Source: Ardenticatenaceae bacterium
GTDB taxonomy: Bacteria; Chloroflexota; Anaerolineae; Promineifilales; Promineifilaceae
NCBI GenBank assembly: GCA_020634415.1
Contig: JACKBT010000003.1
Span: 124,001 to 188,000 of the forward strand
DNA length: 64,000 nucleotides
Direction: 5' to 3'
Below the pieces are notes generated by a model, which ran no database searches, had not been told where the DNA came from, and saw only the letters and a program-made list of their open reading frames with translations. The position numbers were made by a program, and so were the translations under genes. Every line of letters starts with the position of its first letter. Position 1 is the stretch's first letter. Shown here piece by piece: positions 1 to 64,000 of this stretch.

Positions 1-153
1 CCCAAATTCAAGCGCATCACCGTCCTCCACCTTGCCCAAGACAATTATGAAGTGCATGGCGAATTTGCAGCCGATGACACAGCCGCCTCGAAATTACTGG
101 CAGGTTTTGCGGTGGCAGTCAACGATGTCTTTGCCGCCGCCAACGAGGATTAA
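1..153 (+). CDS. C-terminal end of an unidentified protein (5' truncated by window)
   Basis: An open frame runs from the first base to a TAA at 151-153 and encodes the last 50 residues of a protein whose start lies outside the window. The tail reads as a mixed alpha/beta segment ending FAAANED. I do not recognise the family and no motif is visible. Its coding character rests on the uninterrupted frame and on the intergenic hairpin repeat that begins right after the stop. Confidence 0.5.
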   Translation, partial: PKFKRITVLHLAQDNYEVHGEFAADDTAASKLLAGFAVAVNDVFAAANED

Positions 154-171
154 TTAACCACAAATACCGTA

Positions 172-237
172 GGGGCGGGACGACGCGGAAACGCATTGGA
201 TACAAACCAACACCTCATCTCCGCGTCGTCTCGCCCC
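172..237. repeat. Family A intergenic hairpin
   Basis: Imperfect inverted repeat of about 18 bp (arms 172-189 and 220-237, one mismatch) built on GGGGCGGGACGACGCGGA. The same arms recur at 11513-11577. It lies between the partial gene and the thiolase gene and has no T-run, so it is not an obvious terminator. Confidence 0.75.
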
Positions 238-259
238 CGCTCAATTACAGGAAAGATTT

Positions 260-1534
260 ATGAAAGAAGTAGTCATTGTTGAAGCAGTACGTACCCCAAT
301 CGGCCGTCACGGGGGCGCGTTAGAAAGTGTGCGTCCCGATGACATGGCCGCGCTGGTCATTAAAGAAGTTATCACGCGGACAGGCATTGATCCGCAGGTG
401 GTTGAAGAGGTTTATCTCGGCTGTGCCAATCAGGCCGGAGAAGATAACCGCAACGTAGCCCGTATGGCGACGCTGCTGGCTGGTCTGCCACAAAGCGTGG
501 CTGCCGTTACCTTCAACCGCCTCTGTGCCAGCGGCCTCAATGCCGTCAATCAGGCCGCCCGCGCCATTCGCTGCGGCGAGGGCGATGTCTTCATCGCTGG
601 CGGCGTGGAAAGTATGACCCGCGCCCCCTATTCCTTCCCCAAAAACTCCCGCGCCTGGGGGCCATCGGGCAATGTGACGGCCTACGATACAACGCTGGGC
701 TGGCGTTATCCCAATCCCCAAATGGAGGCGATGTTTCCGCTAGAAGCGATGGGCGAAACGGCCGAAAATATCTACGACCTCACCTGCTCCGGCCAGCTAG
801 AAGGCGGGGCAATTTCCCGCGAGGAGCAAGATGCCTTTTCGCTGGAAAGCCAGCGTCGCGCCTGTGAAGCCATTAACAACGGCTACTTCCAGCGCGAGAT
901 TGTGCCGGTCCCCATTCCCCAACGGCGCGGCGACCCCATTCTGGTGGATACGGACGAACACCCGAGGATTAAGTGGGCAGACGGCCGTTACACCCTCGAT
1001 ACCGACATGGCAACCCTAGCCAAACTGCGTCCCGCCTTCCGCAAAGGCGGCACCGTCACCGCCGGTAACGCCAGCGGCCTAAACGATGGGGCCTGTGCGG
1101 TGCTAATCATGTCTGCCGACAAAGCGGCCGAGTTGGGGCTGAACCCCCGCGCTCGTTGGCTGGCCTCCGGCGCGGCCGGCGTAGACCCGCGCACGATGGG
1201 GCTTGGCCCGGTGCCCGCCACCCACAAAGCCTTACAGCGGGCTGGCCTGACAATGGCCGACATAGACCTGATTGAACTGAACGAAGCCTTTGCCGTGCAG
1301 GCCCTGGCCGTCATGCGTGCAGCCGGGATGCGCCCCGAAATCACCAACGTCAACGGCGGGGCCATCGCTCTCGGCCATCCCCTTGGCTGCTCTGGTGCCC
1401 GCATTTTAACCACCCTGCTGCACGAAATGGAACGCCGCGCCGAAGCGGGGCAATCCATGCGCTACGGTCTGGCAACGCTGTGCGTGGGCGTGGGGCAGGG
1501 CGAAGCCGCAGTAATTGAGAGATTGGGAGATTAG
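260..1534 (+). CDS. Acetyl-CoA C-acyltransferase (thiolase)
   Basis: A 424-residue thiolase that cleaves or condenses 3-oxoacyl-CoA with CoA in the cytoplasm. The nucleophilic cysteine is Cys89 in the CASGLNAV motif. NEAFAVQ lies near residue 342, His373 in [17 protein letters not shown], and the second catalytic Cys408 in LCVGVGQG, so the active site is complete. The overall wording resembles 3-oxoadipyl-CoA / PaaJ-PcaF type thiolases, but the substrate cannot be fixed from sequence. The length is slightly above the usual 390-400, with the extra residues in the loop around 130-165. The stop codon falls inside a family B hairpin. HMG-CoA lyase (2623) and enoyl-CoA hydratase (57271) in the window make acyl-CoA or ketone-body catabolism plausible. 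Confidence 0.9.
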
Positions 1535-1579
1535 AGACTAGAAACTGGAGACTGACCAATCTCTAGTCTCCAGTCCCCA
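1522..1579. repeat. Family B hairpin (GAGACTAGAGACTGGAGAC type)
   Basis: Runs of GAGACTAGA/ACTGGAGAC followed by their complements CTCTAGTCTCCAGTCCCC, able to fold into an imperfect hairpin. The thiolase TAG (1532-1534) lies within the left arm. Other copies are at 12511, 17006, 33104 and 35332. Confidence 0.8.
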
Positions 1580-1585
1580 TGTATT

Positions 1586-1960
1586 ATGACACAAACCTTC
1601 ACTTTACTCGGTTCGGCCCTTATGTTTTTGGGCGTGGCCGCGGGCGCTTTTGGAGCGCATGGGTTGAGCGGCTATTTTACGACTTATCCTGATTTGCAGG
1701 GGACGTATGATACGGCCGTTCGCTACCACATGATCCACGCCCTGGCTCTCTTCAGTGCTGCCTGGCTGGCCGAAAAATGGCCCGGTTCCCTGACAACCTG
1801 GTCTGGCTGGCTCTTCTTTGTGGGCATCTTGATCTTCTCCGGGAGCTTGTACCTCTTGGTGTTCACACGAGTTCGTTGGTTGGGAGCCATCACACCTCTG
1901 GGCGGGGTGGCCTTTCTGGCTGGCTGGGCTTGTCTATTCATCGCTGCCTGGCGCAGCTAA
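1586..1960 (+). CDS. DUF423 family small membrane protein
   Basis: A 124-residue inner-membrane protein with four predicted hydrophobic helices. It has the DUF423 (YgdD/YwdK-like) signature: an N-terminal GVAAGAFGAHGL stretch (about residues 17-28) and YHMIHALALF (about 47-56). The biochemical function of the family is unknown. It starts 51 bp after the thiolase stop, directly behind a family B hairpin, and is followed by a 20-bp perfect palindrome, so it is probably an independent or small transcription unit. Length is normal for the family. Confidence 0.85.
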   Translation: MTQTFTLLGSALMFLGVAAGAFGAHGLSGYFTTYPDLQGTYDTAVRYHMIHALALFSAAWLAEKWPGSLTTWSGWLFFVGILIFSGSLYLLVFTRVRWLGAITPLGGVAFLAGWACLFIAAWRS

Positions 1961-1966
1961 TTACGC

Positions 1967-1986
1967 AATTACGTCATGACGTAATT
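1967..1986. repeat. 20-bp perfect palindrome
   Basis: AATTACGTCATGACGTAATT is a perfect 20-bp palindrome 16 bp upstream of the rhodanese start. Related ATTACGT runs occur at 28050-28085. It could be an operator for a dimeric regulator or a member of a dispersed repeat family; the sequence does not decide. Confidence 0.7.
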
Positions 1987-2002
1987 ACTTCTAGAGGTTT
2001 TT

Positions 2003-2353
2003 ATGTTTGGTATTCCCGAAATTTCCGTGCAAGATGTGGCCACAAAACGGGCGAATGGCGACGACTTTATTTTGATGGATGTGCGTGAAGCCGTCGAGTT
2101 AAATTATGCCAATTTAGGCGAGGGTGTCCTGCATGTGCCCCTCAGCGACATTGCCGAGCGGCGGTTGGAAGCCCTGCCAGAAAGCATCGTCGCGGGCAAA
2201 GATGCGGAAATTGTGGTCATGTGCCATCACGGCAATCGCAGCGGGCAAGTGACGGGCTGGCTGCTGCAGCAGGGCTGGACGAATGTGCTGAATATGGTGG
2301 GGGGAATTGATGCTTATGCCATACAAGTGGATTCTTCTGTGGGGCGTTATTAG
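2003..2353 (+). CDS. Rhodanese-like sulfurtransferase domain protein
   Basis: A single-domain 116-residue rhodanese. The N-terminal DVREAVE stretch (residues 26-32) is the CH2A-type motif, and the active-site loop CHHGNRS (Cys74-Ser80) carries the persulfide-forming cysteine. The family transfers sulfane sulfur to thiol acceptors in the cytoplasm. The basic CxxGxRS loop is the GlpE/PspE-like type that usually prefers thiosulfate or protein persulfides. No sulfur gene lies nearby, so the physiological partner is unknown. Confidence 0.9.
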   Translation: MFGIPEISVQDVATKRANGDDFILMDVREAVELNYANLGEGVLHVPLSDIAERRLEALPESIVAGKDAEIVVMCHHGNRSGQVTGWLLQQGWTNVLNMVGGIDAYAIQVDSSVGRY

Positions 2354-2622
2354 GGGTAATTGGGTAATTGAGTAATTGGATCATGCCGCTTGTGGTGTTT
2401 TCGGGGTTGACGGGGACGGGAAAAGTTAGCTGGCGGGCGGAAGGAAAGCTCGTTTAGGGTACTGTAAATGACTTTGAGGAGAATGTAACGGCCGTTCTCA
2501 CTTATTTAGACCAACCTTAAGAATCGTAAGGAACACTACTGCCAACACTTCCAACAAGTAAACAAATTGATGCGTAGAAATGGGTGGCCCACACTCCCCA
2601 TCTTCTGCTCTCCCATTCCCAC

Positions 2623-3555
2623 ATGAACGACGCGATTAAGATATATGAGGTAGGCCCGCGTGATGGTTTACAAAACGAGGCCACGCCCATCACCACAAAA
2701 CAAAAGTTAACGTTAATTGACGGCCTGGTCGCCGCTGGCCTAAGACACATCGAGGCCACCAGTTTCGTGCATCCCCAAGCCGTACCCCAACTGGCCGATG
2801 CCGATGAGGTGATGGGGCAAACCATGCACCAACATGGCGACAAGCCCATCGAGTTTGTTGGCCTGGTTTTCAACCAGCGCGGCTATGATCGCGCCCTGGC
2901 GGCTGGCTGCCGCTCGTTGGCTTTTGGCGTAGCCGTCAGCAACACCATGAGCGAGCGCAACACCCACATGACCACCCAGCAGGCCATTGACACCAGCCGC
3001 GCTTTGGTGGCACAGGCCCAACGGGATGGCCTGCGCACCCGCATGTACTTGATTACAGCCTGGGTCTGTCCCTTTGAAGGGCCAGTCAACCCCTTGCGCA
3101 CCATTGCCGTCGCCGAAGAGTTGTGGGCAATAGGGCTGGACGAGTTGGCCGTGGGCGACACGATTGGGCAGGCGCACCCGCTGGAAGTGGGGCATCTCAT
3201 GGAGGAGTTGGGCAAGCGGCTGGATATGTCGCGGCTGGCGGCGCATCTGCATGATACGCAGGCGATGGGGCTGGCTAATGCCACCACTGCTTTGCAAGCG
3301 GGGGTGCGCATCTTCGATACCAGCGTGGGTGGATTGGGCGGCTGCCCCTTTGCGCCTGGCGCGGCCGGCAATTTAGCTACAGAAGATTTGGTCTATCTGG
3401 CCTACAAGATGGGCTTGGGTACGGGCGTGGACTTTGCCCAATTGTGGGATGTGGTCTATGAGTTGGAGGGCTGGATCGGCCGTCCCATTGGCGGCCGCAT
3501 TCGGCAGTGGTGGGAAAGTGTCTGCCGCACTGAACCGACATTGGCGTTTTCATAA
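2623..3555 (+). CDS. mvaB: Hydroxymethylglutaryl-CoA lyase
   Basis: Cytoplasmic lyase that splits (S)-3-hydroxy-3-methylglutaryl-CoA into acetoacetate and acetyl-CoA, the last step of leucine catabolism. From the chosen start the protein has 310 residues. The metal and catalytic residues are present: EVGPRDGLQNE (Arg13, Asp14), the HLHD pair (His208, His210), the flexible-loop cysteine Cys241 in GGLGGCPFAPG, and Asn250. A GTG at 2584 would add 13 residues, but family members begin just before the KIYEVGPRDG strand, so ATG 2623 is preferred. No clear Shine-Dalgarno is seen. Related acyl-CoA enzymes lie at 260 and 57271, but the rest of the leucine pathway is not in the window. Confidence 0.92.
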   Translation: MNDAIKIYEVGPRDGLQNEATPITTKQKLTLIDGLVAAGLRHIEATSFVHPQAVPQLADADEVMGQTMHQHGDKPIEFVGLVFNQRGYDRALAAGCRSLAFGVAVSNTMSERNTHMTTQQAIDTSRALVAQAQRDGLRTRMYLITAWVCPFEGPVNPLRTIAVAEELWAIGLDELAVGDTIGQAHPLEVGHLMEELGKRLDMSRLAAHLHDTQAMGLANATTALQAGVRIFDTSVGGLGGCPFAPGAAGNLATEDLVYLAYKMGLGTGVDFAQLWDVVYELEGWIGRPIGGRIRQWWESVCRTEPTLAFS

Positions 3556-3622
3556 TCAGGTGATGCCTGTTGCTTTTTTTCTTTTGATCATGTTATGCTT
3601 TTTCATACAAGGAAGGTGAACG

Positions 3623-4030
3623 ATGACTCAAGCTATTACGCTCCAACTCTCAGAATCCGTATTGCAACGGGCTAGACAGGTCGCTACAGCTTTGGAGTAT
3701 TCTGTGGAAGATGTACTTTCTGCGGCACTTTCGGCTTCTTTACCCGATTTGTCGAATGTGCCTGTGGACGTACAAGGAGATCTGGCCCGAATGGTTACAT
3801 TAGATGATGCGTCTTTGTGGGATATGTCGCGGCAAATGTTGCCAGAGAAGACAGAGGAGCGTTGGCAACAATTAAGGGAGATTCAAGATGAACGTGAGCT
3901 AAATGCCAAAGAAACGGCCGAATTAGATAATCTACGACGAGAATACGGCCGTATCACCTTACAAAAAGCTCGTGCCTTGGCTTTACTTAGTTCACGGAAC
4001 GGCCGTCCTTTGCTGCAAGATCTAGCTTAA
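3623..4030 (+). CDS. Small hypothetical protein paired with HNH endonuclease
   Basis: A 135-residue soluble, highly charged protein. Residues 1-40 (LQLSESVLQRARQVA, VEDVLSAAL) look like the ribbon-helix-helix-type N-terminus of small antitoxin-like proteins. Residues 80-125 are a likely coiled coil rich in Glu, Arg and Leu. Its TAA overlaps the ATG of the HNH gene by one base (TAATG), so the two are almost certainly translated together. I do not recognise a named family. Being antitoxin-like is an inference from the N-terminal pattern and the pairing. Confidence 0.7.
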   Translation: MTQAITLQLSESVLQRARQVATALEYSVEDVLSAALSASLPDLSNVPVDVQGDLARMVTLDDASLWDMSRQMLPEKTEERWQQLREIQDERELNAKETAELDNLRREYGRITLQKARALALLSSRNGRPLLQDLA

Positions 4031-4455
4031 TGGCCGTTTATCTATCCGATTCGCTGCGACAAGAAGTTTATGTCAGAGCCAATTATCGTTGTGAATATTG
4101 TCTGACCAGTCAGCGCATTAGTGGGGGACAAATGCACATTGAACATATTCTCCCCTCATCACGTGGTGGTACAACAGAAACACACAACCTATGCCTTGCT
4201 TGTGCCTGGTGCAACAGTTACAAAGGGACGAAAATAGAGGCCATTGATCCCATTTCCCACAAGGTTGTATCTTTGTTTAACCCGCGCACCCAACAATGGG
4301 CAGACCATTTCCAGTGGCACGCTGCGGGTGTGGAAGTCATGGGAATGACACCCATTGGTCGCGCCACAGTCGAAGCCTTAAAGATGAACAACGAATATAT
4401 TGTTCCTGCTAGAGAACAGTGGCTCTTAGCTGGATGGCATCCCCCAAGAAGTTAA
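4030..4455 (+). CDS. HNH endonuclease
   Basis: A 141-residue stand-alone HNH nuclease. The beta-beta-alpha-metal fold is shown by CEYC (about residues 19-22), the catalytic HIEHILPSSRGG segment (His about 38-41), the Asn of THNLCLACAWCN, and the second CxxC (ACAWC), which with the first CxxC forms a structural zinc site. It is translationally coupled to the preceding small protein. Such stand-alone HNH genes are common in cyanobacteria and Chloroflexota, and their substrate is usually unknown. The last four bases overlap the end of the convergent aminotransferase gene. Confidence 0.88.
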   Translation: MAVYLSDSLRQEVYVRANYRCEYCLTSQRISGGQMHIEHILPSSRGGTTETHNLCLACAWCNSYKGTKIEAIDPISHKVVSLFNPRTQQWADHFQWHAAGVEVMGMTPIGRATVEALKMNNEYIVPAREQWLLAGWHPPRS

Positions 4456-5609
4456 GCGAGCCTTTCTACAACCGCCCCAAAACGGCCGATTTCCTCCTCC
4501 GTGTTATAACAATGAAAAGAAGCCCGAATATGGGGCGTACCCTCTCGATCCAGATGTTTGACAACCGTGATATTGTGCTGGCGCAAATAGCTGACCAACT
4601 TATCGGTTTCCTCTACATCCAAACCCGTGCGGAAGGTGGTGATAGGGCCGTAATCACTGCGGGGGGTAATGACCTCGTAGCCGAGATCGGTGAGGGTTTG
4701 GCTGGCAACGGCCGTTAACCCCCGCGTATGCGCCCCAATATTGGCCACACCCAACTCCTGCAACAGCCGCACACTCTCCAACACCGCATACATGCCCACA
4801 CTGTTAGCCGTCCCCGAACGAAAACGCTGTGCCCCTGCCGCTAACGTCAGGTCATAATTGAGCCAGTGCAAGAAGTTTTCCGTCGAACTGCCACTGATGA
4901 TGCGGGGATGGAGCGTCTCGGCCCAGGCATCATGGACATACATGAAACCACAGCCAGGCGAAGCCAGCAGCGATTTTTGCCCGCCCGTCACCAGCGCGTC
5001 AATGTGCATGGCCTGCACATCAATGGGCATGTGGCCGATGGCCTGGATGGCATCCACCACAAAGAGAATGTTATTTTCGTGGCAAAACGCGCCAATCGCC
5101 GCCAAATCAGTGCAGTGGCCGGTGAAGAATTGGATGGCACTGGCGGCCACCAGGCGTGTGTTTTCGTCTACTTGTTCTTTTAGCGCTTCGAGAGTGAGGC
5201 CGCCGTTAACGGCCGTTACCCACTTCACCGCCACCCCATCCCGCGCCAGACTCAGCCAGGGATAGACATTGGCCGGGAACTCAATATCGCAGAGCAGAAT
5301 ATTATCGCCAGCTTGCCAATCAATGGCCTGGGCAATGGCGTTCAGACCGGTGGAGGTGCTGGCCGTAGGCACAATCTCGTTACCCGAAGCGGCGTTGATG
5401 AGAACGGCCGTTTCCTTTTGAAAAGCGGCCGTCATCTCCGCCCGTTCATCATTAAAAAAATTGCCCGACCGGCGAGACATCTGCTCCGTCGCCCACTGCA
5501 TCTTGTTTTTGGTGCGTGTGGGCAGCGGTGCCACCCCGGCGTTGTGGAAATAGACAAATTCTTGGGTAATGGGAAATTCACTTTGGCGCAAAGCCGCTAC
5601 ATCATACAT
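4452..5609 (-). CDS. Aminotransferase class V (cysteine desulfurase-like)
   Basis: PLP-dependent fold-type I enzyme of 385 residues from the chosen start. The Schiff-base lysine is Lys212 in VTGGQKSLLASPG, the pyridine-binding Asp is Asp186 in FVVDAIQAIG, and the N-terminal FHNAGVAPLP is typical of the SufS/CsdA/kynureninase group. A catalytic cysteine loop like that of SufS is not obvious, so desulfurase activity is uncertain; amino-acid lyase or aminotransferase activity is equally possible. The start at 5609 is supported by AGGAG seven bases upstream. An upstream in-frame ATG at 5729 would overlap aat and is rejected. The gene is divergent from aat. Confidence 0.85.
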   Translation of the reverse strand: MYDVAALRQSEFPITQEFVYFHNAGVAPLPTRTKNKMQWATEQMSRRSGNFFNDERAEMTAAFQKETAVLINAASGNEIVPTASTSTGLNAIAQAIDWQAGDNILLCDIEFPANVYPWLSLARDGVAVKWVTAVNGGLTLEALKEQVDENTRLVAASAIQFFTGHCTDLAAIGAFCHENNILFVVDAIQAIGHMPIDVQAMHIDALVTGGQKSLLASPGCGFMYVHDAWAETLHPRIISGSSTENFLHWLNYDLTLAAGAQRFRSGTANSVGMYAVLESVRLLQELGVANIGAHTRGLTAVASQTLTDLGYEVITPRSDYGPITTFRTGLDVEETDKLVSYLRQHNITVVKHLDREGTPHIRASFHCYNTEEEIGRFGAVVERLA

Positions 5610-5711
5610 CGTGGGACTCCTAATGAGGGAATTTAGACCGCTAAGGATAGTAGAAAAATCATAAATCCCAAATCGTAAATCGTAAATCGCAAATATGATA
5701 CAATCTGCCCC

Positions 5712-6290
5712 ATGCCGATTACGCCACAATTATTGTTATCTGGTTACTGCCAGGGAATTTTCCCAATGGCCGATGAAGATGAGATTTTTTGGTACGATCC
5801 CGATCCCCGTGCCATCATCCCCTTGGATAGTTTTCACATACCTCGTTCCTTACAGCGGGTGATAAATAGCGGCCGTTTTGAAGTCCGCGTAGATACCGCC
5901 TTTAGCGACGTGATGCGAGCCTGTGCCGCACCTGGGGACGGCCGCGAAACAACCTGGATTAGTGAGGAGTTCGTTCAGGTTTATACTCAACTACACCAGT
6001 CACGACTGGCCCACAGCGTCGAAACTTGGCTGGATGGCGAACTGGTTGGGGGCTTATATGGTGTCTCGCTGGGCGGTTTTTTTGCCGGCGAAAGCATGTT
6101 CCACCGCGAACGCGATGCCAGCAAAGTGGCTCTAGTACACCTGGTAGAACGCATGAAACATGGCGGTTACACGTTGCTGGATGTGCAGTTTATGACCCCC
6201 CATCTGCGCCGCTTTGGGGCCATTGAAGTGCCACGCAAATATTACAAAAAGCTGTTGGCCCAGGCGCTGCAAGCTGGCACAAAATGGTGA
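5712..6290 (+). CDS. aat: Leucyl/phenylalanyl-tRNA--protein transferase
   Basis: A 192-residue transferase that adds Leu or Phe from aminoacyl-tRNA to proteins with N-terminal Arg or Lys, marking them for ClpS/ClpAP degradation (N-end rule). Family hallmarks are all present: YCQGIFPMA (about residues 12-20), WYDPDPRAIIPL (27-38), HIPRSLQRV, the WLDGELVGGLYGVSLGGFFAGESMF block (from about residue 105) and LLDVQFMTPHLRRFGA. The length is at the short end of the family. It is divergent from the aminotransferase with a 102-bp gap. Confidence 0.95.
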   Translation: MPITPQLLLSGYCQGIFPMADEDEIFWYDPDPRAIIPLDSFHIPRSLQRVINSGRFEVRVDTAFSDVMRACAAPGDGRETTWISEEFVQVYTQLHQSRLAHSVETWLDGELVGGLYGVSLGGFFAGESMFHRERDASKVALVHLVERMKHGGYTLLDVQFMTPHLRRFGAIEVPRKYYKKLLAQALQAGTKW

Positions 6291-6294
6291 TCAC

Positions 6295-6672
6295 TTAGCT
6301 CGTGCTGTTTTCAGCCTCAAGGTCGGTATACAGTTCAATCGTGTTCCCATCAGGATCACGCACGGCGGCATGGATAGATCGTTCGTTATACACAATCCCG
6401 CCTTCCTGGCAGCCACCATGTTTATCGGCCAGGGCAATCACATGCTCCACATCAGGCACCGCAAAACCCAGTTGATGCGAGGGATAGCCTTCAAAATCGG
6501 CTGCGGCTCGCAGCGGCACCAGCTTGAGCGTCAGATCACCCATCGTGCCAAATTGGGACGGGAAGCCGCCTGTGGTGACGGGCTGGAACTGGAAGCCGAA
6601 AGCCTCACGATAAAAATCCACCATGGCCTGAAGATGGTATACCTGGAGCGCAATTGTGCTTAATTTGATCAT
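6295..6672 (-). CDS. VOC superfamily (glyoxalase/bleomycin-resistance-like) protein
   Basis: A 125-residue single VOC module (two beta-alpha-beta-beta-beta units). Characteristic pieces are YREAFGFQFQ near residue 21, SHQLGFAVPDVEHVIALADK in the middle and RDPDGNTIELY at the C-terminus, whose Glu is a usual metal ligand. VOC proteins range from glyoxalases to dioxygenases and antibiotic-binding proteins, so the substrate is open. It converges on aat with a four-base gap. Confidence 0.88.
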   Translation of the reverse strand: MIKLSTIALQVYHLQAMVDFYREAFGFQFQPVTTGGFPSQFGTMGDLTLKLVPLRAAADFEGYPSHQLGFAVPDVEHVIALADKHGGCQEGGIVYNERSIHAAVRDPDGNTIELYTDLEAENSTS

Positions 6673-6772
6673 GCTGTTTGCCTTTTATGGGGGTGAGTGG
6701 AGATAAGTGTTTATCTCTGTGAGCAGGGAAAGATAGCAGAATCATAGCACCTATGTTCTGATTTCACAAATC

Positions 6773-6802
6773 AAAAAAGGGCTGTCAGGCACAGCCCTTT
6801 TT
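6773..6802. terminator. Bidirectional hairpin terminator
   Basis: AAAAAAGGGCTGT, a four-base loop and ACAGCCCTTTTT form a strong GC stem flanked by A and T runs. It sits just downstream of the META lipoprotein gene (minus strand) and upstream of the VOC gene, so it most likely ends META transcription. Confidence 0.85.
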
Positions 6803-6820
6803 GATTACCACTCATTTTGC

Positions 6821-7924
6821 TTATTGTGTTTGGTCTTGCACCTGGAAGGTCATCACCAGGTTGCCATCGGCATCCATGAGCGTCAGTGTGTTACGTTGAA
6901 TTTCGTACTGGGCGATGTTGGCTAAGGCGGTCAAGAATTCCGTCTCGCGCTGGCTCCGTTCTTCCTCGGCGCAGGCCATTAGTGTGCCCACTGCCTGGCC
7001 GAGCGTTAGGGTTGAGCCGTCTGTCTCGTAAGAAACCGAGTAGCTGTTGCAGCCAGATGAGCCACCCATTGTGCCGTCTTTGAATTCGGCCGTTATATCG
7101 CTGTCAATCCAGGTGTTGACCACCGCATCCCCATCCGCAATGCCGCCCAAAACCCACTGGGTATCGGTGAGGGTCGCTTCTGTGGGCGGCTGGAAGGTGA
7201 GGGCACCTTCAGCGGTGTGTAGTGTCAGGGTGTCGCCTTCAAGGGTGAGGGATTCGGCCGTTTGCAAAGCAGCCAAAAACGCCTGTTCCTGATCCATCAC
7301 CCCTTCACACCACATTTCGGTCATCCCCACTTCCCCAATCGTCACCGCTGTGCCTTCTAAGGCAAAAGAGCCAAAGTAACTGTTGCAGCCCGTTGTGCCC
7401 CGCAGCCCATTTTCGTCAAAAGCGATGGTGGGAATGGCATTGGGCAAAATCGTCATGCCCTCCCATTCAATCAGGTTCCAATCTGTGCCCATAAGCTGCT
7501 CAAGGAGAGAGATATCGGTTTGACCGTCAACGGCCGTTTCACTCACCACCGCCACCAACTCATACCGCAGCGTCGAAGCATCCGCCGGTGCATCTTCGAC
7601 TTCACGCTTGTTGACTAACAATTCGTACTCAAAACCAGGCACATAGTCAAAACCAACAATACTGTCATAAAAGAATTGCCACTCGCCATCTTCCGCAAAC
7701 TTTACTTGCAGACAAGTTTGCGGCGCGACACCCACGCAATCGGCCGTTTCCGCTGCCACCCACATCGTCACCGTTTCAGGTGTCTGTTCCTCAGCCGGCG
7801 GCTCTGTTCCTGGCGTTGAACCATCTGAAACAGTAGATTGTCCCGCTCCCGGCGCACAAGCCACAGCCAACAGCAGCAGCATAATCAACCATATTTGTTT
7901 ACCCATCATTTGAACCTTTGTCAT
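6821..7924 (-). CDS. Lipoprotein with DUF4377 and two META domains
   Basis: A 367-residue exported lipoprotein. Residues 1-25 form a signal peptide ending in a lipobox-like AVAC with Cys23 as likely lipidation site, followed by a Ser/Thr/Pro/Glu-rich linker. Residues about 50-125 match the DUF4377 pattern (MWVAAETADCVGVAPQTCL, ending in a YELLVNK strand). Two META (HslJ-like) domains follow, at about 143-245 (GTDWNLIEW, GTTGCNSYFGSF) and 252-360 (DTQWVLGGI, GSSGCNSYSVSY), each with the conserved GCNSY. META domains are linked to envelope or heat stress, but the molecular role is unknown. AGGAG lies nine bases before the start. Confidence 0.88.
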   Translation of the reverse strand: MTKVQMMGKQIWLIMLLLLAVACAPGAGQSTVSDGSTPGTEPPAEEQTPETVTMWVAAETADCVGVAPQTCLQVKFAEDGEWQFFYDSIVGFDYVPGFEYELLVNKREVEDAPADASTLRYELVAVVSETAVDGQTDISLLEQLMGTDWNLIEWEGMTILPNAIPTIAFDENGLRGTTGCNSYFGSFALEGTAVTIGEVGMTEMWCEGVMDQEQAFLAALQTAESLTLEGDTLTLHTAEGALTFQPPTEATLTDTQWVLGGIADGDAVVNTWIDSDITAEFKDGTMGGSSGCNSYSVSYETDGSTLTLGQAVGTLMACAEEERSQRETEFLTALANIAQYEIQRNTLTLMDADGNLVMTFQVQDQTQ

Positions 7925-8054
7925 GTCTAAAATCTCCTATTGTGATAATTTGTTATTTTCAGTGTGGCTTCGTGAAAATTTTCTCAAGCCAACACCTCTA
8001 TAACGATCAAAGCCAGACAAAGGTTCCCGTCCATGCAAAATTGCCTCATTTCCG

Positions 8055-9203
8055 TTACAGCTTCACCCCCAACCACTGCTCAAAAATCCCCATCGCCTTC
8101 TCCAACTCGGCAATTTCCACCCACTCTACCTCGCCGTGCGCCTGGTCAATGGAGCCAGGGCCGAAGATCACAATCTCCTCAGCCACACCCTCGCCATAGG
8201 CCAGCGCGTTTGTGCCATAGGGGGCAACATCGGGCTGCAAACCCGACCATTGACACAACTGCTGAATGAAGGGCGTATCGGCCGTTTGATAAAACGCCCC
8301 CACACCCACCCGCGTCCGTATCTCCACTGGCAGCGGGCAATTCTGCGCAGCTAACTGGGCAAAATACGCCAAATCCGCCTCTGGATTTTCGCCCGGAATC
8401 ATCCGTTTGCTGGCCCAAATATGGCACTCATCCGGCACAATATTTTGCCCCTTGCCCCCCTCAATAATCGTCACCGTCAGCGTCGCTGCCCCCAACTCGG
8501 TTGTCGGCGGAATCGTTTGCAGCCGCTCATGCTCCTGGGCCAAAGCCGCCACCAAATGGGCCGCCGCCACAACCGCATTTTGCCCCAAATGGGGTTTCGA
8601 CGAGTGGGCCGTCTTGCCTCGAACGATAAACTCCATCGCCAAAATGCCCTTATGCCCATGCACCGGCACACACAATGTCGGCTCAGCCACAATCAACTGG
8701 TCAATCTTAAAGCCCTTGCGCCGCACCCATGCGGCGAAGGCTTCAGCCCCCTCGCCGCCGCTCTCCTCACTCATGGTCGCCACAACGATGAGGTTGGGTT
8801 CTGGTTTTTCGTGTGCCAGTTGCAAATCTTCTAACAGGGTGAGGATGAGCGCCAGGCTGGCTTTGGTGTCTACCGCGCCACGTCCCCAGACACGGCCGTT
8901 TTCCACCCGACCATCAAACGGCTCATCCGTCATCTGCTCCACCCCCACCGTGTCCGTATGTACATCCAGAGCCACCCAGCGATCCGTTTTACCGCGCCAA
9001 ATGCCATACACATTCGGCCGTCCCGGCATTACATCGGCCACCTCCACCTCGCCGCCCAACTCGCGGAAACGCGCCGCCAGAAACTCAGCCATTGCCTTCT
9101 CTCCCGGCACACCCGCTCGCGGCCCCTGCTGCACCGGGTTTACGCTGGGAATCTGCACCATCTGACTTAACCAATCAATAATTCGTTCGGTTTGACTATT
9201 CAT
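8055..9203 (-). CDS. M20 family peptidase / ArgE-DapE-type deacylase
   Basis: A 382-residue zinc-dependent amidohydrolase. Metal-binding signatures of M20 enzymes are present: ALDVHTDTVGV (His/Asp ligands), GRGAVDTKASLAL (bridging Asp), and EESGGEGAEAF (catalytic Glu pair). The dimerisation lid follows (HKGILAMEFIVRGKTAHSS, containing the lid His). The final metal ligand His lies in DQAHGEVEWV. The substrate (acetylornithine, succinyl-diaminopimelate or a peptide) cannot be assigned. Start 9203 is chosen because GGAG lies immediately upstream; the longer in-frame extension to 9239 reads into a family D repeat. Confidence 0.9.
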   Translation of the reverse strand: MNSQTERIIDWLSQMVQIPSVNPVQQGPRAGVPGEKAMAEFLAARFRELGGEVEVADVMPGRPNVYGIWRGKTDRWVALDVHTDTVGVEQMTDEPFDGRVENGRVWGRGAVDTKASLALILTLLEDLQLAHEKPEPNLIVVATMSEESGGEGAEAFAAWVRRKGFKIDQLIVAEPTLCVPVHGHKGILAMEFIVRGKTAHSSKPHLGQNAVVAAAHLVAALAQEHERLQTIPPTTELGAATLTVTIIEGGKGQNIVPDECHIWASKRMIPGENPEADLAYFAQLAAQNCPLPVEIRTRVGVGAFYQTADTPFIQQLCQWSGLQPDVAPYGTNALAYGEGVAEEIVIFGPGSIDQAHGEVEWVEIAELEKAMGIFEQWLGVKL

Positions 9204-9218
9204 GTTCTCCTTTATAAA

Positions 9219-9363
9219 ACTCCCGGAGGCTCCGTCCAACTGCTAACTTCTGCAACAAACCTCCGGGAGTTTGATGTCCACTCCCGGAGGCTCCATCCAA
9301 CTGCTAACTTCTGCGACAAATCTCCGGGAGTTTAAGTCCCACTCTGTAACAAACCTCCGCGAG
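9219..9363. repeat. Family D tandem hairpins (2.5 units)
   Basis: Two nearly identical units of about 60 bp, each opening with CTCCCGGAGGCTCC and closing with CCTCCGGGAG (TCTCCGGGAG in the second), plus a degenerate half unit. The closing and opening arms are inverted repeats, so each unit can form a hairpin. The array fills the space between the M20 gene and the end of the monooxygenase gene. Confidence 0.85.
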
Positions 9364-9372
9364 TTTGATGGT

Positions 9373-11490
9373 TTACTGATGCCAGATGCACAAATCCGCC
9401 CGCCCCGCCGCCAACAGGGTATTAATCTCGCCGCTGGTGGTGAGATAGCCACCGACGATGACGGGCAGGCCGCCTTCATGGCGCAGTTGGTCGCTTAACG
9501 AGGTGAGGAACCCCGCCTGGTAATCTGGCTTGTCATCGGCGATGGTTTGCCCGGCCAGCACTTCGATCATATCGCAGCCGTGTTCGCGCAGAACGGCCGT
9601 TACCCCCACCACATCCGCCACCTTCATCCCCCCCTTGGCCCAATCATCGGCCGTCAAAGCCACCGACAGCGGCTTACTCCACACCTGCCGCACCGCATCC
9701 AACACCAGCAGAGGCCAGCGCAGCCGATTTTCCAGCGACCCCCCAAACACATCCTCCCGCCGATTCGTCAACGGCGAGATGAAACTGCCCAACAGATAAC
9801 CATGCGCCATATGCAGTTGCAGCCAGTCAAAACCAGCCTCCTCAGCCATCCGCGCCGCCGCCACAAACTGCTCACAAACCTGCTGGCAGTCGGCCTCCTC
9901 CATCACCCGCGGCACCGGGCTAATGGGCAAATAAGGCAAAGCCGAGGGTGCAATGAGTTCCCAGCTATCTCGGCGCAACGGCCGATCCATTCCCCGCTGT
10001 CTCGGCTGCGTCGCCCCCCGCCGCCCCGCATGATTCAGCACCACGCCCACTTTGGCCGCGCTGTGGGCATGAACAGCCGCCACAATCTCCCGCCACGCGG
10101 CCCCCTGAGCAGGATTATACAAACCCACATCGCCAGAGGTGATACGGCCGTTAGCCGCCACCGCCACTGGTTCAGTGAGCAACAAAGCCGCCCCCGTTTG
10201 GGCAGCTTGCAACAACTGTTGGCGGTGGTTGTCGTCGGGTTGGCCGGAAACGGCCGTATACCCCGAAGTCGTCGCCACCACCACCCGATTGGGCAGCACA
10301 CTCTCCCGCACCGTAAGCGGCGTAAACAGCGGCGGCGGCTGCACCAAAATCGGCTTCGTTTGCCCCGTGCCATACCACCTGTCCACCCCATCCACAAAAT
10401 AGGGGTCCCGCGTGCGCAAATTATCATACGTAATACGGCCGCTGCGCGTCAGCAGTTGGAAGGTAAATTGCAGCGGCTCCAGATGGGTATACCGCTTCAT
10501 ATTCTCAAAATAAACCCGGCTCACCTGCGCCGCCTCCTGCAAATTCTGCACACGCGGCCGCCGCTCCATCTCATACTCACTTAAAGCCACAGCCAAATCA
10601 TGCGATTTGGCAAAAGCTTGTGCCAGGGCAATGCTATCCTCCATCGCCAACTTCGTGCCCGACCCAATCGAAAAATGGGCCGTATGCACCGCGTCGCCCA
10701 GCAGCACAATATTCTTGTGCCGCCACTTCTTGCACTTCACCCGCGTAAAATTGACCCACAATGAACGATTAGACAGCAGCTCGGCCCCATCCAAAAAATC
10801 GGCAAACAGCTTTTCGCAGTAGGCAATGCTGGCCGCCTCATCCGCCTTATCCAGCCCCGCCCGCCGCCACACATCCTCGGTGCACTCCACAATGAAGGTA
10901 CTGGTTGTGCCATTAAACGGGTACGAGTGAACCTGAAAAAGCCCATGCTCGTTCTCGCGGAAGATAAAGGTGAAGGCATCCAGCACCTTCGTCGTGCCAA
11001 ACCAGATAAATTTGGCCTTGCCCATCACAATCTCCGGCTGAAAGTAGTCGGCATAGGCTTTGCGGATGAAGCTGTTCACACCATCGGCGGCAATGACCAG
11101 ATCGTAGTCGTCGAAGCAGGCAAAGTCGGTCAACTCCTGCTCAAAGCGCATGGTAATGCCCAAATCGCGGCAGCGGTCTTGCAAAATTTGCAGCAATTGA
11201 TGGCGCGACATGCCAGCAAAACTATGCCCGTCGCAGCGCACAATCTGGCCGCGATAATGGGTGTCAATGGCCGACCACAACACAAAGCTGTCGGTGATGG
11301 CCTGATAGGAGACAGGATCGGCCTCCTGAAAGCCGCCCAGCGTGCGGTCGGAAAAGACCACGCCCCAGCCCCAGGTCACGCCTTCGGGGTTGCGTTCGAT
11401 GATTTCAATGTCAAAAGTGGGATTGTCTTTTTTAAGCAGCAGCCCGGCGTACAAACCGCCTGGGCCACCGCCAACGATGAGAATTTTCAT
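9373..11490 (-). CDS. Fused FAD monooxygenase / old-yellow-enzyme (salicylyl- or aminobenzoyl-CoA monooxygenase-like), C-terminally shortened
   Basis: A 705-residue two-domain flavoenzyme. Residues 1-380 are a PHBH-type monooxygenase: GGGPGGLYAG dinucleotide motif at 7-16 and GDAVHTAHFSIGSG with the FAD-ribityl Asp. Residues about 390-705 are an OYE-type barrel (LFTPLTVRESVLPNRVVV, LNHAGRRG, AHGYLLGSFISPLTNRR). This architecture is that of bifunctional salicylyl-CoA 5-hydroxylase and 2-aminobenzoyl-CoA monooxygenase/reductase, which dearomatise aryl-CoA esters. The frame ends right after AAGRADLC, where relatives usually continue for some tens of residues. A family D repeat begins ten bases beyond the stop. 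Adding one T near 9387 would restore CILA in another frame, so an old frameshift or repeat-driven truncation is likely. Confidence 0.85.
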   Translation of the reverse strand: MKILIVGGGPGGLYAGLLLKKDNPTFDIEIIERNPEGVTWGWGVVFSDRTLGGFQEADPVSYQAITDSFVLWSAIDTHYRGQIVRCDGHSFAGMSRHQLLQILQDRCRDLGITMRFEQELTDFACFDDYDLVIAADGVNSFIRKAYADYFQPEIVMGKAKFIWFGTTKVLDAFTFIFRENEHGLFQVHSYPFNGTTSTFIVECTEDVWRRAGLDKADEAASIAYCEKLFADFLDGAELLSNRSLWVNFTRVKCKKWRHKNIVLLGDAVHTAHFSIGSGTKLAMEDSIALAQAFAKSHDLAVALSEYEMERRPRVQNLQEAAQVSRVYFENMKRYTHLEPLQFTFQLLTRSGRITYDNLRTRDPYFVDGVDRWYGTGQTKPILVQPPPLFTPLTVRESVLPNRVVVATTSGYTAVSGQPDDNHRQQLLQAAQTGAALLLTEPVAVAANGRITSGDVGLYNPAQGAAWREIVAAVHAHSAAKVGVVLNHAGRRGATQPRQRGMDRPLRRDSWELIAPSALPYLPISPVPRVMEEADCQQVCEQFVAAARMAEEAGFDWLQLHMAHGYLLGSFISPLTNRREDVFGGSLENRLRWPLLVLDAVRQVWSKPLSVALTADDWAKGGMKVADVVGVTAVLREHGCDMIEVLAGQTIADDKPDYQAGFLTSLSDQLRHEGGLPVIVGGYLTTSGEINTLLAAGRADLCIWHQ

Positions 11491-11511
11491 GGGTTCATTT
11501 CCAATTTTAGT

Positions 11512-11659
11512 AGGGGCGGGACGACGCGGAGGATCGTTGGTTGTTTACCCACCCCTTCTCTCCGCGTCGTCTCGCCCTTTGCTTGTCCATGGGGGGCGAG
11601 ACAGGCGGGCGAGGGGTTGGTGGGTAAATTCACGGTTTTGCCCCGCCTGTCCCGCCCCT
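11512..11659. repeat. Family A double hairpin
   Basis: Two adjacent inverted repeats: arms 11513-11530/11561-11577 (GGGGCGGGACGACGCGGA type) and 11593-11609/11642-11658 (GGGGCGAGACAGGCGGG type). The outer edges are also complementary, so the element could fold as a cruciform. It separates the two minus-strand flavoenzyme genes and supplies part of the stop codon of the downstream-lying LLM gene. Confidence 0.8.
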
Positions 11660-12494
11660 ACCCAACAACGTCGGCTAATTGGTGCAGTTGGGCGAGATCG
11701 GCCGTTACCGGAAACAGGATCAAATTATCACAACCGGCATCGGCGTAGCCGCGCACAAATTGGGCAATAGCCTGGGGAGTGGTGAGCAGCCCTTGCACGA
11801 TGCGCTCGGCGAAGGGGCCGGTGAAGGCGTAATAATCGCGCAGGTAATCGGCTCCGGCGGCAACGGCCGTTTCCCCAAACGCAAAATAGCCCATGCCCCA
11901 CAGCTTGGGCTGTCCGGGCCGCCCGGCATCGGCCCAGGCGGCGCGGGCTTGCGTGGCATTGCGCTCGAAGGCGCGGGGCGGGCCGCCGCCGTGCATGTAA
12001 CCATCAGCAAAACGGGCCACGCGGCCAAAGGTGACATCACTTTGGCCGCCAATCATCAGGCCAGGGCGGCCAACGCTTTGCGGGCCGATGGCCTCGTTGT
12101 CCCAATGCTCGTTGAGGTCGAGCAACTGCTGGTCGAGGATGCTGCCCCGTTTGTGGTAGGGGACGTTGGCGAGAGTGTAATCGTCGCGCCGGGCGCCGAT
12201 GGAGATGCCCAGGGTGAAACGGCCGTTGCTCAAGGCATTCACCGTCCGCGCCGACTTCGCCAGCAGGGTTGTGTTCCGCAGCGGGCTGATGACGATCATC
12301 GTCGCTAGCTGCACCCGCTGCGTAACGGCCGCTGCCGCCGCCAGCGTGGTCATCGGCTCATAACTGTCATAGAGCAGGCGATCCAGCACGGCCAGGCTGG
12401 CAAAGGGGCCAGCATCGGCCTGCTGCGCCCATTGCAGCATCCGTGCGCCGCCTAAATTGGCAATCGTATCAGGGAGTCCTACACCGATTTGCAT
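11658..12494 (-). CDS. LLM class (luciferase-like) flavin-dependent oxidoreductase
   Basis: A 278-residue TIM-barrel flavoprotein of the bacterial luciferase-like family, using FMN or F420. Typical elements are the N-terminal GVGLPDT strand, VQLATMIVISPLRN, LAKSARTVNALSNGRFTLGISIGARRDDY (the substrate/cofactor loop, from about residue 86) and the GMGYFAFGE strand near the C-terminus. The substrate is unknown. The gene lies behind the aryl-CoA monooxygenase on the same strand, separated by a family A repeat. The TAG stop coincides with the end of that repeat. Confidence 0.85.
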   Translation of the reverse strand: MQIGVGLPDTIANLGGARMLQWAQQADAGPFASLAVLDRLLYDSYEPMTTLAAAAAVTQRVQLATMIVISPLRNTTLLAKSARTVNALSNGRFTLGISIGARRDDYTLANVPYHKRGSILDQQLLDLNEHWDNEAIGPQSVGRPGLMIGGQSDVTFGRVARFADGYMHGGGPPRAFERNATQARAAWADAGRPGQPKLWGMGYFAFGETAVAAGADYLRDYYAFTGPFAERIVQGLLTTPQAIAQFVRGYADAGCDNLILFPVTADLAQLHQLADVVG

Positions 12495-12510
12495 ATTTCC
12501 TCCGGGGTTA

Positions 12511-12584
12511 GGGATTGGAGATTAGAGACTGGAGACTGGATGCTCGTTAGTTACCAGTCTCTAGTTTCTAGTCCCCAGTCTCCC
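12511..12584. repeat. Family B hairpin
   Basis: GGAGATTAGAGACTGGAGACTGG is matched 20 bp later by CCAGTCTCTAGTTTCTAGTCCCCAGTCTCCC. It sits upstream of the LLM gene in the divergent gap to lutA. Confidence 0.85.
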
Positions 12585-12633
12585 ACTCATAAATGAATAG
12601 TAGCAATGGAAGGTGTGATTCGCAAAATTAGCC

Positions 12634-12662
12634 GTAGAGACGTTGCAATGCAGCGTCTCTAC
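12634..12662. repeat. Short hairpin, GTAGAGACGTTGC type
   Basis: GTAGAGACGTTGC and its near complement GCAGCGTCTCTAC form a tight 12-13 bp stem with a 3-base loop. It has no T-run. From memory, similar GTAGAGACG hairpins are dispersed in other bacterial genomes. It lies 51 bp upstream of lutA. Confidence 0.75.
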
Positions 12663-12712
12663 AGTTACGCAATACATTAGACGCGAGGTACAATTAACAG
12701 ATGGAGGCAGTT

Positions 12713-13492
12713 ATGATGCAAACAAACCCCATTGCTTTATGTGTAACCTGTATTGTGGATCAGGCGATGCCCGAAATCGGCGTGGCGACGGTGAAGCTGC
12801 TGCGCCGGGCGGGTTTTGAGGTGGATTTTCCCCAGGCGCAGACGTGCTGTGGTCAGCCGTTTTTTAACAGCGGCTTTAAGGATGAAGCGGCGAAGTTAGC
12901 CATGCGCCTGATTGAGATTTTTGAGCCGTATGAGGTGGTGGTGCTGCCCAGTGGCTCTTGCACGACGATGATTCGGGTGGAGTATTCCCATCTGCTGGAA
13001 GATAAGCCGAAATGGTATTACCGTGCCAAACGGCTGGCGGAGAAGACGTTTGAGTTGAGTGAGTTTTTGGCGAAACAGGCGAAGTTCCCCCTAGTTCCTC
13101 CCAGTTCCCTCGAAGGAACTCAGGAGAACTCAGGGGAGCCTGGGGGAACTCAGGGGAGTTTGGGGCCGACGGTGACGTACCATGATTCGTGCCATATGTG
13201 CCGCATGTTGGGTTTGAAGGATGAGCCGCGGGAGATGTTAACGGCCGTTGGCTGCACCATCACCGAAATGGAATCGTCGAACCGCTGCTGCGGCTTTGGC
13301 GGCCTCTTCTCCATGCGCATGAGCGAACTGTCTAACGCTATGACCAGCGAAAAGGTAGAAAAGGGCCGGGCCACGAACGCCGATGTCTTGGTAACGGCCG
13401 ATCCCGGCTGCCTCATGCAAATGCGCGGCTTGGCGGGCGAAGGCCAGCGCGTAGAGCATATTGCCACTGTTTTGGAGGAGATGACGCGATAA
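12713..13492 (+). CDS. lutA: LutA-like (Fe-S)-binding lactate utilization protein with in-frame repeat insertion
   Basis: A 259-residue protein with two CCG (cysteine-rich) domains, as in LutA/YkgE and heterodisulfide reductase subunits. The first site is CVTCIVDQAMP with QTCCGQPFFNSG (about residues 40-50); the second is HDSCHMCR with SSNRCCGFGG. LutABC oxidises L-lactate to pyruvate with electrons passing through Fe-S centres. GGAGG five bases before ATG 12713 fixes the start; the upstream ATG 12701 lacks a site. Between FLAKQA and VTYHDSC an extra stretch of about 26 residues, low in complexity (VPPSSLEGTQENSG), is encoded by a family C repeat (13083-13165). The frame is kept and the ligand cysteines are intact, so the protein may still work. 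Confidence 0.88.
   Translation: MMQTNPIALCVTCIVDQAMPEIGVATVKLLRRAGFEVDFPQAQTCCGQPFFNSGFKDEAAKLAMRLIEIFEPYEVVVLPSGSCTTMIRVEYSHLLEDKPKWYYRAKRLAEKTFELSEFLAKQAKFPLVPPSSLEGTQENSGEPGGTQGSLGPTVTYHDSCHMCRMLGLKDEPREMLTAVGCTITEMESSNRCCGFGGLFSMRMSELSNAMTSEKVEKGRATNADVLVTADPGCLMQMRGLAGEGQRVEHIATVLEEMTR
13083..13165. repeat. Family C repeat inside lutA
   Basis: Tandem AGTTCC / GGAACTCAGG(A/G)GA units and their complements, able to pair as a hairpin. It is inserted without breaking the lutA frame, in the linker between the two CCG domains. Other copies lie at 13497, 14917 and 61431. Confidence 0.85.
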
Positions 13493-13496
13493 AGAA

Positions 13497-13560
13497 GAGG
13501 GGAACTGGGAGGAACTCATGGAAGTTCCCCTCAGTTCCACCAGTTCCCAGGAGTTCCCCT
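13497..13560. repeat. Family C repeat between lutA and lutB, carrying the lutB ribosome-binding site
   Basis: AGGGGAACTGGGAGGAACTC pairs with the downstream CAGTTCCCAGGAGTTCCCCT. The AGGAG at 13549-13553 is seven bases before the lutB ATG and is its only good Shine-Dalgarno. In the folded state that site would be within the stem. Confidence 0.8.
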
Positions 13561-14943
13561 ATGTTAAGCGTTTCCCAATTTCGAGAGAACACAACCATTG
13601 CCCTGCAAGACGTACAGTTGCAAGGGGCGTTGAAGGGGGTGAGCGGCGGCATGTTCACCAATCGCAACAATGCCCTGGCCGAAGTGCCAGATGTGGAGCA
13701 GCTGCGCGACCAGTTGAAGGCCATTCGCTCGGCCACGTTGGCGCGGCTGGCGGAGCATTTGGAGATGTTTGAGCGCAAGGCGCAAGCGGCGGGGGCGGTG
13801 GTGCATTGGGCCAAAGATGGGGCCGATGCCCGTGCCATCGTCCTGGATATTGCCCGCCGCCATGATGTGAAGCTGGTGACGAAGGGCAAATCTATGGTGA
13901 CGGAGGAGATTCACCTGAATGAGGCGTTGGCGGCGGCGGGGATTGATCCGGTGGAGACGGATTTGGGCGAGTACATCATCCAGTTGGCCGAGGAGCCGCC
14001 GTCGCACATCATTGCGCCGGCCATTCACAAAAACAAGGAGCAGATTACGGCTCTGCTGAGTGAGGTGTCGGGACGGCCGTTAGACCCTAATAACATTCCA
14101 GAGTTAACGGCCGTTGCCCGCCAACTTCTGCGCGAAAAGTTTCTGTCGGCGGGGATGGGCATTACGGGCGGCAATATTGGCGTGGCCGAGACGGGCAGTT
14201 TGGTGTTGGTGGAGAATGAGGGAAACGGCCGTATGGTCACGACCACGCCGCGTGTGCATGTGGCCCTGATGGGCATCGAAAAGTTGTGCGCCACCTGGGA
14301 TGATGCCGCCGTGTGGCTCTCCTTGCTGGCGCGGAGTGCGACAGGGCAGCCGCTTTCCATTTACACCAACATCATCACCGGTTCGCGCCGCAGCGATGAT
14401 GCGGATGGGCCGGAGGAAGTACATATTATTTTGGTGGACAACAACCGCAGTAAGCAAGTTGGCACGAAGTATGAGGAGGTGCTGCAATGTTTGCGCTGTG
14501 GGGCCTGTTTGAATGCCTGTCCTGTTTATCGCAAGGCGGGCGGCCATGCCTATGGCAGTCCTTACAGCGGGCCAATTGGGGCGGTGGTGTCACCGCTGAT
14601 TTTCGGGCTGGAGGAGTATGAGGCACTGCCGCACGCCAGCACGCTTTGCGGAGCCTGCCTGGACGTTTGCCCGGTGCGCATTGATTTGCCGCGTATGTTG
14701 CTGGAACTGCGGGCGGATGAGGTGGAGCGCAAGCTGGTGCCGCCGCTGGAGCGGATGGCGGAGCGCACAGTGGCCTTTGGCTTCCGCCATGAGAAGCTGA
14801 TGCGGTTGGGAGCTAATATGGGTCGGTTGATTCCGCTGCCGGTGATGGAAGTGAACGGCCGTAAACTCCCTCAACTCGCCCCCCGCTCTTTTAGGCAGAT
14901 GTGGAAAGCAGGGGAGTTGGAAGGGAACTCGGAGGAACTTTAA
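13561..14943 (+). CDS. lutB: LutB-like lactate utilization iron-sulfur protein
   Basis: A 460-residue protein with an N-terminal LUD domain (about residues 60-290; TKGKSMVTEEIHLNEAL and the GNIGVAETGSLVLVENEGN segment). A ferredoxin-like module with two [4Fe-4S] motifs follows: CLRCGACLNACPVYRK (about residue 306) and CGACLDVCPVRIDLPR (about 361). It is the central electron-transfer subunit of the LutABC lactate-oxidising complex in the cytoplasm. The last residues (GELEGNSEEL) and the TAA are encoded by the next family C repeat, so the natural C-terminus may have been altered. Start ATG 13561 follows AGGAG within a repeat. Confidence 0.92.
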   Translation: MLSVSQFRENTTIALQDVQLQGALKGVSGGMFTNRNNALAEVPDVEQLRDQLKAIRSATLARLAEHLEMFERKAQAAGAVVHWAKDGADARAIVLDIARRHDVKLVTKGKSMVTEEIHLNEALAAAGIDPVETDLGEYIIQLAEEPPSHIIAPAIHKNKEQITALLSEVSGRPLDPNNIPELTAVARQLLREKFLSAGMGITGGNIGVAETGSLVLVENEGNGRMVTTTPRVHVALMGIEKLCATWDDAAVWLSLLARSATGQPLSIYTNIITGSRRSDDADGPEEVHIILVDNNRSKQVGTKYEEVLQCLRCGACLNACPVYRKAGGHAYGSPYSGPIGAVVSPLIFGLEEYEALPHASTLCGACLDVCPVRIDLPRMLLELRADEVERKLVPPLERMAERTVAFGFRHEKLMRLGANMGRLIPLPVMEVNGRKLPQLAPRSFRQMWKAGELEGNSEEL

Positions 14944-14962
14944 GGAACTTGGAGGAACTCGT
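14917..14962. repeat. Family C repeat at the lutB/HEPN junction
   Basis: GGGGAGTTGGAAGGGAACTCGGAGGAACTTTAAGGAACTTGGAGGAACTC consists of repeated GGAACT(T/C)GGAGG units. It holds the lutB stop codon and the GGAGG (14951-14955) that serves as ribosome-binding site for the next gene. Confidence 0.8.
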
Positions 14963-14963
14963 T

Positions 14964-16388
14964 ATGGAAACTAATGATACGACTGCTGATTCCGTGTTAG
15001 TTTCAAAAACCATTGCAGCCTTCAAGGGGCTTATCAATACCTATAGGCTTGAGCCAGATTCCTTAGAGGAAGAATCTGTAGAACCAGGATTCAAGACATC
15101 TGGGCGGTACTTCACAAATCCAAATAACGAAACCTTCTTTCTAGTCTGTGAAGAAAAATCGTTTGATAGAGTTTTAAATTTTGTCGAAAAACTTTTCCCT
15201 GGACAAACAGACAACAGGCTTGTTTCTCAATCATTGCAGGATAGCTTATCTGATTGGATTACCAAAGGGAAAAATCCTCAAAATCAACTTGAGTTAGAAA
15301 ACCATGGACTTGAGTTTATAGAAAATATCAAGAAAGATATTAAACCCAGGCTTGTTTTCCTGCCAGTTGAAGGGCTTGAATTCAAGAGCGATGCTAGTCT
15401 GGCTCTGGGCAACTGTAAACTTTTCAATAATCATAGTGATTCGGACTTTAAGCAAGTTTTACAGCAAGAACGCAAACGACGTAATCAAGCAGAACCATTA
15501 GAAAGTCATTGGTCTAACAGAGCAAAGTCTTATCTTACTTTTGAGGTAACTGCTCATCCCAGTCGAGCAATAGAAAGAGGAATAGAGGAAGCTAATTTAG
15601 CCTTAAATATCTTGAAGCTATTTATTTCGTCATATTACCATGACGAAAATAGTCGTAGCATTGTTCGCCGCATGGGTCTTTCTGGCTCTGTATATCGCAA
15701 TGAACTAATGAGAGTTTATTGCATTGACCCCACACTCCCTATAGTAGAACAATATCCAGCCCCACAAATGTCTCGAACTTATCAAAAGAATTTTGAAATT
15801 GATAATCAATATAGAGATTACATTAAGGGAAAAGGGTTGGAACAGGTTAATAGTTTGATTCAATCATTAGAGCTAAACGTTGAAGCTCATGAGATTGCGC
15901 GGCGACTCGTTAGAGCAATTACTTGGTTTGCAAAAGCTACAAATGCTAAAAGTATCGCTGACAGCTATCTAATGTATGCTATTGCTATAGAAGGATTATT
16001 GTCAGAAGACAGAACGCCTAAAGAGACTTATGCGATCCGAATAGCAGCACTTGTTACCCGCCAGGGTGAAAATTGTTTGATCCATCCGATTGGGGGATAT
16101 TTATCATCTGACTTTGCAAACCAACTTAAGTTATCGTCAACCCTTAGTGAATGTTTCGACATCATTAGAAAAAGAGTTGTAGATTTGTTTTCTTATAGAA
16201 ACAGTATAGCTCATGGGACTATAACGGATCATGAAATTAACGGCAGTGATTTATTAGACTTTGAAACTTTGGTAAGAAACTCAATCCTCTCTTTTGTAAA
16301 AAATGAATGGCAGACTTTTAAAGAGTTTAAGAATTGGGTTGATAAAAGCGTAGGTTATGACTTTACACCTATTCCGAGGGACATATGA
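14964..16388 (+). CDS. Putative HEPN-domain protein inserted in the lut operon
   Basis: A 474-residue protein with no recognised named family. The C-terminal 150 residues are helical and contain YAIAIEGLLSE followed, at Arg412-His417, by RNSIAHG. This is the RxxxxH signature of HEPN ribonucleases and resembles the ApeA-like HEPN group. The N-terminal two thirds have mixed strands and no motif I know. Base composition is clearly more AT-rich than the neighbours, and the ACGGCCGT octamer common in adjoining genes is absent here. The start ATG 14964 has GGAGG eight bases upstream, inside a family C repeat. The stop overlaps the lutC start (ATGA), so it is co-translated with lutC. These signs point to horizontal acquisition. 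A role as an RNase toxin or defence effector is inference; an ordinary surface-attachment HEPN role is possible. Confidence 0.7.
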   Translation: METNDTTADSVLVSKTIAAFKGLINTYRLEPDSLEEESVEPGFKTSGRYFTNPNNETFFLVCEEKSFDRVLNFVEKLFPGQTDNRLVSQSLQDSLSDWITKGKNPQNQLELENHGLEFIENIKKDIKPRLVFLPVEGLEFKSDASLALGNCKLFNNHSDSDFKQVLQQERKRRNQAEPLESHWSNRAKSYLTFEVTAHPSRAIERGIEEANLALNILKLFISSYYHDENSRSIVRRMGLSGSVYRNELMRVYCIDPTLPIVEQYPAPQMSRTYQKNFEIDNQYRDYIKGKGLEQVNSLIQSLELNVEAHEIARRLVRAITWFAKATNAKSIADSYLMYAIAIEGLLSEDRTPKETYAIRIAALVTRQGENCLIHPIGGYLSSDFANQLKLSSTLSECFDIIRKRVVDLFSYRNSIAHGTITDHEINGSDLLDFETLVRNSILSFVKNEWQTFKEFKNWVDKSVGYDFTPIPRDI

Positions 16389-17014
16389 GCAGTCGAGATG
16401 AGATTTTAGGACGGTTACGGCCGTTAGCACGAGAAGTAACCCACCCCCAGCCCTGGCAGTCGCGGCGGGATTTTGCGGATTTGGCAGCGCGGTTTACGGA
16501 GTCGTTAACGGCCGTTCTCGGCGAAGTGATCCATGCTGAGAACTTAGATGATGCCTGGGAGAAGCTGGGGCATTTGCTGCGTCAGTTAGAAGTCGAAAAC
16601 ATCGTCGTCAACCACGAAGCCCCACTGACCCAATTACCAATTGCCCAATTACCCCATTACCTCAATTGGCACATCGTCGGCCAAAGTGAGGGCGATTTAC
16701 GGGCCTTTTGCCAAACGGCCGATGTCGGCCTCACCAGCGCCGAAGCCGCCTTCGCCGAGACGGGCAGCATCGTCGTCAGCAGCGGCGCGGGCAAAAGCCG
16801 CATGGCCTCCCTGCTGCCACCCGTGCACATCGCTCTGGTGCCAGAATCAAAGCTGGAGACAGATATTTTTACCTGGACGGCGACCCGCCAGGGCGATCTG
16901 CCCGCCAACACCGTGTTTGTAAGCGGGCCGAGTAAAACGGCCGATATCGAAATGACCCTTGTTAAAGGCGTGCATGGGCCAAAGCGGTTCATCGTCATCT
17001 TATATGGGGACTAG
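16385..17014 (+). CDS. lutC: LutC-like LUD domain protein
   Basis: A 209-residue LUD-domain protein, the third subunit of the LutABC L-lactate oxidation complex. Diagnostic segments are the N-terminal SSRDEILGRLR, VGLTSAEAAFAETGSIVVSSGAG (from about residue 117; the GSIVV strand is typical), LLPPVHIALVPES and the C-terminal TADIEMTLVKGVHGPKRF, which is a near-invariant LutC ending. The start overlaps the HEPN gene by four bases; in other lut operons lutC follows lutB directly. A family B hairpin begins at the stop and ends the operon. Confidence 0.92.
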   Translation: MSSRDEILGRLRPLAREVTHPQPWQSRRDFADLAARFTESLTAVLGEVIHAENLDDAWEKLGHLLRQLEVENIVVNHEAPLTQLPIAQLPHYLNWHIVGQSEGDLRAFCQTADVGLTSAEAAFAETGSIVVSSGAGKSRMASLLPPVHIALVPESKLETDIFTWTATRQGDLPANTVFVSGPSKTADIEMTLVKGVHGPKRFIVILYGD

Positions 17015-17075
17015 CGACTGGAGACTGGAGACTTATTGGCTCTTCAGTCTCCAGTCTCTAATCCCCAATCTCCCA
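17006..17075. repeat. Family B hairpin after lutC
   Basis: GGGGACTAGCGACTGGAGACTGGAGACT pairs with AGTCTCCAGTCTCTAATCCCC. It spans the lutC stop and ends four bases before the MFS start. Confidence 0.85.
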
Positions 17076-17079
17076 AAAT

Positions 17080-18267
17080 ATGAAAACAGAAACAACCACC
17101 CACTCCCCCCCTATAGACGACACCTTTCACACCGAGCAAGTCATGACCATCGCTGGTGGTCATTTTGTTCATGATACTTACAGTGCCTTCATCGCCCCCC
17201 TGCTGCCGCTCATTCAGGAGCGGCTGGGCACAGGGTATGCGCTCACGGGCAGTCTGGCGATTTTTGCCCAACTGCCCAGCTTGCTCAATCCCTTCATTGG
17301 CTATCTGGCCGACCGCATTAGCCTGCGCTACTTCATCATTTTAGCGCCAGCCATCACCGCCACCCTCATGAGCTTTATGGGATTAGCTCCCACTTACCTC
17401 TCCCTGGCTCTCGTTTTGCTGGCGGCGGGGGTGAGCATTGCCGCCTTCCATGCCCCCGCCCCGGCCATGATTGCGCGTGTCTCTGGGCGGCGCGTAGGCA
17501 CGGGAATGAGCATTTTTATGGCGAGCGGCGAATTGGGACGCACGCTTGGCCCTGTGTTTGTGGTGGCGGGTGTGACCTGGTTTGGGTTGGAGGGCATCTG
17601 GCGCTTGATGTTCGCCGGTTGGGCGGTGTCGGGCATTCTTTACCTGCGGCTGCGCCATGTATCGGCTCGCCCGCAAACGGGGGCAACGGGAGCGCTGGCC
17701 GACATTATGCCTACGGTGCGGCGCATTTTCCCACTTCTCATCCTGCTTATGCTGGTTCGCTCTCTCATTGCCATTTCGCTGACGACATATTTGCCCATTT
17801 ATATGAGTGATGTGAAGGAGGCGGGCATCTGGTTGTCGGCGGCGGCGTTGACGATTTTGGAAGGGGCTGGTGTGGCCGGGGCGTTGGCGACGGGGACGCT
17901 GAGTGATAGATTCGGCCGTTTTCGTATTCTCACCGTGTTACTATTGCTGGCCCCCATTTTCATGCTCGTTTTCCTCTACAGCCCCAGTTGGCTTACCATC
18001 CCCCTGTTGATAATTTTGGGGCTTACGGCCATCTCCCCTACGCCTGTACTGCTGGCGCTTATTCAAGACAACTTCACCCAAAGCCGCGCCCTGGCTAATG
18101 GCCTGTTTCTGGCGGCGAACTTTCTCATTCGCGCCTTTGGCATTTGGGCGGTGGGCTTTTTGGCGGATCAGTTTGGGCTGCAGACGGCGTTTTTGTGGAG
18201 TGCCATTTTGGGCTTTTTGACACTGCCGGCGGCGTGGGCCTTGGCTAAAACGCATGATAGGATATAG
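17080..18267 (+). CDS. MFS transporter
   Basis: A 395-residue major facilitator with about twelve hydrophobic helices. The helix 2-3 loop reads GYLADRISLR, the family A-motif variant (GxLaDrxGrr), and the equivalent second-half loop is GTLSDRFGRFR (about residue 270). The N-terminal HFVHDTYSAFIAPLLPLI is typical of the fosmidomycin-resistance/Fsr-like subgroup. The substrate is unknown; export of a small hydrophilic compound or uptake of a carboxylate such as lactate (from its position behind lutABC) are both possible. Confidence 0.88.
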   Translation: MKTETTTHSPPIDDTFHTEQVMTIAGGHFVHDTYSAFIAPLLPLIQERLGTGYALTGSLAIFAQLPSLLNPFIGYLADRISLRYFIILAPAITATLMSFMGLAPTYLSLALVLLAAGVSIAAFHAPAPAMIARVSGRRVGTGMSIFMASGELGRTLGPVFVVAGVTWFGLEGIWRLMFAGWAVSGILYLRLRHVSARPQTGATGALADIMPTVRRIFPLLILLMLVRSLIAISLTTYLPIYMSDVKEAGIWLSAAALTILEGAGVAGALATGTLSDRFGRFRILTVLLLLAPIFMLVFLYSPSWLTIPLLIILGLTAISPTPVLLALIQDNFTQSRALANGLFLAANFLIRAFGIWAVGFLADQFGLQTAFLWSAILGFLTLPAAWALAKTHDRI

Positions 18268-18271
18268 CCCC

Positions 18272-18652
18272 ATGACATTATCACCAGAGGCTCAAGCTCG
18301 TTTGGCAAGTGAACGGAATATCTGGCTGGCAACGGTGCGGCCAGACGGCCGTCCGCATCTCGTCCCGCTCTGGTTTGCCTGGCATGATGATCTCATTTAC
18401 ATCTGCATCCAGCCCGGCAGCGTGAAGGCGACTAATTTGCGGCAAAACCCGCTGGTGTCGCTTTCGTTGGAGGATGGCAGCAATGTGGTGATTTGTGAGG
18501 GGGAAACGGCCGTTATCCCCCCACCCCCTGCCCCAGCCATCATCACCATCTTCCAACAAAAATACAACTGGGACATCACCACCGATAAAGATTACACCCA
18601 ACTCATCGCCATCACCCCCCACAAGTGGCTAAGTTGGGGAGGCAGCAGTTAA
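18272..18652 (+). CDS. Pyridoxamine 5'-phosphate oxidase-fold (PPOX) protein
   Basis: A 126-residue split-barrel flavin or F420-binding protein. The family pattern is clear: LASERNIWLATVRPDGRPHLVPLWFAWHDD at the N-terminus, KATNLRQNPLVSLSLEDG in the middle, and the C-terminal KWLSWGG. It fits the PPOX-class F420-dependent or heme-related group rather than true PdxH. ATG 18272 is preferred because AGGATA lies seven bases upstream; ATG 18254 would overlap the MFS gene by 14 bases. It is probably co-transcribed with the MFS gene. Confidence 0.85.
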   Translation: MTLSPEAQARLASERNIWLATVRPDGRPHLVPLWFAWHDDLIYICIQPGSVKATNLRQNPLVSLSLEDGSNVVICEGETAVIPPPPAPAIITIFQQKYNWDITTDKDYTQLIAITPHKWLSWGGSS

Positions 18653-18671
18653 GCCATCAGTCAAAGGCCTT

Positions 18672-18708
18672 TAGAAGTTCAACTTCTCAGAAGAAGTTGA
18701 ACTTCTTC
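18672..18708. repeat. Hairpin repeat AGAAGTTCAACTTCT
   Basis: AGAAGTTCAACTTCT and AGAAGAAGTTGAACTTCT form overlapping palindromes just downstream of the PPOX gene. There is no T-tract, so terminator function is doubtful. Confidence 0.65.
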
Positions 18709-18880
18709 CGTAATACGACAACACCAGAATTGAGGGGACTTTGAAAACTTTCTGCCGGTCACTTTACTACAAAAAAAATTACACTCGTATATAATCAGAC
18801 CCGCATTGGGCAATTGGCAGCATCAATTCCCACATCTTCTCCTTCCAATTCCCAAATCTTCCTACAGACTTTAATATTTT

Positions 18881-18911
18881 CATCGAATGTCATCGCCATC
18901 GAATGACATTC
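18881..18911. promoter_or_regulatory. Candidate operator upstream of heme A synthase
   Basis: CATCGAATGTCAT and CATCGAATGACAT are direct repeats 16 bp apart. The same block contains the inverted pair GAATGTCAT (18885-18893) and ATGACATTC (18903-18911). It lies 36 bp upstream of ctaA, the first gene of the oxidase block. The dyad symmetry suggests a binding site for a dimeric regulator, but no regulator is identified. Confidence 0.35.
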
Positions 18912-18946
18912 TTCACTCTTCGTTTTGTAAATGAACGGATAAGCTT

Positions 18947-19915
18947 ATGCGAATGATTGAACAAAAGACACCATCCAACTTTGCCCGCTTTGCCTGGATT
19001 GTGGTGGCCCTGAACCTTGTGGTTATTGTGTGGGGCGGTTTTGTCAGTGCCAGCGGCTCTGGGGATGGTTGTGGTGCAAGCTGGCCGCTCTGCGAACAGC
19101 TTGTCTCTAGTGAGACACGTTCCTGGCAAACGTTTGTGGAATTTTCCCATCGCATGACCAGCGGGTTGGCTCTTATTGGTGTACTAGGTCTCATTATCGG
19201 CAGTTACCGCCGCTTTCCTAAAGATCATATTGTGCGGCGCGGCGCGATGTTCTCCTTGATTTTTATTTTGGTGGAATCATTACTGGGGGCAGCCCTGGTT
19301 ATCTTCAAATGGGTGGACACGAATCTATCTTTAGCGCGTGCCTTTGTCCAACCCGTTCATCTTACAAATACATTTCTCCTTATGGCGGCTTTATGCCTCA
19401 CTGCCTGGTGGGCTACCCGGCCCGATCAGACCCTGACAGTTGCGGGCAAGCGGAAGGCTTTTGTGGCCTTGGGCATTGCGCTGGCGGGGCTGGTGTTGGT
19501 GAGTTCTTTTGGCACCATCGCTTCGTTAGCCAGCACCATTTTTCCGTCGGAATCTTTTCTGGCGGGGGTGCAGAAAGATTTTGCGCGTAATGTGCATTAT
19601 CTGGTTCGGCTGCGCATCTGGCATCCGGTTTTGGCGTTGGTGATCGGCCGTTATCTGCTCACAATGGGCCAAAAATTGAAAGATTGGTTTGCGGATGAAC
19701 CTCTCATGCGCAAGCTGGTCAACGCCTTGTTGGTCATTTATGGGGTGCAGTTTGCCTTGGGCAGCTTGAATGCCATCTTGTTAGCACCTATCTGGCTCCA
19801 GCTTGTTCATCTGCTGATTGCCCATCTTTTGTGGCTGTGTTTGGTGGGGTTGGCGGCTCTTGTTTTGGCGCAAGAGGAGGCCGTTTGGGAGCAAACTGTA
19901 CTGGCTACCACATAA
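18947..19915 (+). CDS. ctaA: Heme A synthase (COX15/CtaA family)
   Basis: A 322-residue integral membrane protein with eight hydrophobic helices. It converts heme O to heme A for cytochrome oxidase. The first periplasmic loop has GCGASWPLC (two Cys about residues 44-50), the conserved redox Cys pair of type CtaA. EFSHRM supplies a heme-binding His in helix 3. Further His ligands occur in PVHLTN and in the second half (IWHPVLAL, LVHLLIAHLL). It heads the ba3 oxidase block and lies before two SCO genes, consistent with oxidase maturation. Confidence 0.92.
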   Translation: MRMIEQKTPSNFARFAWIVVALNLVVIVWGGFVSASGSGDGCGASWPLCEQLVSSETRSWQTFVEFSHRMTSGLALIGVLGLIIGSYRRFPKDHIVRRGAMFSLIFILVESLLGAALVIFKWVDTNLSLARAFVQPVHLTNTFLLMAALCLTAWWATRPDQTLTVAGKRKAFVALGIALAGLVLVSSFGTIASLASTIFPSESFLAGVQKDFARNVHYLVRLRIWHPVLALVIGRYLLTMGQKLKDWFADEPLMRKLVNALLVIYGVQFALGSLNAILLAPIWLQLVHLLIAHLLWLCLVGLAALVLAQEEAVWEQTVLATT

Positions 19916-19931
19916 AGTGGCCCATGAGTAG

Positions 19932-19965
19932 GACATTTGTCATAAAAATCGTATGACAAATGTCA
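19932..19965. repeat. Inverted repeat GACATTTGTCAT
   Basis: GACATTTGTCAT and ATGACAAATGTC are perfect 12-bp complements around a 10-base loop, 17 bp downstream of ctaA. With no following T-run it may be an operator or mRNA stem rather than an intrinsic terminator. Confidence 0.6.
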
Positions 19966-20041
19966 CTACGGCAGGTCGAGCAGTTCCCTTAAAGTTGTGG
20001 CTGTTTTGGCACGGCCTGGAAATGGCTTTGGAAGAGTGAGA

Positions 20042-20749
20042 ATGATTGTAACAAACAGCACTGTAGAACAATCTGGAAACGGCCGTATTTGGCTCTTGAT
20101 AGCTGCCCCATTCCTGTTACTGGCGATAGGCAGTGCCGCGTTTGCCATCTTCCAGCCCATTACCGTGCTGCCGCGCATCACCCTGTCGCCCGGTTTCAAT
20201 TTGGTGAACCAGGATGGTGAGCAAATAAGTAATGAAAGTTTGCGCGGGCAGATAACACTGTTCAGCTTCAGCTATGTCGGCTGTGGCGGCAGTTGTACGC
20301 AAAGTGGGGATGATATTGCCGCCGTGCGTAAGCAGTTAGAGATGGTGTTGGGGAACGGCCGTTCCCTCCAATTCGTCACCATCTCCCTTGATCCGGAACA
20401 AGACACCCCAGAAAGATTAGGTAGTTTTACCCAACAATGGCTGGGCGAAAATACCCGCATTCCCTGGCAGTGGCTTACAGGCAACAGCCAACAGGTGCGC
20501 TACACAGTAGGTGGCGGGTTTGATCTGTATTACACCGAGGCAGAAGATAGCAGTCATATCAGATTTCAACCCCGCTATGTTTTGGTAGACAGTCTGGGCA
20601 TGATTCGTGCCCGCTACTTTGAGGCTGAACCCGCTATTGATATTTTGCTGCGCGACATTGATTTTCTGACAAATGAGGCGGCTAACAGCGAGGGCGCACA
20701 AGCGCTGGCTTATGAAGCAGCCCACCTCTTTGCCTGTTATCCGCGCTAA
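20042..20749 (+). CDS. SCO1/SenC family copper chaperone (first copy)
   Basis: A 235-residue membrane-anchored thioredoxin-fold protein. One N-terminal helix (about residues 15-37) anchors it, and the domain faces outward. The copper-binding CxxxC is CGGSC in YVGCGGSCTQ; the partner His is in SSHIRFQPRYVLVD, where relatives have DHS. SCO proteins deliver copper to the CuA site of CoxII. The CxxxC spacers differ from the usual CPDVC seen in the next gene, so the two copies may not be redundant. ATG 20042 is preferred to a GTG at 19997, which would add a polar leader. Confidence 0.85.
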   Translation: MIVTNSTVEQSGNGRIWLLIAAPFLLLAIGSAAFAIFQPITVLPRITLSPGFNLVNQDGEQISNESLRGQITLFSFSYVGCGGSCTQSGDDIAAVRKQLEMVLGNGRSLQFVTISLDPEQDTPERLGSFTQQWLGENTRIPWQWLTGNSQQVRYTVGGGFDLYYTEAEDSSHIRFQPRYVLVDSLGMIRARYFEAEPAIDILLRDIDFLTNEAANSEGAQALAYEAAHLFACYPR

Positions 20750-20770
20750 TAAAAGAACGGTTGTAACCAT

Positions 20771-21436
20771 ATGACAACAGTAACTGAACCCACAGAAACT
20801 AAACCTAAGCCGCCCGGCTATGGCCGCACAATTTTGTTATGGATTGGCGCAGCCATCCTCATCGCCGCCATCTATTTTGGCTGGCGTTTGGCGCAAGGCT
20901 TGCCATTGGTGGGCACACCCCAAATGCACGGGTTTCTCATGAACGAGCCAGCTACCATAGGCAATTTCACGCTGACATCTGTTACGGGCGGGTCAGTTTC
21001 CCTGAGTGATTACCGTGACAAGATTGTGATTGTTTATTTTGGTTATACGCATTGCCCCGATGTATGTCCGGCGACGATGCTGCATCTGGCAAATGCCCGT
21101 GCCAGCTTAAAGCCGAAATATCAGGATGATGTGCAAGTTTTGATGGTGACGGTTGATCCGGCACGAGATACGCCTGAACTTTTGGCGGAGTATTTGGGGC
21201 ATTTTGACCCGACGTTTGTGGGTCTGACGGGTACAGAAGAGGAGATTGCTGCTGCTGCCGCGCCCTTGGGCATCTATTATGAGAAAGTGGTGCTGGAGGG
21301 GGTAGAAGGATACTTTATGGATCATACGGCGACGGCGGCTTTGTTGGATAGAGACGGCCGTTTGCGGCTCATCTGGCCTTTTGGGGTGAGTGCCGAGGAT
21401 ATGGCGGTTGATCTCAACTATTTTGTGCGGGAATGA
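20771..21436 (+). CDS. SCO1/SenC family copper chaperone (second copy)
   Basis: A 221-residue protein with an N-terminal transmembrane anchor (about residues 17-38) and a periplasm-side thioredoxin fold. The canonical copper site is present: GYTHCPDVCPATM (CxxxC) and the His of YFMDHTATAALLDRDG. VTVDPARDTPELL is a conserved SCO segment. It begins 21 bp after the first SCO gene and precedes the CoxIIa-CoxII pair, fitting a role in CuA assembly. Confidence 0.93.
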   Translation: MTTVTEPTETKPKPPGYGRTILLWIGAAILIAAIYFGWRLAQGLPLVGTPQMHGFLMNEPATIGNFTLTSVTGGSVSLSDYRDKIVIVYFGYTHCPDVCPATMLHLANARASLKPKYQDDVQVLMVTVDPARDTPELLAEYLGHFDPTFVGLTGTEEEIAAAAAPLGIYYEKVVLEGVEGYFMDHTATAALLDRDGRLRLIWPFGVSAEDMAVDLNYFVRE

Positions 21437-21710
21437 GTGAAATTCTGAGGGGATGCGGTTAGAAGCCGTCTCTCCTCAAAGACAATAAGGGGGTGATAGG
21501 TTAATAATGGAAGCTGGCAGGCTTTTGCCCCAACCAGCGCGTGAGGAATATATGGTGAAATTGGGCGGACTCATGTTTAGGTTAGACAACCGCCCTTGTA
21601 TTGGCGACGAGATTCTTTTTGTTTGAACTTTTGCTCAGGGCAACGGCCGTTATCCGCGACGAGCCATTGGGCAGAACGAATCATAATTTAATTAGAGTAA
21701 GGAGGCTTGT

Positions 21711-21851
21711 GTGAAACAACAAAAGAAGAATAGTAAAGAACCGCAAACGCCGCAAGGCACGATCATCTTGATGATCGTCTTTGTCATCCTGATTATTGCC
21801 TTGTGGGGCAGCACCTTTTTAACCCTATGGGCCAGAGGAGGGACATTCTAA
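21711..21851 (+). CDS. Cytochrome c oxidase subunit CoxIIa (ba3-type small subunit)
   Basis: A 46-residue protein starting at GTG 21711 with AAGGAGG upstream (21699-21705). A basic, polar N-terminus (MKQQKKNSKEPQTPQG) leads into one transmembrane helix of about 22 residues (residues 18-40), ending ARGGTF. Size, single helix and position immediately before CoxII match the CoxIIa subunit of ba3 oxidases such as that of Thermus, where it supplies the helix missing from a short CoxII. Its TAA overlaps the CoxII ATG by one base. Confidence 0.8.
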   Translation: MKQQKKNSKEPQTPQGTIILMIVFVILIIALWGSTFLTLWARGGTF

Positions 21852-22384
21852 TGCACATTGATCGTTATGAGCGCAACTTCATTGGGCTATCAACCGTGCT
21901 GCTTATTGTTTTCTTTTTGGCTGTAACCGTTGGGGCTTCGGCCAACAGCATTCGTGTGCCCGCACCCGAACTTATTGTAAACCCACAGATGGTGGCCACG
22001 CCCGGTGTGTATGAGGGCTTTGGCGATCCAGTAGAAGAACGAGTTCGGGAATTGTCCCCTGGCAAATATGAAGCCTACATCATTGCCCAAGCCTGGAAGT
22101 TTTCCCCTGGTTCAACCAATTATGCTGAACCCCCTATCACCGTTCCAGCTGGCTCGGCTGTCACTTTCTATGTCACCAGCCGCGACATTCAGCATGGTTT
22201 CAAAGTCAACCACGCTACGGACCCTAATCTGAATACCAATATTAGCTTCATGGTGCTGCCCGGTCAGGTCTCTAAGCTGACGGCGACGTTTGATGAACCA
22301 GGTACGTACCATATTGTCTGTTATGAATATTGCGGCTCGGCACATCACACGATGTTCGGCGAAATTATTGTAGAGGACAATTAA
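21851..22384 (+). CDS. cbaB: Cytochrome c oxidase subunit II, ba3 type
   Basis: A 177-residue subunit with only one transmembrane helix (about residues 10-30) and a cupredoxin domain carrying the CuA centre. The ligands are visible: His115 (DIQHGF), Cys157 and Cys161 (CYEYC), His165 and Met168 (GSAHHTM). CuA accepts electrons from a soluble or tethered donor and passes them to heme b of subunit I. The short form with one helix is diagnostic of B-type oxidases and pairs with the preceding CoxIIa. ATG 21851 overlaps the CoxIIa stop; a longer frame from 21803 is rejected. Confidence 0.93.
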   Translation: MHIDRYERNFIGLSTVLLIVFFLAVTVGASANSIRVPAPELIVNPQMVATPGVYEGFGDPVEERVRELSPGKYEAYIIAQAWKFSPGSTNYAEPPITVPAGSAVTFYVTSRDIQHGFKVNHATDPNLNTNISFMVLPGQVSKLTATFDEPGTYHIVCYEYCGSAHHTMFGEIIVEDN

Positions 22385-22388
22385 TCTG

Positions 22389-23333
22389 ATGCAGTGGGAA
22401 CAAAACTTCCTGACGGTAAAAACGGCCGTTTTTACCCCCAGTGTACGCCAACAGCTTAAAAAAGCTGCGGCTTTGTGGCATACGGCCGTTGTTTTGTTCA
22501 AACTACGTGTTGTCTCTCTACTGCTGCTGTCTGCTTATGGCGGCGCGATGTTAGGCACAATGGCCACTGGGCAAGGTTCAGCCGGAGCCTGGATCATTCT
22601 TTCTCTAGCGGGTCTGCTCTCGGCCGGTGGTGCTTCGGGTATCAACCAATATCTGGAACGAGACCAGGACACGAAAATGCGGCGCACAGCGAAACGGCCG
22701 TTAGCCCAGGGCGAAATCACCAATCCCCAGCTTGTTCTCTGGCTAAGTTTGGGCATGGTGATTTTAGCAACTGGTCTGGCAGCGATGGTGAATGGGGCAA
22801 CGGCCGTATTCATCGCTCTGGGGGCCATCATCTATGTCGCGGTATACACCATCTGGCTCAAACCACGCACCATCGTCAACATCGTCATTGGTGGCGCAGC
22901 CGGCAGTTGTGCCGTATTAGCTGGTGGAGCGGCTATGGGGGCCTGGTCGGAAACGGCCGTCTGGCTTCTAGCCCTCCTCATCTTCGCCTGGACCCCCGTT
23001 CACTTTTGGGCCTTAGCCCTCGCCTACCGCGAAGATTACCAAGAAGCTCAATACCCCATGCTGCCAGCCCGCGTCTCAGCCACAGTCGCCGCCCGTTGGA
23101 CAGCCCTACACACCCTGCTCACCATATTTTGCGGGCTAGCCCTCGGCTTCTACCCCACCCTAGACTGGGTATATCTGGTTCCCATTGCCGCCTTATCCGT
23201 CTGGCTCGTCCAGAAAACATGGCAGCTCATGGCCAAACCAGAAAAGAAGCCAGCCTTAACTCTGTTCCATTTCTCAAACATCTACCTGGCAGCCGTCTTA
23301 ATCGTCATTCTGCTAGCACCAATTTGGAGGTAA
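22389..23333 (+). CDS. ctaB: Protoheme IX farnesyltransferase (heme O synthase)
   Basis: A 314-residue UbiA-family prenyltransferase with about nine membrane helices. It attaches a farnesyl group to heme B, giving heme O, the substrate of CtaA. The first Asp-rich motif is NQYLERDQDTKMRRTAKRPL (about residues 84-103) and the second aspartate region is YREDYQEAQYPML. It sits between CoxII and CoxI, starting 2 bases after the CoxII stop, so it is translated in the same unit. The N-terminal 25 residues are polar and less conserved. Confidence 0.93.
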   Translation: MQWEQNFLTVKTAVFTPSVRQQLKKAAALWHTAVVLFKLRVVSLLLLSAYGGAMLGTMATGQGSAGAWIILSLAGLLSAGGASGINQYLERDQDTKMRRTAKRPLAQGEITNPQLVLWLSLGMVILATGLAAMVNGATAVFIALGAIIYVAVYTIWLKPRTIVNIVIGGAAGSCAVLAGGAAMGAWSETAVWLLALLIFAWTPVHFWALALAYREDYQEAQYPMLPARVSATVAARWTALHTLLTIFCGLALGFYPTLDWVYLVPIAALSVWLVQKTWQLMAKPEKKPALTLFHFSNIYLAAVLIVILLAPIWR

Positions 23334-23339
23334 AAATTT

Positions 23340-24974
23340 ATGTACGCACGCGAAAATAAAATTGCTGGTTGGAGCCTCGGAATCGCCATGGTCGCTCTTT
23401 TCATTGGCGGTTCTATGGGGCCATTACAAAAACTTGAACATGTTGGCCTTGACTTGTATCGGCCGTTACGCAGCATCGGCATACAAAGCTATTATCAAGG
23501 ATTGACCATTCATGGTGTCCTCAACGCACTCGTCTGGACAACCTTCTTCATCGTTGGCTTCTTCACCTATATTTACGTTCGCAGCCTCAACCGCGAACTC
23601 ACCCACCCCAAAGTCAACGCCGCGGGCACAATCGTCATGGCCATCGGCCTCGTCATGGCCGCCATCCCCATCCTTATGAATCTGGCGACCGTTCTTTTCA
23701 CCTTCTACCCCCCACTCCAAGCCAGCCCATACTTCTATCTGGGTCTCACCCTGGTCGTCATCGGCTCCTGGGTGCACGGCTGGGGCTACCTGTTAACCTA
23801 CCGGCAATGGCGCAAAGAAAACCCCGGTGTCACCACACCCTTCATCGCTTTCGCCGTCCTCGTTACCATGGTCATGTGGCAAATCGCCACCCTCGGCATT
23901 GCCACCGAAATGCTCTGGCTCATCATCCCCTGGTCATTTGGTTGGGTGAAAGGTATTGATCCACAATTAGCCCGCACCTTCTTCTGGTTCACAGGCCACC
24001 CCATTGTCTACTTCTGGCTCCTGCCAGCCTACATCTCCTGGTACGCCATGGTTCCCAAACAAGCTGGCGGCAAACTGTTTAGCGAAGCATTAGCCCGGCT
24101 AGTTTTCTGGCTCTTCCTCGTGTTATCCATCCCCGTCGGTCTTCATCACCAATATGTTGATCCTGGTGTGCCAGCCGGCTGGAAAGTTGTTCATGCCGTT
24201 CTCACCTACGCCCTCTTCATCCCCAGCATGATGACCGCCTTTACCGTATGTGCCTCCTTAGAAATGGCTGGACGCGCCAGAGGCGGCAAAGGGCTATTGG
24301 GTTGGATCCGCACATTACCTTGGAACGACCCCTCCTTTACAGCACAAAACTTAGCGATGATCCTCTTTGTCTTTGGCGGCATCGGCGGTTTGACAAATGC
24401 TTCTTACAATCTGAATTTGGTAATTCACAACACCATGTGGGTTCCTGGGCATTTTCACCTAACAGTAGGATCGGGCGTCACCCTCACCTTCTTCGGCATT
24501 CTCTACTGGCTCGTCCCCCAATTGACGGGCAAACCGCTGTATAGTGCCAAGATGGCTTTGTGGCAAGCCTGGACTTGGTTTGCAGGTATGCTGCTTATGT
24601 CCAACGGCCTACATATTCTGGGCTTGAACTTCGGCTCACCTCGCCGCACCATGTTGGGGGCAGCTCCCTATGCTTCTGGCAATTGGCAGCCACTGCTAAT
24701 TGAAGCCGCCATTGGTGGTTCCATCTTGGGGATTAGCGGTCTGTTATTCTACATCAACATGGTAGCTACAGTCCGGTCAAAGCAGCGTTTGGAAAAGCCC
24801 ATCGAAATGCCCATTGCCGAACCTGCCGAACCCCGTCCCATCCCTGTCTTCCTCGATACCTGGCGGCCGTGGGTCGTCGCCACCATCATCCTGGCCCTGG
24901 TTGTCTACGGCCCCGTCTTGTTTAACCTTATTTCCAATTTGAACTTGACCTCGCCAGGATTTAAGCTATGGTAA
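23340..24974 (+). CDS. cbaA: Cytochrome c oxidase subunit I, ba3 type
   Basis: The 544-residue catalytic subunit, with 12-13 membrane helices, reduces O2 to water and pumps protons. Low-spin heme ligands are His58 (LTIHGVLNAL) and His373 (VPGHFHLTVG); His371 in the same motif binds the high-spin heme. CuB ligands are His220 (TGHPIVYFW, with the cross-linked Tyr224) and His269/His270 (GLHHQYVDPG). The lack of the A-type D-channel motifs and the general wording place it in the B family. Followed by an auracyanin-like lipoprotein, a likely electron donor. Confidence 0.95.
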   Translation: MYARENKIAGWSLGIAMVALFIGGSMGPLQKLEHVGLDLYRPLRSIGIQSYYQGLTIHGVLNALVWTTFFIVGFFTYIYVRSLNRELTHPKVNAAGTIVMAIGLVMAAIPILMNLATVLFTFYPPLQASPYFYLGLTLVVIGSWVHGWGYLLTYRQWRKENPGVTTPFIAFAVLVTMVMWQIATLGIATEMLWLIIPWSFGWVKGIDPQLARTFFWFTGHPIVYFWLLPAYISWYAMVPKQAGGKLFSEALARLVFWLFLVLSIPVGLHHQYVDPGVPAGWKVVHAVLTYALFIPSMMTAFTVCASLEMAGRARGGKGLLGWIRTLPWNDPSFTAQNLAMILFVFGGIGGLTNASYNLNLVIHNTMWVPGHFHLTVGSGVTLTFFGILYWLVPQLTGKPLYSAKMALWQAWTWFAGMLLMSNGLHILGLNFGSPRRTMLGAAPYASGNWQPLLIEAAIGGSILGISGLLFYINMVATVRSKQRLEKPIEMPIAEPAEPRPIPVFLDTWRPWVVATIILALVVYGPVLFNLISNLNLTSPGFKLW

Positions 24975-25059
24975 TCCGTGTATTCTGGGTGTGACTGAGG
25001 AACATCAGCCACACCTAAAAAAATTAAAGTAAACTTATTAGGAGAAAAACAATCGTATT

Positions 25060-25518
25060 ATGAAAAAAGTAACCCTTATCCTCGCCATAATTGTTATGCT
25101 TGCCCTCACCTCATGTGGCGGCGGCGATGATGACACAAGTGGGTCTGGCAGCTCTGGTGGCAGCCAATCATCCATCAGCGTCATCATGAATGACATCTAT
25201 TTTGGCGAGACCAATGACAACATCGCCAATCCCCCCTCCTGGAGCGTCAATGCTGGTGACAGCGTAACTGTCCAGGCAGACAACAAAGGTGTTCTTGAAC
25301 ACAACTGGGCTATCGTGAAAGCCGATGCTACCTTACCCGATACAATCGCCGATCCGGCGGCTGTGGCTGACATGATTCTGTTTGATATGGGAGGTATATT
25401 AGGTGGCGATACCGGCAGCAAAACCTTTACTGCGCCAGCCGCAGGTGAATACACTGTCATTTGTACGATTGCTGGTCACTATCCAGTCATGCAAGGCAAG
25501 TTAGTTGTAGGAGAATAA
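25060..25518 (+). CDS. Auracyanin/azurin-like blue copper lipoprotein
   Basis: A 152-residue exported cupredoxin. The signal peptide ends in LTSC with Cys19 as lipidation site, and a Gly/Ser-rich linker of about 20 residues follows. Type 1 copper ligands are all present: His81 (EHNW), Cys135, His140 and Met144 (CTIAGHYPVM). The EHNW and CTxxGHYxxM wording is that of auracyanins of Chloroflexota. Sited directly after CoxI, it most likely carries electrons to the CuA site. Confidence 0.9.
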   Translation: MKKVTLILAIIVMLALTSCGGGDDDTSGSGSSGGSQSSISVIMNDIYFGETNDNIANPPSWSVNAGDSVTVQADNKGVLEHNWAIVKADATLPDTIADPAAVADMILFDMGGILGGDTGSKTFTAPAAGEYTVICTIAGHYPVMQGKLVVGE

Positions 25519-25525
25519 CATCGAG

Positions 25526-25583
25526 GGTAGCCGCGGTTTCTTACCACGCTTTGAGAAAGCGCGGTAAGGATACCGCGGCTACA
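25526..25583. repeat. Family E hairpin (GTAGCCGCGGT type)
   Basis: GTAGCCGCGGTTTCTTACCACGC pairs with GCGCGGTAAGGATACCGCGGCTAC. A related copy in opposite orientation is at 37307-37362. It separates the cupredoxin gene from the next small gene. Confidence 0.8.
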
Positions 25584-25592
25584 AACATTAAC

Positions 25593-25949
25593 ATGACCTT
25601 ACAAGAAGCCAATAAAGCCATAAAAGATGCGTGGGTAGCGGGTGTACTCACTGTTATCATCACCCTCACTTTAACCTTTATTTATGCCACCGGAGCCGGC
25701 ATAACCCATCTTGCTCTTTGGAATGTCATAGATATTTTTGTGTTGGCTGCGCTCTCTTATGGCATTTACCGCAAAAGTTCACTCAGTGCCATCATCATGT
25801 TGGTTTACTACTTAGGCAGCAAGATTGTCTTGTGGGCCGATGAGCGAGCCTTCATCGGTGTACCCATCGCCTTGATTTTTGCCTATTTTTTCTGGCGTGG
25901 TGTACTTGGTACGCGGGCTTATCACCAATTATCAGTAATCAGTGAATAG
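25593..25949 (+). CDS. Hypothetical small membrane protein
   Basis: A 118-residue protein with an amphipathic N-terminus (LQEANKAIKDAW) and three hydrophobic helices (about residues 15-38, 42-60, 65-83) plus a short fourth near 88-105. It resembles generic small bacterial membrane proteins of unknown function; no ligand residues are evident. It lies between the cupredoxin and the cytochrome b fusion on the same strand. A longer frame that starts inside the cupredoxin gene is rejected because it would read through the hairpin repeat. Confidence 0.7.
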   Translation: MTLQEANKAIKDAWVAGVLTVIITLTLTFIYATGAGITHLALWNVIDIFVLAALSYGIYRKSSLSAIIMLVYYLGSKIVLWADERAFIGVPIALIFAYFFWRGVLGTRAYHQLSVISE

Positions 25950-26010
25950 TAATCAGTAAACGGTGAACAATTAGCTCTGTTTACAGAATATTGACCAACT
26001 GAATACACGT

Positions 26011-28050
26011 ATGTCTCCCTCCCCTTACCCCCCCCGCAGCAAATGGACACAAGAGCTTGAACGACTGGCCCTTATCGTCGAGAAAATAGTCAATCGCCTG
26101 ATTGGCAACAGCCGCCTCAATCCCTTCTATCATACTGATACCATTGCCGTTTTTTTGCTGGCAGTCGTCGGCATTACGGGCATCTATATCTTTCTCTTTT
26201 TCCAATACGGTTTTGATGCCTCCTACCAGGCTGTTGCTACGCGCATTGAAACGCCTATCATTGCCCGCATCATGAGGGCCATTCACCGCTATGCCTCTGG
26301 GGCGTTAGTGATTACCATTTTGTTGCACGCCTTCCGCACCCTATTTATGGAACGGTTTCGGGGGCCGCGCTGGCTGGCCTGGATATCTGGCATTGTGATG
26401 ACCTTCATTCTATGGCTGGCTGGCATTACGGGTTATTGGCTTATTTGGGATCAGCGTGCCCAGCTCATCAATGACCACTTTATTCGCTTTCTTAATCAGG
26501 CAACTGCATGGGCAACAGCTTATCGTGTGGCCCTGTTACGTGCGGATGTGACGGATAGAAGTTGGCCGCTTTTGTTCCTCATTTTGCTGGTGCATGTGGT
26601 GTTATTTTTGATTGTGGCTGGCTTTTTCTGGCTGCATATTCGCCACTTGCGAGCACCACGTTGGCTGCCGGAAATATCTTGGATGGCGGGAGCAACGGCC
26701 GTTCTCCTCATCACCGCTCTCCTCTTCCCCCTGGGCATGTTACCCGCCTTCAACTTCAACCAAGAAGCCGGGCGTGTGCTGCTTGATCCCATCTACCTCT
26801 ACTATCTGCCCCTTGTCGGCACAGGCTGGGATACCGCTTTGTGGGTCTTCATGTGGGCAGCCACCTTCATCGCCGCCGCCCTGCCCTGGACACGGCGCAA
26901 AAACCGCACCCCACAACCCACCATCACCATTCATGATAAACAATGCACCGGCTGCACCAAATGCGCCCGCGACTGCCCCTACAACGCCATCACCATGATT
27001 CCCCGCGACGATGATTCAGGGCATCAACTGCTAGCCGTGGTGGACACCGCCAAATGCGTTGGCTGCGGTATTTGCGTCGGCTCCTGCGATGATTTTTACG
27101 CCATTCAACTGGGCGAACAGCAGCCCGATGCCGCTAAACAGCGGCTGGATGCCCATCTACAACAGGCCAAAAGCCAGCATCCCGATAAGGACATCAAAGT
27201 GGTTTTCACCTGCCAGCGCCACGCGGCACAAGGGGCTAAACCTTATTTGCCCAACACCGTACAGAACGATCTTGTGGTCGAGATTATTGATTTGCCCTGC
27301 TCTGGGGCCATTCAGCCTAGTTTGCTGCCCTATGCGCTGGCACAAGGTGCCGCTGAAGTGGAGGTGGCTGGCTGCCCACCTTATGATTGTATGCACCGCA
27401 TGGGCAACATGCTAGAGGAGCAGCGGGTGACGAATGAGCGTGTGCCCCGTTTGCGGAAGCGGTATGACAATGTGCCGATTACGGCCGTTTGGCTCCCTCC
27501 CGACGACTTTGACATGGCCCTTAGCCGCACCCCCATCCCCACCAGCCAGGATGAAAGCGGCAATAGCCAGCCCGATTACGTCACGGGTCGCTCCATGATG
27601 CAATGGCTCTCCTGGCGTAACCTGGTCGTGGGCGGTGTCCTTTTAGGCTTCGTCCTCCTGGCCCAAATCTGGCTGACGGGTTTGCCCTACACCTCCCCAG
27701 CCAGCCCCACCGCCACCATTCAACTCACCCTGGACGATCCAGCCACCTACTTTTTCCGCCGGATGGGCGGGGCGGCTTATGAAGTGCGGGATCGGTTGAC
27801 AGGAGATGAAATCGAGGTGGTCTTGGCTGTTGACGAGGAAGTGGTGTGGACGGCCGTTTACCCCGCCGCCGACTTCTTCAGCCAAACCCTATCACCCACC
27901 TACGAAGAATTCAGCCTCGCCCCTGGCAGCCACCACATCCACCTTTACTGGACCGACACCACCACCCACTTCACCGACACCATCAGCGACCAACAAGTCA
28001 CCCTGCAAGCCGGCCAAATCCTTCGCGTACACGATCTATTGCCCAATTAA
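26011..28050 (+). CDS. Cytochrome b / 2[4Fe-4S] ferredoxin / MvhD-like fusion
   Basis: A 679-residue redox fusion. Residues 40-290 form a cytochrome b6-like membrane domain with two His pairs spaced by 13 residues (His92/His106 and His195/His209), enough for two b hemes. Residues 305-365 hold two [4Fe-4S] motifs (Cys312, 315, 318, 322 and Cys349, 352, 355, 359). Residues 395-500 resemble the MvhD/HdrA-linked iron-sulfur domain, with Cys401, Cys430, Cys455 and Cys460. A further transmembrane helix (about 538-556) precedes a small C-terminal beta domain. The ferredoxin and MvhD-like parts would lie on the cytoplasmic side. No Rieske or cytochrome c gene is adjacent. It could feed electrons from a cytoplasmic donor into the quinone pool or the oxidase; the function is inference. 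Confidence 0.8.
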   Translation: MSPSPYPPRSKWTQELERLALIVEKIVNRLIGNSRLNPFYHTDTIAVFLLAVVGITGIYIFLFFQYGFDASYQAVATRIETPIIARIMRAIHRYASGALVITILLHAFRTLFMERFRGPRWLAWISGIVMTFILWLAGITGYWLIWDQRAQLINDHFIRFLNQATAWATAYRVALLRADVTDRSWPLLFLILLVHVVLFLIVAGFFWLHIRHLRAPRWLPEISWMAGATAVLLITALLFPLGMLPAFNFNQEAGRVLLDPIYLYYLPLVGTGWDTALWVFMWAATFIAAALPWTRRKNRTPQPTITIHDKQCTGCTKCARDCPYNAITMIPRDDDSGHQLLAVVDTAKCVGCGICVGSCDDFYAIQLGEQQPDAAKQRLDAHLQQAKSQHPDKDIKVVFTCQRHAAQGAKPYLPNTVQNDLVVEIIDLPCSGAIQPSLLPYALAQGAAEVEVAGCPPYDCMHRMGNMLEEQRVTNERVPRLRKRYDNVPITAVWLPPDDFDMALSRTPIPTSQDESGNSQPDYVTGRSMMQWLSWRNLVVGGVLLGFVLLAQIWLTGLPYTSPASPTATIQLTLDDPATYFFRRMGGAAYEVRDRLTGDEIEVVLAVDEEVVWTAVYPAADFFSQTLSPTYEEFSLAPGSHHIHLYWTDTTTHFTDTISDQQVTLQAGQILRVHDLLPN

Positions 28051-28085
28051 GATAATTACGTAATTACGTGATTACGTGATTAATA
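28050..28085. repeat. ATTACGT-type short tandem/palindromic repeat
   Basis: Four iterations of (A)ATTACGT(A/G)ATTACG directly after the cytochrome b fusion stop. It is related to the palindrome at 1967-1986. Confidence 0.6.
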
Positions 28086-28092
28086 AGAATCC

Positions 28093-28959
28093 ATGTCCCA
28101 ACTCTACGGCAGCCAAAGCATGGTTGCCCCCCTCCAAACCGTTCTCGTCCGTCGTCCCGATGCCAACTTTGGCAATGCTGACCCCCAAACATGGCACTAC
28201 GCCAAACGGCCGAATCTTCCCCAGGCCCAAGCCGAACACGACCAATTCGTCAACACCCTGCACCAATTCGGGGCCGAAGTCGTTTACCACGATGCCCCCC
28301 TGCCCCACCACGCCGATGCCATCTTCGTCCACGACCCCGTTCTCGTCTGCAACGCCGGAGCCATCCTGCTGCAAATGGGCAAACCCCTGCGCGTGGGCGA
28401 AGAAGAAGCCATCGGCCAAACCTTGCAAAAAATGGGTGTCCCCGTCCATTATCGGCTGCACGGCCCAGCCACCGCCGAGGGCGGCGACTGCCTCTGGCTA
28501 GATGAGCAGACCCTGGCTGTGGGGCAAGGCTTTCGCACCAACGAAGCGGGCATTCAGCAGTTAGATGAGGCCCTGGCCCCCCTTGGTGTCACCATCATCC
28601 CCGTCCATCTCCCCTACTACACCGGCCCCGAAGCCTGCCTGCACCTCATGTCCTTCATCAGCCTCATCGCCGACGATTTGGCGGTTGTCTACCCCCCGCT
28701 GATGCCCGTGCCTTTTTGGCAGCTTTTACAAGCGCGTGGTGTGCAATTTGTAGAAGTGCCAGAATCAGAATTCAACACGATGGGGCCAAATGTGCTGGCG
28801 CTGGCACCACGCCACTGTCTCATGCTGCGCGATAATCCCCTTACCAAAGCACGGTTGGAAGCGGCTGGCTGCCAGGTGGAAACTTACGCGGGTGATGAAA
28901 TTTCGCTCATCGCCGAAGGGGGCGCAACCTGCCTCACGCGGCCAGTTTTGCGCCGCTAG
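28093..28959 (+). CDS. Amidinotransferase/dimethylargininase-like (ADI superfamily) protein
   Basis: A 288-residue pentein-fold enzyme. Guanidine-processing residues are visible: FVHDPVLVCN (conserved Asp), EGGDCLWLD (EGGD motif, about residues 135-143), catalytic His in GPEACLHLMSF, and the nucleophilic Cys near the C-terminus in GGATCLTRPV. Dimethylarginine dimethylaminohydrolases have this length and ordering, while arginine deiminases are longer. It probably hydrolyses a methylated arginine or related guanidine. It stands alone on the plus strand between the oxidase block and the TauE-like permease. Confidence 0.87.
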   Translation: MSQLYGSQSMVAPLQTVLVRRPDANFGNADPQTWHYAKRPNLPQAQAEHDQFVNTLHQFGAEVVYHDAPLPHHADAIFVHDPVLVCNAGAILLQMGKPLRVGEEEAIGQTLQKMGVPVHYRLHGPATAEGGDCLWLDEQTLAVGQGFRTNEAGIQQLDEALAPLGVTIIPVHLPYYTGPEACLHLMSFISLIADDLAVVYPPLMPVPFWQLLQARGVQFVEVPESEFNTMGPNVLALAPRHCLMLRDNPLTKARLEAAGCQVETYAGDEISLIAEGGATCLTRPVLRR

Positions 28960-28966
28960 TTCAGGT

Positions 28967-29085
28967 TCAGGCGGTTGAAACCGCAGCCACGACTACAAAG
29001 CCCAAATTGGGCCGCCCGCCTACGCGGGTTTACTGAGTCGGCGAAGGCCGACTTCGTAGTCGTTGCCGCGAATTTATTCGCCCGA
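28967..29085. repeat. Compound hairpin repeat
   Basis: Starts GGCGGTTGAAACCGC (short hairpin), then GACTACAAAGCCCAAATTGG and, about 60 bp on, CCGACTTCGTAGTCGTTGCC with complementary CGACTAC/GTAGTCG ends. GTCGGCGAAGGCCGAC forms an inner stem. It lies in the convergent gap between the amidinohydrolase and TauE-like genes, where it may terminate both. Confidence 0.65.
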
Positions 29086-29091
29086 TTTCGT

Positions 29092-29850
29092 TTACCCGAA
29101 AATGAGTTGGATGCCTGTGAACAGGAGCATGGCATAAATGACGCGATTAAACCAGACATCGCTAAATCGCTCATTCAGATAAATGCCCAGGCGAATGCCC
29201 ACAAAGACCACTGGCGCGAGGATGAGGGTGGTGGTGAGGTTGCCAATTCGCAATAAACCCAAAATGCCATAGGGAATCAGCTTAACGAGATTGATGACAG
29301 TAAATGTTATCAATGTTGTGCCCACAAAAATCTGGCGCGGCAGCTTTTGGGGCAGCAGATACATGGTTACAGGGGGGGCGCCGACGTGCGCCAGTGTGGA
29401 GGTGAAGCCAGCAACAAAACCAAAACCAAGACCAGTGGACGGCAACGGCCGTTTCCCTTCCAATGCCTCCGTTAACCAATGCCGCCCCACCTGGTAAGCC
29501 ACAAACAACAGCGAAATCACGCCAATGCCTATCTTCAACACATGCTCATTATGGCTAAAATAGCCAAAAAACAGGCTGCCCAATAAAATGCCCACCAACG
29601 CCCCCGGCAGCAGCCAACGCACACTATACCGGTCCACATGATGGCGATAGTGCGGCAAGGACGATAGATCAGCCAAAATTAGCAGGGGCAGCAACAGGGC
29701 TGCTGCTTCAGGAACAGGAATGGTTAAGGCCAACAAGGGGGTAGAGATGGCCCCCACCCCACCGCCAAAGCCAGCCTTACTCAGGCCGACAATCAGAATG
29801 GCAATAACGGCCGTTACCCAAAAATAATCAGGATACTGTGGTAAACTCAT
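29092..29850 (-). CDS. TauE/SafE (TSUP) family permease
   Basis: A 252-residue membrane protein with about eight helices. The duplicated TauE signature is present: GLSKAGFGGGVGAISTPLLAL (about residues 22-42) and, in the second half, GFVAGFTSTLAHVGAPPVTMYLL with the conserved GAPP. The family exports sulfite, sulfoacetate or other anions; the substrate is unknown. Its ATG overlaps the TGA of the upstream histidine kinase by four bases (ATGA), so the two are translationally coupled. Confidence 0.9.
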   Translation of the reverse strand: MSLPQYPDYFWVTAVIAILIVGLSKAGFGGGVGAISTPLLALTIPVPEAAALLLPLLILADLSSLPHYRHHVDRYSVRWLLPGALVGILLGSLFFGYFSHNEHVLKIGIGVISLLFVAYQVGRHWLTEALEGKRPLPSTGLGFGFVAGFTSTLAHVGAPPVTMYLLPQKLPRQIFVGTTLITFTVINLVKLIPYGILGLLRIGNLTTTLILAPVVFVGIRLGIYLNERFSDVWFNRVIYAMLLFTGIQLIFG

Positions 29851-31004
29851 TTTTTGCGTGCTCGTAAAGGAATCATAACTTCAAGGCGTGTCCCCTGCCC
29901 CGGCCCGCTCTCCACCTGCAAACGGCCGTGCAGCAGCTTCACCCGCTCATTCAACCCCAACAACCCATACCGATTTTGCGGAATCTGCTCCGGATCAAAG
30001 CCACAACCGTTATCAGACACCATCAGCTTCACCTTCTCCGGCGACATGGTAACTTCCAACCAGGCTTTGCTGGCTCTGGCATGACGGCCGATATTGGTCA
30101 ACGCCTCCTGGGCAATGCGGTACAGGCCAATTTCTACGCGGGGCGATAACGGCCGATTAGCCCCCGTCACCACCATCTCCACCGGAATATCCGTCTGATC
30201 CACCAACAACTGCAGCGCTTCCGTCAAAGTACGGCCCTCTAAAGGCGCCGCCCGCAAATCTAACACCGAACGCCGCGCCTCCTCCAAATTAGCACGGGTC
30301 AGGATGAGGGCATGGTGAATGGCTTTGCGAATGCGATGCGCTTCGGCCTCACTCTCTAACAAAGCATCAGCCGATTCTAGTTGCAGGGAAACGGCCGTTA
30401 ACCCCTGCGCCAACGTATCATGAATCTCCCGCGCCAGCCGATTACGCTCCTCCACCGCCCCCCACCGCGCACTCTTATCAAACAGCCGCGCCCGCTCAAT
30501 CGCAATACTAATCATATCCCCCACCGTATACAGCAGTTGCAAATCCTCCGGCGACAACTCCCGCCAATCCGTACTGGCCACATTCATCACCCCCAATTTA
30601 CGGCCGTGTGCATACAACGGAATACTCGAATGATATTGCAGTCCATCCGTACCATCCACCAACCCCTCCAAACGACTGCACGTCACCACATTCACATTCG
30701 CCGCCCCATCCAAATCCCCCGCCCGATATGTCCGCAAGCAGTAGCAGTTCCCCTCCATCTTGCGCGGATTTTGCGCCAACACCGGCGGCAAATTTTGCGC
30801 CGCCGCCAAATAAGAATGGCCCGTATCCTCATCCAACAGCCACACCCAGCCCGTGTGCAAATCCAACAGCTTCACCACCTGCGCCAACGCCGTATGCAGC
30901 GCCTGGTCCAAATCCACCGAGCCATTCAACGCCTGGGCAATCTCATTCAGCACCGATAGTTCATAATTGCGCCGCTGCAACTGCGCGGCATAAGATTCAG
31001 TCAT
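29847..31004 (-). CDS. NarL-type sensor histidine kinase with GAF domain
   Basis: A 385-residue, probably soluble kinase from the chosen start. A GAF domain covers about residues 20-175 (YELSVLNEIAQALNGSVDLD opens it, SIPLYAHGRKLGVMNV is central). The HisKA_3 phosphoacceptor His195 is in RLAREIHDTLAQGL, and the HATPase_c domain (about 280-380) has NIGRHARASKAW, the DNGCGF N-box/G1 region and GLLGLNERVKLL. It lacks membrane helices. The start at 31004 is where homology begins; upstream codons are Cys/Leu-rich and merge into repeat sequence. No response regulator is adjacent. Coupling to the permease gene suggests a sensor for the transported anion, as inference. Confidence 0.88.
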   Translation of the reverse strand: MTESYAAQLQRRNYELSVLNEIAQALNGSVDLDQALHTALAQVVKLLDLHTGWVWLLDEDTGHSYLAAAQNLPPVLAQNPRKMEGNCYCLRTYRAGDLDGAANVNVVTCSRLEGLVDGTDGLQYHSSIPLYAHGRKLGVMNVASTDWRELSPEDLQLLYTVGDMISIAIERARLFDKSARWGAVEERNRLAREIHDTLAQGLTAVSLQLESADALLESEAEAHRIRKAIHHALILTRANLEEARRSVLDLRAAPLEGRTLTEALQLLVDQTDIPVEMVVTGANRPLSPRVEIGLYRIAQEALTNIGRHARASKAWLEVTMSPEKVKLMVSDNGCGFDPEQIPQNRYGLLGLNERVKLLHGRLQVESGPGQGTRLEVMIPLRARKK

Positions 31005-31183
31005 GCGGGAATAGTAAGCCCTAAAACATAAAACGCAAAGCATAAGTCCCGAAGCGCACACAATCGCACAAAGCAGACACAAAAGCGCATAAACTCCAAA
31101 CTATCCTCACAAGAAAATGAATGCCATCATAATTGGCATCCCTCATACGAACTAAAAACAATAACAAACCCGAGGAGGTTGAC

Positions 31184-32494
31184 ATGTTCACGCGCAAATT
31201 AGCAACTTTAGCTATACTGTTCATCCCTTTTATCCTTCTATCTGCCCTTTTCATCCCTGCCTCAGCCATCCCCACACAAAGTGGTACTCAACTTACCTTT
31301 CTGCCACTCATCCAAACATCACCCATTTGTAATGTACCAGGAGATTATGCAACTATTCAAAGCGCACTAGACAGACCTGGTTGCGCCATCATCAATCTAA
31401 CCGCACCACTTTACATTGAAAACCTGGCTATCAATCGTGATGTTGCCATTCACGGACAAGGAGCTGCCCACACCGTCCTAGATGGCAATGCCAATGGCAA
31501 TGTTGTGACCATACAAGCAGGCTGGACAGTTACCATCACCCATCTAACAGTCAGGAATGGCTGTGATGATTATTACTGTAGCGATATTGAGCTTGGCGGT
31601 GGCATCACCAATGAAGGCAGTCATGTATTCCTAGAACACCTGATGGTTGAAGATAACGAAAGCATTGGTATTTTCAATAAGAACCCTGGAACGATGAATA
31701 TCAATGACAGCATTATACGGCGCAATTACTGGGGTGTCTTAAATGGTGGTCATGTGGTTATCAATAACAGCACAATTAGTCACAACCAAGTTTTGACGCA
31801 AACAGTAGATGGTGGGGGCATTGCCAATAATGGTGTTATGTATCTCAACAATAGTGCTGTTCATCATAATGGTGGTGGCAATAACGGAGGTATATCCAAT
31901 TACCATGCCATGACCATAACAAATAGCACCATTCATGATAATGAAGGAAGCAATTTTGGTGGCATCTTTACAGGTGGAACATTGCACATCTATAACAGCA
32001 CCATCAGCAGCAATTATAGTCATGACGATGGTGGAGGTATATACAACACTAGCCTTGATCCTGAAATCATTAACTCCCTTACCATTATCAACAGCACCAT
32101 TGCTAATAACATAGCTCGTCATGGTGGAGGTATTTATGGTGGATTTAACCTGACCGTCACAAACAGCATTATTGCCAACAATTTTGCCGAAGTAACAGGG
32201 GGCGATTGTTTAATAGGAGGCGCAATATCGCTTGGTCACAATCTTGATAGTGATGGTAGTTGCAACTTGACTGGTACTGGTGATATTTCGGGGGTCGATC
32301 CGCTGCTTGGCTCCTTAAAAGCAAACGGGGGGCCAACTTGGACGCATGCCCTCTCGCCTAATAGTCCAGCGATTGATGCGGGTAGCAATGCTAATTGTCT
32401 GGACACTGACCAGCGTGGTGTAACACGCCCCATTGATGGGGACGGGAATGGCTCTGCTATTTGTGATATTGGTGCATATGAATATCAACCATAG
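31184..32494 (+). CDS. Secreted right-handed beta-helix protein, choice-of-anchor Q type
   Basis: A 436-residue exported protein. A signal peptide (residues 1-28, ending IPASA) is followed by TFLPLIQTSPICNVPGDY, a variant of the YLPF motif seen in other secreted proteins here. The body is a parallel beta-helix of repeated HHN/INNSTI-type coils (NINDSIIRRN, INNSTISHN, ITNSTIHDN, IYNSTISSN), with the polysaccharide-lyase-like fold of pectate lyases. The C-terminal SPAIDAGSNANCLDTDQRG, then DGDGNGSAICDIGAYEY, is the choice-of-anchor Q signature. No catalytic residues of a lyase are evident, so carbohydrate binding is as likely as cleavage. GAGGAGG precedes ATG 31184. No ACGGCCGT site occurs in the gene. 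Confidence 0.85.
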   Translation: MFTRKLATLAILFIPFILLSALFIPASAIPTQSGTQLTFLPLIQTSPICNVPGDYATIQSALDRPGCAIINLTAPLYIENLAINRDVAIHGQGAAHTVLDGNANGNVVTIQAGWTVTITHLTVRNGCDDYYCSDIELGGGITNEGSHVFLEHLMVEDNESIGIFNKNPGTMNINDSIIRRNYWGVLNGGHVVINNSTISHNQVLTQTVDGGGIANNGVMYLNNSAVHHNGGGNNGGISNYHAMTITNSTIHDNEGSNFGGIFTGGTLHIYNSTISSNYSHDDGGGIYNTSLDPEIINSLTIINSTIANNIARHGGGIYGGFNLTVTNSIIANNFAEVTGGDCLIGGAISLGHNLDSDGSCNLTGTGDISGVDPLLGSLKANGGPTWTHALSPNSPAIDAGSNANCLDTDQRGVTRPIDGDGNGSAICDIGAYEYQP

Positions 32495-32559
32495 TTAAAC
32501 CAAACAAGGCTAACTTCGCCCCATCATGGGTGATTCATTCTTCTGAAGATTGACTGTCC

Positions 32560-32605
32560 ATTAAAAAAGCGTGTTCCACAGTGACATTGTGGAACACGCT
32601 TTTTG
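32560..32605. terminator. Strong bidirectional terminator
   Basis: AAAAAAGCGTGTTCCACA and TGTGGAACACGCTTTTT form a long GC-rich stem with a short loop, flanked by A and T runs. It lies between the beta-helix gene and the convergent PspC gene and can serve both. Confidence 0.88.
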
Positions 32606-32640
32606 TAGCAGGTGTGATGTTTGTTATAAAGTGAGTTATA

Positions 32641-33054
32641 TCAACGATTTTGGCGTACCAGCCAGTAGATGCCCAGCCCAATAAACAAGGCGGGAACCAG
32701 GTAAGCACCATGTATGCCTAACTGAGACAGCAAGAAGAAGGAACCGAGCAAAACCAGGATGACCCCGATTGTACCAGGCCGGCCCAGTCGGTTCATGCTG
32801 TCAGATACGGTCACGCCCATATCCTCAAAGTTGTCGTGCATGATGGCTGAACCAGGTTTATCAAGGCTGCTTTCCAGCGGCATAATGATCCACATGATGA
32901 GATACATGGGCAGACCAATGCCGCTGGCGAACAGGAGTATGAGGAAGGCGGCTCGTACCAATACGGAATCCACCCCGATGTAAGCAGCGATACCTCCGCA
33001 AACGCCTGCAAGGAGTCGGTCTGTTTCACTGCGTGTTAATCTTGCATTGGGCAT
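32641..33054 (-). CDS. PspC domain protein
   Basis: A 137-residue small membrane protein. Residues 5-60 form a PspC domain (LTRSETDRLLAGVCGGIA, then GVDSVLVRAAFLILLFASG and IIMPLE), normally involved in envelope-stress sensing with PspA. A second hydrophobic segment lies at the C-terminus (about 95-130). GGAGGT seven bases upstream supports ATG 33054; the ORF extends five codons further without a site. No psp partner lies in the window. Confidence 0.88.
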   Translation of the reverse strand: MPNARLTRSETDRLLAGVCGGIAAYIGVDSVLVRAAFLILLFASGIGLPMYLIMWIIMPLESSLDKPGSAIMHDNFEDMGVTVSDSMNRLGRPGTIGVILVLLGSFFLLSQLGIHGAYLVPALFIGLGIYWLVRQNR

Positions 33055-33103
33055 AATATTTACCTCCAATTTACGTAATTGTTATAGAAAATTTTGCTTT
33101 TAG

Positions 33104-33158
33104 AGAGATTGGGGACTAGAGACTGGGGGTTGTTCAGTCTCTAGTCTCTAGTCTCCAT
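33104..33158. repeat. Family B hairpin
   Basis: GGGGACTAGAGACTGGGGG is followed by CAGTCTCTAGTCTCTAGTCTCC. It is in the divergent gap between the PspC gene and the Nudix gene. Confidence 0.85.
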
Positions 33159-33305
33159 CTCTGCTGCCCTATACGCCAGCATCCTTTGAAAGTTGCTGCC
33201 ATAAAATGAGTGCCATCTAAATGGTGTGTGATGGCAAGGTGAGCGGGCAACGGCCGTCTGCTGACGCAACATCTTCTTTTTGTTATACTGCCCCCTTATT
33301 TATCT

Positions 33306-33815
33306 ATGGTATCATCACTCACTTGGAAAAAGAAGTTAGCCCGACTCATGCGGCTGCCCCTTCTGCACAGGTTTATGGTGTGGGGCATGAAGGCAATGGT
33401 TCCCCGGCAGCGCATCGGCGTTTCCATCATTGCTTTAGATGAGCAAGAACGTGTATTTCTACTCAAACATGTTTTTCATCCCAGCGTCCCTTGGGGGCCG
33501 CCGGGTGGCTGGCTGGGGCGAGATGAAGCCCCGGCTGCGGGCGCATTACGGGAATTGTATGAGGAAACAGGATTAACGGCCGTTCTCGGCCCCGTCGTCC
33601 ATATGGCATTGGAAGAAAACCCAACCCACATCGGCATTGCTTATCTGGCACACATTCAACCCGGCACCCCCAGGCTAAGCCCCGAAATTCTCGAAGCCGC
33701 CTGGTTCCCCATTGACAACCTGCCCCAGCCCCAATATGCCTTTACCGAACAAGCCATTCAGACGGCCGTTCACATGCAACATAGTCAAAATAGACATTGG
33801 GAAGAATGTTCATAA
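33306..33815 (+). CDS. Nudix hydrolase
   Basis: A 169-residue pyrophosphohydrolase with a perfect Nudix box: GWLGRDE, seven residues, REL, then YEETGL (about residues 73-96), matching GX5EX7REUXEEXGU. The two downstream glutamates would bind magnesium. An N-terminal basic segment (WKKKLARLMRLPLLHRF) precedes the beta-strand core. Substrate not deducible. It is 25 bp upstream of the first beta-lactamase-fold gene on the same strand. Confidence 0.92.
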   Translation: MVSSLTWKKKLARLMRLPLLHRFMVWGMKAMVPRQRIGVSIIALDEQERVFLLKHVFHPSVPWGPPGGWLGRDEAPAAGALRELYEETGLTAVLGPVVHMALEENPTHIGIAYLAHIQPGTPRLSPEILEAAWFPIDNLPQPQYAFTEQAIQTAVHMQHSQNRHWEECS

Positions 33816-33840
33816 GCAGATTTTTTGAGGAAAAAGAGGT

Positions 33841-35325
33841 ATGAATCGCGGATCAACACCAGGTCTGGGCCAATGGCTGACCGTATCACTCATGGTTGCC
33901 GGTGCCCTATTCCTGATCTACAAACTCTATCAATACTCCGGCTCACGCTCCTTCTATCCCACCGGCCTCACCATTGCCGGTATAGATGTGGGCGGATTAA
34001 CGGCCAATCAAGCCAGCGAAGTCCTAAACAACCGCTACCTCGAAGCCCCCATCGTCCTACACTACAGCGATGAAAGCTTCGAAATCCCCCCCACCACCGC
34101 CGAATTCGTCCTAGACTTACCCACCATGCTCAGCCAGGCCGATTACCAGCGCACCCAACAAGACTTTTGGGCCGGCTTTTGGGGCTTCCTCTGGGGACGG
34201 CGCATCGAAGTAGACATCGTAGAAATCAGCGCCACCCACAACCGCGATGCCCTCATCGCCGAACTCAACCGCATCTCCAGTCTGGTAGACCAGCCCGCCC
34301 AGCCACCCCAACCCGTCCCCGGCACACTCAGCTTTCAGCGCGGCCTTTCCGGCACCCAAATCAATGTCGAAGAAAGCCTGGACGATGTAGAACTAGCCCT
34401 CTACCGGCCCAGCAACCGCGAAGCCCATCTGGTGGTAGAGCCTTTAGAACCAGAGCGACCAGACATCAACCTACTCACGCGCCTGCTCGTCAACCACCTC
34501 CAAGAATTCGAGCAGCAGTCGGGCGGCGTAGCCTCCATCTTCATTTTAGACCTGGAAACAGGCGAGGAAGTCAACATCAATGCCGATGTCGTCATGTCAG
34601 GCATGGATTTGATGAAAGTGCCCATTGCCCTGGAGGTGTATCGCGCCCTAGAAAACCCCACAATTGTTCAGGAAGAATTGATCTCGCAAACGCTCGTCGT
34701 GCAGCCAGATTACATTGGGGCCAATTTACTGCTGAATGTGGTCGCAGGCGAGGAAGACCCTTATCTAGGGGCCGAAATTGTCACCGATTCCATGCAGCGT
34801 TTAGGATTGCAAAATACATTTATGGTTGCCCCTTATGAGGAATCGCCGCTGGCCGGGCAACGGCCGTTAACCACCCCCGCCAACTCCCTCGAAACCCTCC
34901 GCACCCAACCCAACCCCTACATCCAAACCACCGCCGAAGACATCGGCATCCTCTTTTCCATGATCTACTACTGCGCCCAAGGGCAAGGCGGCACATTACT
35001 CGCCGTCTATCCCGAGCAAGTCACCCAAAACGAATGCCAAGAAATGCTCGGTTACATGGCCCAAAACAAAATCGGCAGTTTGATTGAAGAAGGTGTCCCC
35101 CCCACAACGGCCGTTGCCCATCGGCACGGCTGGATAAGCGACACACACGGCGACGCCGGCATCGTCTTCTCCCCTGGCGGCGATTACATCATCGTCCAAA
35201 TCCTCTACCAGCCCGACTGGCTAGAGTGGGCCGTCAGCTCCCCCCTCCTCGCCGAAATCTCCCGCGCCGCCTACAACTTCTTCAACTTCGACAACCCCTA
35301 CCTCAGCGACTCAAGCGCAAACTAA
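33841..35325 (+). CDS. Beta-lactamase-fold protein with PG-binding-like domain, catalytic motifs lost
   Basis: A 494-residue membrane-anchored protein. One transmembrane helix (about residues 13-32) leads to a PG_binding_4-like domain (LTIAGIDVGGLTANQASEVL, about 43-62, then a strand-rich region to about 145). The C-terminal half (225-480) has the class A beta-lactamase/PBP fold. All three active-site motifs are changed: the SxxK serine is Asp256 (GMDLMK, Lys259 kept), the SxN position reads PDY (289-291), and the KTG lysine is Arg428 (HRHG). The paralogue at 35398 keeps all three. It is therefore probably a non-catalytic paralogue, maybe a binding partner or regulator. Family B hairpin separates the two. 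Confidence 0.82.
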   Translation: MNRGSTPGLGQWLTVSLMVAGALFLIYKLYQYSGSRSFYPTGLTIAGIDVGGLTANQASEVLNNRYLEAPIVLHYSDESFEIPPTTAEFVLDLPTMLSQADYQRTQQDFWAGFWGFLWGRRIEVDIVEISATHNRDALIAELNRISSLVDQPAQPPQPVPGTLSFQRGLSGTQINVEESLDDVELALYRPSNREAHLVVEPLEPERPDINLLTRLLVNHLQEFEQQSGGVASIFILDLETGEEVNINADVVMSGMDLMKVPIALEVYRALENPTIVQEELISQTLVVQPDYIGANLLLNVVAGEEDPYLGAEIVTDSMQRLGLQNTFMVAPYEESPLAGQRPLTTPANSLETLRTQPNPYIQTTAEDIGILFSMIYYCAQGQGGTLLAVYPEQVTQNECQEMLGYMAQNKIGSLIEEGVPPTTAVAHRHGWISDTHGDAGIVFSPGGDYIIVQILYQPDWLEWAVSSPLLAEISRAAYNFFNFDNPYLSDSSAN

Positions 35326-35331
35326 CCAATG

Positions 35332-35390
35332 GGAGACTAGAGACTGGAGACTAGAGATTATTAGTCTCCAGTCTCTAGTCTCTAGTCTCC
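35332..35390. repeat. Family B hairpin (near-perfect)
   Basis: GGAGACTAGAGACTGGAGAC is followed, seven bases beyond the left arm, by a complementary arm built of AGTCTCCAGTCTCTAGTCTC units. It is the best-preserved copy in the window and ends eight bases before the downstream paralogue's ATG. Confidence 0.88.
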
Positions 35391-35397
35391 AAACTTC

Positions 35398-36978
35398 ATG
35401 CTCAAAGGTCTACAAAAATTCCTCACCACCCTCCTCCTCATCGCCGGAGCACTCTACCTACTCTACCAACTCTTCCTCTACCAACGCGCCCAGGCCCTCT
35501 TCCCGCCCCAAACCACCCTGGCGGGCGTAGACGTATCCCGCCTCACCGGCAGCGCCGCCGCCGACCGCCTGCGCGAACAATATTACAGCCCCATCACCAT
35601 CTACCACCGCGACGAACAAGTGGAAATCAACCCCCAAGATATTGGCTTCCAAATAGACATAGATACGATGCTGCAAACAGTAGAAGCCGCCTCCGTACAG
35701 GAAGATTATTGGAAGGGATATGTAGAATTTGTAATCGGCCGTTCCCTCGAACCCATCACCATAGACCTCATCGCCACCCACGACCCCCAAGCCCTCGAAG
35801 ACCGCCTCAAATTCATCGCCGAAGTGTTAGATCAACCACCAACCTCCGCCCTTCTCACCAACAACGCCGCCGGCATCGAAGAAGGCACAGCCGGGTACAT
35901 CACCGACATCGAAGCCAGCCTTCCCCTCGTCCAAGAAGCCCTCTACCGCCGCGACAACCGCGAAGCCCACCTCGTCATCCTCGAACAAGACGCACCAGAG
36001 CGCAGCATGGAACTCCTCAAAACCTTACTCGAACAACAGCTAGAACGCTTCGATGGCGTCGGCGCAGTTTTCATCATGGACTTAGACACCGGCGAAGAAA
36101 TCAGCATCAACGGCGAAATGGCAATCTCCGGCCTCAGCATCCTCAAAATCCCCATCTTCGTCGAGACTTACCGCGTACTAGATTCCCCACCCGATGAGTT
36201 TGTGCAAGGGCTGTTATATGATACGGCCGTTCAATCCAGCAACTACGGGGCCAACCTCCTCCTCCACATCATCGCCGGCCAAGACAACACCTACCTCGGC
36301 GCCGAAATGCTCACTCAATCTATGTGGCACATGGGCCTCGTCAACACCTTCCTCGCCGTCCCCTACGATGCCCCCGAAGTCGCCAGCCGCCCCAGCACCT
36401 ACAACACCCCCGCCAACTCCACCGGCGACGTACCCGCCCGCTTTGACTACGCCCGCCAAACCACCGCCGAAGACATCGGCACACTCCTCTCCATGGTCTA
36501 CTACTGCGCCCACGGCGGCGGCTCCCTCCTCGCCATCTACCCCGGCGACTTCACCCCCGACGAATGCCAGGCCATCATAGACTTGATGGTACAAAACACA
36601 CAAGGCAACATCATCCGCTTCGGCGTGCCCCGCGATGTCCCCGTCTCTCACAAACATGGCTGGGACGGCGTCACCTACGGCGACGCGGGCATCGTCCTCT
36701 CCCCCAATAGCGATTACGTCATCGTCATCTACGTCTCCGACCCCTCCCTAGATTGGCTGCCCGACAGCATCAGCTTCCCCCTCCTGTGGCAGCTATCACA
36801 AATCACCTACAACTACTTCAACTTCACCGATCCCTACCTCGAAGACCCACAGATACGCGCCGATGAAGCCCTGGCCGAATACGAAGCCCAGCAAACCGCC
36901 ACCGCCGAAGCCGCCCTTGCTGCCGAAGAGACAGCGGAAACGGCCGATTCCACCCCCACCCCCGAACCCAACAACTAA
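35398..36978 (+). CDS. Class A beta-lactamase-fold serine hydrolase with PG-binding-like domain
   Basis: A 526-residue paralogue of the preceding gene with the same order: transmembrane helix (about residues 9-28), PG_binding_4-like domain (AGVDVSRLTGSAAADRLREQ onward), then the beta-lactamase/PBP fold. The motifs are intact: Ser247-x-x-Lys250 (SGLSILKIP), SSN at 280-282 and Lys419-His-Gly (KHGW) in the KTG position. It is exported and anchored, and could cleave peptidoglycan peptides or beta-lactams; KHG in place of KTG/KSG is not typical of clinical lactamases. A Glu/Ala-rich tail (about 485-526) ends in TPTPEPNN. Confidence 0.85.
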   Translation: MLKGLQKFLTTLLLIAGALYLLYQLFLYQRAQALFPPQTTLAGVDVSRLTGSAAADRLREQYYSPITIYHRDEQVEINPQDIGFQIDIDTMLQTVEAASVQEDYWKGYVEFVIGRSLEPITIDLIATHDPQALEDRLKFIAEVLDQPPTSALLTNNAAGIEEGTAGYITDIEASLPLVQEALYRRDNREAHLVILEQDAPERSMELLKTLLEQQLERFDGVGAVFIMDLDTGEEISINGEMAISGLSILKIPIFVETYRVLDSPPDEFVQGLLYDTAVQSSNYGANLLLHIIAGQDNTYLGAEMLTQSMWHMGLVNTFLAVPYDAPEVASRPSTYNTPANSTGDVPARFDYARQTTAEDIGTLLSMVYYCAHGGGSLLAIYPGDFTPDECQAIIDLMVQNTQGNIIRFGVPRDVPVSHKHGWDGVTYGDAGIVLSPNSDYVIVIYVSDPSLDWLPDSISFPLLWQLSQITYNYFNFTDPYLEDPQIRADEALAEYEAQQTATAEAALAAEETAETADSTPTPEPNN

Positions 36979-36990
36979 CAGGAAACCCCC

Positions 36991-37284
36991 ATGATACTCG
37001 AAGTCGCCCACCTCAATGTAATCCCCAGCCAAACCCAAGCCTTCGAAGCCGCCTTCGCCCAAGCCCAAACCATCATCGCCGCCATGCCCGGCTACATCAG
37101 CCACCAGCTGCAGCGATGCCTGGAAACACCCCACCGCTACATCCTACTCGTCCACTGGCAAACCCTCGCCGACCACACCGAAGGCTTTCGCGGCTCCCCC
37201 CAATACCAGCAATGGAAAACCCTGCTGCACCACTTCTACGACCCCTTCCCCACCGTCGAGCATTACCAACTGGTTCTCCCCTAG
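36991..37284 (+). CDS. Antibiotic biosynthesis monooxygenase (ABM) family protein
   Basis: A 97-residue dimeric alpha/beta-barrel protein. The ABM pattern is visible: the N-terminal strand ILEVAHLNVIPSQTQAFEAAF, PGYISHQLQRCLETPHRYILLVHWQ in the centre and a FRGSPQYQQWKTLLHHF helix. Family members act as quinol monooxygenases, heme-degrading enzymes or unknown. It is 12 bp behind the beta-lactamase-fold gene and is probably in the same operon. Confidence 0.88.
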   Translation: MILEVAHLNVIPSQTQAFEAAFAQAQTIIAAMPGYISHQLQRCLETPHRYILLVHWQTLADHTEGFRGSPQYQQWKTLLHHFYDPFPTVEHYQLVLP

Positions 37285-37490
37285 CAGGCTGTCGGAAAAG
37301 TGGCCGTAGGCGCGGTATCCTTACCGCGTTCCCAGAGCGCGAAATCCCTTTCGCGGCTACAAATTGGGGTTCTCCGACAAACTGCTAGCGGTCAAAATAA
37401 CCGGCACTTTGTTGCAGTTTAGGAAATAAATCGGGTAATGAGTGTGGGACGATTTACAAAATCGTCCGAGCGATTTATAAAATCGCTCTA
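37285..37490. repeat. Compound repeat region (family E copy and two hairpins)
   Basis: CAGGCTGTCGGA (from 37287) and TCCGACAAACTGCTA (to 37387) are an outer inverted pair about 85 bp apart that flanks a family E copy (37307-37362, GTAGGCGCGGTATCC...GCGGCTAC). This resembles a small MITE-like unit. GACGATTTACAAAATCGTC and GAGCGATTTATAAAATCGCTC (37448-37489) are two further hairpins. No gene is seen in 37285-37663. Confidence 0.7.
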
Positions 37491-37663
37491 CATTTATTAT
37501 CCGATCAAATTATTTAGGGTCTTTAGGATTTTAAGGGGATGATCCGTTATGTAGGGCAAAGGCGTGTCTTTGCCCTACAGCATATGGTGGATACCCCACG
37601 AATTCCTAAAGAGCCATTATTTAAAGACCAAGAAAGTGCCAGTCCCTAAAACCCAGCAACTTT

Positions 37664-38443
37664 TCAATGATCCTGCCACCAATCCTTGCGCGTGCGCGGA
37701 TCCATAAAAGCCCCCGTATCCCGAATCGAGACACTAATTTCAGCCCCCTTCGCCCGCCCCAACGCCTCACCACCCGCCAGCGCCGGCAAATCAGCCCGGC
37801 CCGCCTCATTCCAAAAGCGGTACAACGCCAACAAATCCGGCTCCACACAGATATTCTCAATATGAACCGTATACCCCCACACCACATTGTCCTCCCCCGT
37901 ATACTTAAGCGTAAGCCGCTCCTCACTGGCATACAGCACCAGCACATCCTTACCATTACCAATGTTATATCCCGAATCAGGCACATAAATAATTTCGCCA
38001 GGGTCAACCGCCATGCCCAAATGGGTTACTTCCGGGTCTGTAATCACATCCGCCTGGCAGTTGCAGCCCCAATCCCAATGATGCACCTGGTAGGCTGCGC
38101 TAAAAACAGGCACACGATGGTCAGCAAACAGGCCATCCAGTTGGGGAGCATTCGGATCCGTGCCGCCATTAACATCCTGCAAACTGAGATCGGCCGTTGT
38201 TGGTTCATAATTACGCAACGCCAGATTCAAATCGCCATGCTCCTCAGCCGGTCTATCCGTCGGCGGCGGCAAAACCGTCAGCGTATCATAACTTGCCCCC
38301 GGCACATTGCAGTCCAGGGCAGGGCTAACAATGAAGGGCAAGTAAATAGCACCATCCCCCTCCTCCCGTGCCAACACAACCTGTATCGTCACCAGGATCA
38401 ACAGCAACATCACAAAAAGTAATATTGGAATCGGCCGTTTCAT
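37664..38443 (-). CDS. Secreted protein of unknown function with N-terminal YLPFI motif
   Basis: A 259-residue exported protein: signal peptide (about residues 1-26), then IYLPFIVSPALDCNVPGASYDTL, the N-terminal variant of the motif also found in the beta-helix protein at 31184. The remaining sequence has many acidic residues and aromatic clusters (YQVHHWDWGCNCQADV with paired Cys; VVWGYTVHIENIC). It has no family I recognise. It is alone on the minus strand. A regulatory gap of 372 bp follows to the metalloprotease gene. Confidence 0.65.
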   Translation of the reverse strand: MKRPIPILLFVMLLLILVTIQVVLAREEGDGAIYLPFIVSPALDCNVPGASYDTLTVLPPPTDRPAEEHGDLNLALRNYEPTTADLSLQDVNGGTDPNAPQLDGLFADHRVPVFSAAYQVHHWDWGCNCQADVITDPEVTHLGMAVDPGEIIYVPDSGYNIGNGKDVLVLYASEERLTLKYTGEDNVVWGYTVHIENICVEPDLLALYRFWNEAGRADLPALAGGEALGRAKGAEISVSIRDTGAFMDPRTRKDWWQDH

Positions 38444-38815
38444 ACATCACCTCATCATCATACATCAGTGCCTTGCACCGCCTCATACAGACAAACAGTA
38501 TACCAACAATCACACGGCCCTCGCCCAACTCTCAAAATCAGCCAGGCAACGGCCGTTTCCCCACCACCCCAGCCCACCTACTTTGAGCAACATAGACCTT
38601 TTTAGTCTGCCCCTCATTGCGCCAAAAAATTAACAGTAGATGAGTGAACTTTTAGGGAGAAAATGATAAATAATACGGATTCCGTGAAAATTTATTTAGA
38701 TTGCACTAATATTGCCCTGTTCAGCCTCGTGATTGTCACATAATTTGTCGGGTATCTTGGGTGGGAAAATCATTTATCGGTTTGTACATCTTACACAATA
38801 TAAGGAGAAGGTAAA
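38444..38815. other. Non-coding gap before the secreted-protein island
   Basis: Divergent promoter region between the minus-strand secreted protein and the M36 peptidase gene. It is AT-rich after 38580. It holds one ACGGCCGT palindrome (38549) and an AAGGAGAAGG ribosome-binding site at 38801-38810, just before the TTG start. I see no convincing -35/-10 pair or RNA gene. Confidence 0.6.
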
Positions 38816-41800
38816 TTGAGAAAAATCAAGTCTATTTTTGTCATTAGTTCAACGGTTTTGGGTTTACTGCTCGTCACCATACTCGCCTTAGCTGCTGGTT
38901 CAGCCAGTGCCCAAACCCCCAAGGAGGCGGGACTTTTTGCCAAAAAGTTAGCCCCGGCCACCCCTGCCGACACCGCCGTGTCACTGTCAAATTATGATGC
39001 AGCAGGCAACTTCCGCTATTTATCCGGCCCCCAAGCGGGTGCGCCCCTAGCTATCGCCCTCGACTTCATTCGCAGTCACAGCGAAGCCCTCGGTGTCACA
39101 GACAGTGATTTGGCCGATTTGGTTGTGACTGACCAATACGTCAGCCAGCATACCGGCATCACCCACATCTATTTGCAGCAGCAATATGAAGGCATAGCCG
39201 TGCAAAACGGCCGTATCAACATCAACATCGCCGCCGACGGCAGCGTCATCAACCTGGGCAATCGCCTCGCCGCCAACCTGGCCCAATCAGTCAACACCAC
39301 CACCCCAGCCATCTCCGCCGAAACGGCCGTACAAGCCGCCGCCCAACAACTCAATCTCACCCTCTCCGAAGCCCTGGCTGTCCAACAAACCCTCGGCGGA
39401 GCTTCCCAGGCAGCCATCCTCAGCGATGGCGGCATCTCCCAAAATGCCATCCCCGTCAGTCTCGTCTACGAAGCCGCCAGCAGCGGAGCCATCCAGTTAG
39501 CCTGGAACATCGAAATCTACGAACTCAGCAGCCAGCATTGGTGGGTGGTCAACATTGATGCCCTCACCAGCGACATGCTTTCCCAAATTGACTACGTAAA
39601 CAACGAATCCTGGCATGACAACAGCGAACACGCCCCCCAAAACCCCGACGAATACACCGTCTTCTCCATCCCCAAAGAAAGCCCCTACGATGGGCCACGT
39701 ACCGTCGAGATGGATCCAGCCGATGCCACCGCCTCCCCCTTCGGCTGGCACGACACCGATGGCAGCGCCGGAGCCGAATTCACCACCACCCAGGGCAACA
39801 ACACCCACGCCTACACCGACATTGATGCCAACAACAGCCCCGATCCAGGCAGTTCACCTGATGGTGGTGCCAGCCTCGTTTTCAGTTACACCTTCGATAT
39901 CGCTTCACAGCCAGACACCTATCGGCCAGCGGCCGTTACCAACCTGTTCTACTGGAACAACATCATGCACGATGTCATGTACCTCTATGGCTTCGACGAG
40001 CCAGCCGGTAACTTCCAAGAAAACAACTACGGTAATGGGGGCTTAGGCAGCGACTACGTTTACGCCGAAGCCCAAGACGGCAGCGGCACCAACAACGCCA
40101 ACTTCGCCACGCCGCCCGATGGCTCCAACCCCCGTATGCAAATGTACGTCTGGACAAACCCCTTTGCCCAGTTAGTAACCGTCAACTCTCCCGGCCCCGT
40201 CGTCGGCTCCTACATCGCCAACCCCTCCAACAACGGGGGCAACGGCAATGGCTTAACGGCCGATCTCGAAATTGTTGATGACGGCGTAGCCCCCACCAAC
40301 GATGGCTGCGAAACCATCACCAACGACCTCACCGGCAAAATAGCCCTCATGGTTTGGAGCCAGGGCCTTTGCAACTCTAGCGTATTTGTAGCCAACGCCG
40401 CCACCGCTGGCGCAGTCGGTGCCATCATCATTGATGCCACACCCATTCCCTTCACCAACTTCGGTGGTACAGCAGCCATTCCCTCCGTAGCCATAGGCTC
40501 CACCGACGGCCAGCTCTTCCTCACCACCATCATCACCAATGCCCAAACCATCAACGCCACCCTGGAAGACAACCCCGCTGGTCAGCTAAACCGTGACAGC
40601 GACCTGGATAACGGCGTGATTGCCCATGAATATGGGCATGGCATCAGCAACCGTCTCACCGGCGGGCCAACCAACACGGGCTGCCTCAACAATGCAGAGC
40701 AAATGGGCGAAGGCTGGAGCGACTTGATGACCCTCATCCTCCACGCCGATGCCAGCGACACCATCACCACCACACGGGGCATCGGCAACTATGTCAAATT
40801 TGACACCGCCGATGGAACTGGTATTCGTCTCTTCCCCTACTCAACCGAGTTCAGCGTCAACCCTCAAACCTATAACAGCATCATCAATAACGGCACATCC
40901 CCCCACAGCCTGGGCGAAGTTTGGGCACTCATGTATTTTGAAGTGTACTGGAACCTGGTTGATAAACACGGTTACAACCCCAACATCTATGATGATTGGT
41001 CAACAGGCGGCAACAACCTGGCCTTGCAACTGCTGATGGACGGCATGAAATTACAGCCATGTTCACCCGGCATGGTAGACGGCCGTGATGCCATTCTCGC
41101 TGCGGATCAGGCCCTGACCAACGGCGACAACCAATGTGAAATCTGGGAAGGCTTTGCCAAGCGCGGTCTGGGTGTCAGCGCCGATCAGGGCACCCCCTTT
41201 AGCCGCACCGATGGCACCGAAGCCTTTGACCTGCCTGCTGCCTGTACCGGTGCAGCCCCCATCATCGAAGTTACGCCCGCCAGCCTCAGCAGCAGCCAAA
41301 CGGCCGATACCCAGGTAACCCAAAGCCTGGTCATCAGCAACACAGGCAATACTGACCTCACCTGGGACATCTTCGAGGATGCTTCCAGCGGCTTCGGCGG
41401 CAGTTGGAGCGACAACTTCGACAGCTACGCCACCGGCAGCCAGATGCACGGCCAGGGCGGCTGGAAAGGCTGGGACAACAGCCCCGCCGCTGGTGCCTTC
41501 ACCAGCAATGCCGAAGCCCTCAGTGCCCCCAACTCGGTAGACATCCTCGGGGCCTCCGACCTGGTGCATGAGTACAGTGGTTACACCTCCGGCCAGTGGA
41601 TTTACACCGCCTGGCAGTTCGTACCCGACACGTTTGCTGGCACGTCCTACTTCATCATGCTCAATACCTATGCCGATGGCGGCTCCAACAACTGGTCGGT
41701 GCAGGTGCAGTTCGACAGTGCCTCCAACCTGGTTCTCTCCGACAATGATGGGGCCACGCTGCCCTTAATCAAGGGGCAGTGGGTGGAAATCCGCCTGGAG

Positions 41801-42796
41801 ATTGACCTGGATGCCGATGTGCAGACCTTCTACTATGATGGGCAGATGCTCTATCAGAAGAGTTGGGTTGATGGTGTCTCTGGTGGTGGGGTGGCCAACA
41901 TCGCCGCCGTTGACCTGTTTGCCAACAATGCCTCCACCGTCTACTACGATGACATCTCCCTCGCCGCTCCCCTGACCACCTGTGATGCGGCTGACCCCAT
42001 TGACTGGGTGTCGGTCATGCCCATGAGCGGCACAGTGCCCGCTCTATCGGCCACCAGCGTGGATGTGACCTTTGATTCGACGGGGTATGGGGCTGGGGTG
42101 TACACGGGTACGCTGTGCATCAACAGCAATGATGCCACCAACCCGCTCATCTCGGTGCCGCTGACGATGACGGTGCTGCCCAATGCCGCGCCCGTCGCGG
42201 CCGATGATGCCTACACCACCACCCAGGATGTGGTGTTGACGGTGAGTGCGCCCGGTGTGCTGGCTAATGACACCGATGGCGATGGCGACAGCCTAACGGC
42301 CGTTCTCAACACCGATGTCACCAGCGGCACCCTGGCTCTCAATGCTGACGGCTCCTTCACCTACACTCCCACCGCGGGCTTTGAAGGCACAGCCACCTTC
42401 ACCTATCAGGCGAATGATGGCATTGACAGCTCCAATGTGGCTACGGTGACGATTACGGTGGTCAACACGGCTCCGGTAGCGGTGGCCGACAGCTACACGA
42501 CGACCGAAGGCATCACCTTGACGGTGAGTGCGCCCGGTGTGCTGGACAATGACAGTGATGCGGATGGGGATGGCTTAACGGCCGATCTGAACACCACCAC
42601 CGCCAACGGCACGCTCACCCTCAACACCGACGGCTCCTTCACCTACGTCCCCGATGCTGGCTTCGCTGGCACGGACAGCTTCACCTACCACGCCAACGAC
42701 GGCACGGATGATTCCGACACGGTGACGGTGACGATTACGGTGGAAGCTGAAACAACCGGCTACACCATTTATCTGCCCTTTGTGAGCAAGAATTAG
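38816..42796 (+). CDS. M36 (fungalysin-type) secreted metallopeptidase with cassette C-terminus
   Basis: A 1326-residue exported protease starting at TTG with a strong ribosome-binding site. After the signal peptide (about 1-30) come an FTP-type propeptide region (50-230) and the M36 catalytic domain. The zinc site is HEYGH (His604, His608), with a PA-type insert (about 470-580, AATAGAVGAIIIDATP) before it. The ligand Glu lies downstream in SLGEVWALMY. C-terminal cassette: a concanavalin-like domain (from about 860, SGGSWSDNFDSY-like), a DPIDWVSVMPMSG Ig-like segment, two tandem-95/cadherin-like repeats (PVAADDAYTTTQDV and PVAVADSYTTTEGI) and the terminal YTIYLPFVSKN. Cassette DNA is almost identical to that at 49841-51271. 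Confidence 0.92.
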   Translation: MRKIKSIFVISSTVLGLLLVTILALAAGSASAQTPKEAGLFAKKLAPATPADTAVSLSNYDAAGNFRYLSGPQAGAPLAIALDFIRSHSEALGVTDSDLADLVVTDQYVSQHTGITHIYLQQQYEGIAVQNGRININIAADGSVINLGNRLAANLAQSVNTTTPAISAETAVQAAAQQLNLTLSEALAVQQTLGGASQAAILSDGGISQNAIPVSLVYEAASSGAIQLAWNIEIYELSSQHWWVVNIDALTSDMLSQIDYVNNESWHDNSEHAPQNPDEYTVFSIPKESPYDGPRTVEMDPADATASPFGWHDTDGSAGAEFTTTQGNNTHAYTDIDANNSPDPGSSPDGGASLVFSYTFDIASQPDTYRPAAVTNLFYWNNIMHDVMYLYGFDEPAGNFQENNYGNGGLGSDYVYAEAQDGSGTNNANFATPPDGSNPRMQMYVWTNPFAQLVTVNSPGPVVGSYIANPSNNGGNGNGLTADLEIVDDGVAPTNDGCETITNDLTGKIALMVWSQGLCNSSVFVANAATAGAVGAIIIDATPIPFTNFGGTAAIPSVAIGSTDGQLFLTTIITNAQTINATLEDNPAGQLNRDSDLDNGVIAHEYGHGISNRLTGGPTNTGCLNNAEQMGEGWSDLMTLILHADASDTITTTRGIGNYVKFDTADGTGIRLFPYSTEFSVNPQTYNSIINNGTSPHSLGEVWALMYFEVYWNLVDKHGYNPNIYDDWSTGGNNLALQLLMDGMKLQPCSPGMVDGRDAILAADQALTNGDNQCEIWEGFAKRGLGVSADQGTPFSRTDGTEAFDLPAACTGAAPIIEVTPASLSSSQTADTQVTQSLVISNTGNTDLTWDIFEDASSGFGGSWSDNFDSYATGSQMHGQGGWKGWDNSPAAGAFTSNAEALSAPNSVDILGASDLVHEYSGYTSGQWIYTAWQFVPDTFAGTSYFIMLNTYADGGSNNWSVQVQFDSASNLVLSDNDGATLPLIKGQWVEIRLEIDLDADVQTFYYDGQMLYQKSWVDGVSGGGVANIAAVDLFANNASTVYYDDISLAAPLTTCDAADPIDWVSVMPMSGTVPALSATSVDVTFDSTGYGAGVYTGTLCINSNDATNPLISVPLTMTVLPNAAPVAADDAYTTTQDVVLTVSAPGVLANDTDGDGDSLTAVLNTDVTSGTLALNADGSFTYTPTAGFEGTATFTYQANDGIDSSNVATVTITVVNTAPVAVADSYTTTEGITLTVSAPGVLDNDSDADGDGLTADLNTTTANGTLTLNTDGSFTYVPDAGFAGTDSFTYHANDGTDDSDTVTVTITVEAETTGYTIYLPFVSKN
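41366..42796. repeat. C-terminal cassette copy 1 (1.43 kb)
   Basis: Near-identical at the DNA level and collinear without indels to 49841-51271 (both 1431 bp). The first 567 bp (41395-41961) also match 45848-46414. It encodes the concanavalin-like domain, Ig-like linker, two tandem-95 repeats and the YLPFV terminus. Confidence 0.9.
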
Positions 42797-42844
42797 GCCC
42801 ACAACCAAACTTCGTTAAATTCATTCAGTGTATACATTGAAAGC

Positions 42845-42879
42845 AAAGAAGCTCGATCTAATCGAGCTTCTTTATTTTT
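42845..42879 (+). terminator. Rho-independent terminator
   Basis: AAAGAAGCTCGAT and ATCGAGCTTCTTT form a 13-bp stem with a short loop, followed by TATTTTTC. It lies 48 bp after the metallopeptidase gene. Confidence 0.9.
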
Positions 42880-43016
42880 CATATCTACCTAATAACAAAA
42901 GCAATAAAAGCTAAATCACGAAAATAGGCTTTTTTTGGTGCTTATAACTGGGGTTAGGTACAATTAGTGGGAAATATTCTAATTTCCCATTCATGCGAGA
43001 AGCAAGGAGGTTGCAA

Positions 43017-46000
43017 ATGAAGTCCCTGGTAACAAGATTTCCGATTATTAAGCTCATCTTTCCTATGCTTGTGTTTGTATTGGGTGTAGGTTTGCTCATA
43101 CGGCCGTCACAACTGACGCCGGAAAGCCCACTCGCCCGACAAGCACAAGCCGATGCCCTCGGCCTAGAAGGTTTTGCCCGAGAACAATATCTCAACGAAA
43201 TGGGCGAAGACCCCGAAGCCGAAAATCAAGCCCTTTTGAACATGGGCGATTATTGGGCGCATCGGGTTTCCTACCCCACTGGGGTGTTCAACCCCCAATG
43301 GCTGCTAGAAGCTAAAAAACAAGACGATCTCATCTCTCGAGGCCTCCCCCTGGGTGGAGTCCCTGCTTTTAGCAAAGATGACAGTTCCCCCCTCACCCTC
43401 GATCCCACACAGTTCACCTTCCTTGGCCCTCAACCTCTCGACATGAACGGATGTCAGGGTTGCTTTAACTTCGGTATCTCTGCTGGCCGAACCAATGTGG
43501 TGGTGAGCGATCCCATTTCTCCCAACATTGCCTATCTTGGTTCAGATGGTGGCGGCGTTTGGAAAACAACCGACTGCTGTGACGAAAACACAACATGGAC
43601 GGTTGTCACCGACGATCCCTTGATCAACTCCATCGCCATCGGTGATCTCATTTTAGACCCCAACGACCATAACACCATTTATGGCGGCACTGGTGACTTA
43701 CGGTATGGATCATTCTCCTTCGGTAGTGCTGGCCTGTTAAAAAGTACAGATGCCGGAGCCACCTGGGCAGTTCTAGGAGCCGATGTCTTCTCACCCGTTT
43801 ACAGCCAGACAGCCGGCGTTTATCCCCAATATCAGTCCATCGGCAAGGTTCAAGTAGACCCCCGCAACAGCGACAACGTGATTGTCGGCACCAAACAAGG
43901 CATCTACATCTCCTACGATGGTGGTAATAACTGGGATGGCCCCTGCTTTACCAACAGCTTCGATACCCAACGCCAAGACACCACCGGTTTATTAGTCAGC
44001 GACAACGGGGCAAGCACCGATTTATATGCGGCCATTGGTACACGCGGCTTCCCCACCCAAGTACAACCCGATCTTGGACTTACAGGAGCCAACGGGGTCT
44101 ACAAGACAACCGTTCCCGCCTCCGGTTGCCCTGCCAGTTGGACACTGTTAAACAACGGCTGGCCCACCGGCACAGGTGATGGTGATCCGGCTAACGATTT
44201 AGTCGGCCGTATTGACCTGGCTATGGCCCCCAGTGACAACCAGGTGATCTACGCCCAAGTTGCCAACAACACAAATTCCAGCGGCACCCTGGGTGTCTGG
44301 CGTACCACCGATGGTGGTACTACCTGGACACAACGAGCCGTCCCCGGTGACTTCATAGGCTGCGGTAGTGGTGTCGGTCAAACCTGGTACAACGCGGGTC
44401 TCGCCGTTGATCCCAACAACTCCGATATCGTCTTCTTGAGCATGATTGATGTCTATCGCTCCACCAACGGGGCTGATACCTTCAACAATATGACCACTGG
44501 TTATTGCGGTGGTGTTCCCGGCACAAGCGATGACGTTCACGTAGATAACCACGGACGCGCTTTCATCGGCGGCAGTTCCGACAGTCTGATAGTCAGTTCA
44601 GATGGTGGTATTTATGTAACCCATAACGCCACAGCCACACAACCACAGTTCACCCAGATGAACAACTCTCTGGGCACCATTGAGTTTTACTCCGGTGACA
44701 TTACAGACAACTTCGCTTATTCCACAAATCCCGGAATTAACGCCGGTGCCCAAGACAACGGCTCTATGGTCAGCGTGTGGGACAACGTCAATCCAGGGCC
44801 AGCCACATGGTTCATGCGCACCGGTGGTGATGGGATGTACGCTCGTATCGAGCCTGCTCAAGGGCTGCGATGGTATCAGGAAAGCCAAAATGCAGGCTTA
44901 AAGGTTTCACAAACGGGGCCATTTGGCACCTTCTTTAACGCCGCTGGCCCTTGGGGTGGTGATCGCCTCAGCTTTGTCTTCCCCTACGAGATTTACAAGT
45001 ATTGTCCGGCCCCCGGCCCCTGTACACATATGATCGCCGGTACGTACCGCGTCTGGGAAACCATCCAAGGAGCAATCCCCTCCAGCAGTTGGTATCCCAA
45101 CAGCCCTGACCTGACCAAAAACACTTTGGCCGACCGCTCCTTCATCAATCAGTTAGCTTACTCCTTTACGGACGATTCGATTGCCATTGTTGGTACAAAC
45201 GATGGCAATGTGCAGTATGGTTTTGGTTTAGGCGCTGGCACGGCAAATACAGCCTCCTGGGTTAATGTAACGGACAACAATACAGTACTGCCCAATCGTC
45301 CTATTCAGGATGTTGTAACACACCCCATCACACCCACCATTGGTTGGGCCGCCATTGGTGGTTTCAGCCAAAACACACCAGCCACGCCCGGTCATGTCTA
45401 TCAAGTCACCTGTAACTCTGACTGTAGTTCCTTTACATGGGAAGACAAATCTGGCAATTTGCCCAATATCCCCGTAAATTCCATCACTGTCAATCCCAAT
45501 CGGCCGAATCAAGTCTTTGCTGGTACGGATTGGGGTCTGTATTACACAGATGATATTAGACCCGGTTCACCCACATGGCAGAAATTCACCGCTGGTGTAC
45601 CCAGCGTTATGATTTGGGACATGGCCGTTGATCGAAGCAACAGCACGCTGGCTTTGTTTACACGCTCTCGTGGTGCTTATGCCTGGCCGCTGCCTGGCTA
45701 CGCCATCACGCCCACCATTGCCGTAGAGCCAAGCAATATCACCAGCACCCAAACTCCCGATACACAAGTCACCCATACCCTTACCATTAGCAATGTAGGC
45801 ACGGGTGATTTGACCTGGAATCTCTTAGAAAATGCCAATCCGAGCTTTGGCGGCAGTTGGAGCGACAACTTCGACAGCTACGCCACCGGCAGCCAGATGC
45901 ACGGCCAGGGCGGCTGGAAAGGCTGGGACAACAGCCCCGCCGCTGGTGCCCTCACCAGCAATGCCGAAGCCCTCAGTGCCCCCAACTCGGTAGACATCCT

Positions 46001-47249
46001 CGGGGCCTCCGACCTGGTGCATGAGTACAGCGGCTACACCTCCGGCCAGTGGATTTACACCGCCTGGCAGTTTGTACCCGACACGTTTGCTGGCACGTCC
46101 TACTTCATCATGCTCAATACCTATGCCGATGGCGGCTCCAACAACTGGTCGGTGCAGGTGCAGTTCGACAGTGCCTCCAACCTGGTTCTCTCCGACAATG
46201 ATGGGGCCACGCTGCCCTTAATCAAGGGGCAGTGGGTGGAAATCCGCCTGGAGATTGACCTGGATGCCGATGTGCAGACCTTCTACTATGATGGGCAGAT
46301 GCTCTATCAGAAGAGTTGGGTTGATGGTGTCTCTGGTGGTGGGGTGGCCAACATCGCCGCCGTTGACCTGTTTGCCAACAATGCCTCCACCGTCTACTAC
46401 GATGACATCTCCCTTATGCCCCCGCAGATGAATTGTCCACCAGCCAGCGACATTCCCTGGGTCTCTGTGTCACCTGTCAGCGGTACAGTGTCTGCAGGTC
46501 TGGCGGATTCTGTTGCGGTTTTGATGGATTCAACGGGTCTGGCTACAGGGGTTTATACGGGTACACTCTGTATTGAAAGCAATGACATGGCAAACCCGGT
46601 GGTCTCTGTTCCGCTAGAATTAAATGTGGTAAATCAGGTGCCGGTGGCGGTAGATGATGCCTACGCCACCACCCAAGGTGTGGCCCTGACGGTGAGTGCG
46701 CCGGGTGTGCTGGACAATGACACGGATGGTGATGGGGATGCGCTAACGGCCGTTCTCGACACCAACCCCACCAATGGCACCCTCAGCCTCAATGCCGATG
46801 GCTCCTTCACCTACACCCCCACCCTGGGCTTTGAAGGAGATGCCACCTTCACCTACCATGCCGAAGATGGCATTGACAGCTCCAACGTCGCCACCGTCAC
46901 CATCTCGGTCGCCAACACAGCCCCCGTGGCAGAGGCCGATGCCTACACCACCACGCAAGGTATCACCTTGACCGTGACGGCCCCTGGTGTACTGAGCAAT
47001 GATAGTGATGTGGATGGGGATGGGTTAATGGCCGTTCTCGACACCGATGTCACCCATGGCACACTCACCCTCAATACCGACGGTTCCTTCACCTACATGC
47101 CCCATGCCGGCCATGTCGGCACAGACACCTTCACCTACCATGCCAACGACGGCACGGATAATTCCGATGTGGTAACAGTAACCATCACAGTGCAAGCTGC
47201 TGAACCCACAGGTTACATCATTTATCTACCCTTTGTTACTAAAGAGTAA
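43017..47249 (+). CDS. Secreted BNR/sortilin-like beta-propeller protein with cassette C-terminus
   Basis: A 1410-residue exported protein. Start ATG 43017 has AAGGAGG six bases upstream; ATG 42993 lies before that site and is rejected. Signal anchor about residues 8-28. Residues about 130-890 form a propeller of BNR/VPS10-type blades (YLGSDGGGVWKTTDC, LKSTDAGATWAVLG, YISYDGGNNWDG, VWRTTDGGTTWTQ, RSTNGADTFNNM). Such propellers occur in sialidase-like and xyloglucanase-type enzymes, but no catalytic Asp box pair for a named GH family is certain. The C-terminus carries the shared concanavalin-like cassette (45848-46414), an Ig-like segment, two tandem-95 repeats and GYIIYLPFVTKE. Only two ACGGCCGT sites occur, at 43100 and in the cassette end. 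Confidence 0.85.
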   Translation: MKSLVTRFPIIKLIFPMLVFVLGVGLLIRPSQLTPESPLARQAQADALGLEGFAREQYLNEMGEDPEAENQALLNMGDYWAHRVSYPTGVFNPQWLLEAKKQDDLISRGLPLGGVPAFSKDDSSPLTLDPTQFTFLGPQPLDMNGCQGCFNFGISAGRTNVVVSDPISPNIAYLGSDGGGVWKTTDCCDENTTWTVVTDDPLINSIAIGDLILDPNDHNTIYGGTGDLRYGSFSFGSAGLLKSTDAGATWAVLGADVFSPVYSQTAGVYPQYQSIGKVQVDPRNSDNVIVGTKQGIYISYDGGNNWDGPCFTNSFDTQRQDTTGLLVSDNGASTDLYAAIGTRGFPTQVQPDLGLTGANGVYKTTVPASGCPASWTLLNNGWPTGTGDGDPANDLVGRIDLAMAPSDNQVIYAQVANNTNSSGTLGVWRTTDGGTTWTQRAVPGDFIGCGSGVGQTWYNAGLAVDPNNSDIVFLSMIDVYRSTNGADTFNNMTTGYCGGVPGTSDDVHVDNHGRAFIGGSSDSLIVSSDGGIYVTHNATATQPQFTQMNNSLGTIEFYSGDITDNFAYSTNPGINAGAQDNGSMVSVWDNVNPGPATWFMRTGGDGMYARIEPAQGLRWYQESQNAGLKVSQTGPFGTFFNAAGPWGGDRLSFVFPYEIYKYCPAPGPCTHMIAGTYRVWETIQGAIPSSSWYPNSPDLTKNTLADRSFINQLAYSFTDDSIAIVGTNDGNVQYGFGLGAGTANTASWVNVTDNNTVLPNRPIQDVVTHPITPTIGWAAIGGFSQNTPATPGHVYQVTCNSDCSSFTWEDKSGNLPNIPVNSITVNPNRPNQVFAGTDWGLYYTDDIRPGSPTWQKFTAGVPSVMIWDMAVDRSNSTLALFTRSRGAYAWPLPGYAITPTIAVEPSNITSTQTPDTQVTHTLTISNVGTGDLTWNLLENANPSFGGSWSDNFDSYATGSQMHGQGGWKGWDNSPAAGALTSNAEALSAPNSVDILGASDLVHEYSGYTSGQWIYTAWQFVPDTFAGTSYFIMLNTYADGGSNNWSVQVQFDSASNLVLSDNDGATLPLIKGQWVEIRLEIDLDADVQTFYYDGQMLYQKSWVDGVSGGGVANIAAVDLFANNASTVYYDDISLMPPQMNCPPASDIPWVSVSPVSGTVSAGLADSVAVLMDSTGLATGVYTGTLCIESNDMANPVVSVPLELNVVNQVPVAVDDAYATTQGVALTVSAPGVLDNDTDGDGDALTAVLDTNPTNGTLSLNADGSFTYTPTLGFEGDATFTYHAEDGIDSSNVATVTISVANTAPVAEADAYTTTQGITLTVTAPGVLSNDSDVDGDGLMAVLDTDVTHGTLTLNTDGSFTYMPHAGHVGTDTFTYHANDGTDNSDVVTVTITVQAAEPTGYIIYLPFVTKE
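45848..46414. repeat. C-terminal cassette copy 2 (567 bp part)
   Basis: Almost identical DNA to 41395-41961 and 49870-50436; only isolated substitutions are visible. The match stops abruptly after the GATGACATCTCCCT boundary, after which the sequence encodes an analogous but diverged module (DIPWVSVSPVSG). Confidence 0.9.
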
Positions 47250-47267
47250 TCAGCTTTAGTTTCAAGT

Positions 47268-47306
47268 AAAAAGAGGCGATTGGGTCTCCAATCGCCTCTT
47301 TTTTTG
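47268..47306 (+). terminator. Rho-independent terminator
   Basis: AAGAGGCGATTGG, loop GTCT, CCAATCGCCTCTT, then TTTTTTG. It lies 18 bp after the beta-propeller gene. Confidence 0.93.
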
Positions 47307-47341
47307 TCACCTACCTTCACACACAATCCCAAGGAGTTCTC

Positions 47342-50300
47342 ATGAATAAGCATATGCCCTATTGGACTAGAAGCCTCTTTCTAGTCCTCATCATATCCCT
47401 TTTCGTTTTGACCTTGAGCCGCTTTGCCCCCCAAACGGCCGTCGCCCAAACAAGCCAAGACAAAGCAGACAAAACCGAACCAACACAACAGATGATTAAC
47501 TTTCTGGCTGACCAACAATCACCAGAGCAAAACCTGATGTCCATGCCCATCACCCCCTGCGTAGGCGGCATGGCCGGCACCTACCCCTGCAACAACATAG
47601 ACCTCTTAGCCTTCATGCCCCTCGCCACCATCGGTGGCGGTTCCGGCAATGATAGCTGGGGCTGGACCGACCCCCTCGACGGCAAAGAATATGCCATCAT
47701 GGGTCGCACCAATGGCACCGCCTTCATAGACATCAGCGACCCTCTCAACCCCGTCTACTTAGGCAACCTACCCACCCACACCGGCTCATCTTCCTGGCGC
47801 GACATCAAAACCTACGCCGATCACGCCTTCATCGTCTCCGATCTAAACGGCAGCCACGGTATGCAAATATTCGACCTCACCGAATTACGCAATGTCGTCG
47901 CCCCGCCCGTTACCTTCAGCGAAACCGCCCACTACAACGGCGTAGGCAGCGCCCACAACATCGTCATCAACGAAGACACAGGCTACGCCTTCATCGTAGG
48001 GGCCAGTGCCTGTTCTGGCGGGCTGCATATGGTAGACATCAGCAACCCCACCAGCCCCGTTTTTGCCGGATGTTTCAGCAGCGACGGCTACACCCACGAT
48101 GCCCAGTGCGTCGTTTACGATGGCCCCGATGCCGCCCATGTCGGCCAAGAAATATGCCTCAACTCCAACGAAGACACCCTAACCATTGTAGATGTGACCA
48201 ATAAAGCCGCCCCCGTGCAATTAGCCCGCACGCCGTATGCAGGCAGCAGCTACACCCATCAAGGCTGGATCACCGAGGATCACACCTACTTCCTGCTCGA
48301 TGATGAGCTAGATGAAAGCAACAGCGGGCATAACACCCGCACCTACATTTGGGACGTTTCCGACCTAGACAACCCCGTGCTCATCGGCAATCACACCTCA
48401 ACAGTGGGAGCCATTGATCACAACCAATACGTCAAAGGCAACTACACCTACCAGGCCAACTATCGCGCTGGCTTACGCATTCTCGACATCACCGATATTG
48501 CCAACGCCAATCTGTTCGAGGAAGCCTATTTCGACATTTACCCTAGCAGCAACAGTGCCAACTTCAATGGTGCCTGGAGCGTATATCCCTACTTCGACAG
48601 TGGTGTAGTAATCGTCAGCGGCATTGAGCAAGGTCTGTTTATCTTGCAGCCAACATCTCTCGCCGCCGATTTTTCGGTCACAGCCACCCCCAACAGCCAA
48701 TCCATTTGTGTGCCCAACAATGCTGCATACAACATCAGTGTCAATAATTTCTCCGGCTTCGGGGCCAACGTCACCTTAAGCGCCGCCGGGCAGCCAACCC
48801 CGCCCAACAGCGTCTCCTTCAGCGTCAACAACCAGGCCCCACCCTACACCAGCACCATGACCGTCGGCACCACCGGCGCCTCGGCTGGCACCTACGACAT
48901 TGATGTCGTAGGCATGTCCCCCACCACCACCCACACCACCACCGTGCAACTGCTGCTCAACAGCGGTGCGCCTGGGGCCACCACCCTAAACACGCCCGCC
49001 GATGGTGACAGTGGTGTCTCCACCACCCCCACCTTTGCCTGGACGACCATCACCGAAGCCAGCAGCTACTACCTCGAAGTCGCCACCGATGCCGCCTTCA
49101 GCAGCATCGTCTACACCGCCACCATCAACGCCCCCGACACCAACCACACAGCCAGCACAACCCTCAACACCGACACCGTCTACTACTGGCGTGTCACCAC
49201 CGCCAACGGCTGCGGCAGCGGCACAGCCTCCAGCGTCTTCAGCTTCAGCACCGGCGTCATCCTCTGCAGCACCCCCGCTCTGGCCATCCCTGACAACGAC
49301 CCCCTCGGCATTAGCAACGATTTGGTCATCGGCGGCAGCGGCAGCATCACCGACCTGGACATCTCTCTAGATGTCAGCCACACCTGGGTGGGCGACCTCA
49401 TCTTCACCCTGGAACATGTAGACACCGGCACCACCGCCACCTTCTACGACCGTCCCGGTTACACTGGCTCCGGCTTTGGCTGCTCCAGCGACAACGTGGA
49501 TGTCACCGCCAACGATGAAGGCCCCGATGGCGACATCGAAAGCCAATGTGCCACCAACCCCGCCATCAGCGGCAACCGCGTCGGCGGCGACCCGGCCAAC
49601 AGCAGCCTCTTGGCCGCCTTCGACGGCGAGAGCCTGAGCGGCACCTGGCGGCTCACCGCTTCGGACAATGCCGGTGGCGACACTGGCACCATCAACGAAT
49701 GGTGCATCATCCCCGTCACCGAAGCTGTGGCCCCCACCATCGAGGTAGCCCCCAGCAGCCTCAGCAGCGACCAGGCGGCCAACACGCAAGTCGTACAGAC
49801 CCTAACCATCAGCAACACAGGCGATGCCGACCTGGACTGGGACATCTTCGAGGATGCTTCCAGCGGCTTCGGCGGCAGTTGGAGCGACAACTTCGACAGC
49901 TACGCCACCGGCAGCCAGATGCACGGCCAGGGCGGCTGGAAAGGCTGGGACAACAGCCCCGCCGCTGGTGCCCTCACCAGCAATGCCGAAGCCCTCAGTG
50001 CCCCCAACTCGGTAGACATCCTCGGGGCCTCCGACCTGGTGCATGAGTACAGCGGCTACACCTCCGGCCAGTGGATTTACACCGCCTGGCAGTTCGTACC
50101 CGACACGTTTGCTGGCACGTCCTACTTCATCATGCTCAATACCTATGCCGATGGCGGCTCCAACAACTGGTCGGTGCAGGTGCAGTTCGACAGTGCCTCC
50201 AACCTGGTTCTCTCCGACAATGATGGGGCCACGCTGCCCTTAATCAAGGGGCAGTGGGTGGAAATCCGCCTGGAGATTGACCTGGATGCCGATGTGCAGA

Positions 50301-51271
50301 CCTTCTACTATGATGGGCAGATGCTCTATCAGAAGAGTTGGGTTGATGGTGTCTCTGGTGGTGGTGTGGCCAACATCGCCGCCGTTGACCTGTTTGCCAA
50401 CAATGCCTCCACCGTCTACTACGATGACATCTCCCTCGCCGCTCCCCTGACCACCTGTGATGCGGCTGACCCCATTGACTGGGTGTCGGTCATGCCCATG
50501 AGCGGCACAGTGCCCGCTCTATCGGCCACCAGCGTGGATGTGACCTTTGATTCGACGGGGTATGGGGCTGGGGTGTACACGGGTACGTTGTGCATCAACA
50601 GCAATGATGCCACCGACCCGCTCATCTCGGTGCCGCTGACGATGACGGTGCTGCCCAATGCCGCGCCCATCGCGGCCGATGATGCCTACACCACCACCCA
50701 GGATGTGGCTTTGACGGTGAGTGCGCCCGGTGTGCTGGCTAATGACACCGATGGCGATGGCGACAGCCTAACGGCCGTTCTCAACACCGATGTCACCAGC
50801 GGCACCCTGGCTCTCCATGCTGACGGCTCCTTCACCTACACCCCCACCGCGGGCTTTGAAGGCACAGCCACCTTCACCTATCAGGCGAATGATGGCATTG
50901 ACAGCTCCAATGTGGCTACGGTGACGATTACGGTGGTCAACACGGCTCCGGTAGCGGTGGCCGACAGCTACACGACGACCGAAGGCATCACCTTGACGGT
51001 GAGTGCGCCCGGTGTGCTGGACAATGACAGTGATGCCGATGGCGATGGCTTAACGGCCGATCTGAACACCACCACCGCCAACGGCACGCTCACCCTCAAC
51101 ACCGATGGCTCCTTCACCTACGTCCCCGACGCTGGTTTCGCTGGCACGGACAGCTTCACCTACCACGCCAACGACGGCACGGATGATTCCGACACGGTGA
51201 CGGTGACGATTACGGTGGAAGCTGAAACAACCGGCTACACCATTTATCTGCCGTTCGTGAGCAAGAATTAG
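47342..51271 (+). CDS. Secreted choice-of-anchor-B (LVIVD-repeat) protein with P domain and cassette C-terminus
   Basis: A 1309-residue exported protein. Signal peptide about 1-34 (ending TAVAQT). Residues 70-440 carry LVIVD-like repeats of choice-of-anchor B proteins (TAFIDISDPLNPVYLGNLP, LHMVDISNPTSPVFAGC, YIWDVSDLDNPVLIG). A fibronectin-type stretch follows (about 445-640). Next comes a proprotein-convertase P (Homo B) domain of about 150 residues starting ALAIPDNDPLGISNDLVIG (about 643). Then the shared cassette (from residue 834; DNA from 49841): concanavalin-like, Ig-like, two tandem-95 repeats, and terminal YTIYLPFVSKN. It likely binds surfaces or carbohydrates; no catalytic residues are seen. 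Confidence 0.87.
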   Translation: MNKHMPYWTRSLFLVLIISLFVLTLSRFAPQTAVAQTSQDKADKTEPTQQMINFLADQQSPEQNLMSMPITPCVGGMAGTYPCNNIDLLAFMPLATIGGGSGNDSWGWTDPLDGKEYAIMGRTNGTAFIDISDPLNPVYLGNLPTHTGSSSWRDIKTYADHAFIVSDLNGSHGMQIFDLTELRNVVAPPVTFSETAHYNGVGSAHNIVINEDTGYAFIVGASACSGGLHMVDISNPTSPVFAGCFSSDGYTHDAQCVVYDGPDAAHVGQEICLNSNEDTLTIVDVTNKAAPVQLARTPYAGSSYTHQGWITEDHTYFLLDDELDESNSGHNTRTYIWDVSDLDNPVLIGNHTSTVGAIDHNQYVKGNYTYQANYRAGLRILDITDIANANLFEEAYFDIYPSSNSANFNGAWSVYPYFDSGVVIVSGIEQGLFILQPTSLAADFSVTATPNSQSICVPNNAAYNISVNNFSGFGANVTLSAAGQPTPPNSVSFSVNNQAPPYTSTMTVGTTGASAGTYDIDVVGMSPTTTHTTTVQLLLNSGAPGATTLNTPADGDSGVSTTPTFAWTTITEASSYYLEVATDAAFSSIVYTATINAPDTNHTASTTLNTDTVYYWRVTTANGCGSGTASSVFSFSTGVILCSTPALAIPDNDPLGISNDLVIGGSGSITDLDISLDVSHTWVGDLIFTLEHVDTGTTATFYDRPGYTGSGFGCSSDNVDVTANDEGPDGDIESQCATNPAISGNRVGGDPANSSLLAAFDGESLSGTWRLTASDNAGGDTGTINEWCIIPVTEAVAPTIEVAPSSLSSDQAANTQVVQTLTISNTGDADLDWDIFEDASSGFGGSWSDNFDSYATGSQMHGQGGWKGWDNSPAAGALTSNAEALSAPNSVDILGASDLVHEYSGYTSGQWIYTAWQFVPDTFAGTSYFIMLNTYADGGSNNWSVQVQFDSASNLVLSDNDGATLPLIKGQWVEIRLEIDLDADVQTFYYDGQMLYQKSWVDGVSGGGVANIAAVDLFANNASTVYYDDISLAAPLTTCDAADPIDWVSVMPMSGTVPALSATSVDVTFDSTGYGAGVYTGTLCINSNDATDPLISVPLTMTVLPNAAPIAADDAYTTTQDVALTVSAPGVLANDTDGDGDSLTAVLNTDVTSGTLALHADGSFTYTPTAGFEGTATFTYQANDGIDSSNVATVTITVVNTAPVAVADSYTTTEGITLTVSAPGVLDNDSDADGDGLTADLNTTTANGTLTLNTDGSFTYVPDAGFAGTDSFTYHANDGTDDSDTVTVTITVEAETTGYTIYLPFVSKN
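49334..49712. repeat. P-domain cassette copy 1 (379 bp)
   Basis: DNA almost identical to 54438-54816 at a constant offset of 5104 bp without indels. It encodes the GGSGSITDLDISLDVSHTW to GTINEWCI portion of a P domain. A flanking fibronectin-like region is similar but less conserved. Confidence 0.88.
49841..51271. repeat. C-terminal cassette copy 3 (1.43 kb)
   Basis: Near-identical over its whole length to 41366-42796, including the gene's last codons and stop. A few synonymous or single-residue changes are visible, for example Asn to Asp in the ATNPL/ATDPL segment and Val to Ala in the DVVLTV/DVALTV segment. Confidence 0.9.
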
Positions 51272-51340
51272 GTCTGAATGGCTGTAACAAGAAAGGCTGA
51301 AAAGATAGCCACAAAGAAGAAAACCTGATTTCTATAATTG

Positions 51341-51377
51341 AAAGAGACAGTAGTGAGAGCTACTGTCTCTTTTTTTA
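51341..51377 (+). terminator. Rho-independent terminator
   Basis: AGAGACAGTAG, a six-base loop and CTACTGTCTCT are followed by seven T. It lies 69 bp after the choice-of-anchor-B gene. Confidence 0.92.
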
Positions 51378-51494
51378 TGGACCGACAAACCAAATTGGTG
51401 AGAAAATCTATAGTTCTCTGTGCTTTTTATAGATATAATATGCGCTAATGATGTATTCCCCACACACTAAAAAAATAATATAGGAGGCTTCTCA

Positions 51495-51923
51495 GTGAAT
51501 AAAGTAAAACCTTATTTGTTTCTTACACTTATTACACTGGCCTTGCTATTTATCTTTACGATATTTAGCAAGCCAGCCACGACAGAAGCGGCCGTTAACG
51601 CCGCTGAAAACAGTCATTTTGTAAAAATCTCGGCAACAAATGACATCAATCGTTTAAACCTCAGCCCCCTCCAAGAGATTGATTACCAATCTTTCATTTG
51701 GCTTGAACTGAGCGACGCTGACTACGGCAAACTAGCCAGCAGCGATGTGAATTATGCCGACGTGCCAGATGCAGGCACATTACAAGTCATGCACTATCAG
51801 TTCGATCCTATCGTGGATGGCGAACCAGCCCTGGCCGAAGAGATGAAATCATCTGGCAGTGATGCCGGATTTCGTTTAATCCAGCTCGTTGGCCCCACAA
51901 AAGATAGCTGGTTAGCCGACTAA
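51495..51923 (+). CDS. N-terminal fragment (signal peptide and propeptide) of split subtilisin
   Basis: A 142-residue frame from GTG 51495 (AGGAGG seven bases upstream). It has a signal peptide (about 1-30, ALLFIFTIFSKPATTEA) and the start of a subtilase propeptide (YQSFIWLELSDADYGKL onward). It ends at TAA 51921-51923. The very next codons are in the same frame as the downstream peptidase frame (from 51945) and read QATGLVLLQYYPHNTYLVWG, a normal propeptide continuation. Thus this fragment and the next CDS are one gene broken by a single in-frame stop. The fragment alone is unlikely to function. Confidence 0.75.
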   Translation: MNKVKPYLFLTLITLALLFIFTIFSKPATTEAAVNAAENSHFVKISATNDINRLNLSPLQEIDYQSFIWLELSDADYGKLASSDVNYADVPDAGTLQVMHYQFDPIVDGEPALAEEMKSSGSDAGFRLIQLVGPTKDSWLAD

Positions 51924-51944
51924 CAAGCAACGGGATTAGTCCTC

Positions 51945-54900
51945 TTGCAATATTACCCTCACAACACTTATCTGGTTTGGGGAAGCCAGACTCAGGCCCT
52001 AGAGGCAGCTACATTAACCTCAGTACGGTGGCACGGACTGTTCCATCCAGCTTACAAAGTAGACAACTACCTGCGCACCTTCACCGGCACAATCCACAAC
52101 GTAGACATCATGTTCTACAACGATGGCAATATCAATGCCACCCTGGCAGCCATAGAGAGCTTGGGCGGCACGATTCTACAATATTATCCGGCCCAACCAG
52201 ACAAAGCTTTCTACGATGCGGTTGTCCAACTAGACGTTGCCCAATTAGACAGCGTTGCCCAACTCAACACGGTTCTTTGGCTGGGTCATCTTAGTCCAGA
52301 GCCGATCCTCGATGACGAAATGTCTTCTCAAATATTGGCGGGCAATCACCCCGGCAATGTGCCCGTCGTTGGGTACAATGCCTATCTGGCAGATTTGGGC
52401 TACGACGGCACAGGTGTCACCTGGGCCATTGTTGATACCGGTGTAGATTACGATCACCCCGACCTCAACACACACATCATCGGCGGCTACGAGTTCCCTG
52501 GTTCATGTAACACCGGCAATCCTGGTGATGACTGCGCTGGCGGTGGGCATGGCACACATGTAGCCGGCATTGTCGGCGGCACAGGCGTTGGTGATAGTGG
52601 TGGGCCATATACCGACCCCAATGGTTTTCTCTATGGCCTCGGTGTTGCCCCTGGGTACAGCATCTTTGCTATGAACTCTTTGTCTGCGCCTAGCTGGCCG
52701 CCGGCAGGGGGTTGGCAAGAACATAGCAAGCGGGCTGTGTTAGGCGGGGCCATTGGCGGCAACAACTCCTGGACCACCGGCGAAGGAACCAATCATGGTT
52801 ATCAGGCATCTGAACGCACCCATGACATCATGGTACGGGATGGCAACTTCGACACTACCACAATCGCTGAACCCTTTATTGAGGTTTTCTCGGCTGGCAA
52901 CTCTGGCCCTGGCACCAGTACGCTGACGGCTCCCAAGGAAGGCAAGAATCTGATTATAACCGCCAGCAGTCGTAACTTCCGTGCTGGTGATATTGATCTC
53001 ATTTCTAGTTTCAGCAGTCGTGGCCCGGCGGTAGACGGCCGTTGGGTTCCCACCATTACCTCTCCTGGCGAATCCATTGCCTCTACCCGCAACGACGAAG
53101 GCGGGTCCTGCGGCACAGCCATCGCTGGCACCAATGGCCTCTACTCCCTCTGTTCCGGTACCAGTATGGCAGCCCCACACACATCGGGAGCCATCGTACT
53201 GACAACAGAATGGTGGCGTACATTTAACAGCGGTGCAGACCCCAGCCCAGCTATGGCCAAAGCGCTAGTCGTTAACGGCTCTGTAGACATGGGTACGGCC
53301 GATATCCCCAACATCAACGAAGGTTGGGGGCGTGTCAATGTAACCAACATCATCAGCCCCAGCGTACCGGCCGTTTACTACGATCAGACCACAACTTTTG
53401 GCAGCACAGGCGATCAATGGGCTATTTCCGTAGGTGTTATAGATCCCAGCAAACCCTTACGCATCACCCTGGCCTGGTCAGATGCGCCTGGCGCAGTTGG
53501 AGCCAATCCGGCCCTCGTCAACAACCTCGACCTGACCGTAGAAAGCAATGGCAATACCTATTTGGGCAATGTGTTTAGCAGCGGTTGGTCAGCCACAGGC
53601 GGAACGGCCGATACCCTCAACAACCTGGAAAATGTATTCATCCAGAACCCCGGTGGCAACGCCATCATCACCATTGATGCCACCAACATCAGCGGCGACG
53701 GCGTACCCTACAATGCCGATATAACCGATCAAGACTTTGCCCTCGTCTGCTCCAACTGCAGCCTGGGACAAGATTTCTCTTTATCGGCAACACCAAATAC
53801 CCAAACAGTCTGTGCGCCCGCCAATGCTCTCTACAACGTCAATATTGGCTCAAACCTGGGCTTCAATGATGTTGTTTCGCTAAGCGCAAGCGGACAGCCC
53901 AATCCACCGAACTCAGCCGTATTCAGCGACAACAACCAACCAGCGCCCTACACCAGCACACTCACCATCGGCACCAACGGGGCTTCCTCTGGTAATTACA
54001 GCATCCAAATAGTTGGCATAGCTCCCACCAGCACCCATACCACCACTGTTCAACTCAACGTGGAAACGGGCGCACCGGGAGCCACACCCCTGGTGGCTCC
54101 GGCCGATGGCGCAACTGGTGTTTCCACCACCCCCACCTTTGAATGGACGGCCGTTACTGGAACCAGCAGCTACTACCTCGAAGTCGCTACCGATTCTGCC
54201 TTCAACACCATCGTCTACACCGCCACCATCAACGCCCCCAACACATCCCACGTGGCAGGCATGACGCTAAATACAGATACGGTGTACTACTGGCGCATCA
54301 CCGGCACAAACGCCTGTGGTGGCGGCACAGCCTCCAGCGTCTTCAGCTTCAGCACCGGTTCCATCTACTGCAACACCCCCGCCCTAGGCATCCCCGATAA
54401 CTCCCCCACCGGTATCTCCAATGACATGGTTATCGGTGGCAGCGGCAGCATCACCGACCTGGACATCTCTCTGGATGTCAGCCACACCTGGGTAGGCGAC
54501 CTCATCTTCACCCTGGAACATGTAGACACCGGCACCACCGCCACCTTCTACGACCGTCCCGGTTACACTGGCTCCGGCTTTGGCTGCTCCAGCGACAACG
54601 TGGATGTCACCGCCAACGATGAAGGCCCCGATGGCGACATCGAAAGCCAATGTGACACCAACCCCGCCATCAGCGGCAATCGCGTCGGCGGCGACCCGGC
54701 AAACAGCAGCCTCTTGGCCGCCTTCGACGGCGAGAGCCTGAGCGGCACCTGGCGGCTGACCGCCTCGGACAATGCCGGTGGCGACACTGGCACCATCAAC
54801 GAATGGTGTATCATCCCTGCTGCCCAAGCAGTTGCCCCCGCCATCGAGGTAGCCCCCAGCAGCCTCAGCAGCGACCAGGCAACCAACACCCAGGTCACCC

Positions 54901-56567
54901 AAACCCTGACCATCAGCAACGTCGGTGATGCCGACCTCGACTGGGAAATCTTCGAGGAAGCGGCCACCTTCAACAGCCGCGTGGGTGCAGATGCCGTCTT
55001 CCTGCCCGGTCTGGTGGCTGGAGCCGCCGAGGCACAGGAACGGGCCGATACGGCCGTTTCTGTCCCCGCCGCCCCCACCACCTCCGGTAGTGCCGCCATC
55101 CTGTCCGCCCCCACCGCCCTCCTCTACGACAACGGGCCACTAGTCAACAGCCCTGGCACCGGTGTCGGCGGTGCTGACGAAGCCGTCCTGCAAACCACCA
55201 GCCTCGGCCTCAACACCCTCGGCTTCGGCCACCAACTGGCCCTCGGCTACCGCATCGCCGACGACTTCACCATTCCCCCCGGCGAAACCTGGACCCTAGA
55301 CACCATCACCTTCTACGCCTACCAGACCGGCTCCACCACCACCTCCACCATGAACGGCATCACCCTGCAAATCTGGGATGGACAGCCCGGGGCGGGCGGG
55401 GCCGTCATTTGGGGCGACGACACCACCAACGTCCTGGTCAACACTGGCTGGGCCAACGTCTACCGCGTCACCGAAACCACCACCGGCACAGCCATTGACC
55501 GGCCCATCATGGCCAGCGTGGCCGCTGTGGGCGGCTTGAGCCTGCCCGCCGGCACCTACTGGCTGGCCTGGAACACCGGCGGCACCCTGGCCTCCGGCCC
55601 CTGGGCACCACCCATCAACATCAACGGCCAGGCCAACACCGGCAACGGCTTGCAGACCCTGGACGGCGGCACGACCTGGGCGGCTGCCCTGGACACCGGC
55701 GCAGGCACCCCGCAGCAAGGCTTCCCCTTCCTCATCGAAGGCAGTTCTGGCTGTGCGGCCACCGACCTGCCCTGGGTCACCGCCAGCCCCCTCAGCGGCA
55801 CCATCGGCGCGGGCAACGCCACCGATGTGGCCGTGATGTTCGACTCCACCGGTTATGCCGCCGGGGTCTACACCGGCACCCTCTGCGTCAACAGCAACGA
55901 CCCGTTGTCGCCGCAGGTGCGTGTGCCCCTGACGATGACCGTGCTGCCCAACGCCGTACCCGTCGCCGCCGATGATGCCTACACCACCACCCAGGATGTG
56001 ACTTTGACGGTGAGTGCACCGGGTGTGCTGGGTAATGACACCGATGGCGATGGCGACAGCCTGACGGCCGTTCTGGACACCGATGTCACCAGCGGCACCC
56101 TGGCTCTCAACGCCGACGGCTCCTTCACCTATACTCCCACCGCGGGCTTTGAAGGCACGGCCACCTTCACCTATCAGGCGAATGATGGTCTGGACAGTTC
56201 CAATGTGGCTACGGTGACGATTACGGTGGTCAACACGGCTCCGGTAGCGGTGGCCGACAGCTACACGACGACCGAAGGCATCACCTTGACGGTGAGTGCG
56301 CCCGGTGTGCTGGACAATGACAGTGATGGCGATGGGGATGGCTTAACGGCCGTTCTAGACACCACCACCAGCAACGGCACGCTCACCCTCAACACCGACG
56401 GCTCCTTCACCTACGTCCCCGATGCTGGTTTCGCTGGCACGGACAGCTTCACCTACCATGCCAACGACGGCACGGATGATTCGGAGGTGGTGACGGTGAC
56501 GATTACGGTGACGATGGCGGAGGTGGAAGGCTATGTTATCTACCTGCCGTTTGTGACGAAGAATTAG
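51945..56567 (+). CDS. Subtilisin-family (S8) serine peptidase body of a split gene, with P domain and tandem-95 C-terminus
   Basis: The 1540-residue remainder of the split peptidase, opening with TTG. The S8 catalytic triad is intact: Asp164 (IVDTGVDYDHP), His202 (GGGHGTHVAG) and Ser407 (CSGTSMAAP); SAGNSGPG forms the oxyanion region. After the catalytic domain come a C-terminal beta domain, a fibronectin-like stretch, a P domain (near-identical DNA to the preceding gene), a unique domain (LLYDNGPLVNSPG, about 1050-1250), an Ig-like segment (LPWVTASPLSG), two tandem-95 repeats (from about 1340) and YVIYLPFVTKN. It has no signal peptide without the upstream fragment. Expression as one protein needs read-through or a sequencing correction; otherwise it is a pseudogene. 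Export is lost unless the stop is suppressed. Confidence 0.8.
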   Translation: MQYYPHNTYLVWGSQTQALEAATLTSVRWHGLFHPAYKVDNYLRTFTGTIHNVDIMFYNDGNINATLAAIESLGGTILQYYPAQPDKAFYDAVVQLDVAQLDSVAQLNTVLWLGHLSPEPILDDEMSSQILAGNHPGNVPVVGYNAYLADLGYDGTGVTWAIVDTGVDYDHPDLNTHIIGGYEFPGSCNTGNPGDDCAGGGHGTHVAGIVGGTGVGDSGGPYTDPNGFLYGLGVAPGYSIFAMNSLSAPSWPPAGGWQEHSKRAVLGGAIGGNNSWTTGEGTNHGYQASERTHDIMVRDGNFDTTTIAEPFIEVFSAGNSGPGTSTLTAPKEGKNLIITASSRNFRAGDIDLISSFSSRGPAVDGRWVPTITSPGESIASTRNDEGGSCGTAIAGTNGLYSLCSGTSMAAPHTSGAIVLTTEWWRTFNSGADPSPAMAKALVVNGSVDMGTADIPNINEGWGRVNVTNIISPSVPAVYYDQTTTFGSTGDQWAISVGVIDPSKPLRITLAWSDAPGAVGANPALVNNLDLTVESNGNTYLGNVFSSGWSATGGTADTLNNLENVFIQNPGGNAIITIDATNISGDGVPYNADITDQDFALVCSNCSLGQDFSLSATPNTQTVCAPANALYNVNIGSNLGFNDVVSLSASGQPNPPNSAVFSDNNQPAPYTSTLTIGTNGASSGNYSIQIVGIAPTSTHTTTVQLNVETGAPGATPLVAPADGATGVSTTPTFEWTAVTGTSSYYLEVATDSAFNTIVYTATINAPNTSHVAGMTLNTDTVYYWRITGTNACGGGTASSVFSFSTGSIYCNTPALGIPDNSPTGISNDMVIGGSGSITDLDISLDVSHTWVGDLIFTLEHVDTGTTATFYDRPGYTGSGFGCSSDNVDVTANDEGPDGDIESQCDTNPAISGNRVGGDPANSSLLAAFDGESLSGTWRLTASDNAGGDTGTINEWCIIPAAQAVAPAIEVAPSSLSSDQATNTQVTQTLTISNVGDADLDWEIFEEAATFNSRVGADAVFLPGLVAGAAEAQERADTAVSVPAAPTTSGSAAILSAPTALLYDNGPLVNSPGTGVGGADEAVLQTTSLGLNTLGFGHQLALGYRIADDFTIPPGETWTLDTITFYAYQTGSTTTSTMNGITLQIWDGQPGAGGAVIWGDDTTNVLVNTGWANVYRVTETTTGTAIDRPIMASVAAVGGLSLPAGTYWLAWNTGGTLASGPWAPPININGQANTGNGLQTLDGGTTWAAALDTGAGTPQQGFPFLIEGSSGCAATDLPWVTASPLSGTIGAGNATDVAVMFDSTGYAAGVYTGTLCVNSNDPLSPQVRVPLTMTVLPNAVPVAADDAYTTTQDVTLTVSAPGVLGNDTDGDGDSLTAVLDTDVTSGTLALNADGSFTYTPTAGFEGTATFTYQANDGLDSSNVATVTITVVNTAPVAVADSYTTTEGITLTVSAPGVLDNDSDGDGDGLTAVLDTTTSNGTLTLNTDGSFTYVPDAGFAGTDSFTYHANDGTDDSEVVTVTITVTMAEVEGYVIYLPFVTKN
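54438..54816. repeat. P-domain cassette copy 2 (379 bp)
   Basis: Partner of 49334-49712, nearly identical DNA, in the subtilisin gene. Confidence 0.88.
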
Positions 56568-56616
56568 GTTTACACGACAGTGATGTGTGAGGCTCATGGG
56601 CTTCACACACCTGTCT

Positions 56617-56658
56617 TAAAAAAAGAGGCAGTGGCACAAACCACTGCCTCTTTTTTTA
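56617..56658. terminator. Bidirectional terminator of the secreted island
   Basis: AAAAAAAGAGGCAGTGG and CCACTGCCTCTTTTTTT form a perfect stem with A/T runs on both sides. It ends the subtilisin gene and, on the minus strand, the next gene, whose stop codon at 56656-56658 touches it. Confidence 0.93.
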
Positions 56659-57204
56659 TGGGGCAAAAAAGGTGATCTCTATAAACTGGAATTCGACCGT
56701 TTCCCCCCAACTCTCTGCCACCACGCCCACATCACCAGCGACGGCCGCTTTGCCCACCCACAAGATTTCCCGATTGAGCCACACCGTTATCTCATCACCA
56801 CGCACATCCAGCCAAAACTCGTTTGATGCTGGCCCAGTGCGCACGTGCGGCCAGGGCTGCAGCGGCATCAGCACCGTCTCGCCCTGCCACACCGTCACAT
56901 AACCCAATGGGGATACGCCCACTGCAAGATACTCGGCTGCGCTGCCGAGGGCGAGGCCATAAACGCTGTCTTGTTCGCCAGATTGGTAAACGGCCGTTCC
57001 CCGCACCGTAAACTGCTCCGCCAATCCCTCGTTTAACCACAACACCCCTCGCCTCTGCACCGATAAGGCAATATCCGATTTCTGCCAGCGCATGTCGCCC
57101 ACTGGTCGGGGATCAAACAGGCCGATACCGATGAGCAGCACCATCAGCCCAATCACCACCGCCAGTAAGACGGCCATTCCGCGCCACACCTTATCATCAT
57201 CCAT
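56656..57204 (-). CDS. Membrane-anchored hypothetical protein
   Basis: A 182-residue protein from the chosen start MDDDKVWRGM. One N-terminal transmembrane helix (about residues 8-31) is followed by an extracytoplasmic beta-rich domain (AEYLAVGVSPLGYVTVWQGETVLMPLQ, then EITVWLNREILWVGKA). This resembles the LamG/DUF1080-type jelly-roll domains of Chloroflexota secreted proteins, though not securely. A much longer upstream frame (to 57519) overlaps the start of the enoyl-CoA hydratase gene and has no membrane logic, so it is rejected. It is convergent with the subtilisin gene and divergent from 57271. Confidence 0.65.
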   Translation of the reverse strand: MDDDKVWRGMAVLLAVVIGLMVLLIGIGLFDPRPVGDMRWQKSDIALSVQRRGVLWLNEGLAEQFTVRGTAVYQSGEQDSVYGLALGSAAEYLAVGVSPLGYVTVWQGETVLMPLQPWPHVRTGPASNEFWLDVRGDEITVWLNREILWVGKAAVAGDVGVVAESWGETVEFQFIEITFFAP

Positions 57205-57270
57205 AGCACACCAGTATAGCCCCATCCCCGCCAAACTTGAACCCCCGCTACGACCTGCTAAACTTAGGTC

Positions 57271-58062
57271 ATGAGCATTCATTTCCAGCACAACAACACA
57301 GGCATTGCCCTCCTGCAAGTCAACCGACCGCAACAACGTAATGCCCTGAACTGGGCCACCCAAGAGGCTTTTGCCGAGGCGGTAACGGCCGTTGCCCACA
57401 ACCCCGCCATCCGCGTCCTCATCATCACCGGCAGCGGCCCTCATGCCTTTGTCTCCGGCGGCGACCTCAAAGAACTCAGCCAACATTCTGCCCCCAGCAC
57501 AGGACAGCGGCTCTACCACACCATGAACCAGGCCCTCCGCCAGCTAACCCAGTTGCCCATCCCTGTGCTGGCGGCCGTCAATGGTGATGCTTTTGGCGGC
57601 GGCTGCGAGATTCTAACCGCCTGCGACATCCGCCTGGCTGCGCCACACGCCCGCTTTAGCTTCGCCCAAATTCGCAATGGCCTGACAACGGGCTGGGGCG
57701 GCACAGGTCGTCTTGTGCGCCTCATCGGGCACAGTCGGGCGATGGAACTGCTCCTCACCGGCCGCATTTTCAGCGCCAGCGAGGCCCAGCAGATAGGGTT
57801 GATACATCGTGTGCTTGAGGCGGATGAGGATTTGCTGACGGCCGTTTACACCACCGCCGCCGAACTCAGCCAACTGCCCCGCCAGGCCCTCGCCAGCCTC
57901 AAAAGCCTCGTCTACACCGCCTCCACCCACGATCTCGAAACCACCAACCAGCGCGAAGCCGAACTCTTCGCCCAACTCTATGCCCAACCCGACCATCTGG
58001 AAGCCCTCAACGCTTTTTTGGAAAAACGGCCGCCAAACTTCAACCAACCCCTTGACAATTAA
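57271..58062 (+). CDS. Enoyl-CoA hydratase/isomerase family protein
   Basis: A 263-residue crotonase-fold protein. The oxyanion-hole motifs are present: VSGGDLKEL (about residues 61-69) and NGDAFGGGCEILTACDIRLA (from 104). Of the two catalytic glutamates of classic crotonase, one is retained (Glu159 in HSRAMELLLTG). The other position reads Gln133 in FAQIRNGL by my alignment, so hydration of simple enoyl-CoA is not certain. Isomerase, hydrolase or methylglutaconyl-type activity are possible. It is followed after 14 bp by a methyltransferase gene. Confidence 0.85.
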   Translation: MSIHFQHNNTGIALLQVNRPQQRNALNWATQEAFAEAVTAVAHNPAIRVLIITGSGPHAFVSGGDLKELSQHSAPSTGQRLYHTMNQALRQLTQLPIPVLAAVNGDAFGGGCEILTACDIRLAAPHARFSFAQIRNGLTTGWGGTGRLVRLIGHSRAMELLLTGRIFSASEAQQIGLIHRVLEADEDLLTAVYTTAAELSQLPRQALASLKSLVYTASTHDLETTNQREAELFAQLYAQPDHLEALNAFLEKRPPNFNQPLDN

Positions 58063-58076
58063 CCATTAACCCATTC

Positions 58077-58835
58077 ATGTACGATCTCATTGCCCATTAT
58101 TACGACCTGACCCATGCTGATTTGCGTGATGATTTGCCCCTGCTGCATCAATTGGCACAGGAGGCTGGCAACGGCCGTATCCTTGAATGTGGCTGCGGCA
58201 CAGGGCGCATCCTCATCCCCCTGGCACGGGCGGGCTGCACCCTTACCGGGCTAGACAGTTCGCCCATGATGCTGGACATAGCCCGCGAGAAATTGGCGCG
58301 GGAAGCGCCCCAGGTGCAGGCGCAGGTGACGTTGGTTGCCGGGGATATGACCCAGGTAAAAGATGACGGCCGTTTCGCCCTCATCATCATCCCCTACAAC
58401 ACCCTTCTCCACCTGACCCCCACCCAAGTTAGCCAGACCTTTACCCATTTGCGGCAGGTGTTAGCGGCCAACGGCCGTCTCTACATAGACCTCATCAACC
58501 CCTTCGCCATCGCCCAAACCCCCAACGACCGGATGCTCACCCACGAAAGCACCTTCACCGACCCCACCAATCACCACACCGTCCTGCAATTCGCCAGCAA
58601 TTGGCTCGATGATGAGCAGCAAACCCTAAACATCACCTGGATATATGATGCCACCCCGGCCAACGGCGGTGCCATTCATCGCACAATCACCCAATTCAGG
58701 TATCATTACCTCTACCCCCACGAACTCGAACTGCGCTTAAAGCAAAGCGGCTTTCAACTACAAGCCATGTGGGGTAACTATGATTGTTCTCCCTTTACCG
58801 AGGAGAGCGAGAGGCTGATTTTGATTGCACAGTAA
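58077..58835 (+). CDS. Class I SAM-dependent methyltransferase
   Basis: A 252-residue Rossmann-fold methyltransferase. SAM-binding motif I is ILECGCGTGRILIPLA (about residues 38-53), followed by the acidic-loop TGLDSSPMMLDIARE. Motif post-I is GDMTQVKDDGRFALIIIPYNTLLHL. The Y-rich N-terminus (YDLIAHYYDLTH) and the C-terminal LYPHELELRLKQSGFQLQAMWGNYD match the UbiE/COG2226-like general group. Substrate is unknown. Confidence 0.9.
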   Translation: MYDLIAHYYDLTHADLRDDLPLLHQLAQEAGNGRILECGCGTGRILIPLARAGCTLTGLDSSPMMLDIAREKLAREAPQVQAQVTLVAGDMTQVKDDGRFALIIIPYNTLLHLTPTQVSQTFTHLRQVLAANGRLYIDLINPFAIAQTPNDRMLTHESTFTDPTNHHTVLQFASNWLDDEQQTLNITWIYDATPANGGAIHRTITQFRYHYLYPHELELRLKQSGFQLQAMWGNYDCSPFTEESERLILIAQ

Positions 58836-58887
58836 AACGTAAAGCATAAACCGTAAAAGAGGATTGTTATGTTTTACGTTTTATGCG
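58832..58887. repeat. GTAAAACGTAAAGCATAAA-type hairpin repeat
   Basis: GTAAAACGTAAAGCATAA and ATGTTTTACGTTTTATGC form a loose hairpin between the methyltransferase and the M3 peptidase. Similar strings are at 31021-31045 and 62690-62970. Confidence 0.65.
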
Positions 58888-58898
58888 GAGACTCCACT

Positions 58899-60692
58899 AT
58901 GAGCAGCGAAAACGGAAAACTTCCCCAATGGGACATGAGCGTGGTTTATTCTGGCCTGGATTCACCGGAATTTGAAGCCGATTTCCAGGCCATCATTCAG
59001 GCTATTGCCGATTTGGCAACATTTTTTGATGACGAGACCATTAACCGCGTGGAAGCGGAGCCGGAAAATGTGGTGGCAACATTAGAAACGGCCGTTACCC
59101 GCTACAACACCACCCTCGACAAACTCTACACCCTCTATGTCTACATCCTCTCCTTCGTCGTCACCAACTCCCGCAACAATCAGGCCCAAGCCCGCCTCAG
59201 CGAACTACAACAACATCTGGCCCGCCTCAGCCTCATGGGCACACGGCTCACAGCCTGGTTAGGCTCCCTCAATGTAAACAAGTTGATAGAGCAATCGGCC
59301 GTTGCCCGTGACCACGCCTACATCCTCCACCGCGCCCAACAAGCCGCCAGCCATCTCATGGCCCCCATCGAAGAAGCCCTGGCGGCCGATTTGACCCTCA
59401 CCGGCAGCAGCAGTTGGCGGCAGCTCTTTAACACCTACGTCTCCCAACTCAGCGTAGACATCGAGCTAGAGGGCGAGACCAAAAAACTACCCCTCACCGC
59501 CGCCCAAAACCTCAGCTACAACCCAGACCGTGATGTGCGCCGCCGTGCCCATGAAGCCGTCGAAGCCACGCTCAAAAGCGCCATTGTGCCTTGCGCCGCC
59601 GCCCTCAACAGCCTCAAAGGTGAATCGCTCACGCTCACCCAAAAACGCGGCTGGGACAGCCCGCTGGACGAAGTGCTGTTTGATAACGTGATTGACCGCA
59701 CCACATTGGATGCCATGATGACGGCCGTTCGCCATGCCTACCCCGACATGCGCCGTTACCTCAAAGCCAAAGCCCGCGCCCTCGGCCTGCCCATCCTCAA
59801 ATGGTATGATCGCCTCGTCCCCCTCGGCCAAAGCAGCCAATCCTGGTCCTACCGCGATGCCCAAACCTTCGTCATCGAGCAGTTCGCCACCTACTCCCCG
59901 CGCCTCAGCGAGATGGCGCAGCGGGCCTTCAGCGAAAATTGGATTGATTCCGCACCTGGCGATGGCAAGCGAGGCGGTGCTTTCTGCATCTGGCTGCGAC
60001 AGGGCGAATCGCGCATTCTCACCAATTTTGAGCCAAGTTTTACGGCCGTTGGCACCCTGGCCCACGAATTAGGTCACGCCTATCACAACCTCAATCTCAT
60101 CAACCGCACCCCCCTGCAACGCGAAATGCCCATGACCCTGGCCGAAACCGCCAGCACCTTTTGCCAAAAAATCGTCGAAGAAGCGGCCCTGGCCGCCGCC
60201 GATGATCATGATAAGCGCATCATTTTAGACGGCCGTTTAGAATATGCCGTTCGCGTTCTCCTCGGCGCACCCAGCGACTTCGCCTTTGAAACCAACCTCT
60301 TCGAGAGACGCAAACAACGCGCCCTCTCCCCCGACGAGCTGTGCGAATTGATGCACGCCGCCCAAAAGGAAACCTTCGGCGATGCTGTAGACAATGACTA
60401 CCTCTACCCCTACCGTTGGGTCTACGTCCCCCATTTCTACGGCAGCAACTACTACAACTTCCCCTACATCTTCGGCCTCCTCTTCGGCCTCGGCCTCTAC
60501 GCCTATTACCAAACCACCCCCGACCAGTTCAAAGCGGGCTACGATGACCTGCTGGCCTCCACCGGCATGGGCAATGCCGCCGAACTGGCCGCCCGCTTCG
60601 GCATCAACATCCGCGACACCGCCTTTTGGAACGCCAGCCTGGATGTGTTACGGGGAGACATTGCCGCCTTCGACCACTTGGTCGGCGAATAA
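58899..60692 (+). CDS. pepF: M3 family oligoendopeptidase
   Basis: A 597-residue cytoplasmic zinc peptidase. The active site is TLAHELGHAYHNL (HExxH, about residues 386-392), with the third ligand Glu in MTLAETASTFCQKIVEE. The tail has the M3 ending DLLASTGMGNAAELAARFGINI. Such PepF/M3B enzymes trim short peptides. ATG 58899 is supported by GGAG eight bases upstream; an earlier ATG at 58869 lies in the hairpin repeat. The gene is followed almost directly by the uracil-DNA glycosylase. Confidence 0.93.
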   Translation: MSSENGKLPQWDMSVVYSGLDSPEFEADFQAIIQAIADLATFFDDETINRVEAEPENVVATLETAVTRYNTTLDKLYTLYVYILSFVVTNSRNNQAQARLSELQQHLARLSLMGTRLTAWLGSLNVNKLIEQSAVARDHAYILHRAQQAASHLMAPIEEALAADLTLTGSSSWRQLFNTYVSQLSVDIELEGETKKLPLTAAQNLSYNPDRDVRRRAHEAVEATLKSAIVPCAAALNSLKGESLTLTQKRGWDSPLDEVLFDNVIDRTTLDAMMTAVRHAYPDMRRYLKAKARALGLPILKWYDRLVPLGQSSQSWSYRDAQTFVIEQFATYSPRLSEMAQRAFSENWIDSAPGDGKRGGAFCIWLRQGESRILTNFEPSFTAVGTLAHELGHAYHNLNLINRTPLQREMPMTLAETASTFCQKIVEEAALAAADDHDKRIILDGRLEYAVRVLLGAPSDFAFETNLFERRKQRALSPDELCELMHAAQKETFGDAVDNDYLYPYRWVYVPHFYGSNYYNFPYIFGLLFGLGLYAYYQTTPDQFKAGYDDLLASTGMGNAAELAARFGINIRDTAFWNASLDVLRGDIAAFDHLVGE

Positions 60693-60700
60693 AATTTCTT

Positions 60701-61408
60701 TTGGACTCCCTCTCCCAACTACACGCCGAGATGCAAGCCTGCCGCCGCTGCCTGGAAGCGGGCCACGAAATCACGCCGCCGGCCATCTTTCGCGGGCAAG
60801 CCACAGCGCAAGTTTTGTTAATTGGGCAGGCTCCCGGTGTAACCGAGGTGGAAGCGGGACGGCCGTTTAACGCCAGCAGCGGTCGTCGTCTGTTCCAATG
60901 GTTGGGGGAAGCGGGCTGGGATGAGAATGATTTTCGCGCACGGCACTATATGACGGCCGTTACCAAATGCTACCCTGGCAAAGCCGCCAACGGCAAAGGC
61001 GACCGCGTCCCCAGCAAAGCCGAGCAAGTCCTCTGCCGCTCTTTTTTGGAACGTGAAATCAGCCTGGTTAACCCCCGTGTCATTATCCTCGTCGGTGGAT
61101 TGGCGATCAAGCTCCTCTTCCCCGCCTCGGCCAAATTGAAAGAGGTGATTGGAACGGCCGTTTACTTCCCTCCCCAATCCCTGGCCCACAACCCCACCAA
61201 CTTCAACCTGAACGATGCCCAATGGCTCAAACACCCTCTCGCCCCTCGCCCCTCACCTCTCACCTCTCTGCCGGAGGACGGCCGTTACATCATCCCCCTG
61301 CCCCACCCCTCCGGGGCCAGCCTGTGGCCCAACAAATCCGCCAACCAGACCCTCATCAACCAGGCCATCAACATCCTCACCCAACTCCGCACAGGATATA
61401 ATCTATAA
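60701..61408 (+). CDS. Fe-S uracil-DNA glycosylase family protein
   Basis: About 235 residues. Motif 1 is LIGQAPGVTEVEAGRPF with the downstream SSGRRLFQWL; the C-terminal motif is LPHPSGAS. Four cysteines in the pattern CRRC near residue 15, KCYPG and LCRSF fit the [4Fe-4S] cluster of family 4/5 enzymes. It removes uracil from DNA. The start is uncertain: TTG 60701 is used, but ATG 60731 and a frame overlapping the M3 gene from 60626 are possible. A low-complexity stretch, HPLAPRPSPLTSLPED, interrupts the segment before the catalytic motif and looks repeat-derived. Confidence 0.82.
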   Translation: MDSLSQLHAEMQACRRCLEAGHEITPPAIFRGQATAQVLLIGQAPGVTEVEAGRPFNASSGRRLFQWLGEAGWDENDFRARHYMTAVTKCYPGKAANGKGDRVPSKAEQVLCRSFLEREISLVNPRVIILVGGLAIKLLFPASAKLKEVIGTAVYFPPQSLAHNPTNFNLNDAQWLKHPLAPRPSPLTSLPEDGRYIIPLPHPSGASLWPNKSANQTLINQAINILTQLRTGYNL

Positions 61409-61430
61409 ACAGCAAGCTCCCATCAGTTTC

Positions 61431-61463
61431 TTGCGGGGAACTGAGGGGAACTCAGAGGAACTA
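61431..61463. repeat. Family C repeat (short copy)
   Basis: TGCGGGGAACTGAGGGGAACTCAGAGGAACT repeats the GGAACTCAGAGG unit found in the lut operon. It is located downstream of the UDG gene. Confidence 0.75.
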
Positions 61464-61478
61464 ATTTTGTAACTGTCC

Positions 61479-61545
61479 ACCCTCCCGGAGGCTTCTTTTA
61501 CGGAGGCTCTCTCGAGGAAAAACCTCCGGGAGGATTTTTCACTCG
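61479..61545. repeat. Family D hairpin, loop orientation 1
   Basis: Arms CCCTCCCGGAGG and CCTCCGGGAGGA enclose a 31-base loop beginning CTTCTTTTACGG. The paired copy at 62803 has the same flanks but the loop is reverse-complemented (29 of 31 positions agree after inversion). Confidence 0.85.
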
Positions 61546-61587
61546 ATGGACTGAATAATTACCTAATTTTCACAATTGGAGGAACAC

Positions 61588-62676
61588 ATGAACCACACCC
61601 CCTTTAACGGCTTAGGCATGAATATGGGCAACCTTTCCCGGCTTTCTGCCGCCCAAACCCGCTCCATCAGCCCAGAAAATTTCACGGGCGAGAAGAGCCA
61701 AGGTGGCAAAGCCACCGAAGGCACAGGGGCCATTCACGCCACCGGCCTCGGTCAGGGCTGGAAAATCTCCCCCTCCGTCCGCATACAGCCCGGCCAAACA
61801 TTTGCAATGGCCGACATCAGTGGCCCTGGGGCCATCCAGCAAATCTGGATGACCCCCACCGGCAACTGGCGTTTCAGCATCCTGCGCATCTACTGGGACG
61901 AACAGGAGCAGCCCGCCGTTGAATGTCCGGTAGGCGACTTCTTTGCCTCCGGCTGGGGGCGTTTTGCGCCTCTCTCCTCCCTCGCCGTATGCGTCAACCC
62001 CGGCAGTGCCTTCAACTGTTATTGGGAGATGCCCTTCCAAAAGCAGTGCCGCATCACCATGACCAACATTGGCGACGAGGCCATGACCCTCTATTACCAA
62101 ATCAACTACACCCTTACCGACGTGCCCACCGACTGTGCCTATTTCCATGCCCAATTTCGCCGCGTCAACCCTCTGCCCTATCAGGATGTCTACACCATCC
62201 TCGATGACGTACAGGGGCAAGGACATTATGTGGGCACATACATGGCCTGGGGCGTAAACAACAGCGGCTGGTGGGGCGAAGGCGAAATCAAATTCTTCCT
62301 CGACGGTGACGATCCCTTTCCCACGATTTGCGGCACGGGTACGGAGGATTATTTTTGCGGCTCCTATAACTTTGAAAACAAAGAGACGCGCCAATATCAG
62401 GCTTTCTCCACCCCCTACGCTGGCCTGCACCAAATTCTGCGCCCCGACGGTGTGTACCAGTCGCAAACACGCTTCGGCATGTACCGCTGGCACATCCCCG
62501 ACCCCATTCGCTTTCAACAAGACCTGAAGGTGACGATTCAGGCGTTGGGCTGGCGGCAAGACCGCCGCTATTTGCCGCTGCAAGATGACATCGCCTCGGT
62601 AGCTTACTGGTATCAGACGCTGCCGACTGCGCCCTTCCCCACGCTGCCGCATCGGGATTATTTGGAAGTGATTTGA
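61588..62676 (+). CDS. DUF2961 / GH172-family protein
   Basis: A 362-residue protein of the DUF2961 family, whose members include GH172 fructofuranosidase-type and difructose-anhydride enzymes. Recognised segments are TGLGQGWKISPSVRIQPGQ-like strands near residue 55, ISGPGAIQQIWM, RIYWDEQEQPAVECPVGDFF (about 93-112), the YYQINYTLTD strand and the conserved GTGTEDYFCGSYNF. The Glu of GTGTEDYF is a candidate catalytic residue. There is no signal peptide, so it appears cytoplasmic. GGAGG before ATG 61588 supports the start. It is bracketed by two family D hairpins and has no ACGGCCGT site. Confidence 0.85.
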   Translation: MNHTPFNGLGMNMGNLSRLSAAQTRSISPENFTGEKSQGGKATEGTGAIHATGLGQGWKISPSVRIQPGQTFAMADISGPGAIQQIWMTPTGNWRFSILRIYWDEQEQPAVECPVGDFFASGWGRFAPLSSLAVCVNPGSAFNCYWEMPFQKQCRITMTNIGDEAMTLYYQINYTLTDVPTDCAYFHAQFRRVNPLPYQDVYTILDDVQGQGHYVGTYMAWGVNNSGWWGEGEIKFFLDGDDPFPTICGTGTEDYFCGSYNFENKETRQYQAFSTPYAGLHQILRPDGVYQSQTRFGMYRWHIPDPIRFQQDLKVTIQALGWRQDRRYLPLQDDIASVAYWYQTLPTAPFPTLPHRDYLEVI

Positions 62677-63005
62677 AAGGGGTAAAACGTAAACTTAATG
62701 GGATTCATTTACTTCGTACAGGCGCAAAATGTGCGCCATATGCGTAAAAAGATCAAAGATTTCGCAGATTACACTGATTTTACTTTTTGCCATCGTAACC
62801 GTTCACCCTCCCGGAGGTTTTCCCTCGAGAGAGCCTTCGTAAAAGAAGCCTCCGGGAGGATTTTCGCTCGAGGAACTGAACGATTACTTGCCATCTGCAA
62901 AATCCATGTAATCCCTGATGACTTTGGTTGTGGCTTCGCCACGTTATGTTTTACGTTTTACGCTTTACCCATTACAATTCTCTATCTCATCTGAGGATAA
63001 TTGAT
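62677..63005. other. Intergenic region with hairpins upstream of the ABC ATPase
   Basis: Non-coding gap of 329 bp. It holds the family D hairpin (62803-62875) and GTAAAACGTAAA-type strings at its two ends (62687 and 62945). A longer ABC reading frame from 62928 would start inside this region. No RNA gene is seen. Confidence 0.7.
62803..62875. repeat. Family D hairpin, loop orientation 2
   Basis: Flanks CACCCTCCCGGAGG and CCTCCGGGAGGATTTT match the copy at 61479, while the 31-base loop (starting TTTTCCCTCGAGAG) is its reverse complement. Confidence 0.85.
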
Positions 63006-63986
63006 ATGGATTCCTTTATCACCTGCGAAAATCTGGTCAAAATTTATCAACTGATGGACGACATCGAAGTTCAGGCGCTGCAAGGGCTGGATTTAACGGT
63101 GGAACAAGGTGAAATGGTGGGGGTGATCGGGGCCAGTGGCAGTGGTAAGTCTACGCTGTTAAATGTGTTGGGTGGGTTGATTCGGCCGACGGGGGGGCAG
63201 GTGGTGGTAAACGGCCGTCCCCTCTTCAAACTCACCTCAGTCCAACTAGACCGCTATCGGCGCGAAGAAGTCGGTTTTGTCTGGCAGCAAGGCGCACGCA
63301 ACCTCATCCCCTATCTCAGTGCCATCGAAAATGTGGAGTTCCCCATGCTGTTGGCCGGACAATCTGGCCGCAAAGCCCGCCAACAGGCCGAACGGCTGAT
63401 GGAGATGGTGGGCCTGGCCGAACGCCGCAACCACCAACTTGGCTCCCTCTCCGGCGGTGAGCAGCAGCGCGTGGCCATTGCCATTGCCCTGGCGAATGAC
63501 CCCTCTCTCTTGCTGGCCGATGAGCCAACGGGTGAACTGGACTCTGTGACGGCGCAGCAAATTTACGATATGTTCAAGACGTTTAACCGGGAATTGCACC
63601 TGACAACGCTGATTGTGAGCCATGATCCGGGCATTGCGCGGCATGTGGACAGGGTGATTGCTATTCGCGACGGTAAGTTAGCCAGTGAGACGGTGCGCCG
63701 AGAACGGCCGTCTGACCTGCACTCCGACGAACATCACGACGACCACTTTGAAGAACTCATCGTCCTCGACTCGGCCGGCCGCCTGCAAATCCCCAAAGCC
63801 CAACGCGAAGAGCTAAACATCCGGCGACGTGTCACCCTGGAAGTTGTGCCTGAAGGCATTCTGATTAAACCAGCCAATTCAGAGGAAGAACTGCGGCGGG
63901 AACGGCCGAAAGCAGGCGAACCCTCTCAGCAAAAAACCAGCTCACGCTGGCAGCAGCTTCTCACCACCTGGCGGCGCAGCCGGTAA
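63006..63986 (+). CDS. ABC transporter ATPase with C-terminal AbrB-like domain
   Basis: A 326-residue protein. Residues 1-225 form a MacB/LolD-type ABC ATPase: Walker [10 protein letters not shown] (about residues 41-49), signature [12 protein letters not shown], Walker [13 protein letters not shown] and the H-loop His in LIVSHDPG. After a linker ([12 protein letters not shown]), residues about 252-290 ([20 protein letters not shown], then [17 protein letters not shown]) have the AbrB/SpoVT DNA-binding beta-hairpin pattern. A C-terminal fusion of this kind is unusual; it could dimerise the ATPase or regulate its own operon. The permease would be expected beyond 64000. ATG 63006 fits the start of the ATPase fold. 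Confidence 0.88.
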
Positions 63987-64000
63987 AAGAACAGAAAGGT

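What the first reader, a model, noticed from the sequence alone, without database searches (positions are those of the whole stretch)
1..64000. HIP1-like overrepresented octamer palindrome ACGGCCGT
By hand I counted about 75 exact ACGGCCGT sites in 64 kb, usually as AACGGCCGTT, where base composition predicts only one or two. Many more are one-base variants (TCGGCCGT, ACGGCCGA). They occur in both strands' genes and in spacers, at all three codon phases (encoding TAV, NGR or RPL). Codon preference alone would favour one phase. This is the behaviour of the cyanobacterial HIP1 palindrome but with a different sequence, and I know of no description in Chloroflexota.
Basis: partly seen in the sequence, partly recalled or inferred. 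Interest (0 to 1): 0.85.

Follow-up and report, generated by a model that had tools for sequence, protein, structure and literature searches.

The report
Over-represented octamer linked to orphan methyltransferase
This bacterial DNA carries the eight-letter palindrome ACGGCCGT about once per kilobase, some 50 to 75 times more often than chance; related genomes carry it, or a sister octamer, thousands of times, mostly together with a probable DNA-methylating enzyme that has usually lost its restriction-enzyme partner, which makes an old puzzle from cyanobacteria testable in another phylum.

Summary
Confirmed: 77 ACGGCCGT in 64 kb against 1.0 in dinucleotide shuffles. Codon use does not explain it: synonymous shuffles give at most 15, observed 72. 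In relatives it is genome-wide: 19 of 396 genomes of one class carry 991-2102 per Mb; G010 carries TCGGCCGA instead (7668), G191 GCGGCCGC, the NotI site (12040). Standing sites resist silent change: 21 of 22 intact against 41 of 170 same-composition octamers. A split methyltransferase, 'A', is in 20 of these 21 genomes and 32 of the other 375. A NotI-family endonuclease gene occurs in 16 of 53 genomes searched, always beside A, but in only 1 of 21 ACGGCCGT genomes. Best reading: the octamer is the target of a NotI-type methyltransferase that mostly lost its endonuclease; selection or biased repair then raised and kept the sites. Target, methylation and function are inferred. Exceptions: G006 lacks A; G253 and G191 keep the endonuclease; G010's A is frameshifted; some genomes with A alone lack the octamer. 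The window's own genome is not held.

The parts
1..64000 (.). whole window: 77 ACGGCCGT sites over its length (1 to 10 per 4 kb); every position is listed in the Full report section
22422..22960 (.). densest run: five sites (22422, 22482, 22694, 22800, 22953) in the ORF 22389-23333
60859..61285 (.). four sites (60859, 60953, 61154, 61278) in the ORF 60626-61408
26695..26702 (.). one of three sites (26695, 27481, 27850) in the TAV phase of the ORF 26011-28050; over the three sites 1 of 23 aligned positions in octamer-rich relatives is also ACGGCCGT
14073..14114 (.). closest pair of sites (14073 and 14107, 34 bp apart)
2488..2495 (.). site between the chosen ORFs
21643..21650 (.). site between the chosen ORFs
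33250..33257 (.). site between the chosen ORFs
38549..38556 (.). site between the chosen ORFs
56990..56997 (.). site outside the chosen ORFs, but inside a further possible ORF (56656-57519, minus strand)

Best explanation
ACGGCCGT is a highly iterated palindrome of HIP type and is the recognition sequence of a NotI-type DNA methyltransferase (here 'A', about 660 aa) that in this Anaerolineae lineage works mostly without its restriction endonuclease. The older state was a NotI-like restriction-modification pair (A plus a PF12183 nuclease). In the octamer-rich lineage the nuclease was usually lost, A stayed, and its target accumulated to 1-2 copies per kb and is now kept against silent substitution. 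Change of A's outer-letter specificity gave the sister octamers TCGGCCGA and GCGGCCGC. SHOWN: enrichment genome-wide in relatives, three sister octamers, silent-site conservation, A's association, the NotI-family nuclease beside A, and its absence, breakage or remnants in other genomes. INFERRED: that A methylates the octamer, that the pair is the older state, that A causes the accumulation, and how (selection for a methyl mark, or methyl-directed repair bias).
For: 77 v 1.0 expected. 19 of 396 class genomes at 991-2102 per Mb, 17-116 times the reversed-pattern control; TCGGCCGA 7668 in 5.1 Mb in G010, next densest about 320 per Mb; GCGGCCGC 12040 in 8.0 Mb in G191, control 2, next densest about 540 per Mb. 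None of the 220 new genomes of a phylum sample is comparable (at most 73 per Mb). Conservation where amino acids are identical: 21/22, 20/20 and 21/22 v 41/170, 42/158 and 138/215 same-composition octamers. A in 20 of 21 octamer genomes v 32 of 375 others (not corrected for kinship). PF12183 in 16 of 53 genomes, matches within 400 bp of A in all 16; E down to 3.7e-58; the only PDB match of a nuclease profile at E up to 0.1 is NotI, 3bvq, E 0.018. G191, whose octamer is the NotI site, has the NotI-family gene beside A. Nuclease or remnant beside A in 2 of 20 octamer genomes v 16 of 28 others. PF00145 (m5C) was not found in 4 of 8 ACGGCCGT genomes and GCGGCCGC has no adenine; in PF01555 the split protein A is the one shape seen in 7 of those 8.
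Against: G006 has 6514 sites and no A in two searches. G253 and G191 keep the nuclease and still have the octamer. G010's A lies in two overlapping frames. Of 30 A loci without a nuclease trace, 5 show no enrichment in the stretch read (G220, G165, G373; G179 and G363 at contig ends). G163, G289, G360 and G213 have CGGCCG 10-18 times over expectation with no A found (one search scored at most three candidates per genome, G163 was rechecked). Octamer labels cluster on the tree of A, so A and octamer may simply be co-inherited, and the events are few. A D12 methyltransferase is also in all 10 ACGGCCGT genomes tested, so a second enzyme is not excluded. The window's own A is not seen.
Confidence: 0.6

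Rival explanations
1. The octamer is a by-product (compatible with A being its enzyme): methyl-directed mismatch repair, as Elhai proposed for cyanobacteria, keeps mutations that create the methylated site, so sites rise to about 1 per kb without a function of their own.
For: Density near the predicted 1 per kb; 47 of 61 single-letter deviations lie at the outer letters; near-random spacing in the window.
Against: In Elhai's model a G next to the methylated C drives the ratchet; GGCC already holds G-C, so the model as printed does not predict a fixed outer A, T or G. Densities reach 2.1 per kb. Silent letters of standing sites are almost never changed, although repair bias could give that too.
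Confidence: 0.3
2. A is only a co-inherited marker; another octamer-reading protein (a different methyltransferase, a nucleoid protein or a recombination factor) drives the accumulation.
For: G006 has the octamer without A; four core-enriched genomes without A found; labels cluster on A's tree; D12 methyltransferases in all 10 ACGGCCGT genomes tested.
Against: The nuclease family beside A is that of NotI, which cuts GCGGCCGC (recalled), the octamer of G191, and all three octamers share its core. D12 proteins range from 31 to 77% identity to that of G016 in the octamer genomes compared (one query only); PF00145 not found in 4 of 8.
Confidence: 0.22
3. Codon, codon-pair or protein bias.
For: The TAV phase is commonest (41 of 72).
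Against: Synonymous shuffles reach at most 15 v 72, and every phase exceeds its mean (41/23/8 v 6.4/1.5/0.04); sites also lie outside ORFs (0.73-1.42 per kb). Causality looks reversed: TAV 43 v 10.3 expected, 41 of 43 written ACGGCCGTN; NGR 12 v 3.2, 12 of 12 written AACGGCCGT.
Confidence: 0.01
4. DNA-uptake signal of naturally competent cells (like DUS/USS).
For: Density, conservation in place and a flanking preference resemble what I recall of such signals.
Against: Palindromic; outer letter changes between relatives; lower density outside ORFs than inside. Uptake genes were not examined.
Confidence: 0.05

Closest known systems
HIP1 (GCGATCGC) of cyanobacteria; Elhai 2015, PMC4390886 (seen: outline, found passages, sections 2.3, 2.5.3, 3.3, 3.5 and part 1 of 2 of 3.4)
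   Same: CG-NN-CG core with a variable outer letter, palindromic octamer, 300-2700 per Mb there and 991-2102 here, deviations at the outer letters, alternate octamers in single genomes, methyltransferase reported there and proposed here
   Different: core CGGCCG instead of CGATCG (0 in the window); candidate enzyme is NotI-type; its restriction partner is still visible in relatives; another phylum. Whether a second, shorter-core enzyme exists here, as GATC enzymes do there, is open (D12 proteins)
Alternate HIPs (GGCGCC, rCCGGy, GCsGC; derivatives TCGATCGA and GGGATCCC), same paper
   Same: replacement of one iterated palindrome by another, with a matching methyltransferase or a changed letter
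   Different: there single strains or pairs; here one octamer marks 19 of 396 genomes, and two further octamers one genome each
NotI restriction-modification (nuclease PF12183; PDB 3bvq/3c25)
   Same: neighbour of A is a NotI-family nuclease; same CGGCCG core; GCGGCCGC in G191
   Different: nuclease missing in most octamer-rich genomes; the sequence of the characterised NotI methyltransferase was not at hand for comparison
Chi sites of RecBCD (recalled)
   Same: over-represented octamer; NurA (end-resection) genes lie near A in 8 of 48 loci
   Different: palindromic and methyltransferase-linked; no link to recombination tested

Membership tests
Highly iterated palindromes (HIP type) | palindromic octamer far above expectation | tested here: met
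   77 v 1.01; 19 of 396 genomes at 991-2102 per Mb
Highly iterated palindromes (HIP type) | in genes in all phases, and in spacers | tested here: met
   phases 41/23/8 plus 5 outside; 218/126/40 plus 22 and 171/95/42 plus 11 in two relatives
Highly iterated palindromes (HIP type) | single-letter deviations concentrated at the first and last letters | tested here: met
   24 and 23 v 1-4 at each inner position; same trend in G371 and G354
Highly iterated palindromes (HIP type) | matching methyltransferase in the genome | tested here: inconclusive
   candidate A in 20 of 21 octamer genomes, its target inferred; window genome not held
Highly iterated palindromes (HIP type) | the site is methylated in the cell | not testable with these tools
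   no read data
HIP1 proper | sequence GCGATCGC | tested here: not met
   its core CGATCG occurs 0 times in the window
NotI restriction-modification systems (for protein A) | NotI-family endonuclease beside the methyltransferase | tested here: met
   16 of 53 genomes, all beside A. Among the 21 ACGGCCGT genomes only 1, so for most of them this feature is not met and they hold the methyltransferase half alone
NotI restriction-modification systems (for protein A) | amino-methyltransferase domain with SAM site and PPY motif | tested here: met
NotI restriction-modification systems (for protein A) | methylates CGGCCG-core octamers | not testable with these tools
   needs enzyme or read data
DNA-uptake sequences | promotes uptake; competence genes | not tested
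   not examined

The most novel reading that the evidence does not exclude
A restriction-modification system was domesticated into a genome-wide epigenetic code: after the endonuclease was lost, the methylated octamer became a functional landmark, for instance a methyl-dependent Chi-like signal for DNA-end processing by the NurA and HerA genes that lie near A in several octamer-rich genomes, strong enough to shape protein sequence (TAV, NGR) and to forbid silent change at standing sites.
Probability: 0.12. Interest if true: 0.93.

Novelty: new variant of a known kind. Interest (0 to 1): 0.8.

Why it matters
What makes highly iterated palindromes rise has been open since HIP1, partly because in cyanobacteria octamer and methyltransferases track the phylogeny closely (Elhai says so himself). 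Here, in another phylum, there are three sister octamers, genomes whose NotI-type endonuclease is intact, broken, a remnant or gone, and relatives without enrichment. That allows comparisons which the cyanobacterial case offers poorly: loss of the nuclease, change of the outer letter, enrichment of the 6-bp core alone. It also shows that such a motif can bend protein sequence and is held even at silent positions.

Tried and rejected
Maximum-order Markov statistics are uninformative here, because the inner 6- and 7-mers are inflated by the octamer itself; I used composition, dinucleotide and synonymous-codon nulls.

m5C methyltransferase (PF00145): not found in 4 of 8 ACGGCCGT genomes, so not required. 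D12 methyltransferase (PF02086): in all 10 ACGGCCGT genomes of that search, but 31-77% identical to that of G016; as I recall the family makes m6A, which GCGGCCGC cannot carry. Kept open as a second enzyme.

Deep positional conservation: none. At about 53% protein identity window sites match in 3 of 42 aligned positions v 58 of 902 for same-composition octamers; against loci without the octamer 0 of 56 v 24 of 1172. This argues against fixed regulatory positions. In the short G253 v G307 alignment only 1 of 3 sites is shared.

CCGGCCGG: no extreme genome among 40 searched (largest 2300 in 7.4 Mb, control 1016). Residues of A that separate octamer from non-octamer rows: one column only. Single-sequence PDB searches with the nuclease found nothing meaningful; the profile found NotI weakly. 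Foldseek's best hits for A are tRNA and other methyltransferases and a spermidine synthase, not DNA enzymes.

How counts were made. The 16 genomes were picked by hand from 29 loci. The 396- and 251-genome sets were drawn by the tool around G016, which I chose for its octamer. In one search A was counted present by eye from the E-value-sorted, truncated list: 48 fetched loci plus 4 fragment hits (G080, G142, G144, G218); paralogues at 40% identity or less were counted absent; one search scored at most three candidates per genome. Of the 53 genomes, G001 (2887 in 6.6 Mb) and G014 lie outside the 396. In one search one HMM seed (L204) ran into A, so hits overlapping the A frame were ignored. Genome sizes are rounded by the tool, so densities are approximate.

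Literature; only PMC4390886 was opened. Of 196 papers holding the string ACGGCCGT 20 were listed; none of those titles or abstract starts concerns this motif. Absence from print is not established.
Full report
OBSERVATION. The window holds 77 exact ACGGCCGT, at 981, 1712, 2488, 3945, 3999, 4708, 5209, 5404, 7530, 8892, 9593, 10144, 10250, 11863, 12219, 13241, 14073, 14107, 14225, 14855, 16417, 16508, 18345, 18506, 20079, 20355, 21354, 21643, 22422, 22482, 22694, 22800, 22953, 26695, 27481, 27850, 29445, 29807, 29922, 30391, 30600, 33250, 33576, 33762, 34860, 35107, 36223, 38549, 39207, 39323, 41079, 42296, 43100, 46746, 47435, 50771, 53035, 54147, 55050, 56064, 56346, 56990, 57385, 57838, 58171, 58366, 58471, 59088, 59721, 60042, 60229, 60859, 60953, 61154, 61278, 63211 and 63704. 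Dinucleotide shuffles give 1.01 (maximum 3 in 100). CGGCCG occurs 139 times, 27 expected from composition.

CODONS DO NOT EXPLAIN IT. Of the 72 sites inside 46 hand-chosen ORFs, 41/23/8 lie in the three phases. Permuting synonymous codons across genes (300 times) gives 6.4/1.5/0.04 on average and never more than 15 in all. The motif goes with altered proteins instead: TAV tripeptides 43 v 10.3 expected, 41 of 43 written ACGGCCGTN; NGR 12 v 3.2, all 12 written AACGGCCGT. One-letter deviations number 24 and 23 at the outer letters and 1-4 at each inner letter. Flanks differ by lineage: A at -1 in the window (104 of 154; C 4), C at -1 in G371 (321 of 816) and G354 (261 of 640).

IT IS GENOME-WIDE IN RELATIVES AND CLADE-LIMITED. 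The window's genome is not held. A cytochrome b query gave 29 loci; ACGGCCGT is the top palindromic octamer in 8 of them (L001-L006, L016, L021), and in L010 it is replaced by TCGGCCGA (35 copies, 0 of ACGGCCGT). In 396 genomes of the class of G016 (record titles say Anaerolineae), 19 carry 991-2102 ACGGCCGT per Mb, 17-116 times the reversed-pattern control. Of the other 377, eight exceed 100 per Mb by my reading (G289 514, G163 421, G051 179, G213 161, G249 119, G083 and G298 110, G128 104). TCGGCCGA stands out in G010 (7668 in 5.1 Mb; next G163 and G360 near 320 per Mb), GCGGCCGC in G191 (12040 in 8.0 Mb, control 2; next G107 540 per Mb with control 238 per Mb), CCGGCCGG in none of 40. In a phylum sample of 251 genomes (220 not seen before) only G016, the centre, is high; the new ones reach at most 73 per Mb. 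Another group has the 6-bp core raised without choice of outer letter: G163, G289, G360, G213 (10-18 times) and G051, G128, G336, G233, G083 (3-5 times). The window's cytochrome oxidase subunit I is 88% identical to an unnamed protein and 80% to one on a contig of 560207 bases, the length of G016:C10.

STANDING SITES ARE KEPT, THEN TURN OVER. G371 v G354, blastn-aligned 16.6 kb at 71% identity: 25 of 39 sites intact (25 of 31 in the other direction) v 11-12% of same-composition octamers; G366 v G394, 11.9 kb at 89%: 24 of 27 v 47%. In codon alignments all sites give 23 of 40, 22 of 33 and 23 of 26 v 48 of 517, 48 of 472 and 145 of 297; restricted to identical amino acids 21 of 22, 20 of 20 and 21 of 22 v 41 of 170, 42 of 158 and 138 of 215; G253 v G307 offers one site only (1 of 1), and in its DNA alignment 1 of 3 is shared. 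At about 53% protein identity no excess is left: 3 of 42 v 58 of 902. So the density persists while positions change slowly. Silent changes at standing sites are suppressed or undone; whether by selection or repair is not told.

THE NotI CONNECTION. Beside A in G191, whose octamer is GCGGCCGC, lies a gene of the NotI endonuclease family (PF12183, E 5.5e-11). A search of 53 genomes found the family in 16, and in all 16 a match lies within 400 bp of A (coordinates); G007 has a second copy beside another PF01555 gene. By group: 1 of 21 ACGGCCGT genomes (G253), 0 of 1 TCGGCCGA (G010), 1 of 1 GCGGCCGC (G191), 0 of 10 core-enriched, 14 of 20 others. Reading the neighbourhoods adds remnants in G281 and G075, and shows the gene in two pieces in G203 and G208. 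Of 48 A loci read, nuclease or remnant in 2 of 20 octamer genomes v 16 of 28 others. Arranged as: octamer in 18 of 30 loci without trace v 2 of 18 with trace, Fisher p 0.001; leaving out 6 contig-edge loci 16 of 24 v 2 of 18, p 0.0004; neither corrected for kinship. A profile of nine nucleases matches only NotI in the PDB (3bvq, E 0.018). That NotI cuts GCGGCCGC is recalled.

READING. Cytosine methylation is the only kind that all three octamers can carry at one shared place, since GCGGCCGC has no adenine; PF00145 is not found in 4 of 8 ACGGCCGT genomes; A is the best shared candidate among the families tested (7 of 8 in the first set). I therefore think that A is a NotI-type methyltransferase, possibly N4-cytosine (inference), that outlived its nuclease and whose site then spread. 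On the 34-row tree of A the ACGGCCGT rows fall into two supported groups: one of 9 rows with G010 and G191, one of 10 rows with four core-only genomes. These two join G233, G091, G203, G281 and G162+G187 in an unresolved fork; the other 9 non-octamer rows form a separate group (support 89/98). The root is drawn at the midpoint. This fits a few changes of specificity in one lineage, and equally warns that independent events are few.

WHY SITES RISE is open. Elhai's repair ratchet predicts about 1 per kb but not a fixed outer A, T or G here. Selection for a methyl mark fits the silent conservation. A Chi-like role is speculation: NurA-like genes lie next to or near A in 8 of 48 loci (G366, G307, G191, G010, G381, G003, G223, and 3.7 kb away in G399), all octamer-rich, with HerA-like genes in reach in G366, G010 and G223; a HerA-like gene without NurA lies 2.6 kb from A in G203, which lacks the octamer. 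The other octamer-rich loci, among them the whole second tree group, have neither in the stretch read.

LIMITS. The relatives are largely metagenome assemblies; a missing gene can be incompleteness. Nothing here measures methylation.

Noticed in passing
window 38816-56567: Four giant ORFs (1326, 1418, 1309, 1540 aa; a 142-aa ORF lies before the last) that share C-terminal Big_9/cadherin-like repeats; the first carries an M36 fungalysin, the last a subtilase.
   Followed up: partly
window 26011-28050: Cytochrome b N-terminal domain, 4Fe-4S domains and an FlpD domain in one 679-aa ORF; relatives at 27-50% identity in 29 genome loci.
   Followed up: partly
window 1-64000: CTAG strongly under-represented: 77 v 245 expected from composition; also among the lowest 4-mers in most relatives read.
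   Followed up: no
L132-L139 (G163, G289, G360, G213): CGGCCG 10-18 times over expectation without a preferred outer letter and with no protein A found: a second, unexplained way to the same core.
   Followed up: partly
G191, G163, G326, G270 (whole genomes): The reversed-pattern controls, all with core GCCGGC, are nearly absent (TGCCGGCA 1-5, AGCCGGCT 1-4, CGCCGGCG 1-4 per genome), which suggests avoidance of GCCGGC.
   Followed up: no
L151 12078-16383, L116 8749-10780, L142 6390-10098: Gene order A, NurA, unknown protein of about 215 aa, HerA (HerA not seen in L116).
   Followed up: partly
window, L149, L175: The preference just outside the octamer differs by lineage: A at -1 in the window, C at -1 in G371 and G354.
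   Followed up: no
G007:C1:1255936-1257692: Second NotI-family endonuclease gene beside a different PF01555 methyltransferase ORF.
   Followed up: no
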